Assembly (NCBI GenBank): GCA_963855995.1
Contig: OY979727.1
Span: 11,524,946-11,588,945 of the forward strand
Direction: 5' to 3'
Source: Muricea muricata
Lineage: Eukaryota; Cnidaria; Anthozoa; Malacalcyonacea; Plexauridae
DNA: 64,000 nucleotides
A model generated the notes under the pieces. That model made no database searches and was not told the origin of the DNA. It saw only the letters and a program-made list of their open reading frames with translations. Within the stretch, counting starts at the first letter, position 1. The number at the start of each line of letters is the position of its first letter. Positions 1-64,000 of the stretch are shown here, one piece after another. Made by a program: the position numbers and the translations under genes.

Positions 1-165
1 AACCAAAGCGACGAAGAAATGGGGAAAAAATTGCGAATGAACATGTGGTTTCGTCGAGAAAATTCAAAATCAAAATGGCGTCAGTCTTCTTCTCCGATCC
101 AAAGATGCAACGACAGTCGCTGCAGTGTAGTTGGACATCAACAAAGTTGGATTTTTATTACACAT

Positions 166-609
166 GTAAGTATTGTCTACGTATGTTTTAGTCATTAAAT
201 GTCATCTTCCTTGAAAACAATTCGGCCTGCTTACCAGGTTGAAATCTCGTTTTATTAAAATTTAATACAATTCAGATAAATGTCTTGTTCTATATGACTG
301 AGTTTCTTTTTTTTCTTTCTAACAGGACCGTATAAAGATAGCCGTTTGAAATGGAACACCGGGGACATGATTAAAACAGAACCTTTTTGAGGTAAAACAA
401 TTTTATCCAAAGCCTGCGTCATTTTGCTCTACCACTGATTAATTTTGTTCAAGAAATTAAATTATTTTTCGTCATTTGAAATTTTTCTAATTTTTATATC
501 TCACGTATCGAACTTTACATTGTAGATATTCCTTGTGAGAGAACCACCTGACAACCTGATGCGAAATGCCACAGCCAAAAAGTAACTTTAAGAGTATTTA
601 ATGGTAAGA
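166..609 (+). other. Exon-like segments bounded by splice consensus (non-coding or decayed)
   Basis: A GTAAGT donor follows the segment ending near 168. A pyrimidine-rich tract ending AACAG precedes a 66-bp segment (326-391) followed by GTAAAA. A TTGTAG precedes a 78-bp segment (526-603) followed by GTAAGA. The same lengths and borders recur at 60,246-60,311 and 60,446-60,523, and a diverged third-segment copy lies at 19,086-19,170. The 66-bp segment has stops in every frame. The 78-bp segment is open at 60,446 but carries a stop here. I infer a spliced non-coding transcript or a dead gene, and splicing itself is not shown. Confidence 0.35.
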
Positions 610-1084
610 AAACCAAATAATACAATATAATTACTATCATTGCAAACTCTCTATTACTCCCCCCCCCCCAACCATCGCGAGCGATTTAGAAATTTACTTG
701 AAAGTTTGTATAGCCCTGATCCTAGTAATGAATAAACCCCGTGCGCTATGTTTTAAATCTTTCCTCTCCAGTAAAACCACACCCACCCTATGGGGATTAG
801 CAGAGAATTTACAATGATGATATTATCATGTATATCTAGTGATGTCTGATAACTTACTTTAACGATTCCTTTCTTTTTCCTCAAAACCTCTTATGTCCAC
901 TGATACACTCTATACAAGAAACAGGGAAATTCAGATTTCCAGTTCAAATTCAAAGGCGATCCCGAGCTAGAATAAAGTGAGAATCCTGGCTCAATGAGTG
1001 TCTACATGACCTTTGAATTAAATGCCTTTCAATTGAACTGCAAGTGTGAATTTCTCGCTGCTTGGTTTAATTTCGACACGAAAT

Positions 1085-1345
1085 GTCCCCTTTCTTTACT
1101 CTAATCTAATCTTCTTCTAGTTTACCCCCTTCTTTCCCCAAGTACCCCTTCTAGGGCAGTAATATCCCCTTGGGCAGTAGTATCCTCTTTACTACAGTCC
1201 TTTTCTTTTTACTGCAATCCATTCTTCTTCCATTTTACCGCCTTCGTTCCCCAGTAACCCTTTCAGGACAGTACTCATTCTTTCACACCACTTTAACCAT
1301 TTCGCTCCCCCCCCCCCCCCCTCCCACCTGATTACCTATCCTATA
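1085..1345 (+). repeat. Pyrimidine-rich degenerate minisatellite with a poly-C tract
   Basis: This stretch is strongly biased to C and T on the + strand. Phrases such as TTTACT, CTTCTTC and CCCCTT recur at roughly 100-bp spacing, and it ends in a C run near 1,308-1,321. Counterparts lie at 13,470-13,760, 19,500-19,790, 54,410-54,650 and 60,975-61,200. Such asymmetry can form triplex DNA. The open frames across it are composition artefacts. Confidence 0.7.
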
Positions 1346-1422
1346 TTGTAAGTTATTCATTTGACGTAGTTACTGGAGAATTATTCATTCAGCTAACTGA
1401 CAGTTATATTATATGATAACTA

Positions 1423-1717
1423 CAGTGAAACGCATTTTTACTCATTTACTTTTAGTTCCACATCGTCGTTAACAGCATTAGTTAAGTACCCGGGTTCCGT
1501 TGACTACTGATATACCCTGTCAACATTCGCAACCCGGAGTACCCGGAATACACGACTAACTCATGGGTCTTACGAGTCTGAAGTGGGGATTGAACTCACG
1601 ATCTCAGAGACAACAGGCTCTTGCGCTGACAATTTAGCCACTTAGCCATCACTGTGCAGGATCAAACAATCCTACCAGAGAGATTTAAATTCCCTTGCGT
1701 TGACTTGTGTTTCACTG
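1423..1717. mobile_element. Mariner-like MITE (CAGTGAAAC ends, TA flanks) carrying a tRNA-like core
   Basis: The ends read CAGTGAAACGC and GTGTTTCACTG and are flanked by TA on both sides, as expected for a Tc1/mariner-type insertion. It has no transposase. The interior carries, on the minus strand (about 1,580-1,655), a tRNA-like segment with A-box-like and B-box-like motifs. Related copies are at 13,060-13,381, 19,874-20,195, 54,017-54,311 and 61,294-61,616. Lengths of about 295 and 322 bp reflect one internal deletion. Confidence 0.65.
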
Positions 1718-1898
1718 TAATTATTTTATAAAACAATTACTAAATAGTTTCCTGGGCAGCATTGCGTCATCCATGTACCTGGGATGTTGCTTGAGGTCCA
1801 GTTTTTCCCAAATATGTCAAAATCCTGCGCCCATATATTATGATACTACCTTGAACAAAACCTTCTTTATATTCTATTTTCAGTCATTTACCTAATCA

Positions 1899-3821
1899 AC
1901 AAGACGCCTGCTAAGGCGTTCACTCCGCCTGCCAAACGAAAATGGGCACAAGGCCAGGCAGGGCTGTAACTAGAGAGTTCATTGGGGGTGGGGTACATTC
2001 ACTTATTTCTGTTCTGTCCAACTAATTCCTTTTTAAATCAATTATTATTACGGTACCTTCCAAGGCATTTTAAGACATTGCTAGCACATCTTATGCAATC
2101 ACTAAGATAACCAAAAATCAATGTCTGAGTGACCTGCCAGGCACTCTGTCCAGAGTCCTAGTAGGATTGCATTTTTTAGAATTTAATTTAGATTAAAGAC
2201 TTTAATAGTACATATGTTAAACAAGATTCTTTTGCCATAATGCCACCAACAAATAGCTGTTTTATTTTGCAAGTAAAGAAAATTTTACTAAAAGTGTATA
2301 CAATACATCAGTCTATTAAATCCATCAATTTATTAAATCTATTCTGTAGCACACTGCCTGAAGTCTCCACGATATAATTTGTTGGGAAAATGTTGGCTAG
2401 CCTTTTGATATATTGACCAGCTTTGAATTAGATATTTGATGTGTTGATAAGGTGTCAGGTAAATATTTGGCATGTTTATAAAATGTTGGTAAGGATTTTG
2501 ACTAGTTGACAAGTTTTCGAGCAGACTTTTGACATGTTGATAAGATCTGAGTTAGTCTTTTGATATGTGGACAAGCTTTGAAATGGACTTTTGACATGTT
2601 GATATGCTCCTAGTTAGATTTTTGGCATGTTGACAAGATGTCGGTTAGGTTTTTGGCTTGTTGACAAGATGTCAGTTAGGCTTTTGGCTTGTTGAAAAGA
2701 TGTTGGTTAGGCTTTTGGCTTGTTGACAAGATGCCGGTAAGGCTTTTGGCTTGTTGACAAGATGTCGGTAAGGCTTTTCACTTGTTGAAAAGATATCAGT
2801 TAGGCTTTTGGCTTGTTGACAAGATGTCGGTTAGACTTTGACCTGTACATGCCCACAAGTTGTCAGTTAGACTTTCGACATGCTGACAAAGTATTTACTT
2901 CCAGAAAGCTTCAGGTGTCAGTTAAAACATTGGTATATAGGCAGGGTGTCTGATAAAGTTTTGGCAAATTAAGAAAGTGCCAGTTGAAATTTTACTAAAT
3001 TTAAGTTAAATTTTGTTCTTTTTTTATTTTGCATTTTTGAGTTTTTTTCTTGCTATTTTAATAATTATAGCAACAATCTTTACAGTAATCGACTTAAAAG
3101 TATTTCTGTGATCTGTATTTTCTGTGATATCCAATTTGAAATCCTTTCTCTGAGTCAACTATTCAACGTGACGTTCTAACAAAACAAGTATTAAAATCGC
3201 TCATAAAAACAACAAAAATTAAAAATTAGACTAAGCTATTAAGTCTGAAGTCTCCACGATATAATTTGTTGGGAACTTTAGACTAACATATGTATTTCTG
3301 GAATTGGAATGTAAAATGTCTCTTACCTTTTATTTGCCGTTTTAAAACATTTCTGGAGCAATTTTTTGATGAAGAACCTTCCTGTCCCTTTTTGTTGACT
3401 ATTACATGTTAAAAATTGTGTTTTGTATGTAGATATTTCAGTAGAATTTGCGTTCGATTCTTGTGTAGAAATTTCTAAATTTCCTTAAAAGTAGGAATAC
3501 AACAGAAAATGACGGAAGCACGCTCTCATCGCTCCTCGGTAAAGTTTCGCGGTGGAATTTGTCGTTTTAAAACATTTTGCATGAGAATTTTTGCACGTAA
3601 AACCTTCTTGCGGTTTAGATGTTCTAGCATACATGTTAAAATGCGTGTTTTGTTGACATATTCCGCTGGAAATTGAGTTTAAACGACGTGTTTAGGTCGG
3701 CTCACGCGGCTTGTGCCCAGCGGTATCACCCATTAGCGGCGGCACCGACTTCTGACACCGAAAAAAAAAAAACAGAAACCGGGCGAATTTAAAACTCCGC
3801 CTCGCCTACGGCAGGCGGAGT
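1899..3821 (+). mobile_element. Non-autonomous Helentron/HINE-like element, full length
   Basis: It begins at the insertion boundary with a short hairpin and the subterminal 12-mer, and carries a central 31-bp minisatellite. It ends with a GC-rich hairpin (CTCCGCCT/AGGCGGAG, 3,795-3,820) directly before an A run. In the opposite arm of palindrome 1 the matching position (30,191-30,200) is an uninterrupted T run, so this end was inserted into A/T homopolymer. A subterminal segment of about 220 bp appears twice (about 3,333-3,560 and 3,561-3,790). Direct 30-bp repeats begin near 2,359 and 3,245. The layout resembles DINE-1/HINE elements. The family assignment is inferred. Confidence 0.55.
2393..2905 (+). 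repeat. 31-bp minisatellite (GACAAGATGTCGGTTAGGCT core)
   Basis: At least seven near-perfect 31-bp monomers run from about 2,630 to 2,850. More degenerate copies occur upstream and a few downstream. The monomer contains TTGACAAGATGTC and GGCTTTTGGCTTG. It sits centrally in the rolling-circle-like element, where related non-autonomous elements also carry tandem repeats. Confidence 0.9.
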
Positions 3822-4009
3822 AAAAAGGCAATTTAATTTTAATTTTGTGAATTTCGATTACAAAACATGCCTTGGACTGTCGACCAATTGATTTCGTCAG
3901 GCGATTACAGACTTGTGAGAGGAGGGGGGTAGCCTAATTACTAAAATGTAGTGAAAAAAGGACTTTCCATCTAATGGTGGGAGCAGGTTGGCGGGAACAC
4001 TGGAGAATA

Positions 4010-4441
4010 AAGGTCCTGTCACAATGCAATTTTTCTTGCAACTTGAAATGCAATTCTACTATTGGGAGATGTAAAATTGGCAAATGCAAGTTTCCATCAC
4101 AGTTTGCTGGGGTTTTTTAACGTACCAAACATTTGTCACAAATTTACTTAAGAGTAGATTTTCCCTGTAGCAAAAAAGATGGCAAATGTCGATTTTACCA
4201 GAGTGCATGGCAGTCTGAAATTGTTTAAAAAGGCAAATTAACGTCTTTTGAAGAACAGACAGAAGACAATAGGTTATTTTCACACTTGTGTTAAAATTTC
4301 AATCCAGTAGCTTTGCTTCTTGTCATCTTTTCCCACGTATTCTTTCTTGATACCTGCAATGCATTCTGGTAAAATCGACATGTCGCCATCTTTTTTGCTA
4401 CGGTGAATGCAAGGAAAAGTGCACCGTGTGACAGGGCCTTA
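4010..4441. mobile_element. MITE with AGGYCCTGTCACA terminal inverted repeats
   Basis: The left end (AAGGTCCTGTCACA) and right end (TGTGACAGGGCCTT) are inverted. Inside, GTAGCAAAAAAGATGGC (about 4,168) and its inverted relative (about 4,386-4,402) form a second nested inverted repeat ending in CGATTTTACCAGA. The mirror copy is at 29,580-30,011. A shortened relative lacking the outer ends is at 9,795-10,035. The superfamily is not determined. Confidence 0.65.
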
Positions 4442-6768
4442 AGGGTAAGAGGTGGATAGAGAAGGAGACGGAGCAGTTACAAGTGCAAGAAAAATTGCCT
4501 TGAGGGTGGGAGGTGGATAGGAGGAGACGGAGCAGGATGTGGGAGTCGTGCAAGGTCGGGAGGTTAAAAAAGAACAAGGAATGTTATGTTTTTAATGCCT
4601 TTTAGACTTTTCTTGAGGCAATTAAAATTCAAACTGTCAAATCCAAACACTGTACAGAATGGCCGACTTTACGTGGTCTTTAGTTTTTACACAACCACTT
4701 GCATTGTTATCTTTTGCAGTTTGTTTACCATTTCAGTTATCTATCTTCAATAGAATTCTTTGAAATTTGTTTGTAGATCGACAAAATGCTTAACCTCCTC
4801 TCAACAACTGGCAGATTATGAAAAATGAAATTGTTAAAGGTATTGGAATATTGCATGTACAATATTGAATATGGGACAATTTGGGACAGTATAATTTTGG
4901 ACATGACGGTTTCATTCTCACCTAATTTGACGATTATTTTGTGGGTACACATACCGTGGAATCTCATGTGCTCCAGAAGCATTTTAATCTTAGAAAAAGT
5001 CAAATAATGATGAACTGTGTTTTAAAAGAAAGTTAGAATCTTATTTGGTTCAAATCAATTGAATTATGGCCCAAGAGTTCATGAAAACACATACAAAAGG
5101 CTTTCTTAAAAAACTGAAATATCAAATCTAGCAATTTTATATGTTATGCCTCTAAACAACACAATTCTGTTTCTAAAAATTGGTACCCTACTAGACCTAT
5201 ATGCATGATTTGGACATATTTATTTTTACCCATTAGAATATAAATTTGTGTTTAATCATTCGTGTTTGTCATTATTTGACTTTGTAATGTTGGTTAAACA
5301 TAAGGAGATTGAGGTGACTTTGCCAGAAACAAAAACATCCATTATTATACTAAAATTTCAATATATGTAGCAATTAAAACTAACCACAGGAAATATATTT
5401 CTACTTTTTAATTGAAATGTTTCTGTTATATGCACTATATCATATTTTTGATAAAAAATTACAACACCTATGTTATTTCCTGGTTTACTATCTCAATCAT
5501 CTTTTGTTTAAGCTGGCTTTGAGTGTTCATTTGAAAGTTTGGAAAGTTCATTTGAAAATCACAATAGTTCTCAATGTTATATTGGACCCTTTAAAGTTAA
5601 AAAAATACTTTGTAATATTTTATACTACTGGTAATTTATCTTAGGTACAGACTTTGTGATTTTGTACTAGAATGTTGACTTTCAAACTTTAAGATGAACT
5701 ACTTATTAAGGACAAAATAAGCTAGCATATTGTCTTTTGTTTACAAAGTGGAACTTGTTTGGAATTGAGATGAACTGATGCAGTTGTTCTTTAACTTTAT
5801 CAATTAATTACATATCTTAAATGAAAAAGAAAACCACAACTTGCCAAATAAATTCTGTGGGCTCTTTTTATTAGCAAAGAAAAGATGTGGCGGATGTAAG
5901 AATTTAAGAGTAAAAAAGTTTCCTTGGACTAAAAAAATTGACAGTATGCCAGATTTTCTAGATAAACAAGCAGTACAGATGTTGGCCAATAATAAGTATA
6001 AGTAACTACAATTTTTAATTTTAAAAGTTTTCTATTGATGCCTGGATACAGTAAATACTTTACCAGAGTTCTTCGTATTACATCGACTTGAAAAAGTTTT
6101 AAGTCACATGAAGCTTTTAGTTGATACTATGCAATTTCAAATTTTACAGACTTCTTAATTAACATGCCAAATTTACCTTGTTGAACATAAGGTCTTTCCT
6201 GAGAAAAAGTAAAACTGTCTGGCATTATATGGAGTAGAATAATTTAAATTAGTTTGAGACTTTGATTTGATAACAATTTTGATTTGTACTATTTACAATA
6301 CAAGTGACCGGGTTGTATCGGATATACAAACCCAAGCTGAAGGCGAGATATCTGACATACACAGATGCGAATGTTGTAAATGGCTTGTGAAACTCGTCAA
6401 TTTTATACATCAGATCTATAGCAAAGTGATTTTGAAAATACCGATTCTGTAAGATGAGAAAATGATTTCTTTTGTGTTTCCTGTATGATTTATTACTTTA
6501 TAAGTTTCTTAATTAAAATTACAACATATTGCCTACTGGAACTTTTTATATTGTTTGGTTGTGGTGAATTTGTATTTTGGCAATTGAAATATTTCTGAAT
6601 TTGTATGTGCATTTCCTTTGCTTCAGTTCAAGTTTACATTTCAAATATTCCACTTTGTAATACTTGCGTGGTAATAATAATATAAGAAAACAGGTTTACA
6701 TGGCTCTTGAATATAGTCTTTTCAACAAGTAAGTAAAGATGAATTTATACTTCAAAGAGATATGTTCC

Positions 6769-7287
6769 TAACCTGACAATGGTACCTTCCAAAAAGACTA
6801 AATTTAAATTGATTCTTCGAATAAATTTTTTACTTTTCAATCCAAGATCAATCTAAGTTATGTATTTCTACTTTTATTTTGGTCTCTTTAACACTGAAAC
6901 TATCAATTGTATATAAAGCAACTTCACTATCGAGTGACTTCATTAGTTGCTGGGCAAAGCCAAAGCATTGATTTTTCGGCTGTTTTCAATGAAAAATAGA
7001 ATTTTGCCCAAAGTTATCTCAAATAAATTATCACAATTTGAACAAAAAGCTTCTGTTCTTGTGCCGACCAGAAAAATGAGATGTCTGAGACTTTCTTTGT
7101 ATTTTTTTGCGAAAAATAGATCGCATGCACTGTTATGCAAAGAAAAGTGTAAGAGATTGGTTTCTGAAAAATGTCGTGCTACACACAATATTCTAAAAAT
7201 GCTTGGTTTTTATTCTATGTATTTTTGAATTTTTTGTTAAAAAAAATAAAGGTAGCAATGTTTAGTGCATTTCACATTGTCAGGTTA
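6769..7287. repeat. ~520-bp inverted-repeat element with TAACCTGACAATG ends
   Basis: TAACCTGACAAT at the left and ATTGTCAGGTTA at the right delimit ~520 bp. A related element of similar size sits at 37,762-38,306 in palindrome 2, with AACCTGACAAG-type ends. A wider nested inverted repeat involves GTCTTTTCAACAAGTAAGTAAA (split near 6,716) and its partner near 7,870-7,905. Mirror copy at 26,733-27,251. It is probably a MITE; no target duplication was identified. Confidence 0.5.
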
Positions 7288-8100
7288 GAAACGCAATAAG
7301 AAAAATGTGGCTCCGAACATTACAGCTTGGTCAATTTGGAATTTATAAAAAAATCGTTTCTTCGTTGTTTTTCGACGTTTTGAAGGGTTGTTTCGAGTAC
7401 AAAAAAGTATTTTTAGGAAGAATTATGTGCCCACGTTACATGTCTCAAAGCCATCAAAATTCGTTGGTAATTCGTGCATGTATTTTTTCTGACTTATAAA
7501 AGCACAATTGATTAAAAATGATATTTTTCTTTTGACAAAAATACCTTTCTTCTGTGAGGCTGGCTGTATTTGAAAAAGCGTTGGTCAACGCTCCGCCAAA
7601 ACTCGTGGGTTTTCTCCGGGTACTCCGGTTCTTCCCACTGGGAGAGTTGACAGGGTAGTTACATATGGTTATAAAAATGTGACTAACTTTTGAAAACCTT
7701 TCTACTTAGACTTGTTAAGCCTTCTCGTCATCTCTATCAGTTGCATGTTTTGAGCCACATGTTTTTCTTTGTAATTGTGAAACAACTCGTTATATGCTGG
7801 GTAAACCTTTGCAAAACTCTCAAAATTTATCACTTCAAGTTGTTTCATTGTTATAATATATTTTGAAGTATAAACATTTACTTACGTTGAAAAGACCCAA
7901 GTTTTTTAGGACTTTGTTCATTCACTTGTGTTATTGTTCTCTCTGCCATGTTCTGTTTTCTTCTGTTGTTATTTTAATAAGTACAATGTGTGGTAGTTAA
8001 TCTCTTTTTATTGTTATTCAAATTGTATGTAATCTTTACAAATTTTTTCAATAAATTGTTTACAAAATTTACTTGTGACCCCTTTTTAATTAAAAATTCA

Positions 8101-8114
8101 ATTCCCATGGGAAT
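8101..8114. promoter_or_regulatory. ATTCCCATGGGAAT palindrome, COE/EBF-like site
   Basis: This is a perfect 14-bp palindrome matching the known EBF/COE consensus ATTCCCNNGGGAAT. It is one of 16 intact copies in the window, next to the long hairpin module. Mirror copy at 25,906-25,919. Palindrome 2 has equivalents at 37,068-37,081 and 48,113-48,126. Function is inferred from the motif only. Confidence 0.4.
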
Positions 8115-8140
8115 TGAGAAATTGAATAAAAAAAATCCCC

Positions 8141-8258
8141 CTACCCCGGCCAGCTCCCCAAGTGCCACTTCCACCTAAGTAGAAGTACTTATACATGTAG
8201 TACAAGTACTTCTACTTATTCACGGTGGAAGTAGCACTCGGAGAACTGGCCGGGGTAG
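8141..8258. repeat. 118-bp hairpin with CTACCCCGGCCAG ends
   Basis: CTACCCCGGCCAG at 8,141-8,153 pairs with CTGGCCGGGGTAG at 8,246-8,258. Pairing continues inwards through CACTTCCACC/GGTGGAAGTAGCAC and AGTAGAAGTACTT/AAGTACTTCTACT. Equivalent hairpins lie at 25,762-25,879, 34,975-35,092, 36,924-37,041, 48,154-48,271 and 50,103-50,220. It could be a short MITE or a structured RNA segment. Confidence 0.85.
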
Positions 8259-8444
8259 CCGGCAAAGAGAAGACCAACTTTGCAAGTGCTAATACAATTG
8301 CTAAGTTGATCTTCCCTAGAGAGCAGCCGCGCGTACCTAACAAATTAAAACAACAAACGTTAGTGACTTAAGTACTTAGCATGCAAATTTGATTCCCAAA
8401 GCCAAAATGTCAAGTGCCCCCCGCTGATCCTACCAACTGCCTAC

Positions 8445-8569
8445 CTGCCTCAGTTCTAAGCTGTCTTCCTCAGTTCTAAGCTCCTGCATTCCATTCGTTA
8501 CCTTCACTTTCCTCACCATCGCACAGTCACTCACAGCTGATAAACCCGCATGCACCACCACCACCCCGA
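8445..8569 (-). other. Conserved exon-like segment (GVVVVHAGLS... frame)
   Basis: Read on the minus strand, GGTGGCAG precedes a 125-bp segment that ends GAGGCAG before GTAGGC, resembling an acceptor and a donor. The frame is open and conserved at 25,451-25,575, 34,655-34,782, 36,611-36,735 and the mirrored palindrome-2 copies. Between palindromes 1 and 2 I count about three synonymous and three amino-acid-changing substitutions, so coding constraint is not demonstrated. The peptide includes RKVKVTNG and QELRTEED. I do not recognise a family. Confidence 0.3.
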
Positions 8570-9092
8570 CTGCCACCCAATTTCGAAAATTAAAAGAGTT
8601 AAAATTTCGGTAAAGTATGCATTTTAAATGCAATTTATTTGGATATTTTAGATCAAACGTAAACAGAAAAAGCTCGTACATAAAAACAGGTGAGAATTCT
8701 ATTTAAAATTTGCTTGCAAAATATAAAACTTAATTCGCATTTTTCTTAGTTAATAGTATAGATCAATTTAGTTGATGTTGAAACCTACTCTTAACTGTTT
8801 TGTTAGAAGTGACGACAGATTTTGGTTTTTAAGCATACTTTCAAAAATTTTAATTCCTTTAATAAACCTAACCCCATGCAACTTACACACGGCGCACACC
8901 CTCGCAGTCCATACATTTAGCTAATAAATTACGTTATAAACAAAAAAGCAAAATAAAAAGATAAATTACGTTATCTCTAGCTACTTAAACCCACTTAGAC
9001 TGAGTTTTTGATTGAATTTTCAAACGTAAAACCTTAGCTGAATGGGCATGGGCTTTTCGTTGTGTTAACTGTTCCGGAGTAAATATAAACCT

Positions 9093-9334
9093 GGGGCCGG
9101 TTGTATCAAAGGCGTTTAGCTTAAACGGTGGATAAGTGAAATTTAAAAATCAGTTTTACACCTAGTACGGAACCGAAATTATGAGTTGAAATAGAATAAA
9201 TATTTAGTTTTATATACAATTGTTCTTCTCAGGTCAAATAACTTCAGCTGGTTTGTTTATACAACATGGAAACGTGTTTCATATTTTTGACTTATCCACC
9301 GTTTAAGCTAAACGCCTTTGATACAACCGGCCCC
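9093..9334. mobile_element. 242-bp MITE with GGGGCCGGTTGTATCAAAGG ends
   Basis: Terminal inverted repeats of ~45 bp run from the GGGGCCGG end through TTTAGCTTAAACGGTGGATAA. The copy at 24,686-24,927 occupies the same place in the other arm. The matching sites in palindrome 2 (near 34,091 and 36,060) lack it, so they are empty sites. A possible CAG duplication flanks it. Harbinger-like or another class is possible. Confidence 0.85.
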
Positions 9335-9679
9335 TGATACTTACCAAAGTCCAAGGCTGGGTCAAATAAGCATGAGAATTAGGCAAAAATAAAAAGCAAT
9401 TGAAACTCAACAGATTCACTAAAGTTGTTTTTTTTTTTGGCAACTTACATCCTTAAGTGTAGATGACATGCAATTTTTAATGCCGTAATTCTCACACTTA
9501 TTTAACCGAAACGCCTTCATTTGCATGGTACCTCGCAGCTGCTCTCAAACCACCTTCGTAATTTGCCAAAACAAATCTGAAAGCACCAAGATACTTATCA
9601 TATTAATAATCAAAGAGGATTCGCATTATGCAGTAATTACCATAAACAGACGCATCACCATTGAAACAAAGCATGCTGT

Positions 9680-9791
9680 ATTCCCATGGGAATTTAAAAT
9701 GCACAAAAAAATATAATGATCCTACTGATTTGCATGGATGTATGAACCAAATTAGCTAAGAAACAAAGAAATGATATATTCCCTTGGGAAT
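9680..9791. promoter_or_regulatory. Pair of COE/EBF-like palindromes 98 bp apart
   Basis: ATTCCCATGGGAAT lies at 9,680-9,693 and ATTCCCTTGGGAAT at 9,778-9,791. Equivalent pairs with 96-99 bp spacing recur at 33,508/33,607, 35,486/35,582, 49,600/49,696 and 51,568/51,667. In the opposite arm of palindrome 1 one member (24,189-24,202) has lost a C in one half-site. Confidence 0.4.
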
Positions 9792-9794
9792 TTA

Positions 9795-10035
9795 ATGTAG
9801 CAAAAAGATGGCGGGTGTTGATTTTACCAGAATGCCTTGCGGTCTGAAATCGTTTAAAAACTTAAGGTAAATTAACCTCGTTTGAGGAACAGACAGATAG
9901 GTTATTTTGTCACTTGTGTTAAAATTCCGTCCATTAGCTTATGTTAAATATCATTTCACTGCTATTCTTGATTGATACCCGCATTAAATTCTGGTAAAAT
10001 CGACATGCCACCATTTGTTTTGCTACGGTGAATTG
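9795..10035. mobile_element. Shortened relative of the 4,010-4,441 MITE
   Basis: It begins GTAGCAAAAAGATGG and ends in an inverted relative of that phrase. Its interior (GTTTAAAAACTTAAGG, GAACAGACAGATAGG, CACTTGTGTTAAAATT) follows the 4-kb copy. It lacks the outer CCTGTCACA repeats. Mirror copy at 23,945-24,186. Confidence 0.6.
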
Positions 10036-10935
10036 GAATACAAGTCAAATTTTCTCGCTTTTTAACCAGAGAACACATTCTTTAAAGGTAGAACGACGGA
10101 ATTGATCGTTTACAATCGACGCCATCTTTGTTGACGTTTGAAACACATGGCAACCACAAAGTATCTATTCATTATATCTGATCCTATCGAGCCATACATC
10201 TTTAAAGTATCATTCATAATACGCTAAAACTAACGATGAAATAGTAAATTGACACTAGTGTTTCGCTGTAAACAGCTGAAGTAATCTGCAGAGTCAACCA
10301 AGATGGCGCCCAATCACACGAAATGACGGCATGTGCAAACCAAAAATAGTGACCAAATGCATCAACTATAATTTAGTGGCATTATTACGAAACTTATTTT
10401 TGTAAAACGTTCAATCCTACATGTTATTTTGTTTTGTTTTTAGAAATATCCAAATCCAAATGTTAGAGACGAAATTTCCAGGCGTTAAGGTATTGTTTCT
10501 TTAAAAAATATTGTCGACATTTACCATATTTTTACCTGTTTTTTGACTCGAAAATTGACTGCCAAACTCCTAGGTATTCTATTTAATTATTTTGTTGAAT
10601 GTATTTGATATCAATGTTATTTCAATCCAATTTTTTTCTCTTAATTTGCTGTCTTCTCTTTTTCATTAACGAGAAATATCTATTAAATCCTCTTTGATCC
10701 CTCAATAATAAGTATCTTGTTTTCTACTAACTTGCACATTACCACTACTTTCTATTACAATGTCGTGTCTTCTCATTCTTGTGGATTGTTGTTTTGTGGG
10801 TCTTGTCGTCCAGGATCGTTCATTCTTTTCTTTTCTTGTGCGTTTTTTTCACATCCCATCACCCTTTACAATAGTAGAAAGAATTAAATCATGAGATGAT
10901 AGTTACGAGTAATTTATAAACTATAACATATTAAA

Positions 10936-11380
10936 CAATTATTGGATGAGGTTTTTGTGATATGCGGAATTATCAATGTCGAGGTAAGAGTTATCAGCCG
11001 AGCCGAAGGCGAGTCAGATAACTCTTACCGAGAGATTGATAATTTTGCATATCACAAAAACCGAATCCGATAATTGCTTTATTATACATTTTAAGTCTTT
11101 TTCCTCGAGCAATTGACGCATTTCGCCCTCGGAAGAGCTTAAAAAGGAAGATGCCATAACATGAAACAGAAAATATCGAAAAAATGTTGTTGCCATGCCA
11201 ACCATTGATGCCAACGAATACCGCATACTGTAATAATCTGCACCGTAGGCTCAACATCCAGATAACTCAGTTATCTGCTAGCAGATAACTGAGTTATCTG
11301 CAGATTGTGTGATAGTCGCATTTATCTGCATACAACTGATCAATCACAACGCATAAAACAACTGCAATGTATAATAAAAT
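10936..11380. mobile_element. Composite palindromic MITE (hairpin plus TTTTATTATACATTG repeat)
   Basis: A ~160-bp hairpin (10,936-11,095) pairs TTTTTGTGATATGC with GCATATCACAAAAA and GGTAAGAGTTATC with GATAACTCTTACC around GCCGAGCCGAAGGCGAG. It is followed by a region flanked by TTTATTATACATT and CAATGTATAATAAAA, which contains a second hairpin (CAGATAACTCAGTTATCTG, about 11,258-11,305). Relatives are at 22,247-22,910, 39,955-40,541 and 44,564-45,150. In palindrome 2 it sits at a different module, so it is a mobile family and not ancestral to the unit. Confidence 0.75.
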
Positions 11381-13059
11381 AGTTTATTAATTAGGCCGGC
11401 CAAATTATTGTGTAAGCTGTTAATATGAAATTTTTTTATTAAAATCTCGAGAATCATTAGTAAATCGTGAACAAAACACAAAAGAAAATCATAGCCGTGA
11501 AGGAGTCTTTATTTCTCACACGCACACAACTTGCAGCTACCCTAATTTATGATTTTAAATCAACATATCTCGAGAATTAAACAACACGTAAGGAATGTGT
11601 AAATTCTTAAAGCTCTTTCGAACAATAAAAATTAATATCTCGCACTAATCTCTCTCAAAAGCTCTCTCAAATTTATTACCAATATCTCTTCAACTATTAC
11701 TTTGCAGGTGAAATGTAACTTCTATCAAAACTAGCTTACTTCAAGTTGTTTGGGAATTAAGATTTTACGTGTCAACGAGATCAAATATGAATCTAAGATG
11801 GCAGACAGCGCATTAAATTTCTATCTTTACGACCAACTCCCCAACGAAAGGCTTTAATTCGCTCGAAAGTCGAATTTTGTTTTTTTATTGTTTAATGTAG
11901 TGAAAGATCCTGTGTGCTTTTTACAGCACTGCCAACACTAGCAACGTTAGTGCGAGATGTTAATTTTTATTGAAACGAAAGCTGAACTGCTAAAGAAAAT
12001 AGAAACGACAAGATAAAATCAAAAAACTTACTTTCACTCTATCTTTGGATCTTCTTGGCTTCGGTTGTTCTCGTTTCATCATGCTGTTTATGGTTTCATC
12101 TGGTTGGCGCACTCTCTTCATGGAACATCACGCCGGTCCAGTAGGTAACTAGCTCACTCGTGTCCAGTCAACCAACATAAAATAAGGAGAAAATTAATGT
12201 TACAAAATATTTTAGAATATAGGACACTAAGCGTTAATTGAAATTGACTTTAACAAACCGTACATTGTGATAGTATTTGCATCTTAACATCTGATGGAGA
12301 CGGCTTGTGATTTACTTCTTATGTCGATATGAATTCTTTCCCATCTTGTTGCGTCATTAGTTGATGGTTGTTGTATTCACTTTTTACTTGGCATTCTTTG
12401 AAAAAAAAATTACGATGTTCAGAAAACTGTTTACAAGATAAGCAAAGAAAACTACGTTCACAAGCATTAGAGAGGACTAAGTAATTATAATAGGCGTGAC
12501 AGGTCACAGAGGTTAGTCGACGAAGAAACTCATGGACAAATTCCCGGCATGATGATATTCCGATAGCAAGAAGTACAGCAAGTGTAGAACGTGTACGTGT
12601 AAGCTTAAACTGTATCTATGCAACTCCAAGAAAAGCGCAACACAAAATGGCGGAATTTAAAGACATTTCTGGTGTCATTTCCAGTTCCCTAACTTTCGCG
12701 GACAAATATATTTATATATTTTTCTCAAATTTTTTTGAAGTAAATCTAGATGGATTTTGTGAATAAACAAATTGAAAAAAGTATTGCCCACGTTAGGAAA
12801 CTAGAACGGGCGCCCAAGAATGCCCACAATTTCTCCAATCTGGATTATATTTATTGATTGCGCAAATGACTGATAAAAAATAAGAGAGTAATAAAATACC
12901 AAATGGTTTCCTCTTCAAGATAGTGTCATACATGCGCGCGGCATTTCGGGATATTTGGGAAAACTCATGTTGAAGTTGAACCTAAGGCAACATGCCAAGT
13001 ACATGGATGACGCTATCCTGCTCAGGAAACTATTTAGTAATTGTCTTACAAAATGATTA
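11381..13059. other. Spacer and gene-like remnants, no intact gene
   Basis: It holds phrases suggestive of exons on the minus strand, such as a donor-like GTAAGT at the mirror position 21,223 after about 30 open codons beginning at 21,133. The segment matching 20,550-20,936 (a 128-codon frame in the right arm) has an in-frame TAG in this arm. Palindrome 2 carries a frameshifted relative around 31,550-31,950. I regard it as non-coding or decayed. Confidence 0.4.
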
Positions 13060-13381
13060 CAGTGAAACACAAGTCAACGCCACGGCATTTAAATTTTTCG
13101 TGTAGGATTGTTTGATCCTGCACAGTAATAGCCAAGTGGCGCAATCGTCAGAGCAAACGCCTATCACATGCGAGGTCGTGGGTTCAATCCTTACTTCAGA
13201 CTCGTGACACCCATGTGAGGAGTTAGTCAGTCGTGGGTTTATCCCGGGTACTCCGGTTTGCAAATGTTGACTGGACGGCTAAAATTGTAAAATATCAGTA
13301 ATCACCGGAACACGGGTACTTAACTAAACTGCTGACGATGAGGCGGAACTCATAATGAATTAATGAAAATGTGTTTCACTG
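13060..13381. mobile_element. Mariner-like MITE with tRNA-like core (palindrome 1 left)
   Basis: It runs from CAGTGAAACAC to GTGTTTCACTG with TA on both sides. It is the ~322-bp form of the family. It contains the tRNA-like segment at 13,124-13,195. Mirror copy at 19,874-20,195, whose right TA has become TC. Confidence 0.65.
13124..13195 (+). pseudogene. tRNA-like sequence inside the MITE
   Basis: This is 72 nt with a plausible acceptor stem (AGTAA with TTACT), an A-box-like TAGCCAAGTGG and a B-box-like GGTTCAATCC. The anticodon arm is poor (CGC/GCG around a large loop), so no isotype is assigned; the middle faintly resembles tRNA-Val. At 54,081-54,152 the stem is AGTGA with CCACT, which includes one paired change. 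It is probably a tRNA-derived remnant and not a working tRNA. Confidence 0.4.
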
Positions 13382-15060
13382 TAGTTATCATATAATGTAA
13401 TTGCCAAGCTGAATGAATAATTCTCCAGTAACTACGTCATATGAATAATTTACAATTATGAGAGTAGTGGGGGGGGGGGGCAGCATAAAGATTGAAGTAG
13501 TGTCAAGGAAGGGGTACTACCCTGACGGGTACTAGGCGAAGAAGTAGAGTAAACAGGAGGAAGAAAATTAAATTGGAGTAAATAAGGGGGATTGGGGTAA
13601 AGAAGGGGAGAAGCAGGATAAAGAAACCAGTGGAAGGGGGTGCTATCCTGGAAGGAGTACCCGGGAAAGAAGAGGGTGAACAGGAGGAAAAGTAGATTGG
13701 AGTACAGAAAGGGGAAATTAAACGGATCAGGAAATTCAGACTTGCAATTCAAATGAAAGGCAGCTCATTGGTCATGTAAACACTCGTTAAATCATGGTTC
13801 TCGCTTGCCTTTAGCTTGGAATCATCTTTGAATTTGAACTGAAAGTCTGAATTTGCATGTTTCTTGTATAGAGTGCAGTGTATCAGAACAGAAGAGGTTT
13901 TGAAGAAAAAGAAAGAAAGAATAAAAGTAAGTTAAAATTTGTAAAGAATAATGAAGAAACTATTGGTACAGCACTTGATACATGATGATAATCATCATTA
14001 TAAACTCTCTATTAATCCGGGGGGGGGGGTATAATAGAGAATTTGCAATGATAGTAAGTATATTGTAATATTTGGGTTTTTACCACTAAATCCTCTTGAA
14101 AGTTCTTTTTGGCTGTGGCTTCTCTCATCACAGTTGTCTGTGCTTGTCTTGCAAAATCTCTGGAATATCTATAACGTGAAGGTCAATATTTAAGATTAGA
14201 AAAATAGAAACCGTAAAATAGAAAGAAATTTAAATCGTGGCGAATACTTTTTACGGTCTTGCTGGCATGACAAAAAGAGAGTATAGATTTATAAGATCAT
14301 GTTGATTTATCCTTTATCTGAACTATATTTAACTTAGATTTTAAAATAGATTTCACCCTGGTAAGCAGACCGAATGGGTTTTCAAACAAGATAACATTTA
14401 ATGACTAAAACGTGCACAGAATAGTTAGAGAATGCTTACATGTCGAATAAAAATCCAATACTTTTAATGTCCAACTACACAATAGCGATTTTCGTTGCAT
14501 TTCTAGACTGGAGAAGAAGACGACGCCATTTTGATTTTGATTTCTCCCGACAACGGCAGATTTGTCTTCGCAATTTTTTTCCATTTCTTCGTCGTTTTAG
14601 CTCCAATTTGCTCGTTGTGTTTCTTTCGTACCTTCCTCGCCATTTCCGTACAATCAATGGACATTTATACTCAAGATTAAGACTGTATTGAGACTTTCAA
14701 AATGTTCGTCAGGAGACATAAAAATCGAAGCTTCTTCTTCGGGTTGCAGAAGCAAATGACGTCAGACGACCTTTGTCCGCCAGCAAATACCCGTATGTAT
14801 AACATTCAATGATCTTTTTAGGAAGCTGAAAATCGGTTTTTATTGCGCGAACGAAGTGTTTTTGCCATTATTTCTTACTCAGGTCTTTCTTCTGCTACTT
14901 TACTTCATGTTTACTTAGGTAACTTGCCAAAAGAAACGCCTGTAAGGGACAATTTTGCAATTTTTTTTATTTGGATGCTGATGAACAAGGGAAGACTCGT
15001 TAAAGCTTTCATTGGCAAATATCTTTCCCTCCGTGGCCGAGAGGTAAAGACAACTGTCTT
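13382..15060. other. Polypurine minisatellite and exon-like segment, palindrome 1 left
   Basis: A G run (about 13,470-13,480) and a purine-rich stretch to ~13,760 are the complement of the C/T-rich repeat in other copies. A second G run is near 14,019-14,028. The segment around 14,440-14,690, read on the minus strand, corresponds to the exon-like region at 55,560-55,770 and 59,884-60,090. Frames differ between copies, so no protein is claimed. Confidence 0.5.
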
Positions 15061-15157
15061 GACTTCGATTTTGGGTGGATCGAGGACCGGTCCAGTTCAA
15101 CTGAGTTTGGTAAGAATTTAATTCTGATCGGTGCTCGATCCACCCAAAACTGAAGTC
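15061..15157. repeat. Hairpin with TTTTGGGTGGATCGAG stems
   Basis: GACTTCGATTTTGGGTGGAT pairs with the inverted phrase ending at 15,157, with ~45 bp between. Just upstream (about 15,030-15,052) CGTGGCCGAGAGGTAAAGAC resembles the A-box of a tRNA-Ser/Leu, but no convincing B-box follows. Mirror copy at 18,096-18,193. Diverged copies are near 56,210-56,300 and 59,360-59,445. Confidence 0.7.
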
Positions 15158-15302
15158 AAAGCTGGGCGTGGAGTGCAGGAAAACACTAGGCAGTACCGCG
15201 AGGCCGAGGAGGCAAACGTTATTTTCCCAGCGTTGTTAACTAATATTTAAGCAAATTTCATTAACTTGACTGTTGGGGACAGACCTGTAGGGTTGGTGCA
15301 TT

Positions 15303-15379
15303 GAAGACTTCTCGTCGTTATTTCCCTTCGTTCAAGAAGACAAGTTGTCTTCATCGAGAAATAACGACGAAAAGACTTC
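15303..15379. repeat. Hairpin with TCTCGTCGTTATTT stems
   Basis: GAAGACTTCTCGTCGTTATTT is followed by the AAGACAAGTTGTCTT core and then AAATAACGACGAAAAGACTTC. Equivalent hairpins lie at ~17,875-17,951, ~56,447-56,523 and ~59,130-59,205. Confidence 0.8.
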
Positions 15380-15412
15380 AAGACACCACTAAACCACTAC
15401 ACTTTAAAGCTA

Positions 15413-15448
15413 CAGTGTAGTGGTTTAGCTAGCTAAACCACTACACTG
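15413..15448. repeat. Perfect 36-bp palindrome (GTAGTGGTTTAGCT half-sites)
   Basis: The two 18-bp halves are exact reverse complements. Mirror copy at 17,806-17,841. Related sites near the third palindrome are at 56,556-56,591 and 59,061-59,096. In the 56,556 copy both outer positions changed together (CAGTG to CAATG, CACTG to CATTG), which keeps the pairing. Confidence 0.95.
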
Positions 15449-15479
15449 TGCCAATAATATATGGCTGACTTCTTCCTAA

Positions 15480-16310
15480 CGCTTACGGTACGACCATGGA
15501 TGCGCAAAGATGCGCAAACACATTAAAGCCTTGAAAGCAAGTGTTTTCTTTTAGGAAAGAATCAAGGACGACAACGCTTACTAAATCAAAGCCGTCTAGT
15601 CATGTTTTAAGTACTTCAGCTATGTTTAACGATCTTTTACCAGATCTTTGCAAGAGGAAAAGTAAAATTTTGCATCATTATTATTAACTTTCCGTCAGTC
15701 GTTTCTTTCTTGATCGAGCATTATATGCCATTGTGTTCAGTGTCCTTGATATAGGAGCCATATACTTATGGCCTTGGGTTTAATTCCCAAACACTGAATG
15801 GCAGTGTTTTGCTCTTCCAATGAGATAACAAGATGGCACTGTAGAACGCGTGGTTTTATATAAGCTACGAGCGTCAAGGTATCCTTGATAGGTAACTATT
15901 GATCCTACAATGGCACTTATGTTCACTGCCAATAGGAACGTTTTCAACTCACAGCTTGTACATAATGGCTTTTATAGGTTGTGTCACAAGGAAACTGCAG
16001 TTCGGTCGTAAAATCAACTTGTTTTCAAGGTTGCCGGGTTTTAAACATTACTGACACTGTTAATGTTGTAGCTCGGAATTGTAAAACAACGGCGGCAATG
16101 CAGTTTTCTTGTGCCATAACCATATAAGCTACGACCGCCAAGCTTTATCCTTGATAGGAAACAATTGATCCCACCAACGACATTTGTATTCTCTACCGAT
16201 AGGAACGTTTGAGACTTACAGCTTGTACATAACGCATTTTATCGGTGAGTCGTAAAACCAACCTGTTACTGCTCAGCAAACTACCATTTCCCTCGATCAA
16301 CGATAGTCGA
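15480..16310. other. Innermost part of palindrome 1 left arm, internal tandem repeat
   Basis: The segment 15,480-15,850 (phrases TTAACGATCTTTTA, TCCTTGATATAGGAG, GGCCTTGGGTTTAATTCCC) recurs in diverged direct orientation in the spacer at about 16,335-16,710. A related pair flanks the centre of palindrome 3. No gene recognised. Confidence 0.7.
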
Positions 16311-16326
16311 TGAAGCTTGGCGCTCG

Positions 16327-16901
16327 AGTTGTTCAGCTAAGTTAAACGATCTTTTATGGCGAGGTCTTTTCAAGAAGGCATGAAGCATAGATGCGCAAAC
16401 ACTGTACAGCCTGTAAAGAATATGTCTTCTTTCGGGAAAGAGTCAAAGACGATAACGCTTATTAAATCAAAACTGTGTAGGCATGTTTTAAGTTGCTCAG
16501 CTATGTTTAACGATCTTTTATGACCGGGCCTTTGCAAGAAGGAAAGTCGAAGTTTGCATATACTATTGACTTTCCGTCGGTCGTTTCTTTCTTGATCGAG
16601 CTTTATATGTCATTGTGTTCAGTGTCCTTGATATAGGAGTCATGTATTTATGGCCTTGGGTTTGATTCCCAAACACTGCATGGCAGTCTTCAGCTCTTTC
16701 AAGTAATAAGATAACTTTGGAACAAGATGGCAATGCGTTATTTACTATATGCCTGGTCATGCTGTAACTAATCATGTAGTATATTCTACAAACCTTAACT
16801 CAGAACGTTGGCTGTCAGTTTCTATTCGTGGTTGCTTTGAAACATTGCAGATACTGCTAACCTGGCTATAACCTGTAAAATGCTTGGTTTTACACAACCT
16901 A
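16327..16901. other. Spacer of palindrome 1 (575 bp)
   Basis: The arms meet at CGCTCG (ending 16,326) and CGAGCG (starting 16,902). The spacer holds a diverged direct copy of 15,480-15,850 and no other recognisable feature. Confidence 0.9.
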
Positions 16902-19873
16902 CGAGCGCCAAGCTTCATCGACTATCGTTGATCGAGGGAACTGGTAGTTTGCTGAGCAGTAACAGGTTGGTTTTACGACTCACCGATAAAATGCGTTATG
17001 TACAAGCTGTAAGTCTCAAACGTTCCTATCGGTAGAGAATACAAATGTCGTTGGTGGGATCAATTGTTTCCTATCAAGGATAAAGCTTGGCGGTCGTAGC
17101 TTATATAAATGATAAAACCACCCATTTTACAGGTTATGGCACAAGAAAACTGCATTGCCGCCGTTGTTTTACAATTCCGAGCTACAACATTAACAGTGTC
17201 AGTAATGTTTAAAACCCGGCAACCTTGAAAACAAGTTGATTTTACGACCGAACTGCAGTTTCCTTGTGACACAACCTATAAAATCCATTATGTACAAGCT
17301 GTGAGTTGGAAACGTTCCTATTGGCAGTGAACATAAGTGTCCATTGTAGGATCAATAGTTACCTATCAAGGATATCTTGACGCTCGTAGCTTATATAAAA
17401 CCACGCGTTCTACAGTGCCATCTTGTTATCTCATTGGAAGAGCAAAACACTGCCATTCAGTGTTTGGGAATTAAACCCAAGGCCATAAGTATATGGCTCC
17501 TATATCAAGGACACTGAACACAATGGCATATAATGCTCGATCAAGAAAGAAACGACTGACGGAAAGTTAATAATAATGATGCAAAATTTTACTTTTCCTC
17601 TTGCAAAGATCTGGTAAAAGATCGTTAAACATAGCTGAAGTACTTAAAACATGACTAGACGGCTTTGATTTAGTAAGCGTTGTCGTCCTTGATTCTTTCC
17701 TAAAAGAAAACACTTGCTTTCAAGGCTTTAATGTGTTTGCGCATCTTTGCGCATCCATGGTCGTACCGTAAGCGTTAGGAAGAAGTCAGCCATATATTAT
17801 TGGCACAGTGTAGTGGTTTAGCTAGCTAAACCACTACACTGTAGGTTTAAAGTGTAGTGGTTTAGTGGTGTCTTGAAGTCTTTTCGTCGTTATTTCTCGA
17901 TGAAGACAACTTGTCTTCTTGAACGAAGGGAAATAACGACGAGAAGTCTTCAATGCACCAACCCTACAGGTCTGTCCCCAACAGTCAAGTTAATGAAATT
18001 TGCTTAAATATTAGTTAACAACACTAGGAAAATAACGTTTGCCTCCTTGGCCTCGCGGTACTGCCTAGTGTTTTCCTGCACTCCACGCCCAGCTTTGAAT
18101 TCAGTTTTGGGTGGATCGAGCACCGATCAGAATTAAATTCTTACCAAACTCAGTTGAACTGGACCGGTCCTCGATCCACCCAAAATCGAAGTCAAGACAG
18201 TTGTCTTTACCTCTCGGCCACGGAGGGAAAGATATTTGCCAATGAAAGCTCTAACGAGTCTTCTCTTCTTCATCAGCATCGAAATAAAAAAAAATGCAAA
18301 ATTGTCCCTTACAGGCGTTTCTTTTGGCAAGTTACCTAACTAAACTGGAAGTAAAGTAGTAGAACAAAGACCTGAGTAAGAAATAATGGCAAAAACACTT
18401 CGTTCGCGCAATAAAAACCGATTTTCAGCTTCCTAAAAAGATCATTGAATGTTATACATACGGGTATTTGCTGGCGGACAAAGGTCGTCTGACGTCATTT
18501 GCTTCTGCAACCCGAAGAAGAAGCTTCGATTTTTATGTCTCCTGACGAACATTTTGAAAGTCTCAATACAGTCTTAATCTTGAGTATAAATGTCCATTGA
18601 TTGTACGGAAATGGCGAGGAAGGTACGAAAGAAACACAACGAGCAAATTGGAGCTAAAACGACGAAGAAATGGAAAAAAATTGCGAAGACAAATCTGCCG
18701 TTGTCGGGAGAAATCAAAATCAAAATGGCGTCGTCTTCTTCTCCAGTCTAGAAATGCAACGAAAATCGCTATTGTGTAGTTGGACATTAAAAGTATTGGA
18801 TTTTTATTCGACATGTAAGCATTCTCTAACTATTCTGTGCACGTTTTAGTCATTAAATGTTATCTTGTTTGAAAACCCATTCGGTCTGCTTACCAGGGTG
18901 AAATCTATTTTAAAATCTAAGTTAAATATAGTTCAGATAAAGGATAAATCAACATGATCTTATAAATCTATACTCTCTTTTTGTCATGCCAGCAAGACCG
19001 TAAAAAGTATTCGCCACGATTTAAATTTCTTTCTATTTTACGGTTTCTATTTTTCTAATCTTAAATATTGACCTTCACGTTATAGATATTCCAGAGATTT
19101 TGCAAGACAAGCACAGACAACTGTGATGAGAGAAGCCACAGCCAAAAAGAACTTTCAAGAGGATTTAGTGGTAAAAACCCAAATATTACAATATACTTAC
19201 TATCATTGCAAATTCTCTATTATACCCCCCCCCCGGATTAATAGAGAGTTTATAATGATGATTATCATCATGTATCAAGTGCTGTACCAATAGTTTCTTC
19301 ATTATTCTTTACAAATTTTAACTTACTTTTATTCTTTCTTTCTTTTTCTTCAAAACCTCTTCTGTTCTGATACACTGCACTCTATACAAGAAACATGCAA
19401 ATTCAGACTTTCAGTTCAAATTCAAAGATGATTCCAAGCTAAAGGCAAGCGAGAACCATGATTCAACGAGTGTTTACATGACCAATGAGCTGCCTTACAT
19501 TTGAATTGCAAGTCTGAATTTCCTGATCCGTTTAATTTCCCCTTTCTTTTCTCCAATCTACTTTTCCTCCTGTTCACCCTCTTCTTTCCCGGGTACTCCT
19601 TCCAGGATAGCACCCCCTTCCACTGGTTTCTTTATCCTGCTTCTCCCCTTCTTTACCCCAATCCCCCTCATTTACTCCAATTTAATCTTCTTCCTCCTGT
19701 TTACTCTACTTCTTCGCCTAGTACCCGTCAGGGTAGTACCCCTTCCTTGACACTACTTCAATCTTTATGCTGCCCCCCCCCCCCCCACTACTCTCATAAT
19801 TGTAAGTTATTCATATGACGTAGTTACTGGAGAATTATTCATTCAGCTTGGCAATTACATTATATGATAACTA

Positions 19874-20195
19874 CAGTGAAACACATTTTCATTAATTCAT
19901 TATGAGTTCCGCCTCATCGTCAGCAGTTTAGTTAAGTACCCGTGTTCCGGTGATTACTGATATTTTACAATTTTAACCATCCAGTCAACATTCGCAAACC
20001 GGAGTACCCGGAATAAACCCACGACTGACTAACTCCTCACATGGGTGTCACGAGTCTGAAGTAAGGATTGAACCCACGACCTCACATGTGATAGGCGTTT
20101 GCTCTGACGATTGCGCCACTTGGCTATTACTGTGCAGGATCAAACAATCCTACACGAGAAATTTAAATGCCGTGGCGTTGACTTGTGTTTCACTG
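19874..20195. mobile_element. Mariner-like MITE with tRNA-like core (palindrome 1 right)
   Basis: It mirrors 13,060-13,381. CAGTGAAACAC and TGTTTCACTG ends are present. The tRNA-like part is on the minus strand at about 20,060-20,131. Confidence 0.65.
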
Positions 20196-20549
20196 TCATC
20201 ATTTTGTAAGACAATTACTAAATAGTTTCCTGAGCAGGATAGCGTCATCCATGTACTTGGCATGTTGCCTTAGGTTCAACTTCAACACGAGTTTTCCCAA
20301 ATATCCCGAAATGCCGCGCGCATGTATGACACTATCTTGAAGAGGAAACCATTTGGTATTTTATTACTCTCTTATTTTTTATCAGTCATTTGCGCAATCA
20401 ATAAATATAATCCAGATTGGAGAAATTGTGGGCATTCTTGGGCGCCCGTTCTAGTTTCCTAACGTGGGCAATACTTTTTTTAATTTGTTTATTCACAAAA
20501 TCCATCTAGATTTACTTCAAAAAAATTTGAGAAAAATATATAAATATAT

Positions 20550-20936
20550 TTGTCCGCGAAAGTTAGGGAACTGGAAATGACACCAGAAATGTCTTTAAAT
20601 TCCGCCATTTTGTGTTGCGCTTTTCTTGGAGTTGCATACATACAGTTTAAGCTCACACGTACACGTTCTACACTTGCTGTATTTCTTGCTATCGGGGTAT
20701 CATCATGCCGGGAATTTGTCCATGAGTTTCTTCGTCGACTAACCTCTGTGACCTGTCACGCCTATTATAATTACTTAGTCCTCTCTAATGCTTGTGAACG
20801 TAGTTTTCTTTGCTTATCTTGTAAACAGTTTTCTGAACATCGTAATTTTTTTTTGAAAGAATGCCAAGTAAAAAGTGAATACAACAACCATCAACTAATG
20901 ATGCAACAAGATGGGAAAGAATTCATATCGACATAA
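20550..20936 (+). pseudogene. 128-codon open frame, not conserved; unrecognised
   Basis: This is the second-longest open frame in the window, but the start would need an alternative codon unless Met at about residue 10 is used. The protein has a Cys-rich middle (CERSFLCLSCKQF) and no family I recognise. The mirrored copy in the left arm has an in-frame TAG (GTTGCATAG) and the palindrome-2 relatives are frameshifted. It may be a decayed exon or chance. Support for a real protein is weak. Confidence 0.2.
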
Positions 20937-21132
20937 GAAGTAAATCACAAGCCGTCTCCATCAGATGTTAAGATGCAAATACTATCACAATGTACGGTTT
21001 GTTAAAGTCAATTCAATTAAAGCTTAGTGTCCTATATTCTAAAATATTTTGTAACATTAATTTTCTCCTTATTTTATGTTGGTTGACTGGACACGAGTGA
21101 GCTAGTTACCTACTGGACCGCCTTGATGCTCC

Positions 21133-21228
21133 ATGAAGAGAGTGCGCCAACCAGATGAAACCATAAACAGCATGATGAAACGAGAACAACCGAAGCCAAG
21201 AAGATCCAAAGATAGAGTGAAAGTAAGT
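21133..21228 (+). other. Short open segment ending in a strong donor (GTAAGT)
   Basis: About 30 codons from an ATG, rich in Arg, Lys and Pro, run into GTGAAAGTAAGT. A diverged relative in palindrome 2 (from about 32,116) also has an open frame from an ATG and ends at GTATGT. The peptides share little beyond length and a few charged positions. It is a possible exon or exon relic. Confidence 0.25.
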
Positions 21229-21868
21229 TTTTTTATTTTATCTTGTCGTTTCCATTTTTTAGCAGTTCAGCTTTTGTTTCAATAAAAATTAACATCTCGC
21301 ACTAACGTTGCTAGTGTCGGTAGTACTGTAAAAAGCACACAGGACCTTTCACTACCTGAAACAATAAAAAAAAACAAAATTCGACTTTCGAGCGAATTAA
21401 AGCCTTTCGTTGGGGAGTTGGTCGTAAAGATAGAAATTTAATGCGCTGTCTGCCATCTTAGATTCATATTTGATCTCGTTGACACGTAAAATCTTGATTC
21501 CCAAACAGCTTGAACTAAGCTAGTTTTGATATAAGTTACATTTCACGTGCACAGTAATTCTCAAAGAGATATCGGCAATAAATTTGAGAGAGCTTTTGAG
21601 AGAGATTAGTGCGAGATATTAATTTTTATTGTTCGAAAGAGCTTTAAGAATTTACACATTCCTTACGTGTTGTTTAATTCTCGAGATATTTTAATCTAAA
21701 TTCATAAATTAGGGTAGCTGCAAGTTGTGTGCGTGTGAGAAATAAAGACTCCTTCACGGCTATGATTTTCTTTTGTGTTTTGCTCACGATTTATTAATGA
21801 TTCTCGAGATTTTAATAAAAAAATTTCATATTAACAGCTTACACAATAATTTGGCCGGCCTAATTAAT

Positions 21869-22131
21869 ACTATTTTATAATATACTGAGTGTCAAAGTTC
21901 ATTTATTCCTGTTTCTTATTGGTTAAGAACGTATCACGTGATAGTGGAGAAATTCTATTGTCTCCCTGGCAACGTAGCTAAGCGGTGGACATTACTTTTA
22001 TTCACCGGTAGACAACAAATCCACAAAGCCTCACGTAGCCATGTCAGGTAAAAGGTAATCCTTTTTACACATGTTTGATTGATTTGTGGTACTTTTCTTC
22101 TCTTTTGGCACTCAGTATATAATAAAATACT
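21869..22131. mobile_element. 263-bp MITE-like insertion with ~28-bp inverted ends, right arm only
   Basis: The ends share TATTTTATWATATACTGAGTG followed by CAAA in inverted orientation, with about four mismatches. It is absent from the corresponding left-arm site near 11,375-11,390. The AT-rich ends overlap similar flanking sequence, so the exact boundary and target duplication are uncertain. Confidence 0.6.
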
Positions 22132-22234
22132 TATTGACTGAGACCTCGGGAAAGCAGTATGTTTTGTGGACCCTCGACATCGACAGTCTCTGGTCCACAA
22201 AACATACTGTTTCCCTCGGTCTCAGTCAATAAGT
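22129..22234. mobile_element. ~106-bp near-perfect hairpin MITE, right arm only
   Basis: ACTTATTGACTGAGACC and GGTCTCAGTCAATAAGT delimit stems of about 44 bp (through GTATGTTTTGTGGACC) around a ~19-bp loop. It abuts the preceding element. It is absent from the left arm. Confidence 0.8.
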
Positions 22235-22328
22235 GTTAATTACTATACATTGCAGTTGTTTTATGCGTTGTGATTGGTCAGTTGTATGCAGATAAATGCG
22301 ACTATCACACAATCTGCAGATAACTCAG

Positions 22329-22553
22329 TCATACAATAAGAATACATAGAAGGGCCACTCAGCAGTGCAACATGTCACACTATGTTTATGCAGTTTACAG
22401 GCTGCCACCAGCCAGTTCAGCATTCCTATTGGCCAGAAAATGCAATTGACTGGCTGAGAAAATGCTAATAACGTGCGTAATGCGACATGCGCGGCTTCAA
22501 AAACTCCAAAGGCTCCGACGCGAGTGGCCCTTCTATGTATTCTTATTCTATGG
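22329..22553. mobile_element. 225-bp MITE with AAGAATACATAGAAGGGCC ends and CTCAG target duplication
   Basis: Inverted ends of about 31 bp (three mismatches near the tip) surround ~160 bp. CTCAG is present at 22,324-22,328 and 22,554-22,558. The left arm retains the uninterrupted CAGATAACTCAGTTATCTG at about 11,258. This insertion happened after the arms separated, or escaped conversion. Confidence 0.9.
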
Positions 22554-22929
22554 CTCAGTTATCTGCTAGCAGATAACTGAGTTATCTGCATGTTGAGCCT
22601 ACGGTGCAGATTATTACAGTATGCGGTATCCGTTGGCATCAATGGTTGGCATGGCAACAACATTTTTTCGATATTTTCTGTTTCATGTTATGGCATCTTG
22701 CTTTTTAAGCTCTTCCGAAGGCGAAATTCGTCAATTGCTCGAGGAAAAAGACTTACAATGTATAATAAAGCAATTATCGGATTCGGTTTTTGTGATATGC
22801 AAAATTATCAATGTCTTGGTAAGAGTTATCTGACTCGCCTTCGGCTCGGCTGATAACTCTTACGTCGACATTGATCATTTCGCATATCACACAAACCTCA
22901 TCCAATAAGTGCTTAATATGTTATAGTTT

Positions 22930-23013
22930 ACTTATTAAGCTTTGTGGAAACACCACGTAAATTTATTATTGCAATAATAAATTTACGTGGTGTTTCCACA
23001 AAGCTTAATAAGT
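22930..23013. mobile_element. 84-bp perfect palindrome in a right-arm insertion
   Basis: ACTTATTAAGCTTTGTGG is mirrored exactly at the other end, with centre ATTATTGCAATAAT. The phrase ATGTTATAGTTT occurs before it (about 22,918) and again near 23,053, so about 130 bp in total was inserted relative to the left arm. Confidence 0.85.
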
Positions 23014-24685
23014 ATATTGTATTCACCATGCAAACGTACAAGAAACTTATCATGTTATAGTTTATAAATTATTCGTAACTATCATCTCATGACTTAATTC
23101 TTTCTACTATTGCAAAGGGTGATGGGATGTGAAAAAAACGCACAAGAAGAGAAAAGAATGAACGATCCTGGACGGCAAGACCCACAAAACAACAATCCAC
23201 AAGAATAAGAAGACACGACATTGTAATAGAAAGTAGTGGTAATGTGCAAGTTAGTAGAAAACAAGATACTTATTATTGAGGGATCAAAGAGGTTTAATAG
23301 ATATTTCTCGTTAATGAAAAAGAAAAGACAGCAAATTAAGTGAAAAAAATTGGATTGAAATAACATTGATATCAAATACATTCAACAAAATAATTAAATA
23401 GAATATCTAGGAGTTTGGCAGTCAATTTTCGAGTCAAAAAACAGGTAAAAATATGGTAAATGTCGACAATATTTTTTAAAGAAACAATACCTTAACGCCT
23501 GGAAATTTCGTCTCTAACATTTGGATTTGGATATTTCTAAAAACAAAACAAAATAACATGTAGGATTGAACGTTTTACAAAAATAAGTTTCGTAATAATG
23601 CCACTAAATTATAGTTGATGCATTTTGTCACTATTCTTGGTTTGCACATGACGTCATTTCGTGTGATTGGGCGCCATCTTGGTTGACTCTGCAGATTACT
23701 TCAGCTGTTTACAGCGAAACACTTGTGTCAATTTACTATTTCATCGTTAGTTTTAGCGTATTATGAATGATACTTTAAAGATGTATGGCTCGATAGGATC
23801 AGATATAATGAATAGATACTTTGTGGTTGCCATGTGTTTCAAACGTCAACAAAGATGGCGTCGATTGTAAACGATCAATTCCGTCGTTCTACCTTTAAAG
23901 AATGTGTTCTCTGGTTAAAAAGCGAGAAAATGTGACTTGTATTCCAATTCACCGTAGCAAAACAGATGGTGGCATGTCGATTTTACCAGAATTTAATGCG
24001 GGTATCAATCAAGAATACCAGTGAAATGATATTTAAGATAAGCTAATGGACGGAATTTTAACACAAGTGACAAAATAACCTATCTGTCTGTTCCTCAAAC
24101 GAGGTTAATTTACCTTAAGTTTTTAAACGATTTCAGACCGCAAGGCATTCTGGTAAAATCAACACCCGCCATCTTTTTGCTACATTAAATTCGCAAGGGA
24201 ATATATCATTTCTTTGTTTCTTAGCTAATTTGGTTCATACATCCATGCAAATCAGTAGGATCATTATATTTTTTTGTGCATTTTAAATTCCCATGGGAAT
24301 ACGGCATGCTTTGTTTCAATGGTGATGCGTCTGTTTATGGTAATTACTGCATAATGCGAATCCTCTTTGATTATTAATATGATAAGTATCTTGGTGCTTT
24401 CAGATTTGTTTTGGTAAGCAGGAACAATGAAGTCATTGTTTGTGTACACTAAAGCAAATTACGAAGGTGGTTTGAGAGCAGCTGCGAGGTACCATGCAAA
24501 TGAAGGCGTTTCGGTTAAATAAGTGTGAGAATTACGGCATTAAAAATTGCATGTCATCTACACTTAAGGATGTAAGTTGCCAAAAAAAAAAACAACTTTA
24601 GTGAATCTGTTGAGTTTCAATTGCTTTTTATTTTTGCCTAATTCTCATGCTTATTTGACCCAGCCTTGGACTTTGGTAAGTATCA

Positions 24686-24927
24686 GGGGCCGGTTGTATC
24701 AAAGGCGTTTAGCTTAAACGGTGGATAAGTCAAAAATATGAAACACGTTTCCATGTTGTATAAACAAACCAGCTGAAGTTATTTGACCTGAGAAGAACAA
24801 TTATATATAAAACTAAATATTTATTCTATTTCAACTCATAATTTCGGTTCCGTACTAGGTGTAAAACTGATTTTTAAATTTCACTTATCCACCGTTTAAG
24901 CTAAACGCCTTTGATACAACCGGCCCC
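24686..24927. mobile_element. 242-bp GGGGCCGG MITE (right-arm copy)
   Basis: It mirrors 9,093-9,334 at the matching position. Presence in both arms but absence from palindrome 2 shows that the insertion preceded duplication of the arms, or was copied by conversion. Confidence 0.85.
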
Positions 24928-25450
24928 AGGTTTATATTTACTCCGGAACAGTTAACACAACGAAAAGCCCATGCCCATTCAGCTAAGGTTTTACGTTTGA
25001 AAATTCAATCAAAAACTCAGTCTAAGTGGGTTTAAGTAGCTAGAGATAACGTAATTTATCTTTTTATTTTGCTTTTTTGTTTATAACGTAATTTATTAGC
25101 TAAATGTATGGACTGCGAGGGTGTGCGCCGTGTGTAAGTTGCATGGGGTTAGGTTTATTAAAGGAATTAAAATTTTTGAAAGTATGCTTAAAAACCAAAA
25201 TCTGTCGTCACTTCTAACAAAACAGTTAAGAGTAGGTTTCAACATCAACTAAATTGATCTATACTATTAACTAAGAAAAATGCGAATTAAGTTTTATATT
25301 TTGCAAGCAAATTTTAAATAGAATTCTCACCTGTTTTTATGTACGAGCTTTTTCTGTTTACGTTTGATCTAAAATATCCAAATAAATTGCATTTAAAATG
25401 CATACTTTACCGAAATTTTAACTCTTTTAATTTTCGAAATTGGGTGGCAG

Positions 25451-25575
25451 TCGGGGTGGTGGTGGTGCATGCGGGTTTATCAGCTGTGAGTGACTGTGCG
25501 ATGGTGAGGAAAGTGAAGGTAACGAATGGAATGCAGGAGCTTAGAACTGAGGAAGACAGCTTAGAACTGAGGCAG
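25451..25575 (+). other. Conserved exon-like segment (right-arm copy)
   Basis: It mirrors 8,445-8,569. GGTGGCAG precedes it and GTAGGC follows CAG. The open frame reads on from an upstream Met at 25,339 and stops at 25,590, shortly after the donor-like site. Confidence 0.3.
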
Positions 25576-25761
25576 GTAGGCAGTTGGTAGGATCAGCGGG
25601 GGGCACTTGACATTTTGGCTTTGGGAATCAAATTTGCATGCTAAGTACTTAAGTCACTAACGTTTGTTGTTTTAATTTGTTAGGTACGCGCGGCTGCTCT
25701 CTAGGGAAGATCAACTTAGCAATTGTATTAGCACTTGCAAAGTTGGTCTTCTCTTTGCCGG

Positions 25762-25879
25762 CTACCCCGGCCAGTTCTCCGAGTGCTACTTCCACCGTGA
25801 ATAAGTAGAAGTACTTGTACTACATGTATAAGTACTTCTACTTAGGTGGAAGTGGCACTTGGGGAGCTGGCCGGGGTAG
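25762..25879. repeat. 118-bp hairpin (right-arm copy)
   Basis: It mirrors 8,141-8,258, with the same stems and a COE/EBF-like palindrome 27 bp downstream (25,906-25,919). Confidence 0.85.
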
Positions 25880-28800
25880 GGGGATTTTTTTTATTCAATT
25901 TCTCAATTCCCATGGGAATTGAATTTTTAATTAAAAAGGGGTCACAAGTAAATTTTGTAAACAATTTATTGAAAAAATTTGTAAAGATTACATACAATTT
26001 GAATAACAATAAAAAGAGATTAACTACCACACATTGTACTTATTAAAATAACAACAGAAGAAAACAGAACATGGCAGAGAGAACAATAACACAAGTGAAT
26101 GAACAAAGTCCTAAAAAACTTGGGTCTTTTCAACGTAAGTAAATGTTTATACTTCAAAATATATTATAACAATGAAACAACTTGAAGTGATAAATTTTGA
26201 GAGTTTTGCAAAGGTTTACCCAGCATATAACGAGTTGTTTCACAATTACAAAGAAAAACATGTGGCTCAAAACATGCAACTGATAGAGATGACGAGAAGG
26301 CTTAACAAGTCTAAGTAGAAAGGTTTTCAAAAGTTAGTCACATTTTTATAACCATATGTAACTACCCTGTCAACTCTCCCAGTGGGAAGAACCGGAGTAC
26401 CCGGAGAAAACCCACGAGTTTTGGCGGAGCGTTGACCAACGCTTTTTCAAATACAGCCAGCCTCACAGAAGAAAGGTATTTTTGTCAAAAGAAAAATATC
26501 ATTTTTAATCAATTGTGCTTTTATAAGTCAGAAAAAATACATGCACGAATTACCAACGAATTTTGATGGCTTTGAGACATGTAACGTGGGCACATAATTC
26601 TTCCTAAAAATACTTTTTTGTACTCGAAACAACCCTTCAAAACGTCGAAAAACAACGAAGAAACGATTTTTTTATAAATTCCAAATTGACCAAGCTGTAA
26701 TGTTCGGAGCCACATTTTTCTTATTGCGTTTCTAACCTGACAATGTGAAATGCACTAAACATTGCTACCTTTATTTTTTTTAACAAAAAATTCAAAAATA
26801 CATAGAATAAAAACCAAGCATTTTTAGAATATTGTGTGTAGCACGACATTTTTCAGAAACCAATCTCTTACACTTTTCTTTGCATAACAGTGCATGCGAT
26901 CTATTTTTCGCAAAAAAATACAAAGAAAGTCTCAGACATCTCATTTTTCTGGTCGGCACAAGAACAGAAGCTTTTTGTTCAAATTGTGATAATTTATTTG
27001 AGATAACTTTGGGCAAAATTCTATTTTTCATTGAAAACAGCCGAAAAATCAATGCTTTGGCTTTGCCCAGCAACTAATGAAGTCACTCGATAGTGAAGTT
27101 GCTTTATATACAATTGATAGTTTCAGTGTTAAAGAGACCAAAATAAAAGTAGAAATACATAACTTAGATTGATCTTGGATTGAAAAGTAAAAAATTTATT
27201 CGAAGAATCAATTTAAATTTAGTCTTTTTGGAAGGTACCATTGTCAGGTTAGGAACATATCTCTTTGAAGTATAAATTCATCTTTACTTACTTGTTGAAA
27301 AGACTATATTCAAGAGCCATGTAAACCTGTTTTCTTATATTATTATTACCACGCAAGTATTACAAAGTGGAATATTTGAAATGTAAACTTGAACTGAAGC
27401 AAAGGAAATGCACATACAAATTCAGAAATATTTCAATTGCCAAAATACAAATTCACCACAACCAAACAATATAAAAAGTTCCAGTAGGCAATATGTTGTA
27501 ATTTTAATTAAGAAACTTATAAAGTAATAAATCATACAGGAAACACAAAAGAAATCATTTTCTCATCTTACAGAATCGGTATTTTCAAAATCACTTTGCT
27601 ATAGATCTGATGTATAAAATTGACGAGTTTCACAAGCCATTTACAACATTCGCATCTGTGTATGTCAGATATCTCGCCTTCAGCTTGGGTTTGTATATCC
27701 GATACAACCCGGTCACTTGTATTGTAAATAGTACAAATCAAAATTGTTATCAAATCAAAGTCTCAAACTAATTTAAATTATTCTACTCCATATAATGCCA
27801 GACAGTTTTACTTTTTCTCAGGAAAGACCTTATGTTCAACAAGGTAAATTTGGCATGTTAATTAAGAAGTCTGTAAAATTTGAAATTGCATAGTATCAAC
27901 TAAAAGCTTCATGTGACTTAAAACTTTTTCAAGTCGATGTAATACGAAGAACTCTGGTAAAGTATTTACTGTATCCAGGCATCAATAGAAAACTTTTAAA
28001 ATTAAAAATTGTAGTTACTTATACTTATTATTGGCCAACATCTGTACTGCTTGTTTATCTAGAAAATCTGGCATACTGTCAATTTTTTTAGTCCAAGGAA
28101 ACTTTTTTACTCTTAAATTCTTACATCCGCCACATCTTTTCTTTGCTAATAAAAAGAGCCCACAGAATTTATTTGGCAAGTTGTGGTTTTCTTTTTCATT
28201 TAAGATATGTAATTAATTGATAAAGTTAAAGAACAACTGCATCAGTTCATCTCAATTCCAAACAAGTTCCACTTTGTAAACAAAAGACAATATGCTAGCT
28301 TATTTTGTCCTTAATAAGTAGTTCATCTTAAAGTTTGAAAGTCAACATTCTAGTACAAAATCACAAAGTCTGTATCTAAGATAAATTACCAGTAGTATAA
28401 AATATTACAAAGTATTTTTTTAACTTTAAAGGGTCCAATATAACATTGAGAACTATTGTGATTTTCAAATGAACTTTCCAAACTTTCAAATGAACACTCA
28501 AAGCCAGCTTAAACAAAAGATGATTGAGATAGTAAACCAGGAAATAACATAGGTGTTGTAATTTTTTATCAAAAATATGATATAGTGCATATAACAGAAA
28601 CATTTCAATTAAAAAGTAGAAATATATTTCCTGTGGTTAGTTTAAAAATGCTACATATATTGAAATTTTAGTATAATAATGGATGTTTTTGTTTCTGGCA
28701 AAGTCACCTCAATCTCCTTATGTTTAACCAACATTACAAAGTCAAATAATGACAAACACGAATGATTAAACACAAATTTATATTCTAATGGGTAAAAATA

Positions 28801-29579
28801 AATATGTCCAAATCATGCATATAGGTCTAGTAGGGTACCAATTTTTAGAAACAGAATTGTGTTGTTTAGAGGCATAACATATAAAATTGCTAGATTTGAT
28901 ATTTCAGTTTTTTAAGAAAGCCTTTTGTATGTGTTTTCATGAACTCTTGGGCCATAATTCAATTGATTTGAACCAAATAAGATTCTAACTTTCTTTTAAA
29001 ACACAGTTCATCATTATTTGACTTTTTCTAAGATTAAAATGCTTCTGGAGCACATGAGATTCCACGGTATGTGTACCCACAAAATAATCGTCAAATTAGG
29101 TGAGAATGAAACCGTCATGTCCAAAATTATACTGTCCCAAATTGTCCCATATTCAATATTGTACATGCAATATTCCAATACCTTTAACAATTTCATTTTT
29201 CATAATCTGCCAGTTGTTGAGAGGAGGTTAAGCATTTTGTCGATCTACAAACAAATTTCAAAGAATTCTATTGAAGATAGATAACTGAAATGGTAAACAA
29301 ACTGCAAAAGATAACAATGCAAGTGGTTGTGTAAAAACTAAAGACCACGTAAAGTCGGCCATTCTGTACAGTGTTTGGATTTGACAGTTTGAATTTTAAT
29401 TGCCTCAAGAAAAGTCTAAAAGGCATTAAAAACATAACATTCCTTGTTCTTTTTTAACCTCCCGACCTTGCACGACTCCCACATCCTGCTCCGTCTCCTC
29501 CTATCCACCTCCCACCCTCAAGGCAATTTTTCTTGCACTTGTAACTGCTCCGTCTCCTTCTCTATCCACCTCTTACCCT

Positions 29580-30011
29580 TAAGGCCCTGTCACACGGTGC
29601 ACTTTTCCTTGCATTCACCGTAGCAAAAAAGATGGCGACATGTCGATTTTACCAGAATGCATTGCAGGTATCAAGAAAGAATACGTGGGAAAAGATGACA
29701 AGAAGCAAAGCTACTGGATTGAAATTTTAACACAAGTGTGAAAATAACCTATTGTCTTCTGTCTGTTCTTCAAAAGACGTTAATTTGCCTTTTTAAACAA
29801 TTTCAGACTGCCATGCACTCTGGTAAAATCGACATTTGCCATCTTTTTTGCTACAGGGAAAATCTACTCTTAAGTAAATTTGTGACAAATGTTTGGTACG
29901 TTAAAAAACCCCAGCAAACTGTGATGGAAACTTGCATTTGCCAATTTTACATCTCCCAATAGTAGAATTGCATTTCAAGTTGCAAGAAAAATTGCATTGT
30001 GACAGGACCTT
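29580..30011. mobile_element. CCTGTCACA MITE (right-arm copy)
   Basis: It mirrors 4,010-4,441, with the same inverted ends and nested internal inverted repeat. Confidence 0.65.
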
Positions 30012-30199
30012 TATTCTCCAGTGTTCCCGCCAACCTGCTCCCACCATTAGATGGAAAGTCCTTTTTTCACTACATTTTAGTAATTAGGCTAACCCCCTCC
30101 TCTCACAAGTCTGTAATCGCCTGACGAAATCAATTGGTCGACAGTCCAAGGCATGTTTTGTAATCGAAATTCACAAAATTAAAATTAAATTGCCTTTTT

Positions 30200-30840
30200 T
30201 CAATAAATTTGAACCAGAACCAACTCTATACATAGAACTGTCTCAGCATACTTTCTTCGACAATCTCAACAATTCAAGACCTCATTCAGTTTCTATAGCG
30301 GATTTCATGGTATTATTATCGAACCAACTTCAACTGAAAACGGTAGCCTTAATCTTACATGCGACCATAGCCATGCTTGGAAAGCACAAACTTACAATAC
30401 TCGAAAATTGTACTTATTTCCAGTCTGATCTCTCAAAAATCGATCTCTATGCACAATCTAAGTACTTTGGTACAAATAATGATAGAAAATAAAGCATATT
30501 ACCTTAAAACAAAGTTAGGATGCATGAAAATTTAGAGGACTTTCAAGGAGCAAAATCTTCGAGCTAGAGAAAAATTTTGAAAAAATAGTATTCGGAAAAC
30601 CTTCGAGCAGCGCCGGAAACCGACGAATTCCGAGGAACGCCGAAACTACCACTTTGTGTCGACATGCTCCGAGCAAGTTCCTTGTTCCTGATTCAGAAGA
30701 AGCTGTATCACAGATCAGATATATACAGATAGGGAACTCGCACTCAATAACCTCAATTTTTGTGTCCCCGTGCTCACGTCATTCCACGCGCCACGCAAAT
30801 TGCTCTGGCAAGTGTCGTTCGTCGTGTTTTCAGTCAAAAG
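30200..30840. other. Unpaired segment related to the palindrome-2 core
   Basis: It has no partner in the left arm. It resembles 41,690-42,170: both contain AAATCGATCTYTATG, AATAAAGCATATTACC, CTTAAAACAAAGTTA and a stretch with CGGAAAACCTTCGAG-type wording. Palindrome 1 therefore extends here towards its own version of the palindrome-2 centre. The 100-codon frame at 30,190-30,492 is broken in the relative and is not credited as a gene. Confidence 0.6.
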
Positions 30841-31323
30841 CATAGGAAAAACGCCGTTCGAAAGTACAAAAATGAATATTTTTGCGAAGTTCCTTCACCG
30901 ATCTTCATTTTGTATGTATGTAGATATTTCAGTAGAATTTGCGTTTGATTCTTGTGTAGAAATTTCTAAATTTCCTTAAAAGTAGGAATAAACCAGAAAA
31001 TGACGGAAACACGCTCTCAAAACTTCACCGCGACACATCGCTGGAATTTGTCGTTTTAAAGCATTTTGCATGAGAATCTTTGCACGTAAAACCTTCTTGC
31101 GGTTTAGATGTTCTAGCATGCACGTTTAAATGCGTGTTTTGTTGACACATTTCGCTAGAAATTGAGTTTAAACGCCGTGTTTAGGTCGGCTCACGCGGTT
31201 TGTGCCAGCGGTATCACCCATGAGCGCTGCACCGACTTCTGACACCGAAAAAAAATAATAAAAAAAAAAAAAACAGAAACGGGGCGAATTTAAAACTCCG
31301 CCTCGCCTACGGCAGGCGGAGTA
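30840..31323 (+). mobile_element. Second, truncated copy of the rolling-circle-like element's right end
   Basis: The last ~415 bp (from about 30,908) closely match 3,421-3,821, including ATATTTCAGTAGAATTTGCG and the terminal hairpin. Weaker similarity may reach back to ~30,840. The left ~1.4 kb and the minisatellite are missing. It ends exactly at the insertion boundary. Confidence 0.75.
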
Positions 31324-32355
31324 ATTAGTGTACCGACATTGAGAAAATTGTGGGCATTACTTGGCGAACGTTTTAGTCTCCTAACGTGAGCCCGCAAATA
31401 CTCTTTTCAACTTCTTTAAAATACATTCCGTGCTTTAAGCGCGCCCAGATCAAATATATTTATTTATTTAGCAAATTCATCAATAATTTTGCCTGAAAAA
31501 AATTAGAAAAATATAAAAATATTCGTCCTCGAACGCTACGGAACTGTCAATGATATTCCGCCATTTTGTGTTGCGTTTTTTTCGCGGAGTTGCATACATA
31601 CAGTTTAGTGCTTGCACGTACACGATTTCCATCAGGTGTATATCTTGCTACCGGGATATTATCATGCCGAGGGTTTCTCTACGGGTTTTGTCCGCCGACT
31701 AATCTCTGTAAACGATCACTTTTGTTATAATCACTTCGTCCTCTCTAATGCTTACTAACGTAGTTTTCTTTGTTTACTTTGTAAACAGTTTTCTAAACAT
31801 CGTAATTGTTTGATTTTTAAAAGGATGCCAAGTAAAAAGTGAATACACTATAACCGCCAACCAATGAAAGAACAAGATGGGAAAGAATTGATACCGACCA
31901 AAGAAGTGAATCACTAGCCGTGTTCATCAGAAGATGTCAAGATCCAAATGCTATCGCAATGTACGGTTTGCCAAAATAATTTACAATCAAATTTTCGTCT
32001 AGTTTCCAATATTCTGTAACATTTCGAAATTTTTGTAACATTCATTTTCTCCTTTTCTTATGATGGCTGACGGGATTGAGTGAGCTTGTTACCTACTGGA
32101 CCGATGCGATGTTCTATGACGAGAGAGTGTGAACCGGATGACGATGGTAACGAAGAAAGCACCTGGAGAATGCACCATCAAACGATCAGTCAGGGATTAC
32201 ATTCAAAGTTTAGAAATGTATGTTGATAGTAAAAATATTTTAACATAAAGTTAAAGACGGTTCTAAGTGCTCAAATCCCGTGTTTCTCGATAAGGTGGCT
32301 AGATAAAATAACACCAATCACCTTAATAAAGCAGAAGTTACGCCCTGCTAACTTT
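31324..32355. other. Decayed gene-like region, palindrome 2 left
   Basis: It is related to 11,900-12,800 and 20,400-21,240 of palindrome 1: shared wording includes CCGCCATTTTGTGTTGCG, GTTGCATACATACAGTTTA and AACAGTTTTCTAAACATCG. The open frames seen in palindrome 1 are frameshifted here. No gene supported. Confidence 0.5.
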
Positions 32356-32745
32356 CAATGGACCATTCCCCAATTACACAAACTTTAAAATTCGAAAACA
32401 ATTTTAGCATAGTTGGAAAGAGCTTCCTAAATTTAGTGAAATTGTGAAGTTTGGTTGTAAAATATTGTAAAATGTCGAAAATATAGTAATTTAAAGTTTG
32501 CGAATTTTGTACACTTTTGTATTACGCGGGAAAAAGAATTACCACATTTCCACATAGTGATAACGCTTTTCCGTGCGTAATACAAAAGTATACAAAATTT
32601 GCAAGCTTTACAGGGCTATATTTTCCACATTTTACAATATTTTGCAACCAAACTTCATAATTGTATGGAATTAGGATGCTCTTTCCAGCTGTGCTAATTG
32701 ATTTTTCGAATTTAAAAGTTTGTCTAATAGGGGAATGGTCCATTG
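32356..32745. mobile_element. ~390-bp fold-back element with CAATGGACCATTCCCC ends
   Basis: The two halves are inverted, diverged copies of ~190 bp, including AAAATTCGAAAA, CAACCAAACTTCA (and inverse) and GTACACTTTTGTATTACGC. Copies are at 52,443-52,832 and 62,830-63,221. The 89-codon frame on the minus strand within it is a by-product. Confidence 0.8.
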
Positions 32746-33115
32746 TAAATGATTGAATGTTAACGAATAGTTGACACAATGTCCAACGCAAAATATTGCC
32801 CTACAATTTTGATGAAAAATCTGCATATGAACAGGAACAGTAATTTCGTCTGCTCTTTATAATTGGCCACGTAAATACACAAGATGTCTGTGTTAAAAGT
32901 ACTTTATAATTTAATCGTAATTATTATCTGACGGATACGATTCTTTCATTTCCAAAGGCGATGAGGTTTGAAGAAACGAAAGAGGAAAAGAACAATCCTG
33001 GATGAAGAATGAACGATCCGGGATGACATTGACTACAAAACGATAATAATCCAGAAGAATCAGAAGACACGAGATTGTAATAGAAAGTAGTGGTAATTCA
33101 CAAGTTAGTACAAAC

Positions 33116-33401
33116 ATAGTCAATCCAGTCATGGTCTGGAAGCCCGGCGAACTTCATAGCGTTTATAATGAGCTATAATTTTTTATCGAGCTGGCTTCAC
33201 CGTGCACAAATCTTTTGAAATTTTGCTTATCAATATTTCAATAGTACGGTTGAATGCTTCAGCGAGGCAACGCTATTGGACGATTGCTTCATTATACCAA
33301 AAATTCATTGTCTTCACCGTGCACAAGTCTGCATAAGCACGAACAAAAAGATAGAACAAAGACGCTGGCCGAGTCTCCAGACCATATCTAGATTGACTTT
33401 G
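33116..33401. mobile_element. 286-bp hAT-like MITE with GTACAAAC target duplication
   Basis: The inverted ends contain AGTCAATC and ATGGTCTGGA. GTACAAAC (8 bp) occurs at 33,108-33,115 and 33,402-33,409, the length expected for hAT. Copy b of the tandem duplication shows the empty site (ACAAGTTGGTATAAACAAG). CTTCACCGTGCACAA occurs twice inside. Copies at the same position lie at 51,787-52,072 and 63,592-63,877. Confidence 0.85.
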
Positions 33402-33507
33402 GTACAAACAAGATATTCATCATTTAGAAATCAAAGTGGATTTAGTGAATTTTGTTCTTACTCGTTGAAAAAAAATCTTGACAATAAAGACTTGGGATTT
33501 TTTGCCA

Positions 33508-33620
33508 ATTCCCATGGGAATATACTATTTCACTCTTTTTTACTTAATTTCATTGATACATGTAAAAAAACTAATAGTACTGATTGTACTTTTATGAGGG
33601 TTTTAAATTCCCAAGGGAAT
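33508..33620. promoter_or_regulatory. Paired COE/EBF-like palindromes, copy a
   Basis: ATTCCCATGGGAAT at 33,508-33,521 and ATTCCCAAGGGAAT at 33,607-33,620. The third copy of this locus (63,984-63,997) and the mirrored copy (51,667-51,680) differ from the first only at the central NN. Confidence 0.4.
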
Positions 33621-34654
33621 ACAACATGCTTTGTTTCCGTGCTAATATTCAAATTCATGGTGGAGACTTGGCATTATAATGAGAATCCTCTTTGATTATT
33701 AATATGATAAGTATCTTGCTGCTTTCGGGTTTGTTTGAAACAGAAACAGTGGACAATTAAACCATTGTTTGTGTGCACTAAAGCAAATTACGGAAGTGGT
33801 TTGAGAGCAGCTGCGACGTACCATGCAAACGAAGGCGTTTCGGTTAAATAAGTATGAGAATTGCTGGGAAAGTTTCAAAATATTCAGATGCTTTTAAATT
33901 ATATAGAGTAACTGTACAAACTATAGAAACATTGAAAATTTCATGTCAACTACGGTTAAGGATGTACAGTCGTATAGACGAGTGTCCAAGAAAAAGCTAC
34001 TTAAGTTGTGTTTTACGTTTTAAAAAAGCGTTTTATCTTTGCACAATTTTCATGCTTATTTGACCCAGCCTTAAACTTTGGTAAGTATCAGATTTCTATA
34101 TTCTTCGCACCAGTTAACACAACGAAAAGCCCATGCCCTTTCAGCTAAGGTTTTACGTTTGAAAACTCAATCAAAACTCAGTCTAAGGGGGTTTAAGTAG
34201 CTAGAGTTAACGTAATTTATCTTTTATTTTGCTTTTTTGTTTATAACGTAATTTATTAGGTAAATGTATGGACTGCGAGGGTGTGAGCCGTGTGTAAGTT
34301 GCATGGGGTTAGGCTTATTAAAGGAATTAAAATTTTCGAAAGTATGCCTAAAAAAATACCGTTACTTTTAACAAAGCGGCTAGGAGTAAGTTGTTAACAT
34401 TTGATTGCTCTAGTATTACTATTGTGTACTGTGGTAAAATATTTCGGTGAAAAGTGCGGCTTAAGCTACGTAGTTGTAAATTTAAGTATAAAGACGTCAG
34501 CTGGACAGCTCACCTGGTTTTTTTTATACACGACTTTTGATACTTGTCCATTCGATATTTTCTGTCATTAGCCTAATAAATTCGAATACATTACATTTAA
34601 AATGCATACTTTACCAAAATTTTAATTCTTTTAATTGTCGGATTTGGGTGGCAG

Positions 34655-34782
34655 TCGGGGGGGTGGTGGTGGTGCATGCGGGTTTATCAGTTGCGAGTGA
34701 CTGTGCGATGGTGAGGAAAGTGAAAGTTACGAATGGAGTGCAGGAGCTTAGAACCGAGGAAGACAACTTAGAACTGAGGCAG
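34655..34782 (+). other. Conserved exon-like segment, copy a
   Basis: It is bounded by GGTGGCAG and CAG/GTAGAC. It has a 3-bp expansion of the GTG repeat relative to copy b, so the frame is kept. Peptide RKVKVTNG-VQELRTEED is shared. Confidence 0.3.
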
Positions 34783-34974
34783 GTAGACAGTTGGTAGGAT
34801 CAGCGGGGGCACTTGTCACTTTGGCTTTGGGATTCAAATTTGCATGCCGAGTACTTACTGTAAGTCACTAACGTTTTTTACTTTAATTTGTCAGGTATGC
34901 GCGGCTGCTCTCTAGGGAAGATCAACTTGGCAATTTGCATTAGTATTTGCAAAGTTGGTCTTCTCTTTGCCCCG

Positions 34975-35092
34975 CTACCCTGGCCAGCTCTCTAAGTGCT
35001 ACTTTCACTGTAAATAAGTAGCAGTACTTGTACTATATGTATATGTACTTCTACTTAGATGGAAGTAGCACTTGGGGGCCTGGCTGGGGTAG
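34975..35092. repeat. 118-bp hairpin, copy a
   Basis: It has the same stems as 8,141-8,258, with some stem substitutions (CTACCCTGGCCAG opposite TGGCTGGGGTAG). Confidence 0.8.
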
Positions 35093-35125
35093 GGGGATTT
35101 TTTTATTCTTCTTTTATTTTTTGCC

Positions 35126-37055
35126 CTTCATAATTAGCTACATGAACACACAAGATGTTTGTGTTAAAAGCACTTTATAATTTAATCGTAATTATTATCT
35201 GACGGATACGATTCTTTCATTTCCAAAGGTGATGAGGTGTGAATAAACGAAAGAGAAAAAGATCAATCCTGGATGAAGAATGAACAATCCTAGATGACAT
35301 TGACCACAAAACGATAATAATCCAGAAGAAACAGAAGACACGAGATTGTAATAGAAAGTAGGGGTAATTTACAAGTTGGTATAAACAAGATATTTATCAT
35401 TTAGAAATCAAAGTGGATTTAAGTAAATTTTATACTTGCTCGTTGAAAAAAATCTTTACAAGATACACTTGGAATTTTTTTGCCAATTCCCAAGGGAATA
35501 CGCTATTTCACTCTTTTTTGCTTAATTTCATTGATACATGAAAAAAATAATTAGTGTTGATTATATTTTTGAGGATTTTAAATTCCCAAGGGAATTCAGC
35601 ATGCTTTGTTTCCATGGTAATATTTAAATTCATGGTGGAGACTTTACAACGAGAATCCTCTTTGATTATTACTATGATAACTATCTTGGTGCTTTCGGGT
35701 TTGTTTTTGTACACAGAAACAGTGGAACAATTAAGCCATTGTTTGTGTGCACTAAAGCAAATTACGGTGTCGTTTGAGAGCAGCTGCGACGTACCATGCA
35801 AACGAAGGCGTTTCGGTTAAATAAGTATGAGAATTGCGGTAAAGTTTCAAAATATTCAGATGCTTTTAAATAATATAGAGTAACTGTACAAACTATAGGA
35901 ACATTAAAAATTTCATGTCAACTACGGTTAAGGATGTACAGTCGTATAGGCGAGTGTCGAAAAAAAACAACTTAAGTTGTGTTTAACGTTTTAAAAATGC
36001 GTTTTATCTTCGCACAATTTTCATGCTTATTTGACCCAGCCTTAAACTTTGGTAAGTATCAGATTTCTATATACTTCGGACCAGTTAACACAACGAAAAG
36101 CCCATGCCCTTTCAGCTAAGGTTTTACGTTTGAAAACTCAATCAAAACTCAGCCTAAGTGGGTTTAAGTAGCTAGAGTTAACGTAATTTATTTTTTATTT
36201 TGCTTTTTTGTTTATAACGTAATTTATTAGCTAAATGTATGGACTGCGAGGGTGTGAGCCGTGTGTAAGTTGCATGGGGTTAGGCTTATTAAAGGACCTA
36301 AAATTTTTGAAAGTATGCCTAAAAAATATCGTTACTTCGAACAAAGCGGCTAGGAGTAAGTTGTTAACATTTGATTGCTCTAGCATTATTACTGTGTGCT
36401 GTGGTAAGATATTAGGGTAAAAAATGCGGCTTAAGTTTTGTATTATAAAGTCAACTGGACAGCTTACCTGTTTTTATACACAACTTTTGATATTTGTCCA
36501 ATCGATATTTTCTGTTTACGTTTAACCTAAAATAAATCCGAATAAAGTACATTTAAAATGCATACTTTACCAAAATTTTAATTCTTTTAATTGTCGGATT
36601 TGGGTGGCAGTCGGGGTGGTGGTGGTGCATGCGGGTTTATCAGTTGCGAGTGACTGTGCGATGGTGAGGAAAGTGAAAGTTACGAATGGAGTGCAGGAGC
36701 TTAGAACCGAGGAAGACAGCTTAGAACTGAGGCAGGTAGGCAGTTGGTAGGATCAGAGGGGGGCACTCGTCATTTTGGCTTTGGGATTCAAATTTGCATG
36801 CCGAGTACTTAAGTCACTAACGTTTGTTGTTTTAATTTGTCAGGTATGCGCGGCTGCTCTCTAGGGAAGATCAACTTAGCAATTTGCATTAGTATTTGCA
36901 AGGTTGGTCTTCTCTTTGCCCCGCTACCCCGGCCAGCTTTCCGAGTGCTACTTCCACCGTATATAAGTAGAAGTACTTGTACTATATGTATAAGTACTTC
37001 TACTTAGGTGGAAGTAGCACTTGGAGAGCTGGCTGGGGTAGGGGGATTTTTTTTA
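35126..37055 (+). repeat. Tandem duplication, copy b (palindrome 2 left)
   Basis: It is the second copy of the module, without the hAT-like MITE, and its right end continues into the AT-rich module as in palindrome 1. It holds COE/EBF-like palindromes at 35,486-35,499 and 35,582-35,595, the exon-like segment 36,611-36,735 and the hairpin 36,924-37,041. Confidence 0.85.
36924..37041. repeat. 118-bp hairpin, copy b
   Basis: It has the same structure as 8,141-8,258. A COE/EBF-like palindrome follows at 37,068-37,081. Confidence 0.85.
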
Positions 37056-40000
37056 TTCAATTTCTCAATTCCCATGGGAATTGAATTTTTAATTAAAAGG
37101 GGTCACATGTAAATTTTGTAAACAATTTATTGAAAAGAATTTGTAAAGATTACAATTTAAATAACAATAAAAAGAGTTTAACTACCACACATTGTACTCA
37201 TTTATATAACAATAGAAGAAAACAGAACATGGCAGAAAGAAGACAATAAACATTGCACTTAACACAAGTGAATGAACAATGTTAAAAAGGACTTGGTCTT
37301 CTCAAGATAAATGTTTATACTTCAAGCTGAATAATCACAAAACAACTAGGAGTGGATAAATTTTGAGAGTTTGACAGAGAATTGTAAAACATAACACCAA
37401 GTTGTTTCATAATTACAAAGAACTATATGGCTCAAAGATATAACTACAAAAAACATTTATACATGAAATAGAGATCTTTTATAGATGCACTTTCTCAAGA
37501 GATTGACTGTAATTTTTACCCAAAATTTAAAGCAATGATTAATTAATTTTTGAATTATATTTGAGCTGAATTATCTTTTGAGCTGAATTAGTCTCGTGTT
37601 ATATGATTTTGTAATATCTTCTTCAATGTACTTTATGAAACTTATCAATAAATGTGTAGTAAAAATGGTACGAAGAGCATCTCTGTTTTTGACTAGTTCC
37701 AAAAAATTAATTTTTACGTAATTACTTTTACCTTATAAGCCATATATCTCACGCTACTTTTTTAACCTGACAAGCCGTAATTTATTGAGGTAAACCAAAT
37801 ATTTATTTTACAGTTTGAAAATGCAACTGAACAAAATTTCAAACGTTTTTGACATGTTTTTTTCTTCTAGATATTTCATATAAAACATAGAGAAATAGAT
37901 GATAAAAAAGTACGTCTTATAGTCAACAAAATTACAATCAACAGTTTCTATGATTCATAAAAAAAGTTTTTAATTTTAATTTCGAAATCTAATTTGTCAA
38001 CAACTAAGTTTTTCATTTGGAAAAAACTTTATAATTTTAAACAGTTGAAAAATTACTCAAGCATCGGCAAATTTACCTCACTTAATATAGGTGCAATGTG
38101 CAACGTCTGAAGCACTAAATTCTTTGAATTAGTACTAGTTCTTATAATATATTTCTAAAAAGACAAGAAACAGAAAATGGTCTTTTTTCAGTAACAAAAC
38201 AAGCCAAACATGTAACCAATCCAATAGCAATCATTCTAATGCCTGAAGGCTCAAGCAGAAAGCTCGAAAACAATGAATTTTGGTTGATAATATTCTTGTC
38301 AGGTTAAAAACAAACCTCTTTGAAGCATAAACTTTATCTTTACTTACTTGTTGAAAAGACCATGTTCAAAAGCCATGTGAACCTGTTTTCTTATATTATC
38401 ATAATTATAATCACAAAGTGGAACTGTTTAAATATAAATTCAAACTGGAGCAAAGGAGATGAAAAAACGCTAGAAATTGTATTCAAACTGAAAAGATTTG
38501 TTTAAAATACTTTTGCACAGTACTATCGAACTCAACTGCAATTATCCTGTTAACCTCAATTTCAGTACAATCTTCTTGAAAAATGTTGTAAAATCAACAT
38601 CACTGCTTGTGTGTTTCCAACCCTTGCACTGATCATAAATTTCAAAAATGCTGCATGCATGTATGAAATATATTTTCAAAAAACAATCCTTAAATTTTTG
38701 AGGAGAATCTTCTTGCGACTTTATTAAAAATCATTTTCTTGTTTGGTTGTGGTTCTCTTTATATACAGAACTGTAATATTCCAAAACGTAGAGTAGTATA
38801 AGCGCTTCAGTTAATTTGTATTCAAACCAGTTCCACTTTTTAATGCACCTTACTACATTATTTGACCTTAACTGTTTGTTCCAAAGTTGAAGAAGTAGCT
38901 ATTGAAAATCACAAAGACTGAAAAATCAAACAAAATGACCAATAACAGCTGAATTAGGAGTTCGAGGTTTTTCAGATATTTTCTTGCTGTCATTGGTGAG
39001 CATATACGAAACATACTATTTCTTTATTCAATTCAATTCAAGTGAAGTGTGGTTGGGGTCTCAAGACGTGACTCATCAACACAAAACTCCCACTCATGAT
39101 CTAGTTATGTTGTTGGACTGGGGAAAATAAAAAAAGATGACTATTTCAGGCAACAAGTTATGCAAGAGGCACAATTAAAATGTCGTAGGATGACTGAGGG
39201 TTGCTTTCGTTTATTCTTTGTGATTTTCAAGCAAACATTTCAAACTTTAAACAGACATTAAAAGTCAACTCAAAGATGAGAAGATTGAGATAGTAAATCA
39301 GGAATCAAGTCATTGTCCATTTTGAAAAGGTTCATATACAAAGTATATGTTTGTACACAAATGACAATTTATCTTGATGCTTCAATGCAAACAGTCTTTG
39401 ACAATCTTAATAGCAAGTGGAGAAACATGAATAAAATGATTTGATATCTTATACAACTATCTCAATCTCCTCAATGCTACAGAGCTAAATAATAATAAAA
39501 CTGCATGATGTGTTTTGTTGTTAACAATGCTTGAATATAAAGGAAACCAAACAAAATCTATGTCCAAAATGCAAAACTATACATCAACTTTTCAAAACAC
39601 AACCAATTTATCATTATTTGGCTTTATATAAATTAAAATTAAAATGCTTTGAAAACCATGTGCTTGTTGTGACCTGTGACAAGGTAAAAATGCACCGGCA
39701 ATGACCTCCAATTACAAAGGTAATACATGCAATCAGAATATGTGTAAAATATCAAAATACAAAATTGCCATGAAAAAATTCCATCACTTACAGCTCAATC
39801 TTCACTAAACGTTTATGGTGAAATGCCGAATTTCAACAGCAACTTGAAAATTGTAACTTAACAATTGTTACTTCATTATCTCATTTCAGAATTCCATATT
39901 TCTTTTGTGACTTGACTAATATACAGCAATTTCAGAATAAATATTAATAATAAACAATTATTGGATGAGGTTTTTGTGATATGCAGACTTATCAACGTCG

Positions 40001-41300
40001 AGGTAAGAGTTATCAGCCGAGCCGAAGGCGAGGCAGATAACTCTTACCGAGACATTGATAATTCCGCATATCACAAAAACCGAACCCGATAATTGTTTTA
40101 TTATACATTGTAAGCGAAGAAAATAAACATGGTAACGAAAGAATAGATTTCTCTTTCTAAAACCTTTTCAAAACTCGAGCAATTTCGCTTTTCTCGAGCA
40201 ATTTCGCTGTTCTGCAATCCCCTTTTCCAACAAATATTCATGAAACACTTGTTGAGCGACTTTATATGTTCTTTTGCATGTGTTTTTGGAGTCTTTTTCC
40301 TCAAGCAATTGACGAATTTCGTCTTCGGCGAGATGCCACAACATGAAACAGAAAATATCGAGAAAAAAATGTTGTTGCCATGCCAACCATTGATGCCAAC
40401 GAATACCGTAGGCTCAACATGCAAATAACTCAATTATCTGCTAGCAGATAACTGAGTTATCTGCAGATTGCGTGATAGTCGCATTTATCTGCATGCAATT
40501 GACCAATTACAGCGCATAAAGCAACTGCAATGTATAATAATAATAATTAATATAATTAATTCAGAATAAACACAGCCACTGGTCACAAGCAAGCCTATAA
40601 TTTTCAAATCATTTTATAGCTAACAACACAAGAAAATATCAAAACCTTTTTGTATGCTTTCATCATTCAAAGTGTTCACTTTTTCATGATCAGCAAAATG
40701 CCAGAGAACAATTTGAAGCATTCTTGGGACTGGCAACATCTAGAAAATATTGAAGATTGAAGTTTTGAGGATGTTTCTCAAACAAATTGATTGATAAAAT
40801 GCCTGAACATTAATGATCAAAAGAAGAAAGATGACAATAACTTTTTGCAATTTGGCAGTTATTTGGAAAGAAAGCACCTTCTCAAATCCACAGTACAAAC
40901 AAATTTCAAAATATCTTATTTAAAACATAAATAACTGAAACGGTGAACAAAACATAAGTAAAATATAACAAAGCAAGCTAGGAGTTATGTGATAAGTGAA
41001 CAGGCACATCACAAAGCATCCATAATCCCCACACAGTCTTAAAAGGAGTTTGGGTGGTAATATGCTCCTGGATAATAAGCCCTGAACTCTTTTGAACAAG
41101 CACAGAATCACTGTCGTCCATGACAGACCGCAAACTAATAGGACAAGATTTACGCGATCTAGCTTTAAACAAACGCCTCTTTTACATGAATTCATGATGC
41201 TTGAATTGATAATTGCAACAATAGAATTAATTTTTCTTTACAAATACAACAATACAGAGTGTCTCATAAAAGGACAGCCACTGAAATTAAACCTATTCAA
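37055..41300. other. AT-rich module of palindrome 2 left, no gene seen
   Basis: It is homologous to 3,822-8,100 (rearranged order of phrases, many indels). It contains the inverted-repeat element at 37,762-38,306 and the composite palindromic MITE at 39,955-40,541. Open frames overlap on opposite strands and are unsupported. Confidence 0.55.
39955..40541. mobile_element. Composite palindromic MITE (palindrome 2 left)
   Basis: It has the same hairpin (GGTTTTTGTGATATGC and inverse) and TTTTATTATACATTG/CAATGTATAATAATA bounds as 10,936-11,380. It carries ~140 bp more interior sequence. Mirror copy at 44,564-45,150. Confidence 0.75.
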
Positions 41301-41530
41301 TACATAGCTCCTCAGTTCATAAAAGATTTATGCATACGCGAAACACGCTATAGAATTGAATTTTCAATTAGAAAACCCCCGAAAACAAAAGAATATGGTC
41401 TGATGAGCATATAAACAAGTTAAAACGCTTCGTCTTTACAGTTGAATAAAAACCTCTCCCTAGGATTTTAACCTATACTTAACATGGTATACTTGACTGT
41501 AGGTAACACCCTGGTGATTGCTGTAACCAA

Positions 41531-41549
41531 CTCCCCCCCCCCCCCCCCA
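41531..41549 (+). repeat. Poly-C tract near the palindrome-2 core
   Basis: A C run of about 18, with the complementary G run at about 43,557-43,572 on the other arm. Run lengths are the most error-prone positions in any assembly. Confidence 0.9.
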
Positions 41550-42487
41550 GTATTTAGGCGAAAGTATGTTTTATCCCAATCCCTTTCCGCCAATCATGGT
41601 ACCAGTCTGCAATCATTGGATAAATAAATTTCCTGGCAGTTTAACGGCATGTTTTGTCGGACAAATCTATGTGGACCCTCTTCATACTGACAAAATTTAC
41701 AACTTTCCCTTTTTATTGAACTTGAAGATCTTTGAAGACCCAAATCTGCAGAAAACTCTGAGCATTTAATTTCAGATCTCAGTTAGCATTTGCATCGGAT
41801 TTCACGCTATTATCATCAAGTAATTTCATCTACAGCCTTTATATCCAACGATCATCGCCAAGTAGACCAAGCTTGCAAACGGTAACGGAGAGCACAAAGT
41901 TTATACTGTGCTGAATTCCAATCCGATTTCATAAAAATCGATCTTTATAAGCAGTCTAGATAGTATACTACAAATACAGAAAAGAAATAAAGCATATTAC
42001 CTTAAAACAAAGTTACTATCGATAAAAACCTAACAGATTAGGATCTTGCTTCCTTCTTCGTCGTGCTCGTGAACAGAAAAATTTTTTAAAAAAATCGGAA
42101 AACTTCGAGTACGGTCGGAACCGAAGCTCGCGACTTTCTTTCGACAAATTCCGAACAGGTTTCCCACACTAATTAGTTCTGAATTTCTGATCCTGGCCGG
42201 TGGCTAGGGATAAAGCGCGGATACGGACGGATGAGAAATTGCGGATGGGGTAAAACGGGAGAACTAAATGAAGAACGAGAAATACGACGTTGAAGTGGAG
42301 AAAGGTAAAAAAAAAAGATCGCGAGAAAGCGATAAAACAAAAAAATGAGGTTAGTCGATCAAAACATGAAGAGCAGGAAATGCTTAAGAGCTCTCTCTCT
42401 TCCAAGGTGTTTAGAACTAATTCTTCCCGATCTTATCGACAGATTCTTCCCAACTGAGATAACAAGAATGGATAAGGAACATTTCCA

Positions 42488-42617
42488 ATACTTATCAAAA
42501 GAATCTATCGATATGAATCTATCGATATTTCCTCAGGGTATTAAGCATTAAAAACAAAATCAAATAGCGTAGATAAATATAGAGCACGGGAGCGATTTTT
42601 AGGTAATCAGATGTGAT
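42488..42617. other. Spacer of palindrome 2 (130 bp)
   Basis: The arms meet at AACATTTCCA and TGGAAATGTT. The spacer contains GAATCTATCGATA twice and no other recognised feature. Confidence 0.95.
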
Positions 42618-44563
42618 TGGAAATGTTCCTTATCCATTCTTGTTATCTCAGTTGGGAAGAATCTGTCGATAAGATCGGGAAGAATTAGTTCTAAACACCT
42701 TGGAAGAGAGAGAGCTCTTAAGCATTTCCTGCTCTTCATGTTTTGATCGACTAACCTCATTTTTTTGTTTTATCGCTTTCTCGCGATCTTTTTTTTTTAC
42801 CTTTCTCCACTTCAACGTCGTATTTCTCGTTCTTCATTTAGTTCTCCCGTTTTACCCCATCCGCAATTTCTCATCCGTCCGTATCCGCGCTTTATCCCTA
42901 GCCACCGGCCAGGATCAGAAATTCAGAACTAATTAGTGTGGGAAACCTGTTCGGAATTTGTCGAAAGAAAGTCGCGAGCTTCGGTTCCGACCGTACTCGA
43001 AGTTTTCCGATTTTTTTAAAAAATTTTTCTGTTCACGAGCACGACGAAGAAGGAAGCAAGATCCTAATCTGTTAGGTTTTTATCGATAGTAACTTTGTTT
43101 TAAGGTAATATGCTTTATTTCTTTTCTGTATTTGTAGTATACTATCTAGACTGCTTATAAAGATCGATTTTTATGAAATCGGATTGGAATTCAGCACAGT
43201 ATAAACTTTGTGCTCTCCGTTACCGTTTGCAAGCTTGGTCTACTTGGCGATGATCGTTGGATATAAAGGCTGTAGATGAAATTACTTGATGATAATAGCG
43301 TGAAATCCGATGCAAATGCTAACTGAGATCTGAAATTAAATGCTCAGAGTTTTCTGCAGATTTGGGTCTTCAAAGATCTTCAAGTTCAATAAAAAGGGAA
43401 AGTTGTAAATTTTGTCAGTATGAAGAGGGTCCACATAGATTTGTCCGACAAAACATGCCGTTAAACTGCCAGGAAATTTATTTATCCAATGATTGCAGAC
43501 TGGTACCATGATTGGCGGAAAGGGATTGGGATAAAACATACTTTCGCCTAAATACTGGGGGGGGGGGGGGGGAGTTGGTTACAGCAATCACCAGGGTGTT
43601 ACCTACAGTCAAGTATACCATGTTAAGTATAGGTTAAAATCCTAGGGAGAGGTTTTTATTCAACTGTAAAGACGAAGCGTTTTAACTTGTTTATATGCTC
43701 ATCAGACCATATTCTTTTGTTTTCGGGGGTTTTCTAATTGAAAATTCAATTCTATAGCGTGTTTCGCGTATGCATAAATCTTTTATGAACTGAGGAGCTA
43801 TGTATTGAATAGGTTTAATTTCAGTGGCTGTCCTTTTATGAGACACTCTGTATTGTTGTATTTGTAAAGAAAAATTAATTCTATTGTTGCAATTATCAAT
43901 TCAAGCATCATGAATTCATGTAAAAGAGGCGTTTGTTTAAAGCTAGATCGCGTAAATCTTGTCCTATTAGTTTGCGGTCTGTCATGGACGACAGTGATTC
44001 TGTGCTTGTTCAAAAGAGTTCAGGGCTTATTATCCAGGAGCATATTACCACCCAAACTCCTTTTAAGACTGTGTGGGGATTATGGATGCTTTGTGATGTG
44101 CCTGTTCACTTATCACATAACTCCTAGCTTGCTTTGTTATATTTTACTTATGTTTTGTTCACCGTTTCAGTTATTTATGTTTTAAATAAGATATTTTGAA
44201 ATTTGTTTGTACTGTGGATTTGAGAAGGTGCTTTCTTTCCAAATAACTGCCAAATTGCAAAAAGTTATTGTCATCTTTCTTCTTTTGATCATTAATGTTC
44301 AGGCATTTTATCAATCAATTTGTTTGAGAAACATCCTCAAAACTTCAATCTTCAATATTTTCTAGATGTTGCCAGTCCCAAGAATGCTTCAAATTGTTCT
44401 CTGGCATTTTGCTGATCATGAAAAAGTGAACACTTTGAATGATGAAAGCATACAAAAAGGTTTTGATATTTTCTTGTGTTGTTAGCTATAAAATGATTTG
44501 AAAATTATAGGCTTGCTTGTGACCAGTGGCTGTGTTTATTCTGAATTAATTATATTAATTATT

Positions 44564-45150
44564 ATTATTATACATTGCAGTTGCTTTATGCGCTGTAATT
44601 GGTCAATTGCATGCAGATAAATGCGACTATCACGCAATCTGCAGATAACTCAGTTATCTGCTAGCAGATAATTGAGTTATTTGCATGTTGAGCCTACGGT
44701 ATTCGTTGGCATCAATGGTTGGCATGGCAACAACATTTTTTTCTCGATATTTTCTGTTTCATGTTGTGGCATCTCGCCGAAGACGAAATTCGTCAATTGC
44801 TTGAGGAAAAAGACTCCAAAAACACATGCAAAAGAACATATAAAGTCGCTCAACAAGTGTTTCATGAATATTTGTTGGAAAAGGGGATTGCAGAACAGCG
44901 AAATTGCTCGAGAAAAGCGAAATTGCTCGAGTTTTGAAAAGGTTTTAGAAAGAGAAATCTATTCTTTCGTTACCATGTTTATTTTCTTCGCTTACAATGT
45001 ATAATAAAACAATTATCGGGTTCGGTTTTTGTGATATGCGGAATTATCAATGTCTCGGTAAGAGTTATCTGCCTCGCCTTCGGCTCGGCTGATAACTCTT
45101 ACCTCGACGTTGATAAGTCTGCATATCACAAAAACCTCATCCAATAATTG
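44564..45150. mobile_element. Composite palindromic MITE (palindrome 2 right)
   Basis: It mirrors 39,955-40,541. The open frame of 110 codons inside is identical in both copies only because the arms are nearly identical. Confidence 0.75.
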
Positions 45151-46636
45151 TTTATTATTAATATTTATTCTGAAATTGCTGTATATTAGTCAAGTCACAA
45201 AAGAAATATGGAATTCTGAAATGAGATAATGAAGTAACAATTGTTAAGTTACAATTTTCAAGTTGCTGTTGAAATTCGGCATTTCACCATAAACGTTTAG
45301 TGAAGATTGAGCTGTAAGTGATGGAATTTTTTCATGGCAATTTTGTATTTTGATATTTTACACATATTCTGATTGCATGTATTACCTTTGTAATTGGAGG
45401 TCATTGCCGGTGCATTTTTACCTTGTCACAGGTCACAACAAGCACATGGTTTTCAAAGCATTTTAATTTTAATTTATATAAAGCCAAATAATGATAAATT
45501 GGTTGTGTTTTGAAAAGTTGATGTATAGTTTTGCATTTTGGACATAGATTTTGTTTGGTTTCCTTTATATTCAAGCATTGTTAACAACAAAACACATCAT
45601 GCAGTTTTATTATTATTTAGCTCTGTAGCATTGAGGAGATTGAGATAGTTGTATAAGATATCAAATCATTTTATTCATGTTTCTCCACTTGCTATTAAGA
45701 TTGTCAAAGACTGTTTACATTGAAGCATCAAGATAAATTGTCATTTGTGTACAAACATATACTTTGTATATGAACCTTTTCAAAATGGACAATGACTTGA
45801 TTCCTGATTTACTATCTCAATCTTCTCATCTTTGAGTTGACTTTTAATGTCTGTTTAAAGTTTGAAATGTTTGCTTGAAAATCACAAAGAATAAACGAAA
45901 GCAACCCTCAGTCATCCTACGACATTTTAATTGTGCCTCTTGCATAACTCGTTGCCTGAAATAGTCATCTTTTTTTATTTTCCCCAGTCCAACAACATAA
46001 CTAGATCATGAGTGGGAGTTTTGTGTTGATGAGTCACGTCTTGAGACCCCAACCACACCTCACTTGAATTGAATTGAATAAAGAAATAGTATGTTTCGTA
46101 TCTGCTCACCAATGACAGTAAGAAAATATCTGAAAAACCTCGAACTCCTAATTCAGCTGTTATTGGTCATTTTGTTTGATTTTTCAGTCTTTGTGATTTT
46201 CAATAGCTACTTCTTCAACTTTGGAACAAACAGTTAAGGTCAAATAATGTAGTAAGGTGCATTAAAAAGTGGAACTGGTTTGAATACAAATTAACTGAAG
46301 CGCTTATACTACTCTACATTTTGGAATATTACAGTTCTGTATATAAAGAGAACCACAACCAAACAAGAAAATGATTTTTAATAAAGTCGCAAGAAGATTC
46401 TCCTCAAAAATTTAAGGATTGTTTTTTGAAAATATATTTCATACATGCATGCAGCATTTTTGAAATTTATGATCAGTGCAAGGGTTGGAAACACACAAGC
46501 AGTGATGTTGATTTTACAACATTTTTCAAGAAGATTGTACTGAAATTGAGGTTAACAGGATAATTGCAGTTGAGTTTGATAGTGCTGTGCAAAAGTATTT
46601 TAAACAAATCTTTTCAGTTTGAATACAATTTCTAGC

Positions 46637-46698
46637 GTTCTTTTTGGCTCGTTTTGGTTCATTCTTGTTCGAAAAATAAAATTACTGACTTTAAAGAC
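46637..46698. other. 62-bp insertion specific to the right arm
   Basis: The left arm reads directly from GATGAAAAAACG into CTAGAAATT near 38,459-38,478. The right arm has 62 extra bases. CGTT borders both sides, a possible short duplication. Confidence 0.8.
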
Positions 46699-48153
46699 GT
46701 TTTTTCATCTCCTTTGCTCCAGTTTGAATTTATATTTAAACAGTTCCACTTTGTGATTATAATTATGATAATATAAGAAAACAGGTTCACATGGCTTTTG
46801 AACATGGTCTTTTCAACAAGTAAGTAAAGATAAAGTTTATGCTTCAAAGAGATTTGTTTTTAACCTGACAAGAATATTATCAACCAAAATTCATTGTTTT
46901 CGAGCTTTCTGCTTGAGTCTTCAGGCATTAGAATGATTGCTATTGGATTGGTTACATGTTTGGCTTGTTTTGTTACTGAAAAAAGTCCATTTTTGGTTTC
47001 TTGTCTTTTTAAAAATATATTATAAGAACTAGTACTAATTCAAAGAATTTAGTGCTTCAGACGTTGCACACTGAACCTATATTAAGTGAGGTAAATTTGC
47101 CGATGCTTGAGTAATTTTTCAACTGTTTAAAATTATAAAGTTTTTTTCCAAATGAAAAACTTAGTTGTTGACAAATTAGATTTCGAAATTAAAATTAAAA
47201 ACATTTTTTTATGCATCATAGAAACTGTTGATTGTAATTTTGTTGACTATAAGACGTACTTTTTTATCACCTATTTCTCTATGTTTTATATGAAATATCT
47301 AGAAGAAAAAAACATGTCAAAAACGTTTGAAATTTTGTTCAGTTGCATTTTCAAACTGTAAAATAAATATTTGGTTTACCTCAATAAATTACGGCTTGTC
47401 AGGTTAAAAAAGTAGCGTGAGATATATGGCTTATAAGGTAAAAGTAATTACGTAAAAATTAATTTTTTGGAACTAGTCAAAAACAGAGATGCTCTTCGTA
47501 CCATTTTTACTACACATTTATTGATAAGTTTCATAAAGTACATTGAAGAAGATTTTACAAAATCATATAACATGAGACTAATTCAGCTCAAAAGACTTGG
47601 CATATAATTCAAAAATTAATTAATCATTGCTTTAAATTTTGGGTAAAAATTACAGTCAATCTCTTGAGCAAGTGCATCTATAAAAGATCTCTATTTCATG
47701 TATAAATGTTAACAAAAAGGAAAATGGGTGTTCTTATTCCGTTTTTGTAGTTATATCTTTGAGCCATATAGTTCTTTGTAATTATGAAACAACTTGGTGT
47801 TATGTTTTTCAATTCTCTGTCAAACTCTCAAAATTTATCCACTCCTAGTTGTTTTGTGATTATTCAGCTTGAAGTATAAACATTTATCTTGAAAAGACCA
47901 AGTCCTTTTTAACATTGTTCATTCACTTGTGTTAAGTGCAATGTTCATTGTCTTCTTTCTGCCATGTTCTGTTTTCTTTTATTGTTTTATAAATAAGTAC
48001 AATGTGTGGTAGTTAAACTCTTTTTATTGTTATTTAAATTGTAATCTTTACAAATTCTTTTCAATAAATTGTTTACAAAATTTACATGTGACCCCTTTTA
48101 ATTAAAAATTCAATTCCCATGGGAATTGAGAAATTGAATAAAAAAAAATCCCC

Positions 48154-48271
48154 CTACCCCGGCCAGCTCTCCAAGTGCTACTTCCACCTAAGTAGAAGTA
48201 CTTATACATATAGTACAAGTACTTCTACTTATTTACGGTGGAAGTAGCACTCGGAAAGCTGGCCGGGGTAG
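48154..48271. repeat. 118-bp hairpin (mirror of copy b)
   Basis: It mirrors 36,924-37,041. The COE/EBF-like palindrome at 48,113-48,126 precedes it. Confidence 0.85.
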
Positions 48272-49599
48272 CGGGGCAAAGAGAAGACCAACCTTGCAAA
48301 TACTAATGCAAATTGCTAAGTTGATCTTCCCTAGAGAGCAGCCGCGCATACCTGACAAATTAAAACAACAAACGTTAGTGACTTAAGTACTCAGCATGCA
48401 AATTTGAATCCCAAAGCCAAAATGACGAGTGCCCCCCTCTGATCCTACCAACTGCCTACCTGCCTCAGTTCTAAGCTGTCTTCCTCGGTTCTAAGCTCCT
48501 GCACTCCATTCGTAACTTTCACTTTCCTCACCATCGCACAGTCACTCGCAACTGATAAACCCGCATGCACCACCACCACCCCGACTGCCACCCAAATCCG
48601 ACAATTAAAAGAATTAAAATTTTGGTAAAGTATGCATTTTAAATGCAATTTATTCGAATTTATTTTAGGTTTAACGTAAACAGAAAATATCGAATGGACA
48701 AATATCAAAAGTTGTGTATAAAAACAGGTAAGCTGTCCAGTTGACTTTATAATACAAAACTTAGGCCGCATTTTTTAGCCTAATATCTTACCACAGCACA
48801 AAGTAGTAATACTAGAGCAATCAAATGTTAACAACTTACTCCTAGCCGCTTTGTTCGAAGTAACGATATTTTTTAGGCATACTTTCAAAAATTTTAGGTC
48901 CTTTAATAAGCCTAACCCCATGCAACTTACACACGGCTCACACCCTCGCAGTCCATACATTTAGCTAATAAATTACGTTGTAAACAAAAAAGCAAAATAA
49001 AAAATAAATTACGTTAACTCTAGCTACTTAAACCCACTTAGGCTGAGTTTTGATTGAGTTTTCAAACGTAAAACCTTAGCTGAAAGGGCATGGGCTTTTC
49101 GTTGTGTTAACTGGTCCGAAGTATATAGAAATCTGATACTTACCAAAGTTTAAGGCTGGGTCAAATAAGCATGAAAATTGTGCGAAGATAAAACGCATTT
49201 TTAAAATGTTAAACACAACTTAAGTTGTTTTTTTTCGACACTCGCCTATACGACTGTACATCCTTAACCGTAGTTGACATGAAATTTTTAATGTTCCTAT
49301 AGTTTGTGCAGTTACTCTATATTATTTAAAAGCATCTGAATATTTTGAAACTTTACCGCAATTCTCATACTTATTTAACCGAAACGCCTTCGTTTGCATG
49401 GTACGTCGCAGCTGCTCTCAAACCACTCCGTAATTTGCTTTAGTGCACACAAACAATGGCTTAATTGTTCCACTGTTTCTGTGTACAAAAACAAACCCGA
49501 AAGCACCAAGATACTTATCATAGTAATAATCAAAGAGGATTCTCGTTGTAAAGTCTCCACCATGAATTTAAATATTACCATGGAAACAAAGCATGCTGA

Positions 49600-49709
49600 A
49601 TTCCCTTGGGAATTTAAAATCCTCAAAAATATAATCAACACTAATTATTTTTTTCATGTATCAATGAAATTAAGCAAAAAAGAGTGAAATAGCATATTCC
49701 CCTGGGAAT
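49600..49709. promoter_or_regulatory. Paired COE/EBF-like palindromes (mirror of copy b)
   Basis: ATTCCCTTGGGAAT at 49,600-49,613 and ATTCCCCTGGGAAT at 49,696-49,709. The second differs from its mirror (35,486) only in the central pair. Confidence 0.4.
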
Positions 49710-50102
49710 TGGCAAAAAAATTCCAAGTGTATCTTGTAAAGATTTTTTTCAACGAGCATGTATAAAATTTACTTAAATCCACTTTGATTTCTAAATGATA
49801 AATATCTTGTTTATACCAACTTGTAAATTACCGCTACTTTCTATTACAATCTCGTGTCTTCTGTTTCTTCTGGATTATTATCGTTTTGTGGTCAATGTCA
49901 TCTAGGATTGTTCATTCTTCATCCAGGATTGATCTTTTTCTCTTTCGTTTATTCACACCTCATCACCTTTGGAAATGAAAGAATCGTATCCTTCAGATAA
50001 TAATTACGATTAAATTATAAAGTGCTTTTAACACAAACATCTTGTGTGTTCATGTGGCTAATTATGAAGAGCAAAAAATAAAAGAAGAATAAAAAAATCC
50101 CC

Positions 50103-50220
50103 CTACCCCAGCCAGCCCCCCAAGTGCTATTTCCATCTAAGTAGAAGTACATATACATATAGTACAAGTACTGCTACTTATTTACAGTGAAAGTAGCACT
50201 TAGAGAGCTGGCCAGGGTAG
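50103..50220. repeat. 118-bp hairpin (mirror of copy a)
   Basis: It mirrors 34,975-35,092. Confidence 0.8.
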
Positions 50221-51567
50221 CGGGGCAAAGAGAAGACCAACTTTGCAAATACTAATGCAAATTGCCAAGTTGATCTTCCCTAGAGAGCAGCCGCGCATAC
50301 CTGACAAATTAAAGTAAAAAACGTTAGTGACTTACAGTAAGTACTCGGCATGCAAATTTGAATCCCAAAGCCAAAGTGACAAGTGCCCCGCTGATCCAAC
50401 CAACTGCCTACCTGCCTCAGTTCTAAGTTGTCTTCCTCGGTTCTAAGCTCCTGCACTCCATTCGTAGCTTTCACTTTCCTCACCATCGCACAGTCACTCG
50501 CAACTGATAAACCCGCATGCACCACCACCACCACCCCGACTGCCACCCAAATCCGACAATTAAAAGAATTAAAATTTTGGTAAAGTATGCATTTTAAATG
50601 TAATGTATTCGAATTTATTAGGCTAATGACAGAAAATATCGAATGGACAAATATCAAAAGTCGTGTATAAAAAAAACCAGGTGAGCTGTCCAGTTGACGT
50701 CTTTATACTTAAATTTACAACTACGTAGCTTAAGCGGCATTTTTGACCGAAATATTTTACCACAGTACACAATAGTAATACTAGAGCAATCAAATGTTAA
50801 CAACTTACTCCTAGCCGCTTTGTTAGAAGTAACGGTATTTTTTTAGGCATACTTTCGAAAATTTTAATTCCTTTAATAAGCCTAACCCCATGCAACTTAC
50901 ACACGGCTCACACCCTCGCAGTCCATACATTTACCTAATAAATTATGTTATAAACAAAAAAGCAAAATAAAAAATGAATTACGTTAACTCTAGCTACTTA
51001 AACCCCCTTAGACTGAGTTTTGATTGAGTTTTCAAACGTAAAACCTTAGCTGAAAGGGCATGGGCTTTTCGTTGTGTTAACTGGTCCGAAGAATATAGAA
51101 ATCTGATACTTACCAAAATTTAAGGCTGGGTCAAATAAGCATGAAAATTGTGCAAAGATAAAACGCTTTTTTAAAACGTAAAACACAACTTATGTAGTTT
51201 TTTCTTGGACACTCGTCTATACGACTGTACATCCTTAACCGTAGTTGACATGAAATTTTCAATGTTTCTATAGTTTGTACAGTTACTCTATATAATTTAA
51301 AAGCATCTGAATATTTTGAAACTTTCCCAGCAATTCTCATACTTATTTAACCGAAACGCATTCGTTTGCATGGTACGTCGCAGCTGCTCTCAAACCACTT
51401 CCGTAATCACAAACACAAACAATGGTTTAATTGTTCCACTGTTTCTGTTTCAAACAAACCCGAAAGCAGCAAGATACTTATCATATTGATAATCAAAGAG
51501 GATTCTCATTATAATGCCAAGTCTCCACCATGAATTTGAATATTAGCACGGAAACAAAGCATGTTGT

Positions 51568-51680
51568 ATTCCCTTGGGAATTTAAAACCCTCATAAAAGT
51601 ACAATCAGTACTATTAGTTTTTTTACATGTATCAATGAAATTAAGTAAAAAAGAGTGAAATAGTATATTCCCTTGGGAAT
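51568..51680. promoter_or_regulatory. Paired COE/EBF-like palindromes (mirror of copy a)
   Basis: ATTCCCTTGGGAAT is present at 51,568-51,581 and 51,667-51,680. Confidence 0.4.
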
Positions 51681-51786
51681 TGGCAAAAAATCCCAAGTCT
51701 TTATTGTCAAGATTTTTTTTCAACGAGTAAGAACAAAATTCACTAAATCCACTTTGATTTCTAAATGATGAATATCTTGTTTGTAC

Positions 51787-52072
51787 CAAAGTCAATCTAG
51801 ATATGGTCTGGAGACTCGGCCAGCGTCTTTGTTCTATCTTTTTGTTCGTGCTTATGCAGACTTGTGCACGGTGAAGACAATGAATTTTTGGTATAATGAA
51901 GCAATCGTCCAATAGCGTTGCCTCGCTGAAGCATTTAACCGTACTATTGAAATATTGATAAGCAAAATTTCAAAAGATTTGTGCACGGTGAAGCCAGCCC
52001 GATAAAAAATTATAGCTCATTATAAACGCTATGAAGTTCGCCGGGCTTCCAGACCATGACTGGATTGACTAT
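51787..52072. mobile_element. 286-bp hAT-like MITE (right arm)
   Basis: It mirrors 33,116-33,401. The 8-bp duplication GTTTGTAC is at 51,779-51,786 and 52,073-52,080. Confidence 0.85.
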
Positions 52073-52442
52073 GTTTGTACTAACTTGTGAATTACCACTA
52101 CCTTCTATTACAATCTCGTGTCTTCTGATTCTTCTGGATTATTATCGTTTTGTAGTCAATGTCATCCCGGATCGTTCATTCTTCATCCAGGATTGTTCTT
52201 TTTCTCTTTCGTTTCTTCAAACCCCATCACCTTTGGAAATGAAAGAATCGTATCCGTCAGATAATAATTACGATTAAATTATAAAGTACTTTTAACACAG
52301 ACATCTTGTGTATTTACGTGGCCAATTATAAAGAGCAGACGAACTTATTGTTCCTGTTCATGTGCAGATTTTTCATCAAAATTGTAGGGTAATATTTTGC
52401 GTTGGGCATTGTGTCAACTATTCGTTAACATTCAATCATTTA

Positions 52443-52832
52443 CAATGGACCATTCCCCTATTAGACAAACTTTTAAATTCGAAAAATCAATTAGCACAGC
52501 TGGAAAGAGCATCCTAATTCCATACAATTATGAAGTTTGGTTGTAAAATATTGTAAAATGTGGAAAATATAGCCCTGTAAAGCTTGCAAATTTTGTAAAC
52601 TTTCGTACTACGCACGGAAAAGCGTTATCACTATGTGGAAATGTGATAATTCTTTTTCCCGCATAATACAAAAGTGTACAAAATTCGCAAACTTTAAATT
52701 ACTATATTTTCGACATTTTACTATATTTTACAACCAAACTTCACAATTTCACTAAATTTAGAAAGCTCTCTTTTTAACTATGCTAAAATTGTTTTGGGGA
52801 ATGGTCCATTGAAAGTTAGCAGGGTGTAACTT
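52443..52832. mobile_element. ~390-bp fold-back element (right arm)
   Basis: It mirrors 32,356-32,745. Confidence 0.8.
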
Positions 52833-54016
52833 CTGCTTTATTAAGGTGATTGGTGTTATTTTATCTAGCCACCTTATCGAGAAACACGGGATTTGAGCAC
52901 TTAGAACCGTCTTTAACTTTATGTTAAAATATTTTTACTATCAACATACATTTCTAAACTTTGAATGTAATCCCTGACTGATCGTTTGATGGTGCATTCT
53001 CCAGGTGCTTTCTTCGTTACCATCGTCATCCGGTTCACACTCTCTCGTCATAGAACATCGCATCGTTCCAGTAGGTAATAAGCTCACTCAATCCCGTCAG
53101 CCATCATAAGAAAAGGAGAAAATGAATGTTACAAAAATTTCGAAATGTTACAGAATATTGGAAACTATAGACGGAAATTTGATTGTAAATGATTTTGGCA
53201 AACCGTACATTGCGATAGAATTTGGATCTTGACATCTTCTGATGAACAGTGATTCACTTCTTTGGTCGGTATCAATTCTTTCCCATCTTGTTCTTTCATT
53301 GGTTGGCGGTTATAGTGTATTCACTTTTTATTTGGCATCCTTTTAAAAATCAAACAATTACGATGTTTAGAAAACTGTTTACAAAGTAAACAAAGAAAAC
53401 TACGCTAGTAAGCATTAGAGAGGACGAAGTGATTATAACAAAAGTGATCGTTTACAGAGATTAGTCGGCGGACAAAACCCGTAGAGAAACCCTCGGCATG
53501 ATAATATCCCGGTAGCAAGATATACACCTGATGAAAATCGTGTACGTGCAAGCACTAAACTGTATGTATGCAACTCCGCGAAAAAAACGCAACACAAAAT
53601 GACGGAATATCATTGACAGTTCCGTAGCGTTCGAGGACGAATATTTTTATATTTTTCTAATTTTTTTCAGGCAAAATTATTGATGAATTTGCTAAATAAA
53701 TAAATATATTTGATCTGGGCGCGCTTAAAGCACGGAATGTATTTTAAAGAAGTTGAAAAGAGTATTTGCGGGCTCACGTTAGGAGACTAAAACGTTCGCC
53801 AAGTAATGCCCACAATTTTCTCAATGTCGGTACACTAATTGATTAGGTAAATGACTGAAAATAGAATATAAAGAAGGGTTCAAGGTAGTATCATAATATA
53901 TGGGCGCAGGATTTTGACATATTTGGGAAAAACTGGACCTCAGGCAACATCCCAGGTACATGGATGACGCAATGCTGCCCAGGAAACTATTTAGTAATTG
54001 TTTTATAAAATAATTA

Positions 54017-54311
54017 CAGTGAAACACAAGTCAACGCAAGGGAATTTAAATTTCTCTGGTAGGATTGTTTGATCCTGCACAGTGATGGCTAAGTGGCTAA
54101 ATTGTCAGCGCAAGAGCCTGTTGTCTCTGAGATCGTGAGTTCAATCCCCACTTCAGACTCGTAAGACCCATGAGTTAGTCGTGTATTCCGGGTACTCCGG
54201 GTTGCGAATGTTGACAGGGTATATCAGTAGTCAACGGAACCCGGATACTCAACTAATGCTGTTAACGACGATGTGGAATTAAAAGTAAATGAGTAAAAAT
54301 GCGTTTCACTG
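54017..54311. mobile_element. Mariner-like MITE with tRNA-like core (palindrome 2 right)
   Basis: It is the ~295-bp form, with CAGTGAAACAC and GCGTTTCACTG ends flanked by TA. The tRNA-like segment is at 54,081-54,152 on the plus strand, with A-box-like TGGCTAAGTGG and B-box-like GTTCAATCC. Confidence 0.65.
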
Positions 54312-56555
54312 TAGTTATCATATAATATAACTGTCAGTTAGCTGAATGAATAATTCTCCAGTAACTACGTCAAATGAATAACTTACAATATAGGATAGGT
54401 AATCAGGTGGGAGGGGGGGGGAGCGAAATGGTTAAAGTGGTGTGAAAGAATGAGTACTGTCCTGAAAGGGTTACTGGGGAACGAAGGCGGTAAAATGGAG
54501 GAAGAATGGATTGCAGTAAAAAGAAAAGGACTGTAGTAAAGAGGATACTACTGCCCAAGGGGATATTACTGCCCTAGAAGGGGTACTTGGGGGAAGAAGG
54601 GGGTAAACTAGAAGAAAATTAGATTAGAGTAAAGAAAGGGTACATTTCATGTCGAAATTAAACCAAGCAGCGAGAAATTCACACTTGCAGTTCAATTGAA
54701 AGGCATTTAATTCAAAGGTCATGTAGACACTCATTGAGCCAGGATTCTCACTTTATTCTAGCTCGGGATCGCCTTTGAATTTGAACTGGAAATCTGAATT
54801 TCCCTGTTTCTTCTATAGAGTGTATCAGTGGACATAAGAGGTTTTGAGGAAAAAGAAAGGAATCGTTAAAGTAAGTTATCAGACATCACTAGATATACAT
54901 AATAATATCATCATTGTAAATTCTCTGCTAATCCCCATAGGGTGGGTGTGGTTTTACTGGAGAGGAAAGATTTAAAACATAGCGCACGGGGTTTATTTAT
55001 TACTAGGATCAGGGCTATACAAACTTTCAAGTAAATTTCTAAATCCCTCGCGATTGTTGGGGGGGGGGGGGGTAATAGAGAGTTTGCAATGATAGTAATT
55101 ATATTGTATTATTTGGTTTTCTTACCATTAAATACTCTTAAAGTTACTTTTTGGCTGTGGCATTTCGCATTAGGTTGTCAGGTGGTTCTCTCACAAGGAA
55201 TATCTACAATGTAAAGTTCGATACGTGAGATATAAAAATTAGAAAAATTTCAAATGACGAAAAATAATTTAATTTCTTGAACAAAATTAATCAGTGGTAG
55301 AGCAAAATGACGCAGGCTTTGGATAAAATTGTTTTACCTCAAAAAGGTTCTGTTTTAATCATGTCCCCGGTGTTCCATTTCAAACGGCTATGTTTATACG
55401 GTCCTGTTAGAAAGAAAAAAAAGAAACTCAGTCATATAGAACAAGACATTTATCTGAATTGTATTAAATATTAATAAAACGAGATTTCAACCTGGTAAGC
55501 AGGCCGAATTGTTTTCAAGGAAGATGACATTTAATGACTAAAACATACGTAGAGAGTACTTACATGTGTAATAAAAATCCAACTTTGTTGATGTCCAACT
55601 ACACTGCAGCGACTGTCGTTGCATCTTTGGATCGGAGAAGAAGACTGACGCCATTTTGATTTTGAATTTTCTCGACGAAACCACATGTTCATTCGCAATT
55701 TTTTCCCCATTTCTTCGTCGCTTTGGTTCGATTTTCGTCCACATGCTTTCCACACACTTTTTTGCCATTTCTGTCTGATAAATTCGTGTTTATTCTCGTT
55801 GTGTAAGGTACTTTGAAGACCATTTGTTCGGACACGGCAGACATATTTTCTCGAACCTTCTTCTTGGACTTCAAGCAGCAAATGACGTCAGATGACCATT
55901 GTATGCCAGAAAATACCCGTATGTATAATATTTAATAGTCTTTGTACAAAGCTTAAAATAAGTTTTTATGGCGCGAACGAAGTGTTTTTTGCCATTATTT
56001 CTAATTCAGGTCATTCTTCTACTTCTGTACGTCTAGTTTACTTGGTTAATTAGCTCAAAAAACGCCCGTGAGGGGCGTTTTTGTATTTTTTTTTAATTTG
56101 CATGCTGATAAGCAAGGAAAGACCTGTTCGAGTTTACAATGGCAAACATCTTTCCCTCCGTGGCCGAGAGGTAAAGGTTATTGTCTTCCTACTTGCTCAC
56201 ATCGTTTGACTTTGGTTTTGGGTGGATCAGTGACCTTTCAAGTCCAACTGAGGTTTGGTAAGTTGGATTTATCGGTCTCCGATCCACCCAAAACTCAAGT
56301 CAAAGCTGGATGTGGAGTGCAGGAAAACATTAGGCAGTACCGCGAGGCCAAGGAGGCAAACGTTATTTGCCTAGTGTTTCTAACTAATATTTAAGCAAAT
56401 TCCTTTAACTTAAATGTTGCGGACAGGCTAGTATCGTCGGTGCATTGAAGATTCTCGCCGTTATTTCCCTTCGTTCAAGAAGACTAGTTGTCTTCGTCAA
56501 GAAATAACGACGAGAAGACTTCAAGGCACCACTAAACCACCACACTGTAAAACTA

Positions 56556-56591
56556 CAATGTAGTGGTTTAGCTGGCTGAACCACTACATTG
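56556..56591. repeat. 36-bp near-perfect palindrome (palindrome 3 left)
   Basis: CAATGTAGTGGTTTAGC and its inverse flank a TG. It is related to 15,413-15,448, with symmetric outer changes. Confidence 0.85.
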
Positions 56592-57720
56592 TGCCAAGTA
56601 TATTATGGCGGACTTCTTCTCAAAGCTTACGGTGCAAGAAGCATAGATCCGCGAAGATGCGCAAACATTTTAAAGCACTTAAATCAAGCGTTTTCTTTTA
56701 GAGAAGAGACAAAGACGACAACGCTAACTAAATCAAAACTGTGTGGTCAAGTTTTAAGTTGTTTAACGATCTTTTATGGAGAGGTCTTTGCAAGAAGAGA
56801 TAAATGACAACTGTTGTCTTCTGACTTTCTGTGGGCCGTTTCCTTCTTGATCGAGTTCTCTATGCCATTACGTTCAGTGTCCTTGATATAGGAGTCATTT
56901 CTTTATGGCCTTGGGTTTAATTCCCAAACACTGAATGGCAGGGTTTAGCCCTTTCAAGTCAGGAGATAACATTGCAACAAGATGGCATTGCGTTATAACT
57001 TTGCTTCTAACTAATATGCTAGCACGTAACATGGTATATTATATTCTATACTATACACATAGTATATTCTATAAGCCTTAACTCAGAACTTTGCGATTTA
57101 GCTTGTGTAAAATATGAAATTAGTTTAATTAAATGGGTGCTTTTAAGTGCACTGGCGACACTGGTAGCTTTAGTTCGGAGATTGTAAGACAACAGCGACG
57201 CACATACTTTACTTGTGACATATAAAGTAGATGCTTATATGCAAGCCGTGAATGTCAAACTTTCTTCGTTGATACAAATAAATCGCTGATTTCTGACTTA
57301 AAGCTTGTAGAACGCATCGACAAATTGGTTACAGCGTGACATGTTGATTTGATACAGTATAAAGCAGTGCCATCTTGTCGCAACGTTATTTTATTACTTA
57401 AAAGAGCCAAAGGAACTTGTAATGAGATTTTTCAGCACGTAAGAATATTCTCTAAGCCTTTACTCAGAACTCTGCGATTCATGTTGTATCAACCAGAAAT
57501 ATATATCACAAGTAAACTAAGTGCATCGCCGTTGTCTTTCTATTCCGAACTAAAGCTACCAGTGCCGCCAGTGCAGTTAAAAGCACCCATTTGAACTGTT
57601 TCGTATTTTATCATAACATTTTCAATGTTATCTCATCACGAGAAAGAGCTAAAGACAACTTGTAACTGAGATAACATTGCAAAACGATGAAACTGCGTTA
57701 TACTGTACCTAGTCACTATA

Positions 57721-58299
57721 AAGTATGAATATCGTTCTACCTTAAACATCGTAGAATCAGTTAAAATTCTTGGGGTTACTATCCAGAATAATTTGAAATG
57801 GAACTTGCATATTAAGGATACGGTTAAGAAAGCCTCTAAAAGGTTATACTTTTTGAAGCAGTTGAAGCGGGCAAAATTATCAACAGAAGAGTTAGTTAAA
57901 TTTTATGTTACATGCATTCAATCTGTTATTCTTTATGCATGTCAAGTCTATCACTACAGTATTCCCGAATACCTGAGCAAATCACTCGAACGTGTACAAA
58001 GGAGAGCTTTGCGTATAATATATGGATACGACTATTCTTCTAAGGAATTATTAAGTCAATCAAAACTCACAACCCTCTCGGAACGAAGATCGGACCTCTG
58101 CAGTAAATTCTTCGATAAGATTATATCTGACCCTCAAAACAATTTGTATAAATTACTTCCGTTCGACGAAGATGGTCATTCTTATGATTTACGAAGGAAA
58201 GGACGTTTTTATCCACCCAAGTGTGCAACGAATAGACACCAAAAAACTTTTATCGTATCGACATCACAAGAATTTAATATAAGCTTAAAAACTATATAG
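57721..58299 (+). pseudogene. LINE reverse transcriptase C-terminal fragment
   Basis: The frame is open from before 57,721 to TAG at 58,297-58,299 and encodes about 190 residues. The segment holds the region after the RT palm: VKILGV with ..LKWNLHI, then a KKASKRLYFLKQLKRA helix, an FYVTCIQSVILYACQVYH stretch, LERVQRRALRIIYG, and a TLSERRSDLCSKFF motif. These are hallmarks of CR1/L2/Jockey-like non-LTR elements from invertebrates. The catalytic FADD-type motif and the endonuclease lie upstream and are missing, so the copy is dead. No internal stop or frameshift was seen, which points to a fairly young insertion. TTG at 57,793 is an ordinary Leu codon, not a start. Confidence 0.85.
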
Positions 58300-58442
58300 A
58301 TGTAGATCTTTATGATATTAAAATGTTTAATATTATTAATTAGAAGAACTCTTTAATTTGGCAGTTTTTACCTACTTTTATTGTTAATAGGTAAATCTCT
58401 GCAATTCAGTAAATGCTGTAAATGAGATTATTTTCAATAAAC

Positions 58443-58443
58443 C

Positions 58444-58490
<47 letters not shown>
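58443..58490 (+). repeat. (CTAT)n microsatellite, LINE 3' tail
   Basis: About twelve tetranucleotide units directly follow AATAAACCAT. The LINE 3' end primes or replicates such tails. Confidence 0.95.
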
Positions 58491-59060
58491 AAGCGGGTGC
58501 TTGTAAGTCTACTTGGCTGTTAACTTTAGTTAGGGATTGTAAGACTACGGCGATGCACTCAGTTTACTTTTGCTTTGTCGCTGAATCCCAGAGTTCTGAG
58601 TTTGTCTTGTAAGCGTGAGTTATACTTGTTGACAAATTGGTTCCAGGCAAAGTAACAACGTAGTGCCATCTTGTTTTTGCAATGTTATCTCATTACTTGA
58701 AAGAGCTGAAGACTGCCATTCAATGTTTGGGAATCAAACCCAAGGCCATAAACAAATGACTCCTATATCAAGGACACTGAACGTAATGGCATAGAGAGCT
58801 CGATCAAGAAGGAAACGCCAACGAAAGTCAAAAAAGAAAACAGTTATTATTTATCCCTTTTTGGAAAGGCTCGCCATAAAAGATCGTTAAACATCTTAAA
58901 ACATGACCACACAGCTTTAATTTAGTAAGCGTTGTCGTCTTTAACTCTTTTCTCAAAGAAAACACTTGTTTTAAAGGCTTTAAAAAGTTTGCGCATCTTT
59001 TTGCATCTATGCTTCTTGTACCGTAAGCTTCGAGAAGAAGTCCGCCATATACATTTGGCA

Positions 59061-59096
59061 CAGTGTAGTGGTTTAGCCAGCTAAATCACTACACTG
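59061..59096. repeat. 36-bp near-perfect palindrome (palindrome 3 right)
   Basis: CAGTGTAGTGGTTTAGC pairs with its inverse, with two mismatches. It belongs to the same family as 15,413-15,448. Confidence 0.8.
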
Positions 59097-60088
59097 TAGT
59101 TTAACAGTGTGGTGGTTTAGTGGTGCTTTGAAGTCTTCTCGTCGTTATTTCTCGACGAAGACAACTTGTCTTCTTGAACGAAGAGAAATGACGGCGAGAA
59201 TTCTTCAATGCACCAGCCCTACAGTTCTGTCCCCAACAGTCAAGTTAAAGAAATTTGTTTAAATATTACTTAAAAACACAAGGCAAATAACGTTTGCCCC
59301 CTTGGCCTTGCGGTACTGCCTGCTGTTTTTCCTGCACTCCACACTCAGCTTTGACTTGAATTTTGGGTGGATCGGAGACCGATCAGTCCAACTTACCAAA
59401 CCTCACTTGGACTTTAAAGGTCCCCGATCCATCCAAAATCGAAGTCCAACGACGTGGGAAAGTCGGAAGACAGTAACCTTTACCTCTCGGCCACGAGGGA
59501 AAGATGTTTGCCAATGAAAACTCGAACAGGTCTTTCCTTGCTTATCAGCATACAAATTTAAAAAAAATACAAAAACGCCCCTTACAGGCGTTTTTTGAGC
59601 TAATTAACCACGTAAACCAGACCTACAGAAGCAGAAGAAAGACCTGAGTTAGAAATAATGGCAAAAAACACTTCGCTCGCGCAATAAAAACATATTTTCA
59701 GCTTTGTACAAAGACTATTAAACATTATACATACGGGTATTTCTGGCATACAATGGTCATCTGACGTCATTTGCTGCTTGTAGTCCAAGAAGAAGGTTCG
59801 AGAAAATATGTCTGCCGTGTCCGAACAAATGGTCTTCAAAGTACCTTACACAACGAGAATAAACACGAATTTATTAGACAGAAATGGCAAAAAAGTGTGT
59901 GGCAAGCATGTGGACGAAAATCAAACCAAAGCGACGAAGAAATAGGGAAAAAATTGCGAACGAACATGTGGTTTCGTCGAGAACATTCAAAATCAAAATG
60001 GCGTCAGTCTTCTTCTCCGATCCAAAGATGCAACGACAGTCGCTGCAGTGTAGTTGGACAGCAATAATATTGGATTTTTATTACTCAT

Positions 60089-60529
60089 GTAAGTACTCTC
60101 TACGTATGTTTTAGTCATTAAATGTTATCTTGTTTGAAAACAATTTGGTGTGCTATACCAGGTTGAAATGTCATCTTTAAATTTATTAAAATTCAGATAA
60201 ATGTCTTAATCTATATGACAAAGTTTCTGTTTTTCGTTCTAACAGGACCGTGTTAAGGGAACCGCTCGAAATGGAACAATGGGGACATGATTAAAAAAGA
60301 TCTTTTTTGAGGTAAAATAATTTTATCCAAAGTCTGCGTCATTTTGCTCTACAACTGATTAATTTTGTTAAATAACTTAAAGTATTTGCCGTCATTTGAA
60401 ATGTTTGTATTTTTCATCTCTCACATATTGAACTTTACATTGTAGATATTCCTTGTGAGACAAGCACCCGACAGCCTGATGCGAAATGCTACAGCCAAAA
60501 AGGGCATTAAAGAGGATTTAATGGTAAGA
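60089..60529 (+). other. Exon-like segments with splice consensus (third copy)
   Basis: GTAAGT at 60,089; AACAG then a 66-bp segment (60,246-60,311) then GTAAAA; TTGTAG then a 78-bp segment (60,446-60,523) then GTAAGA. The 78-bp segment is open in phase 0 (ending ATAKKGIKEDLM). A diverged palindrome-1 copy can be read as ATAKKNFQEDLV in an equivalent frame. The upstream 66-bp segment has stops in all frames. Confidence 0.35.
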
Positions 60530-61293
60530 AAACCAAATATAACAATATACTTACGATCATTGCAACCTCTCTATTACCCCCCTCCCCCCCCCCCCCCCTC
60601 CCATCGCGAGCGATTTCAAAACTTACTTGGAAAAATGAATTAAGTTCGCATAACTCCTTCCGTAACGTTGTTTTCATGTTAAAAATAATTTTTGGCAATT
60701 TAAGTCATGAGTAAACCCCGCTATCTTTAAAATCCTTCCTCTCCAGTAAAACCACACCCACCCTATGAGGGGTTAGTAGAGAGTTTATGATGATATTATC
60801 ATGTATATCAAGTGATGTCTAATAACTTACTTTAACGATTACTTTGTTATCCTCAAAACCTCTTCTGTCCACTGATACACTCTATACAAGAAACATGGAA
60901 ATTCATATTCCCAGTTCAATCCCGATCCCGAGCTATAGCCAAGTGCTTGCACCACAGAGTTCGACATGAAACGTCCCCTTTCTTTACTCTAATCCAATCT
61001 TCTTCCAGTTTGCCACCTTCCTTCCCTAAGTAGCCCTTCTAGGATAGTATCCCCTTGGGCAGTGGTATCCCCTTTGTTACAATCATCTTTCTTTACTGCA
61101 GTCCATTCTTCCTCCTGTTTACCGCCTTCGTTCCCCCGAGTAACCCTTTTAGGGTAGTACTCCCTTCTCTCACACCACTTCAACCTCCCCCCCAAACCCA
61201 ACTACCCCCTCCTACATTGTAGGTTATTCATTTGACGTAGTTAATGGAGAATTATTCATTCAGCTAACTGACAGTTACATTATATGATAACTA

Positions 61294-61616
61294 CAGTGAA
61301 ACGCATTTTTACTCATTTACTTTTAATTCCACCTCGTCGTTAACAGCATTAGTTAAGTATCCGGGTTCCGTTGATTACTGATATTTTACAATTCCAACCA
61401 TCCTGTCAATATTCGCAAACCGGAGTACCCGGAATATACACACGACTGACTAACTCCTCGCATGGGTTTTACGAGTCTGAAGTGGGGATTGAACCCACGA
61501 TCTCAGAGATGGCACGCTCTTGCGCCGACAATTTAGCCACTTGGCCATCACTGTGCAGGATCAAACAATTCTACCAGAAAGATTTAAATTCCCTGGCGTT
61601 GACTTGTGTTTCACTG
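61294..61616. mobile_element. Mariner-like MITE with tRNA-like core (palindrome 3 right)
   Basis: It is the ~323-bp form with TA flanks. The tRNA-like part is on the minus strand at about 61,480-61,552. It retains the ~28 bp missing from the copies at 1,423 and 54,017. Confidence 0.65.
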
Positions 61617-62829
61617 TAAATATTTTATAAAACAATTACTAAATAGTTTCCTGGGCAGCATCGCGTCATCCATGTACCTGGGATGTTGCCTGAGGTCCAG
61701 TTTTTCCCAAATATGTCAAAATCCTGCGCCCATATATTATGATACTACCTTGAACAAAACCTTCTTTATATTCTATTTTCAGTCATTTACCTAATCAATT
61801 AGTGTACCGACATTGAGAAAATTGTGGGCATTACTTGGCGAACGTTTTAGTCTCCTAACGTGAGCCCGCAAATACTCTTTTCAACTTCTTTAAAATACAT
61901 TCCGTGCTTTAAGCGCGCCCAGATCAAATATATTTATTTATTTAGCAAATTCATCAATAATTTTGCCTGAAAAAAATTAGAAAAATATAAAAATATTCGT
62001 CCTCGAACGCTACGGAACTGTCAATGATATTCCGCCATTTTGTGTTGCGTTTTTTTCGCGGAGTTGCATACATACAGTTTAGTGCTTGCACGTACACGAT
62101 TTCCATCAGGTGTATATCTTGCTACCGGGATATTATCATGCCGAGGGTTTCTCTACGGGTTTTGTCCGCCGACTAATCTCTGTAAACGATCACTTTTGTT
62201 ATAATCACTTCGTCCTCTCTAATGCTTACTAACGTAGTGTTCTTCGTTTACTTTGTAAACAGTTTTATAAACATCGTAATTGTTTGATTTTTAAAAGGAT
62301 GCCAAGGAAAAAGTGAATACACTATGACCGCCAACCAATGAAAGAACAAGATGGGAAAGAATTGATACCGACCAAAGAAGTGAATCACTAGCCGTGTTCA
62401 TCAGAAGATGTCAAGATCCAAATGCTATCGCAATGTACGGTTTGCCAAAATCATTTACAATCAAATTTTCGTCTAGTTTCCAATATTCTGTAACATTTCG
62501 AAATTTTTGTAACATTCATTTTCTCCTTTTCTTATGATGGCCGACGGGATTGAGTGAGCTTGTTACCTACTGGACCGATGCGATGTTCTATGACGAGAGA
62601 GTGTGAACCGGATGACGATGGTAACGAAGAAAGCACCTGGAGAATGCACCATCAAACGATCAGTCAGGGATTACATTCAAAGTTTAGAAATGTATGTTGA
62701 TAGTAAAAATATTTTAACATAAAGTTAAAGACGGTTCTAAGCGCTCAAATCCCGTGTTTCTCGATAAGGTGGCTAGATAAAATAACGCCAATCACCTTAA
62801 TAAAGCAGAAGTTACGCCCTGCTAACTTT

Positions 62830-63221
62830 CAATGGACCATTCCCCAATTAGACAAACTTTAAAATTCGAAAACAATTTTAGCATAGTTAAAAAGAGAGCT
62901 TCCTAAATTTAGTGAAATTGTGAAGTTTGGTTGTAAAATATTGTAAAATGTCGAAAATATAGTAATTTAAAGTTTGCGAATTTTGTACACTTTTGTATTA
63001 CGCGGGAAAAAGAATTACCACATTTCCACATAGTGATAACGCTTTTCCGTGCGTAAAACAAAAGTATACAAAATTTGCAAGCTTTACAGGGCTATATTTT
63101 CCACATTTTACAATATTTTGCAGCCAAACTTCATAATTGTATGGAATTAGGATGCTCTTTCCAGCTGTGCTAATTGATTTTTCGAATTTAAAAGTTTGTC
63201 TAATAGGGGAATGGTCCATTG
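62830..63221. mobile_element. ~390-bp fold-back element (third copy)
   Basis: It is a direct copy of 32,356-32,745, two bases longer (AAAAAGAGAGC against GGAAAGAGC). Confidence 0.8.
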
Positions 63222-63591
63222 TAAATGATTGAATGTTAACGAATAGTTGACACAATGCCCAACGCAAAATATTACCCTACAATTTTGATGAAAAATCTGC
63301 ATATGAACAGGAACAGTAATTTCGTCTGCTCTTTATAATTGGCCACGTAAATACACAAGATGTCTGTGTTAAAAGTACTTTATAATTTAATCGTAATTAT
63401 TATCTGACGGATACGATTCTTTCATTTCCAAAGGCGATGAGGTTTGAAGAAACGAAAGAGAAAAAGAACAATCCTGGATGAAGAATGAACGATCCGGGAT
63501 GACATTGACTACAAAACGATAATAATCCAGAAGAATCAGAAGACACGAGATTGTAATAGAAAGTAGTGGTAATTCACAAGTTAGTACAAAC

Positions 63592-63877
63592 ATAGTCAAT
63601 CCAGTCATGGTCTGGAATCCCGGCGAACTTCATAGCGTTTATAATGAGCTATAATTTTTTATCGAGCTGGCTTCACCGTGCACAAATCTTTTGAAATTTT
63701 CCTTATCAATATTTCAATAGTACGGTTGAATGCTTCAGCGAGGCAACGCTATTGGACGATTGCTTCATTATACCAAAAATTCATTGTCTTCACCGTGCAC
63801 AAGTCTGCATAAGCACGAACAAAAAGATAGAACAAAGACGCTGGCCGAGTCTCCAGACCATATCTAGATTGACTTTG
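63592..63877. mobile_element. 286-bp hAT-like MITE (third copy)
   Basis: It is a direct copy of 33,116-33,401 with the same GTACAAAC duplication at 63,584-63,591 and 63,878-63,885. The shared site shows that it inserted before the unit was multiplied. Confidence 0.85.
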
Positions 63878-63983
63878 GTACAAACAAGATATTCATCATT
63901 TAGAAATCAAAGTGGATTTAGTGAATTTTGTTCTTACTCGTTGAAAAAAAATCTTGACAATAAAGACTTGGGATTTTTTGCCA

Positions 63984-63997
63984 ATTCCCAAGGGAAT
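63984..63997. promoter_or_regulatory. COE/EBF-like palindrome at window end
   Basis: ATTCCCAAGGGAAT, equivalent to 33,508-33,521, where the centre is AT. Confidence 0.4.
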
Positions 63998-64000
63998 GTA

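What the first reader, a model, noticed from the sequence alone, without database searches (positions are those of the whole stretch)
1899..31323. 29,425-bp insertion with exact empty sites and rolling-circle-like ends
The flank is uninterrupted at two other copies in the same window, which fixes the boundaries to the base. There is no target duplication. The left end carries ACTCCGCCTGCC 23 bp inside; the right end carries its inverse at the terminus beside a hairpin. An internal copy of the right end lies at 3,821. This matches a Helentron-type element that ignored its first 3' end and carried off ~27.5 kb, including an entire palindrome. That would be an exceptionally large capture.
Basis: partly seen in the sequence, partly recalled or inferred. 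Interest (0 to 1): 0.9.

Follow-up and report, generated by a model that had tools for sequence, protein, structure and literature searches.

The report
Giant palindromic rolling-circle transposon family
The 29-kb insertion is one copy of a young, dispersed family of mobile DNA that carries an almost perfect 26-kb palindrome between the ends of a small rolling-circle-type transposon.

Summary
In detail: a 29,425-bp insertion interrupts a repeat that is uninterrupted twice in the window and has no large insert in 12 of 12 copies fetched, two of them the window's own. The Helentron-type reading is right in kind, wrong in polarity and history. The ends fit Helentron/HINE anatomy on the MINUS strand: 5' end at 31,322, 3' end at 1,900. 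So the internal copy at 3,821 is a second 5' end and no 3' end was bypassed. Nor is it a one-off capture. In 20 of 20 near-identical relatives fetched, 1,900-3,821 continues into the same palindrome, with another left flank ending in AA; 13 right ends were found, all with the same inner junction and GGCGGAGT|AA. The left junction occurs 172 times genome-wide. It is a giant non-autonomous HINE-like composite: complete 1.9-kb HINE, 26.4-kb palindrome, 0.4-kb HINE 5' end, amplified at about 0.3% divergence. Palindrome arms are homogenised within copies. Symmetric forms with 5' ends on both sides also exist; 8 of 16 examined pairs have reverse-complement flanks, possibly an assembly artefact. The autonomous partner could not be tested.

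The parts
1900..31322 (-). whole mobile element (29,423 bp between the flanking AA pairs); 5' end at 31322, 3' end at 1900
   Evidence: empty sites; 20/20 left and 13/13 right ends of dispersed copies
1900..3821 (-). E1: complete HINE with its own 5' end (3821) and 3' end (1900)
   Evidence: 20 fetched copies plus the window; a solo HINE of the family with the same ends, L073
1904..1919 (-). 3' palindrome ACGCCT-TAGC-AGGCGT between 3' subTIR and 3' terminus
   Evidence: fold (stem seen, but z only -1.3 to -1.7); single match in window at up to 3 mismatches
1922..1933 (-). 3' subTIR GGCAGGCGGAGT, 22 nt from the 3' terminus
2399..2889 (.). central tandem repeats of E1 (31/62-bp units)
3794..3821 (-). 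internal 5' end: subTIR + 7 bp + complementary IR, hairpin (5' end of E1)
   Evidence: z -4.2
3822..16600 (+). left arm of the cargo palindrome V (centre approximate)
16601..30199 (-). right arm of V; 30199/30200 is the empty counterpart (T-run) of E1's insertion point 3821/3822
30200..30914 (-). V sequence continuing on the right side only
   Evidence: 30409-30530 matches the array unit at 43077-43198, 76%
30915..31322 (-). E2: 5' fragment of a second HINE (3'-truncated), supplies the outer 5' end
   Evidence: 94.9% substitution identity to E1, own indels; other family ORFs continue where E2 breaks off
31295..31322 (-). outer 5' end hairpin (subTIR + IR)
   Evidence: z -4.4
1898..1899 (.). 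AA (TT on element strand) at the 3' flank
   Evidence: AA in 20/20 copies
31323..31324 (.). AA (TT on element strand) at the 5' flank
   Evidence: AA in 13/13 right ends found
53839..53840 (-). empty site 1
61797..61798 (+). empty site 2

Best explanation
The insertion is one copy of a dispersed family of giant non-autonomous Helentron-type (HINE) elements. The mobile unit reads, on the minus strand: HINE 5' end (E2) - 26.4-kb palindrome V - complete HINE (E1) with the only 3' end. Shown: exact ends, target, unit structure at both ends of 13 other copies, number of junctions, youth, arm homogenisation. Inferred: a single founding event (identical inner junctions), and the mechanism. A helper Rep/helicase from an autonomous relative nicks at E2's 5' end and unwinds through V and through E1's own 5' end; it stops at the first 3' hairpin it meets, that of E1. 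E2 has lost its 3' part, so reading on to a neighbour's terminator is what known read-through predicts. The composite (E1 inserted in a T-run of one V arm, E2 fragment beyond the other arm) then multiplied as a unit. Inside each copy the two arms exchange sequence.
For: Ends and targets: 20/20 left flanks end AA|CAAGACGC, 13/13 right ends found read GGCGGAGT|AA, with differing host flanks. Same E1/V junction in 20/20; same V/E2 junction in 13/13 (14 copies with the window, 99.68% pairwise). Lengths 29,428-31,754 bp in 13 copies. Genome counts at up to 3 mismatches: E1/V junction 172, V/E2 junction 316, family 3' end 1188, reversed-pattern control 0 in each. E1 99.73% pairwise in 21 copies. Five database ORFs stop matching within one or two residues of the same 3' point (read by eye). 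HINE anatomy in papers. A solo HINE (1.17 kb, L073) has the same ends and AA on both sides. Arm homogenisation: 0 of 20,000 permutations.
Against: No Rep/helicase partner was seen: the PF14214 search of the genome did not complete, and Pfam on 30 chosen ORFs of the window gave only one family with E below 0.01, in an ORF outside the element. The 3' subTIR lies 22 nt from the 3' end, nearer than the 38-60 nt given for mite HINEs, though within the 20-40 bp given for Fusarium Helitrons. The 3' hairpin is weak by energy. Of the other copies only the ends were read (about 11 kb with flanks of 10 copies, 8.5 kb of 10 more); the middle was not. 7 of 20 copies did not show their right end in the 6 kb fetched; for 3 of these one search lists a V/E2 junction at or just beyond that stretch. 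A 26-kb palindrome is an awkward cargo for a single-strand intermediate. V/E2 junctions outnumber E1/V junctions and symmetric copies exist, so the asymmetric unit is not the only form.
Confidence: 0.86

Rival explanations
1. One-off capture: a plus-strand Helentron ignored its first 3' end at 3,821 and carried off 27.5 kb once.
For: Empty sites, end motifs and the internal end copy.
Against: 20/20 fetched copies carry the same palindrome after 3,821, 172 junctions in the genome, polarity features and flanking Ts fit minus, one 3' end found in the window.
Confidence: 0.03
2. Homologous recombination: V, as a circle or by conversion, entered an ordinary HINE already sitting in the target.
For: E1 and E2 are related direct repeats (94.9% by substitutions); one locus alone cannot exclude it.
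Against: It would have to recur at each of 20 loci with the same E1/V junction, and at 13 with the same V/E2 junction; differences between E1 and E2 are spread along the piece with no mosaic seen.
Confidence: 0.04
3. V is a self-mobile palindromic element with its own transposition system, and the HINE ends are bystanders.
For: V-like sequence (about 72% to U) lies at many places, several as inverted pairs, and the flanking array is a relative; symmetric copies without E1 exist.
Against: Insertion boundaries are exactly the HINE termini with the HINE target in 20/20 left and 13/13 right ends; no coding capacity found in the ORFs tested.
Confidence: 0.07
4. Assembly artefact: palindromes and junctions produced by mis-walking a repeat graph.
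For: In 8 of 16 symmetric pairs the host flanks next to the two 5' ends are reverse complements of each other (7 of them at 100%), and in 2 more pairs the fetched stretches are reverse complements without a 5' end in them; an assembler turning back in a palindrome would produce this. Two of the eight share one flank sequence. The window's outer V arms differ at only 5 of 5,579 positions.
Against: Asymmetric copies with both ends found have different flanks on the two sides in 13/13; arms carry private substitutions in one arm only at 27 sites; inner V arms and array arms differ by ordinary substitutions, 38/28 and 70/38 transitions/transversions; unit length is stable.
Confidence: 0.05

Closest known systems
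HINE / DINE-1-like non-autonomous Helentrons (PMC4067079, PMC7492417; passages and sections seen)
   Same: 12-bp subTIRs, complementary IR at the 5' end, 3' palindrome, central tandem repeats, TT target with Ts on both sides, high copy number
   Different: 29-32 kb, against 1.9 kb (E1) and 1.17 kb (solo L073) for family members here; body is a 26-kb palindrome; two 5' ends; 3' subTIR only 22 nt from the end
FoHeli composites of Fusarium (PMC5148889; passages and section 16 seen)
   Same: several 5' termini combined with one 3' terminus; proposed start at the outer 5' end and stop at the first 3' end
   Different: duplicated 5' piece there is typically under 200 bp and ascribed to self-insertion; here about 27 kb of other DNA lies between the two 5' ends
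Read-through capture by Helitrons (Helraiser, PMC4778049; maize up to 39 kb, PMC6431247; passages seen)
   Same: 5' end essential, 3' end dispensable; a downstream Helitron can supply the stop
   Different: cargo is a near-perfect palindrome, and the composite has been amplified (172 left junctions)
Canonical Helitrons (5'-TC...CTRR-3', A|T target)
   Same: 3' hairpin
   Different: terminal and target signatures not present

Membership tests
Helentron/HINE | identical subTIRs of at least 11 bp | tested here: met
   12/12 bp
Helentron/HINE | 5' subTIR at the 5' terminus with complementary IR of 7-12 bp, 1-12 bp away | tested here: met
   ACTCCGCCTGCC-7 bp-AGGCGGAGT on minus; hairpin z -4.2 and -4.4
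Helentron/HINE | 3' subTIR subterminal with a palindrome between it and the 3' end | tested here: met
   present, but 22 nt from the end (38-60 in mite HINEs; 20-40 in Fusarium); hairpin weak by energy
Helentron/HINE | insertion in TT / T-rich sequence, at least two Ts on each side, no other target duplication | tested here: met
   20/20 left and 13/13 right ends; empty sites
Helentron/HINE | central tandem repeats (common, not universal) | tested here: met
   31/62-bp units in E1
Helentron/HINE | autonomous partner with Rep, helicase and endonuclease sharing the ends | not tested
   PF14214 search of the genome not answered
Helentron/HINE | circular intermediate | not testable with these tools
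   needs DNA from the organism
Canonical Helitron (Helitron1) | 5'-TC, CTRR-3', A|T target | tested here: not met
   ends are (TT)ACTCC...GTCTTG(TT); target TT
FoHeli-type composite with two 5' ends and one 3' end | two 5' ends, single 3' end, moved as a unit | tested here: met

The most novel reading that the evidence does not exclude
The element uses its palindrome. During rolling-circle transposition the displaced strand, started at the E2 5' end, folds back at the palindrome's centre and copies its own arm back to the 5' terminus (snap-back synthesis, like a rolling hairpin). This would renew identical arms at each move and produce the symmetric form with a precise 5' end on both sides and no 3' end at all. 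That form was found with different host flanks at 5 of 16 examined pairs.
Probability: 0.25. Interest if true: 0.9.

Novelty: new variant of a known kind. Interest (0 to 1): 0.74.

Why it matters
A non-autonomous rolling-circle-type element of about 30 kb whose body is a 26-kb near-perfect palindrome has multiplied: 172 left junctions x 29.4 kb would be about 5 Mb, 1.1% of the 453-Mb assembly, if every junction marked a full copy (inference; full length was shown for 13 other copies, and at least one locus carries two junctions). That shows natural, repeated mobilisation of very large captured DNA by HINE-type ends, and tests how a palindrome passes through a supposedly single-stranded intermediate. 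Arm-to-arm homogenisation, known to me from sex-chromosome palindromes (recalled), can be measured here over many replicate copies of known youth. The genome also offers matched sets: solo HINEs, asymmetric composites, symmetric derivatives.

Tried and rejected
Viral-contig scans for the RT ORF, the hairpin, a degenerate hairpin and the tandem unit gave no confirmed hit in 4 scans. Rfam at gathering threshold and ARAGORN: nothing. Pfam on 30 ORFs that I chose from the lists (not every ORF): the only family with E below 0.01 is PF09004 in ORF 57691-58296, a domain that also accompanies PF00078 in its database relatives. I first favoured a single read-through event from E2 to E1; the genome search replaced that by an amplified family. 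I considered homologous insertion of a circle into a pre-existing HINE and dropped it after the 20-copy comparison. I considered that V's palindrome formed after insertion; rejected because the left arm ends exactly at E1's 5' terminus while the right arm runs on over the intact T-run. Polarity from the number of 5' versus 3' database ORFs (61 vs 5) was not used, because ORF luck could explain it. Paper searches with Helitron plus capture, palindrome or composite terms listed no title describing such an element; that covers only the open-access library, listings of 3 to 20 papers each and starts of abstracts.
Full report
OBSERVATION. The window contains an inverted-repeat array (unit U, about 15 kb, alternating orientation, centres near 42,552 and 57,830) and, in one unit, a 29,425-bp insertion. 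The two flanks lie edge to edge at 53839/53840 and 61797/61798. In 12 of 12 U copies fetched from the genome the site has no large insert; two of the 12 (L029, L032) are the window's own empty sites, and L040 aligned over only part of the 120-base probe (9-97, junction included). The filled site has AA on both sides, the empty site one AA. The end motifs are far beyond chance. Identity of the three units is 99-100% in the bins around the point; unit 3 departs only some 170 bp further on.

ANATOMY. On the minus strand the element starts at 31,322 with TT|ACTCCGCCTGCC-GTAGGCG-AGGCGGAGT, a strong hairpin (z -4.4), and ends at 1,900 with GGCAGGCGGAGT, a 6-bp-stem hairpin and CTTG|TT. The 3' hairpin is weak by energy (z -1.3 to -1.7). 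The papers on HINEs (PMC4067079, passages and sections 6, 7, 12; PMC7492417, passages) describe the same asymmetry: 5' subTIR at the terminus with a complementary IR, 3' subTIR set back behind a palindrome, Ts on both sides, central tandem repeats, no target modification. Hence 3,821 and 31,322 are both 5' ends and 1,900 is the only 3' end found at up to 3 mismatches.

THE TWO HINE PARTS. E1 (1900-3821) is a complete HINE with 31/62-bp tandem repeats. E2 (30915-31322) is a 5' piece, 94.9% identical to E1 by substitutions (370 of 390 aligned columns), with its own indels. Translating a non-coding stretch of E1 and searching the protein database found 61 chance ORFs of the family on public contigs among 62 candidates. 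Many of them continue where E2 breaks off, so E2 is the truncated one (read by eye). A search with the 3' part gave 5 ORFs among 11 candidates at E up to 1 (weakest 0.014); all 5 stop matching within one or two residues of the same point, after which their flanks differ (read by eye).

THE CARGO. V (3822-30199) is a palindrome with 99.4-100% identity in most of the outer 5.5 kb and about 95-99% inside, lower at the centre. It is a diverged relative (about 70-84% in collinear pieces) of the surrounding U unit. Pfam on the ORFs tested showed no coding capacity in the element. The left arm begins exactly at E1's 5' terminus; the right arm runs over the same T-run intact. So the palindrome existed before E1 inserted, and E1 was in place before the composite moved (inference).

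NOT A ONE-OFF. The window is G000:C12:11,524,946-11,588,945 in a 453-Mb assembly. E1 gave 40 scored matches out of 2435 candidates; 28 of the 40, the window's own included, span all 1,923 bases. I fetched the 20 best besides the window. All 20 continue into V after 3,821 and all 20 have another host sequence before 1,900, ending in AA. Left flanks (300 bp) are not all unrelated: 4 of the 190 pairs share a repeat stretch of 30-255 bases at 70-90%. Stretches of 6 kb around the expected right ends gave 13 right ends; all 13 carry the same V/E2 junction and read GGCGGAGT|AA. In the other 7 the end was not in the stretch; for 3 of these (C6:2,972,551, C5:8,756,451, C5:13,883,217) one search lists a V/E2 junction in the right orientation at or beyond it. 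Lengths are 29,428-31,754 bp in 13 copies, median 29,957. Pairwise identity is 99.73% in E1 (21 copies, minimum 99.37) and 99.68% in the E2 end (14 copies, minimum 99.06), so one composite was made and amplified recently (inference).

COPY NUMBER. Whole-genome pattern counts at up to 3 mismatches: E1/V junction 79+93 = 172, V/E2 junction 149+167 = 316, family 3' end 561+627 = 1188; reversed-pattern controls were 0 in all three. So there are many more ordinary HINEs of the family. Two were read on C1: L073 is a solo HINE of 1.17 kb with the same ends and AA on both sides; L074 shows the 3' end after AA, but its 5' end was not in the stretch.

ARM HOMOGENISATION. In 11 copies (10 plus the window; outer 2.1 kb of each arm, 1.4-1.5 kb in two) left and right arms of one copy are more alike (mean 99.76%) than arms of different copies (mean 99.58%); 0 of 20,000 permutations reach this. 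Private substitutions occur in both arms 12 times and in one arm 27 times (sites with gaps or without a 90% majority in the other copies left out), and the window has private 15- and 9-bp gaps in both arms. Without exchange between arms, private changes in both arms should be almost absent. One copy (c28) has arms less alike (99.33%) than the between-copy mean.

SYMMETRIC DERIVATIVES. Among the first 100 V/E2 places listed (of 316) there are 17 inverted pairs 27.4-28.7 kb apart, i.e. E2 on both sides. I examined 16: 8 have 5' ends with host flanks that are reverse complements of each other (7 at 100%, one 143/147); 2 more are reverse complements of each other over the stretch fetched but no 5' end lay in it; 5 have different flanks with TT|ACTCC and GGCGGAGT|AA at the two ends; 1 was inconclusive. 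Two of the 8 (L095/96 and L097/98) share one flank sequence. One C3 locus has E1 on both sides with the same nested insertion in both. The reverse-complement flanks may be genomic fold-back copying or an assembler turning back; I cannot tell. The 5 with different flanks motivate the snap-back idea in the section on the most novel reading; whether their two flanks come from one target site was not tested.

MECHANISM. Shown: unit, ends, target, youth, homogenisation. Inferred from experiments on Helraiser seen in passages (PMC4778049: 5' end essential, 3' end not; hairpin is the stop signal) and from the model of Fusarium composites with two 5' ends (PMC5148889 section 16): a helper Rep/helicase starts at E2, passes V and E1's 5' end, and stops at E1's 3' hairpin. 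The helper was not seen: its search did not complete.

SCALE. A review seen in passages gives Helitrons up to 39 kb in maize and 14 kb in fungi (PMC6431247), so 29 kb is large but not a record; palindromic cargo and its amplification are what I did not find described (searches named in Tried and rejected).

Noticed in passing
G000 C1-C9: Of the 90 exact E1/V junctions listed on C1-C9, 0 lie on C1 (124.2 Mb) or C2 and 3 on C3 (60.7 Mb), while C4-C9 (14-19 Mb each) hold 87; ordinary HINE 3' ends are common on C1 and C2. The giant element seems to avoid the largest chromosomes. The list stops after 100 exact places (of 172 matches), so C10 onward and inexact matches are not covered.
   Followed up: partly
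window 1-1899, 31323-64000: Inverted array of a 15-kb unit U (arms mostly 97-99% alike, differences mostly ordinary substitutions), with relatives on C12 and C10 in inverted pairs 7-8 kb apart.
   Followed up: partly
right flanks of L041, L043, L044, L050, L051, L053, L055, L059, L060: In 9 of 13 copies the right flank within 0-2.5 kb matches window U/V sequence at 71-83%; U/V-like DNA is abundant, so preference for it was not tested.
   Followed up: no
window 57691-58296 (+): ORF with PF09004, a domain found together with PF00078 in database relatives (167 at E <= 0.001), sitting at the second array centre; it looks like part of a reverse transcriptase.
   Followed up: partly
C3:19,891,985-19,918,469 (L071, L072): Both arms of one palindrome end in E1, and both E1 copies are interrupted at the same point by the same ~2.05-kb insertion.
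   Followed up: partly
window 42480-42626: Centre of the first array palindrome has a non-palindromic spacer of roughly 125 bp with a duplicated GAATCTATCGATAT.
   Followed up: no
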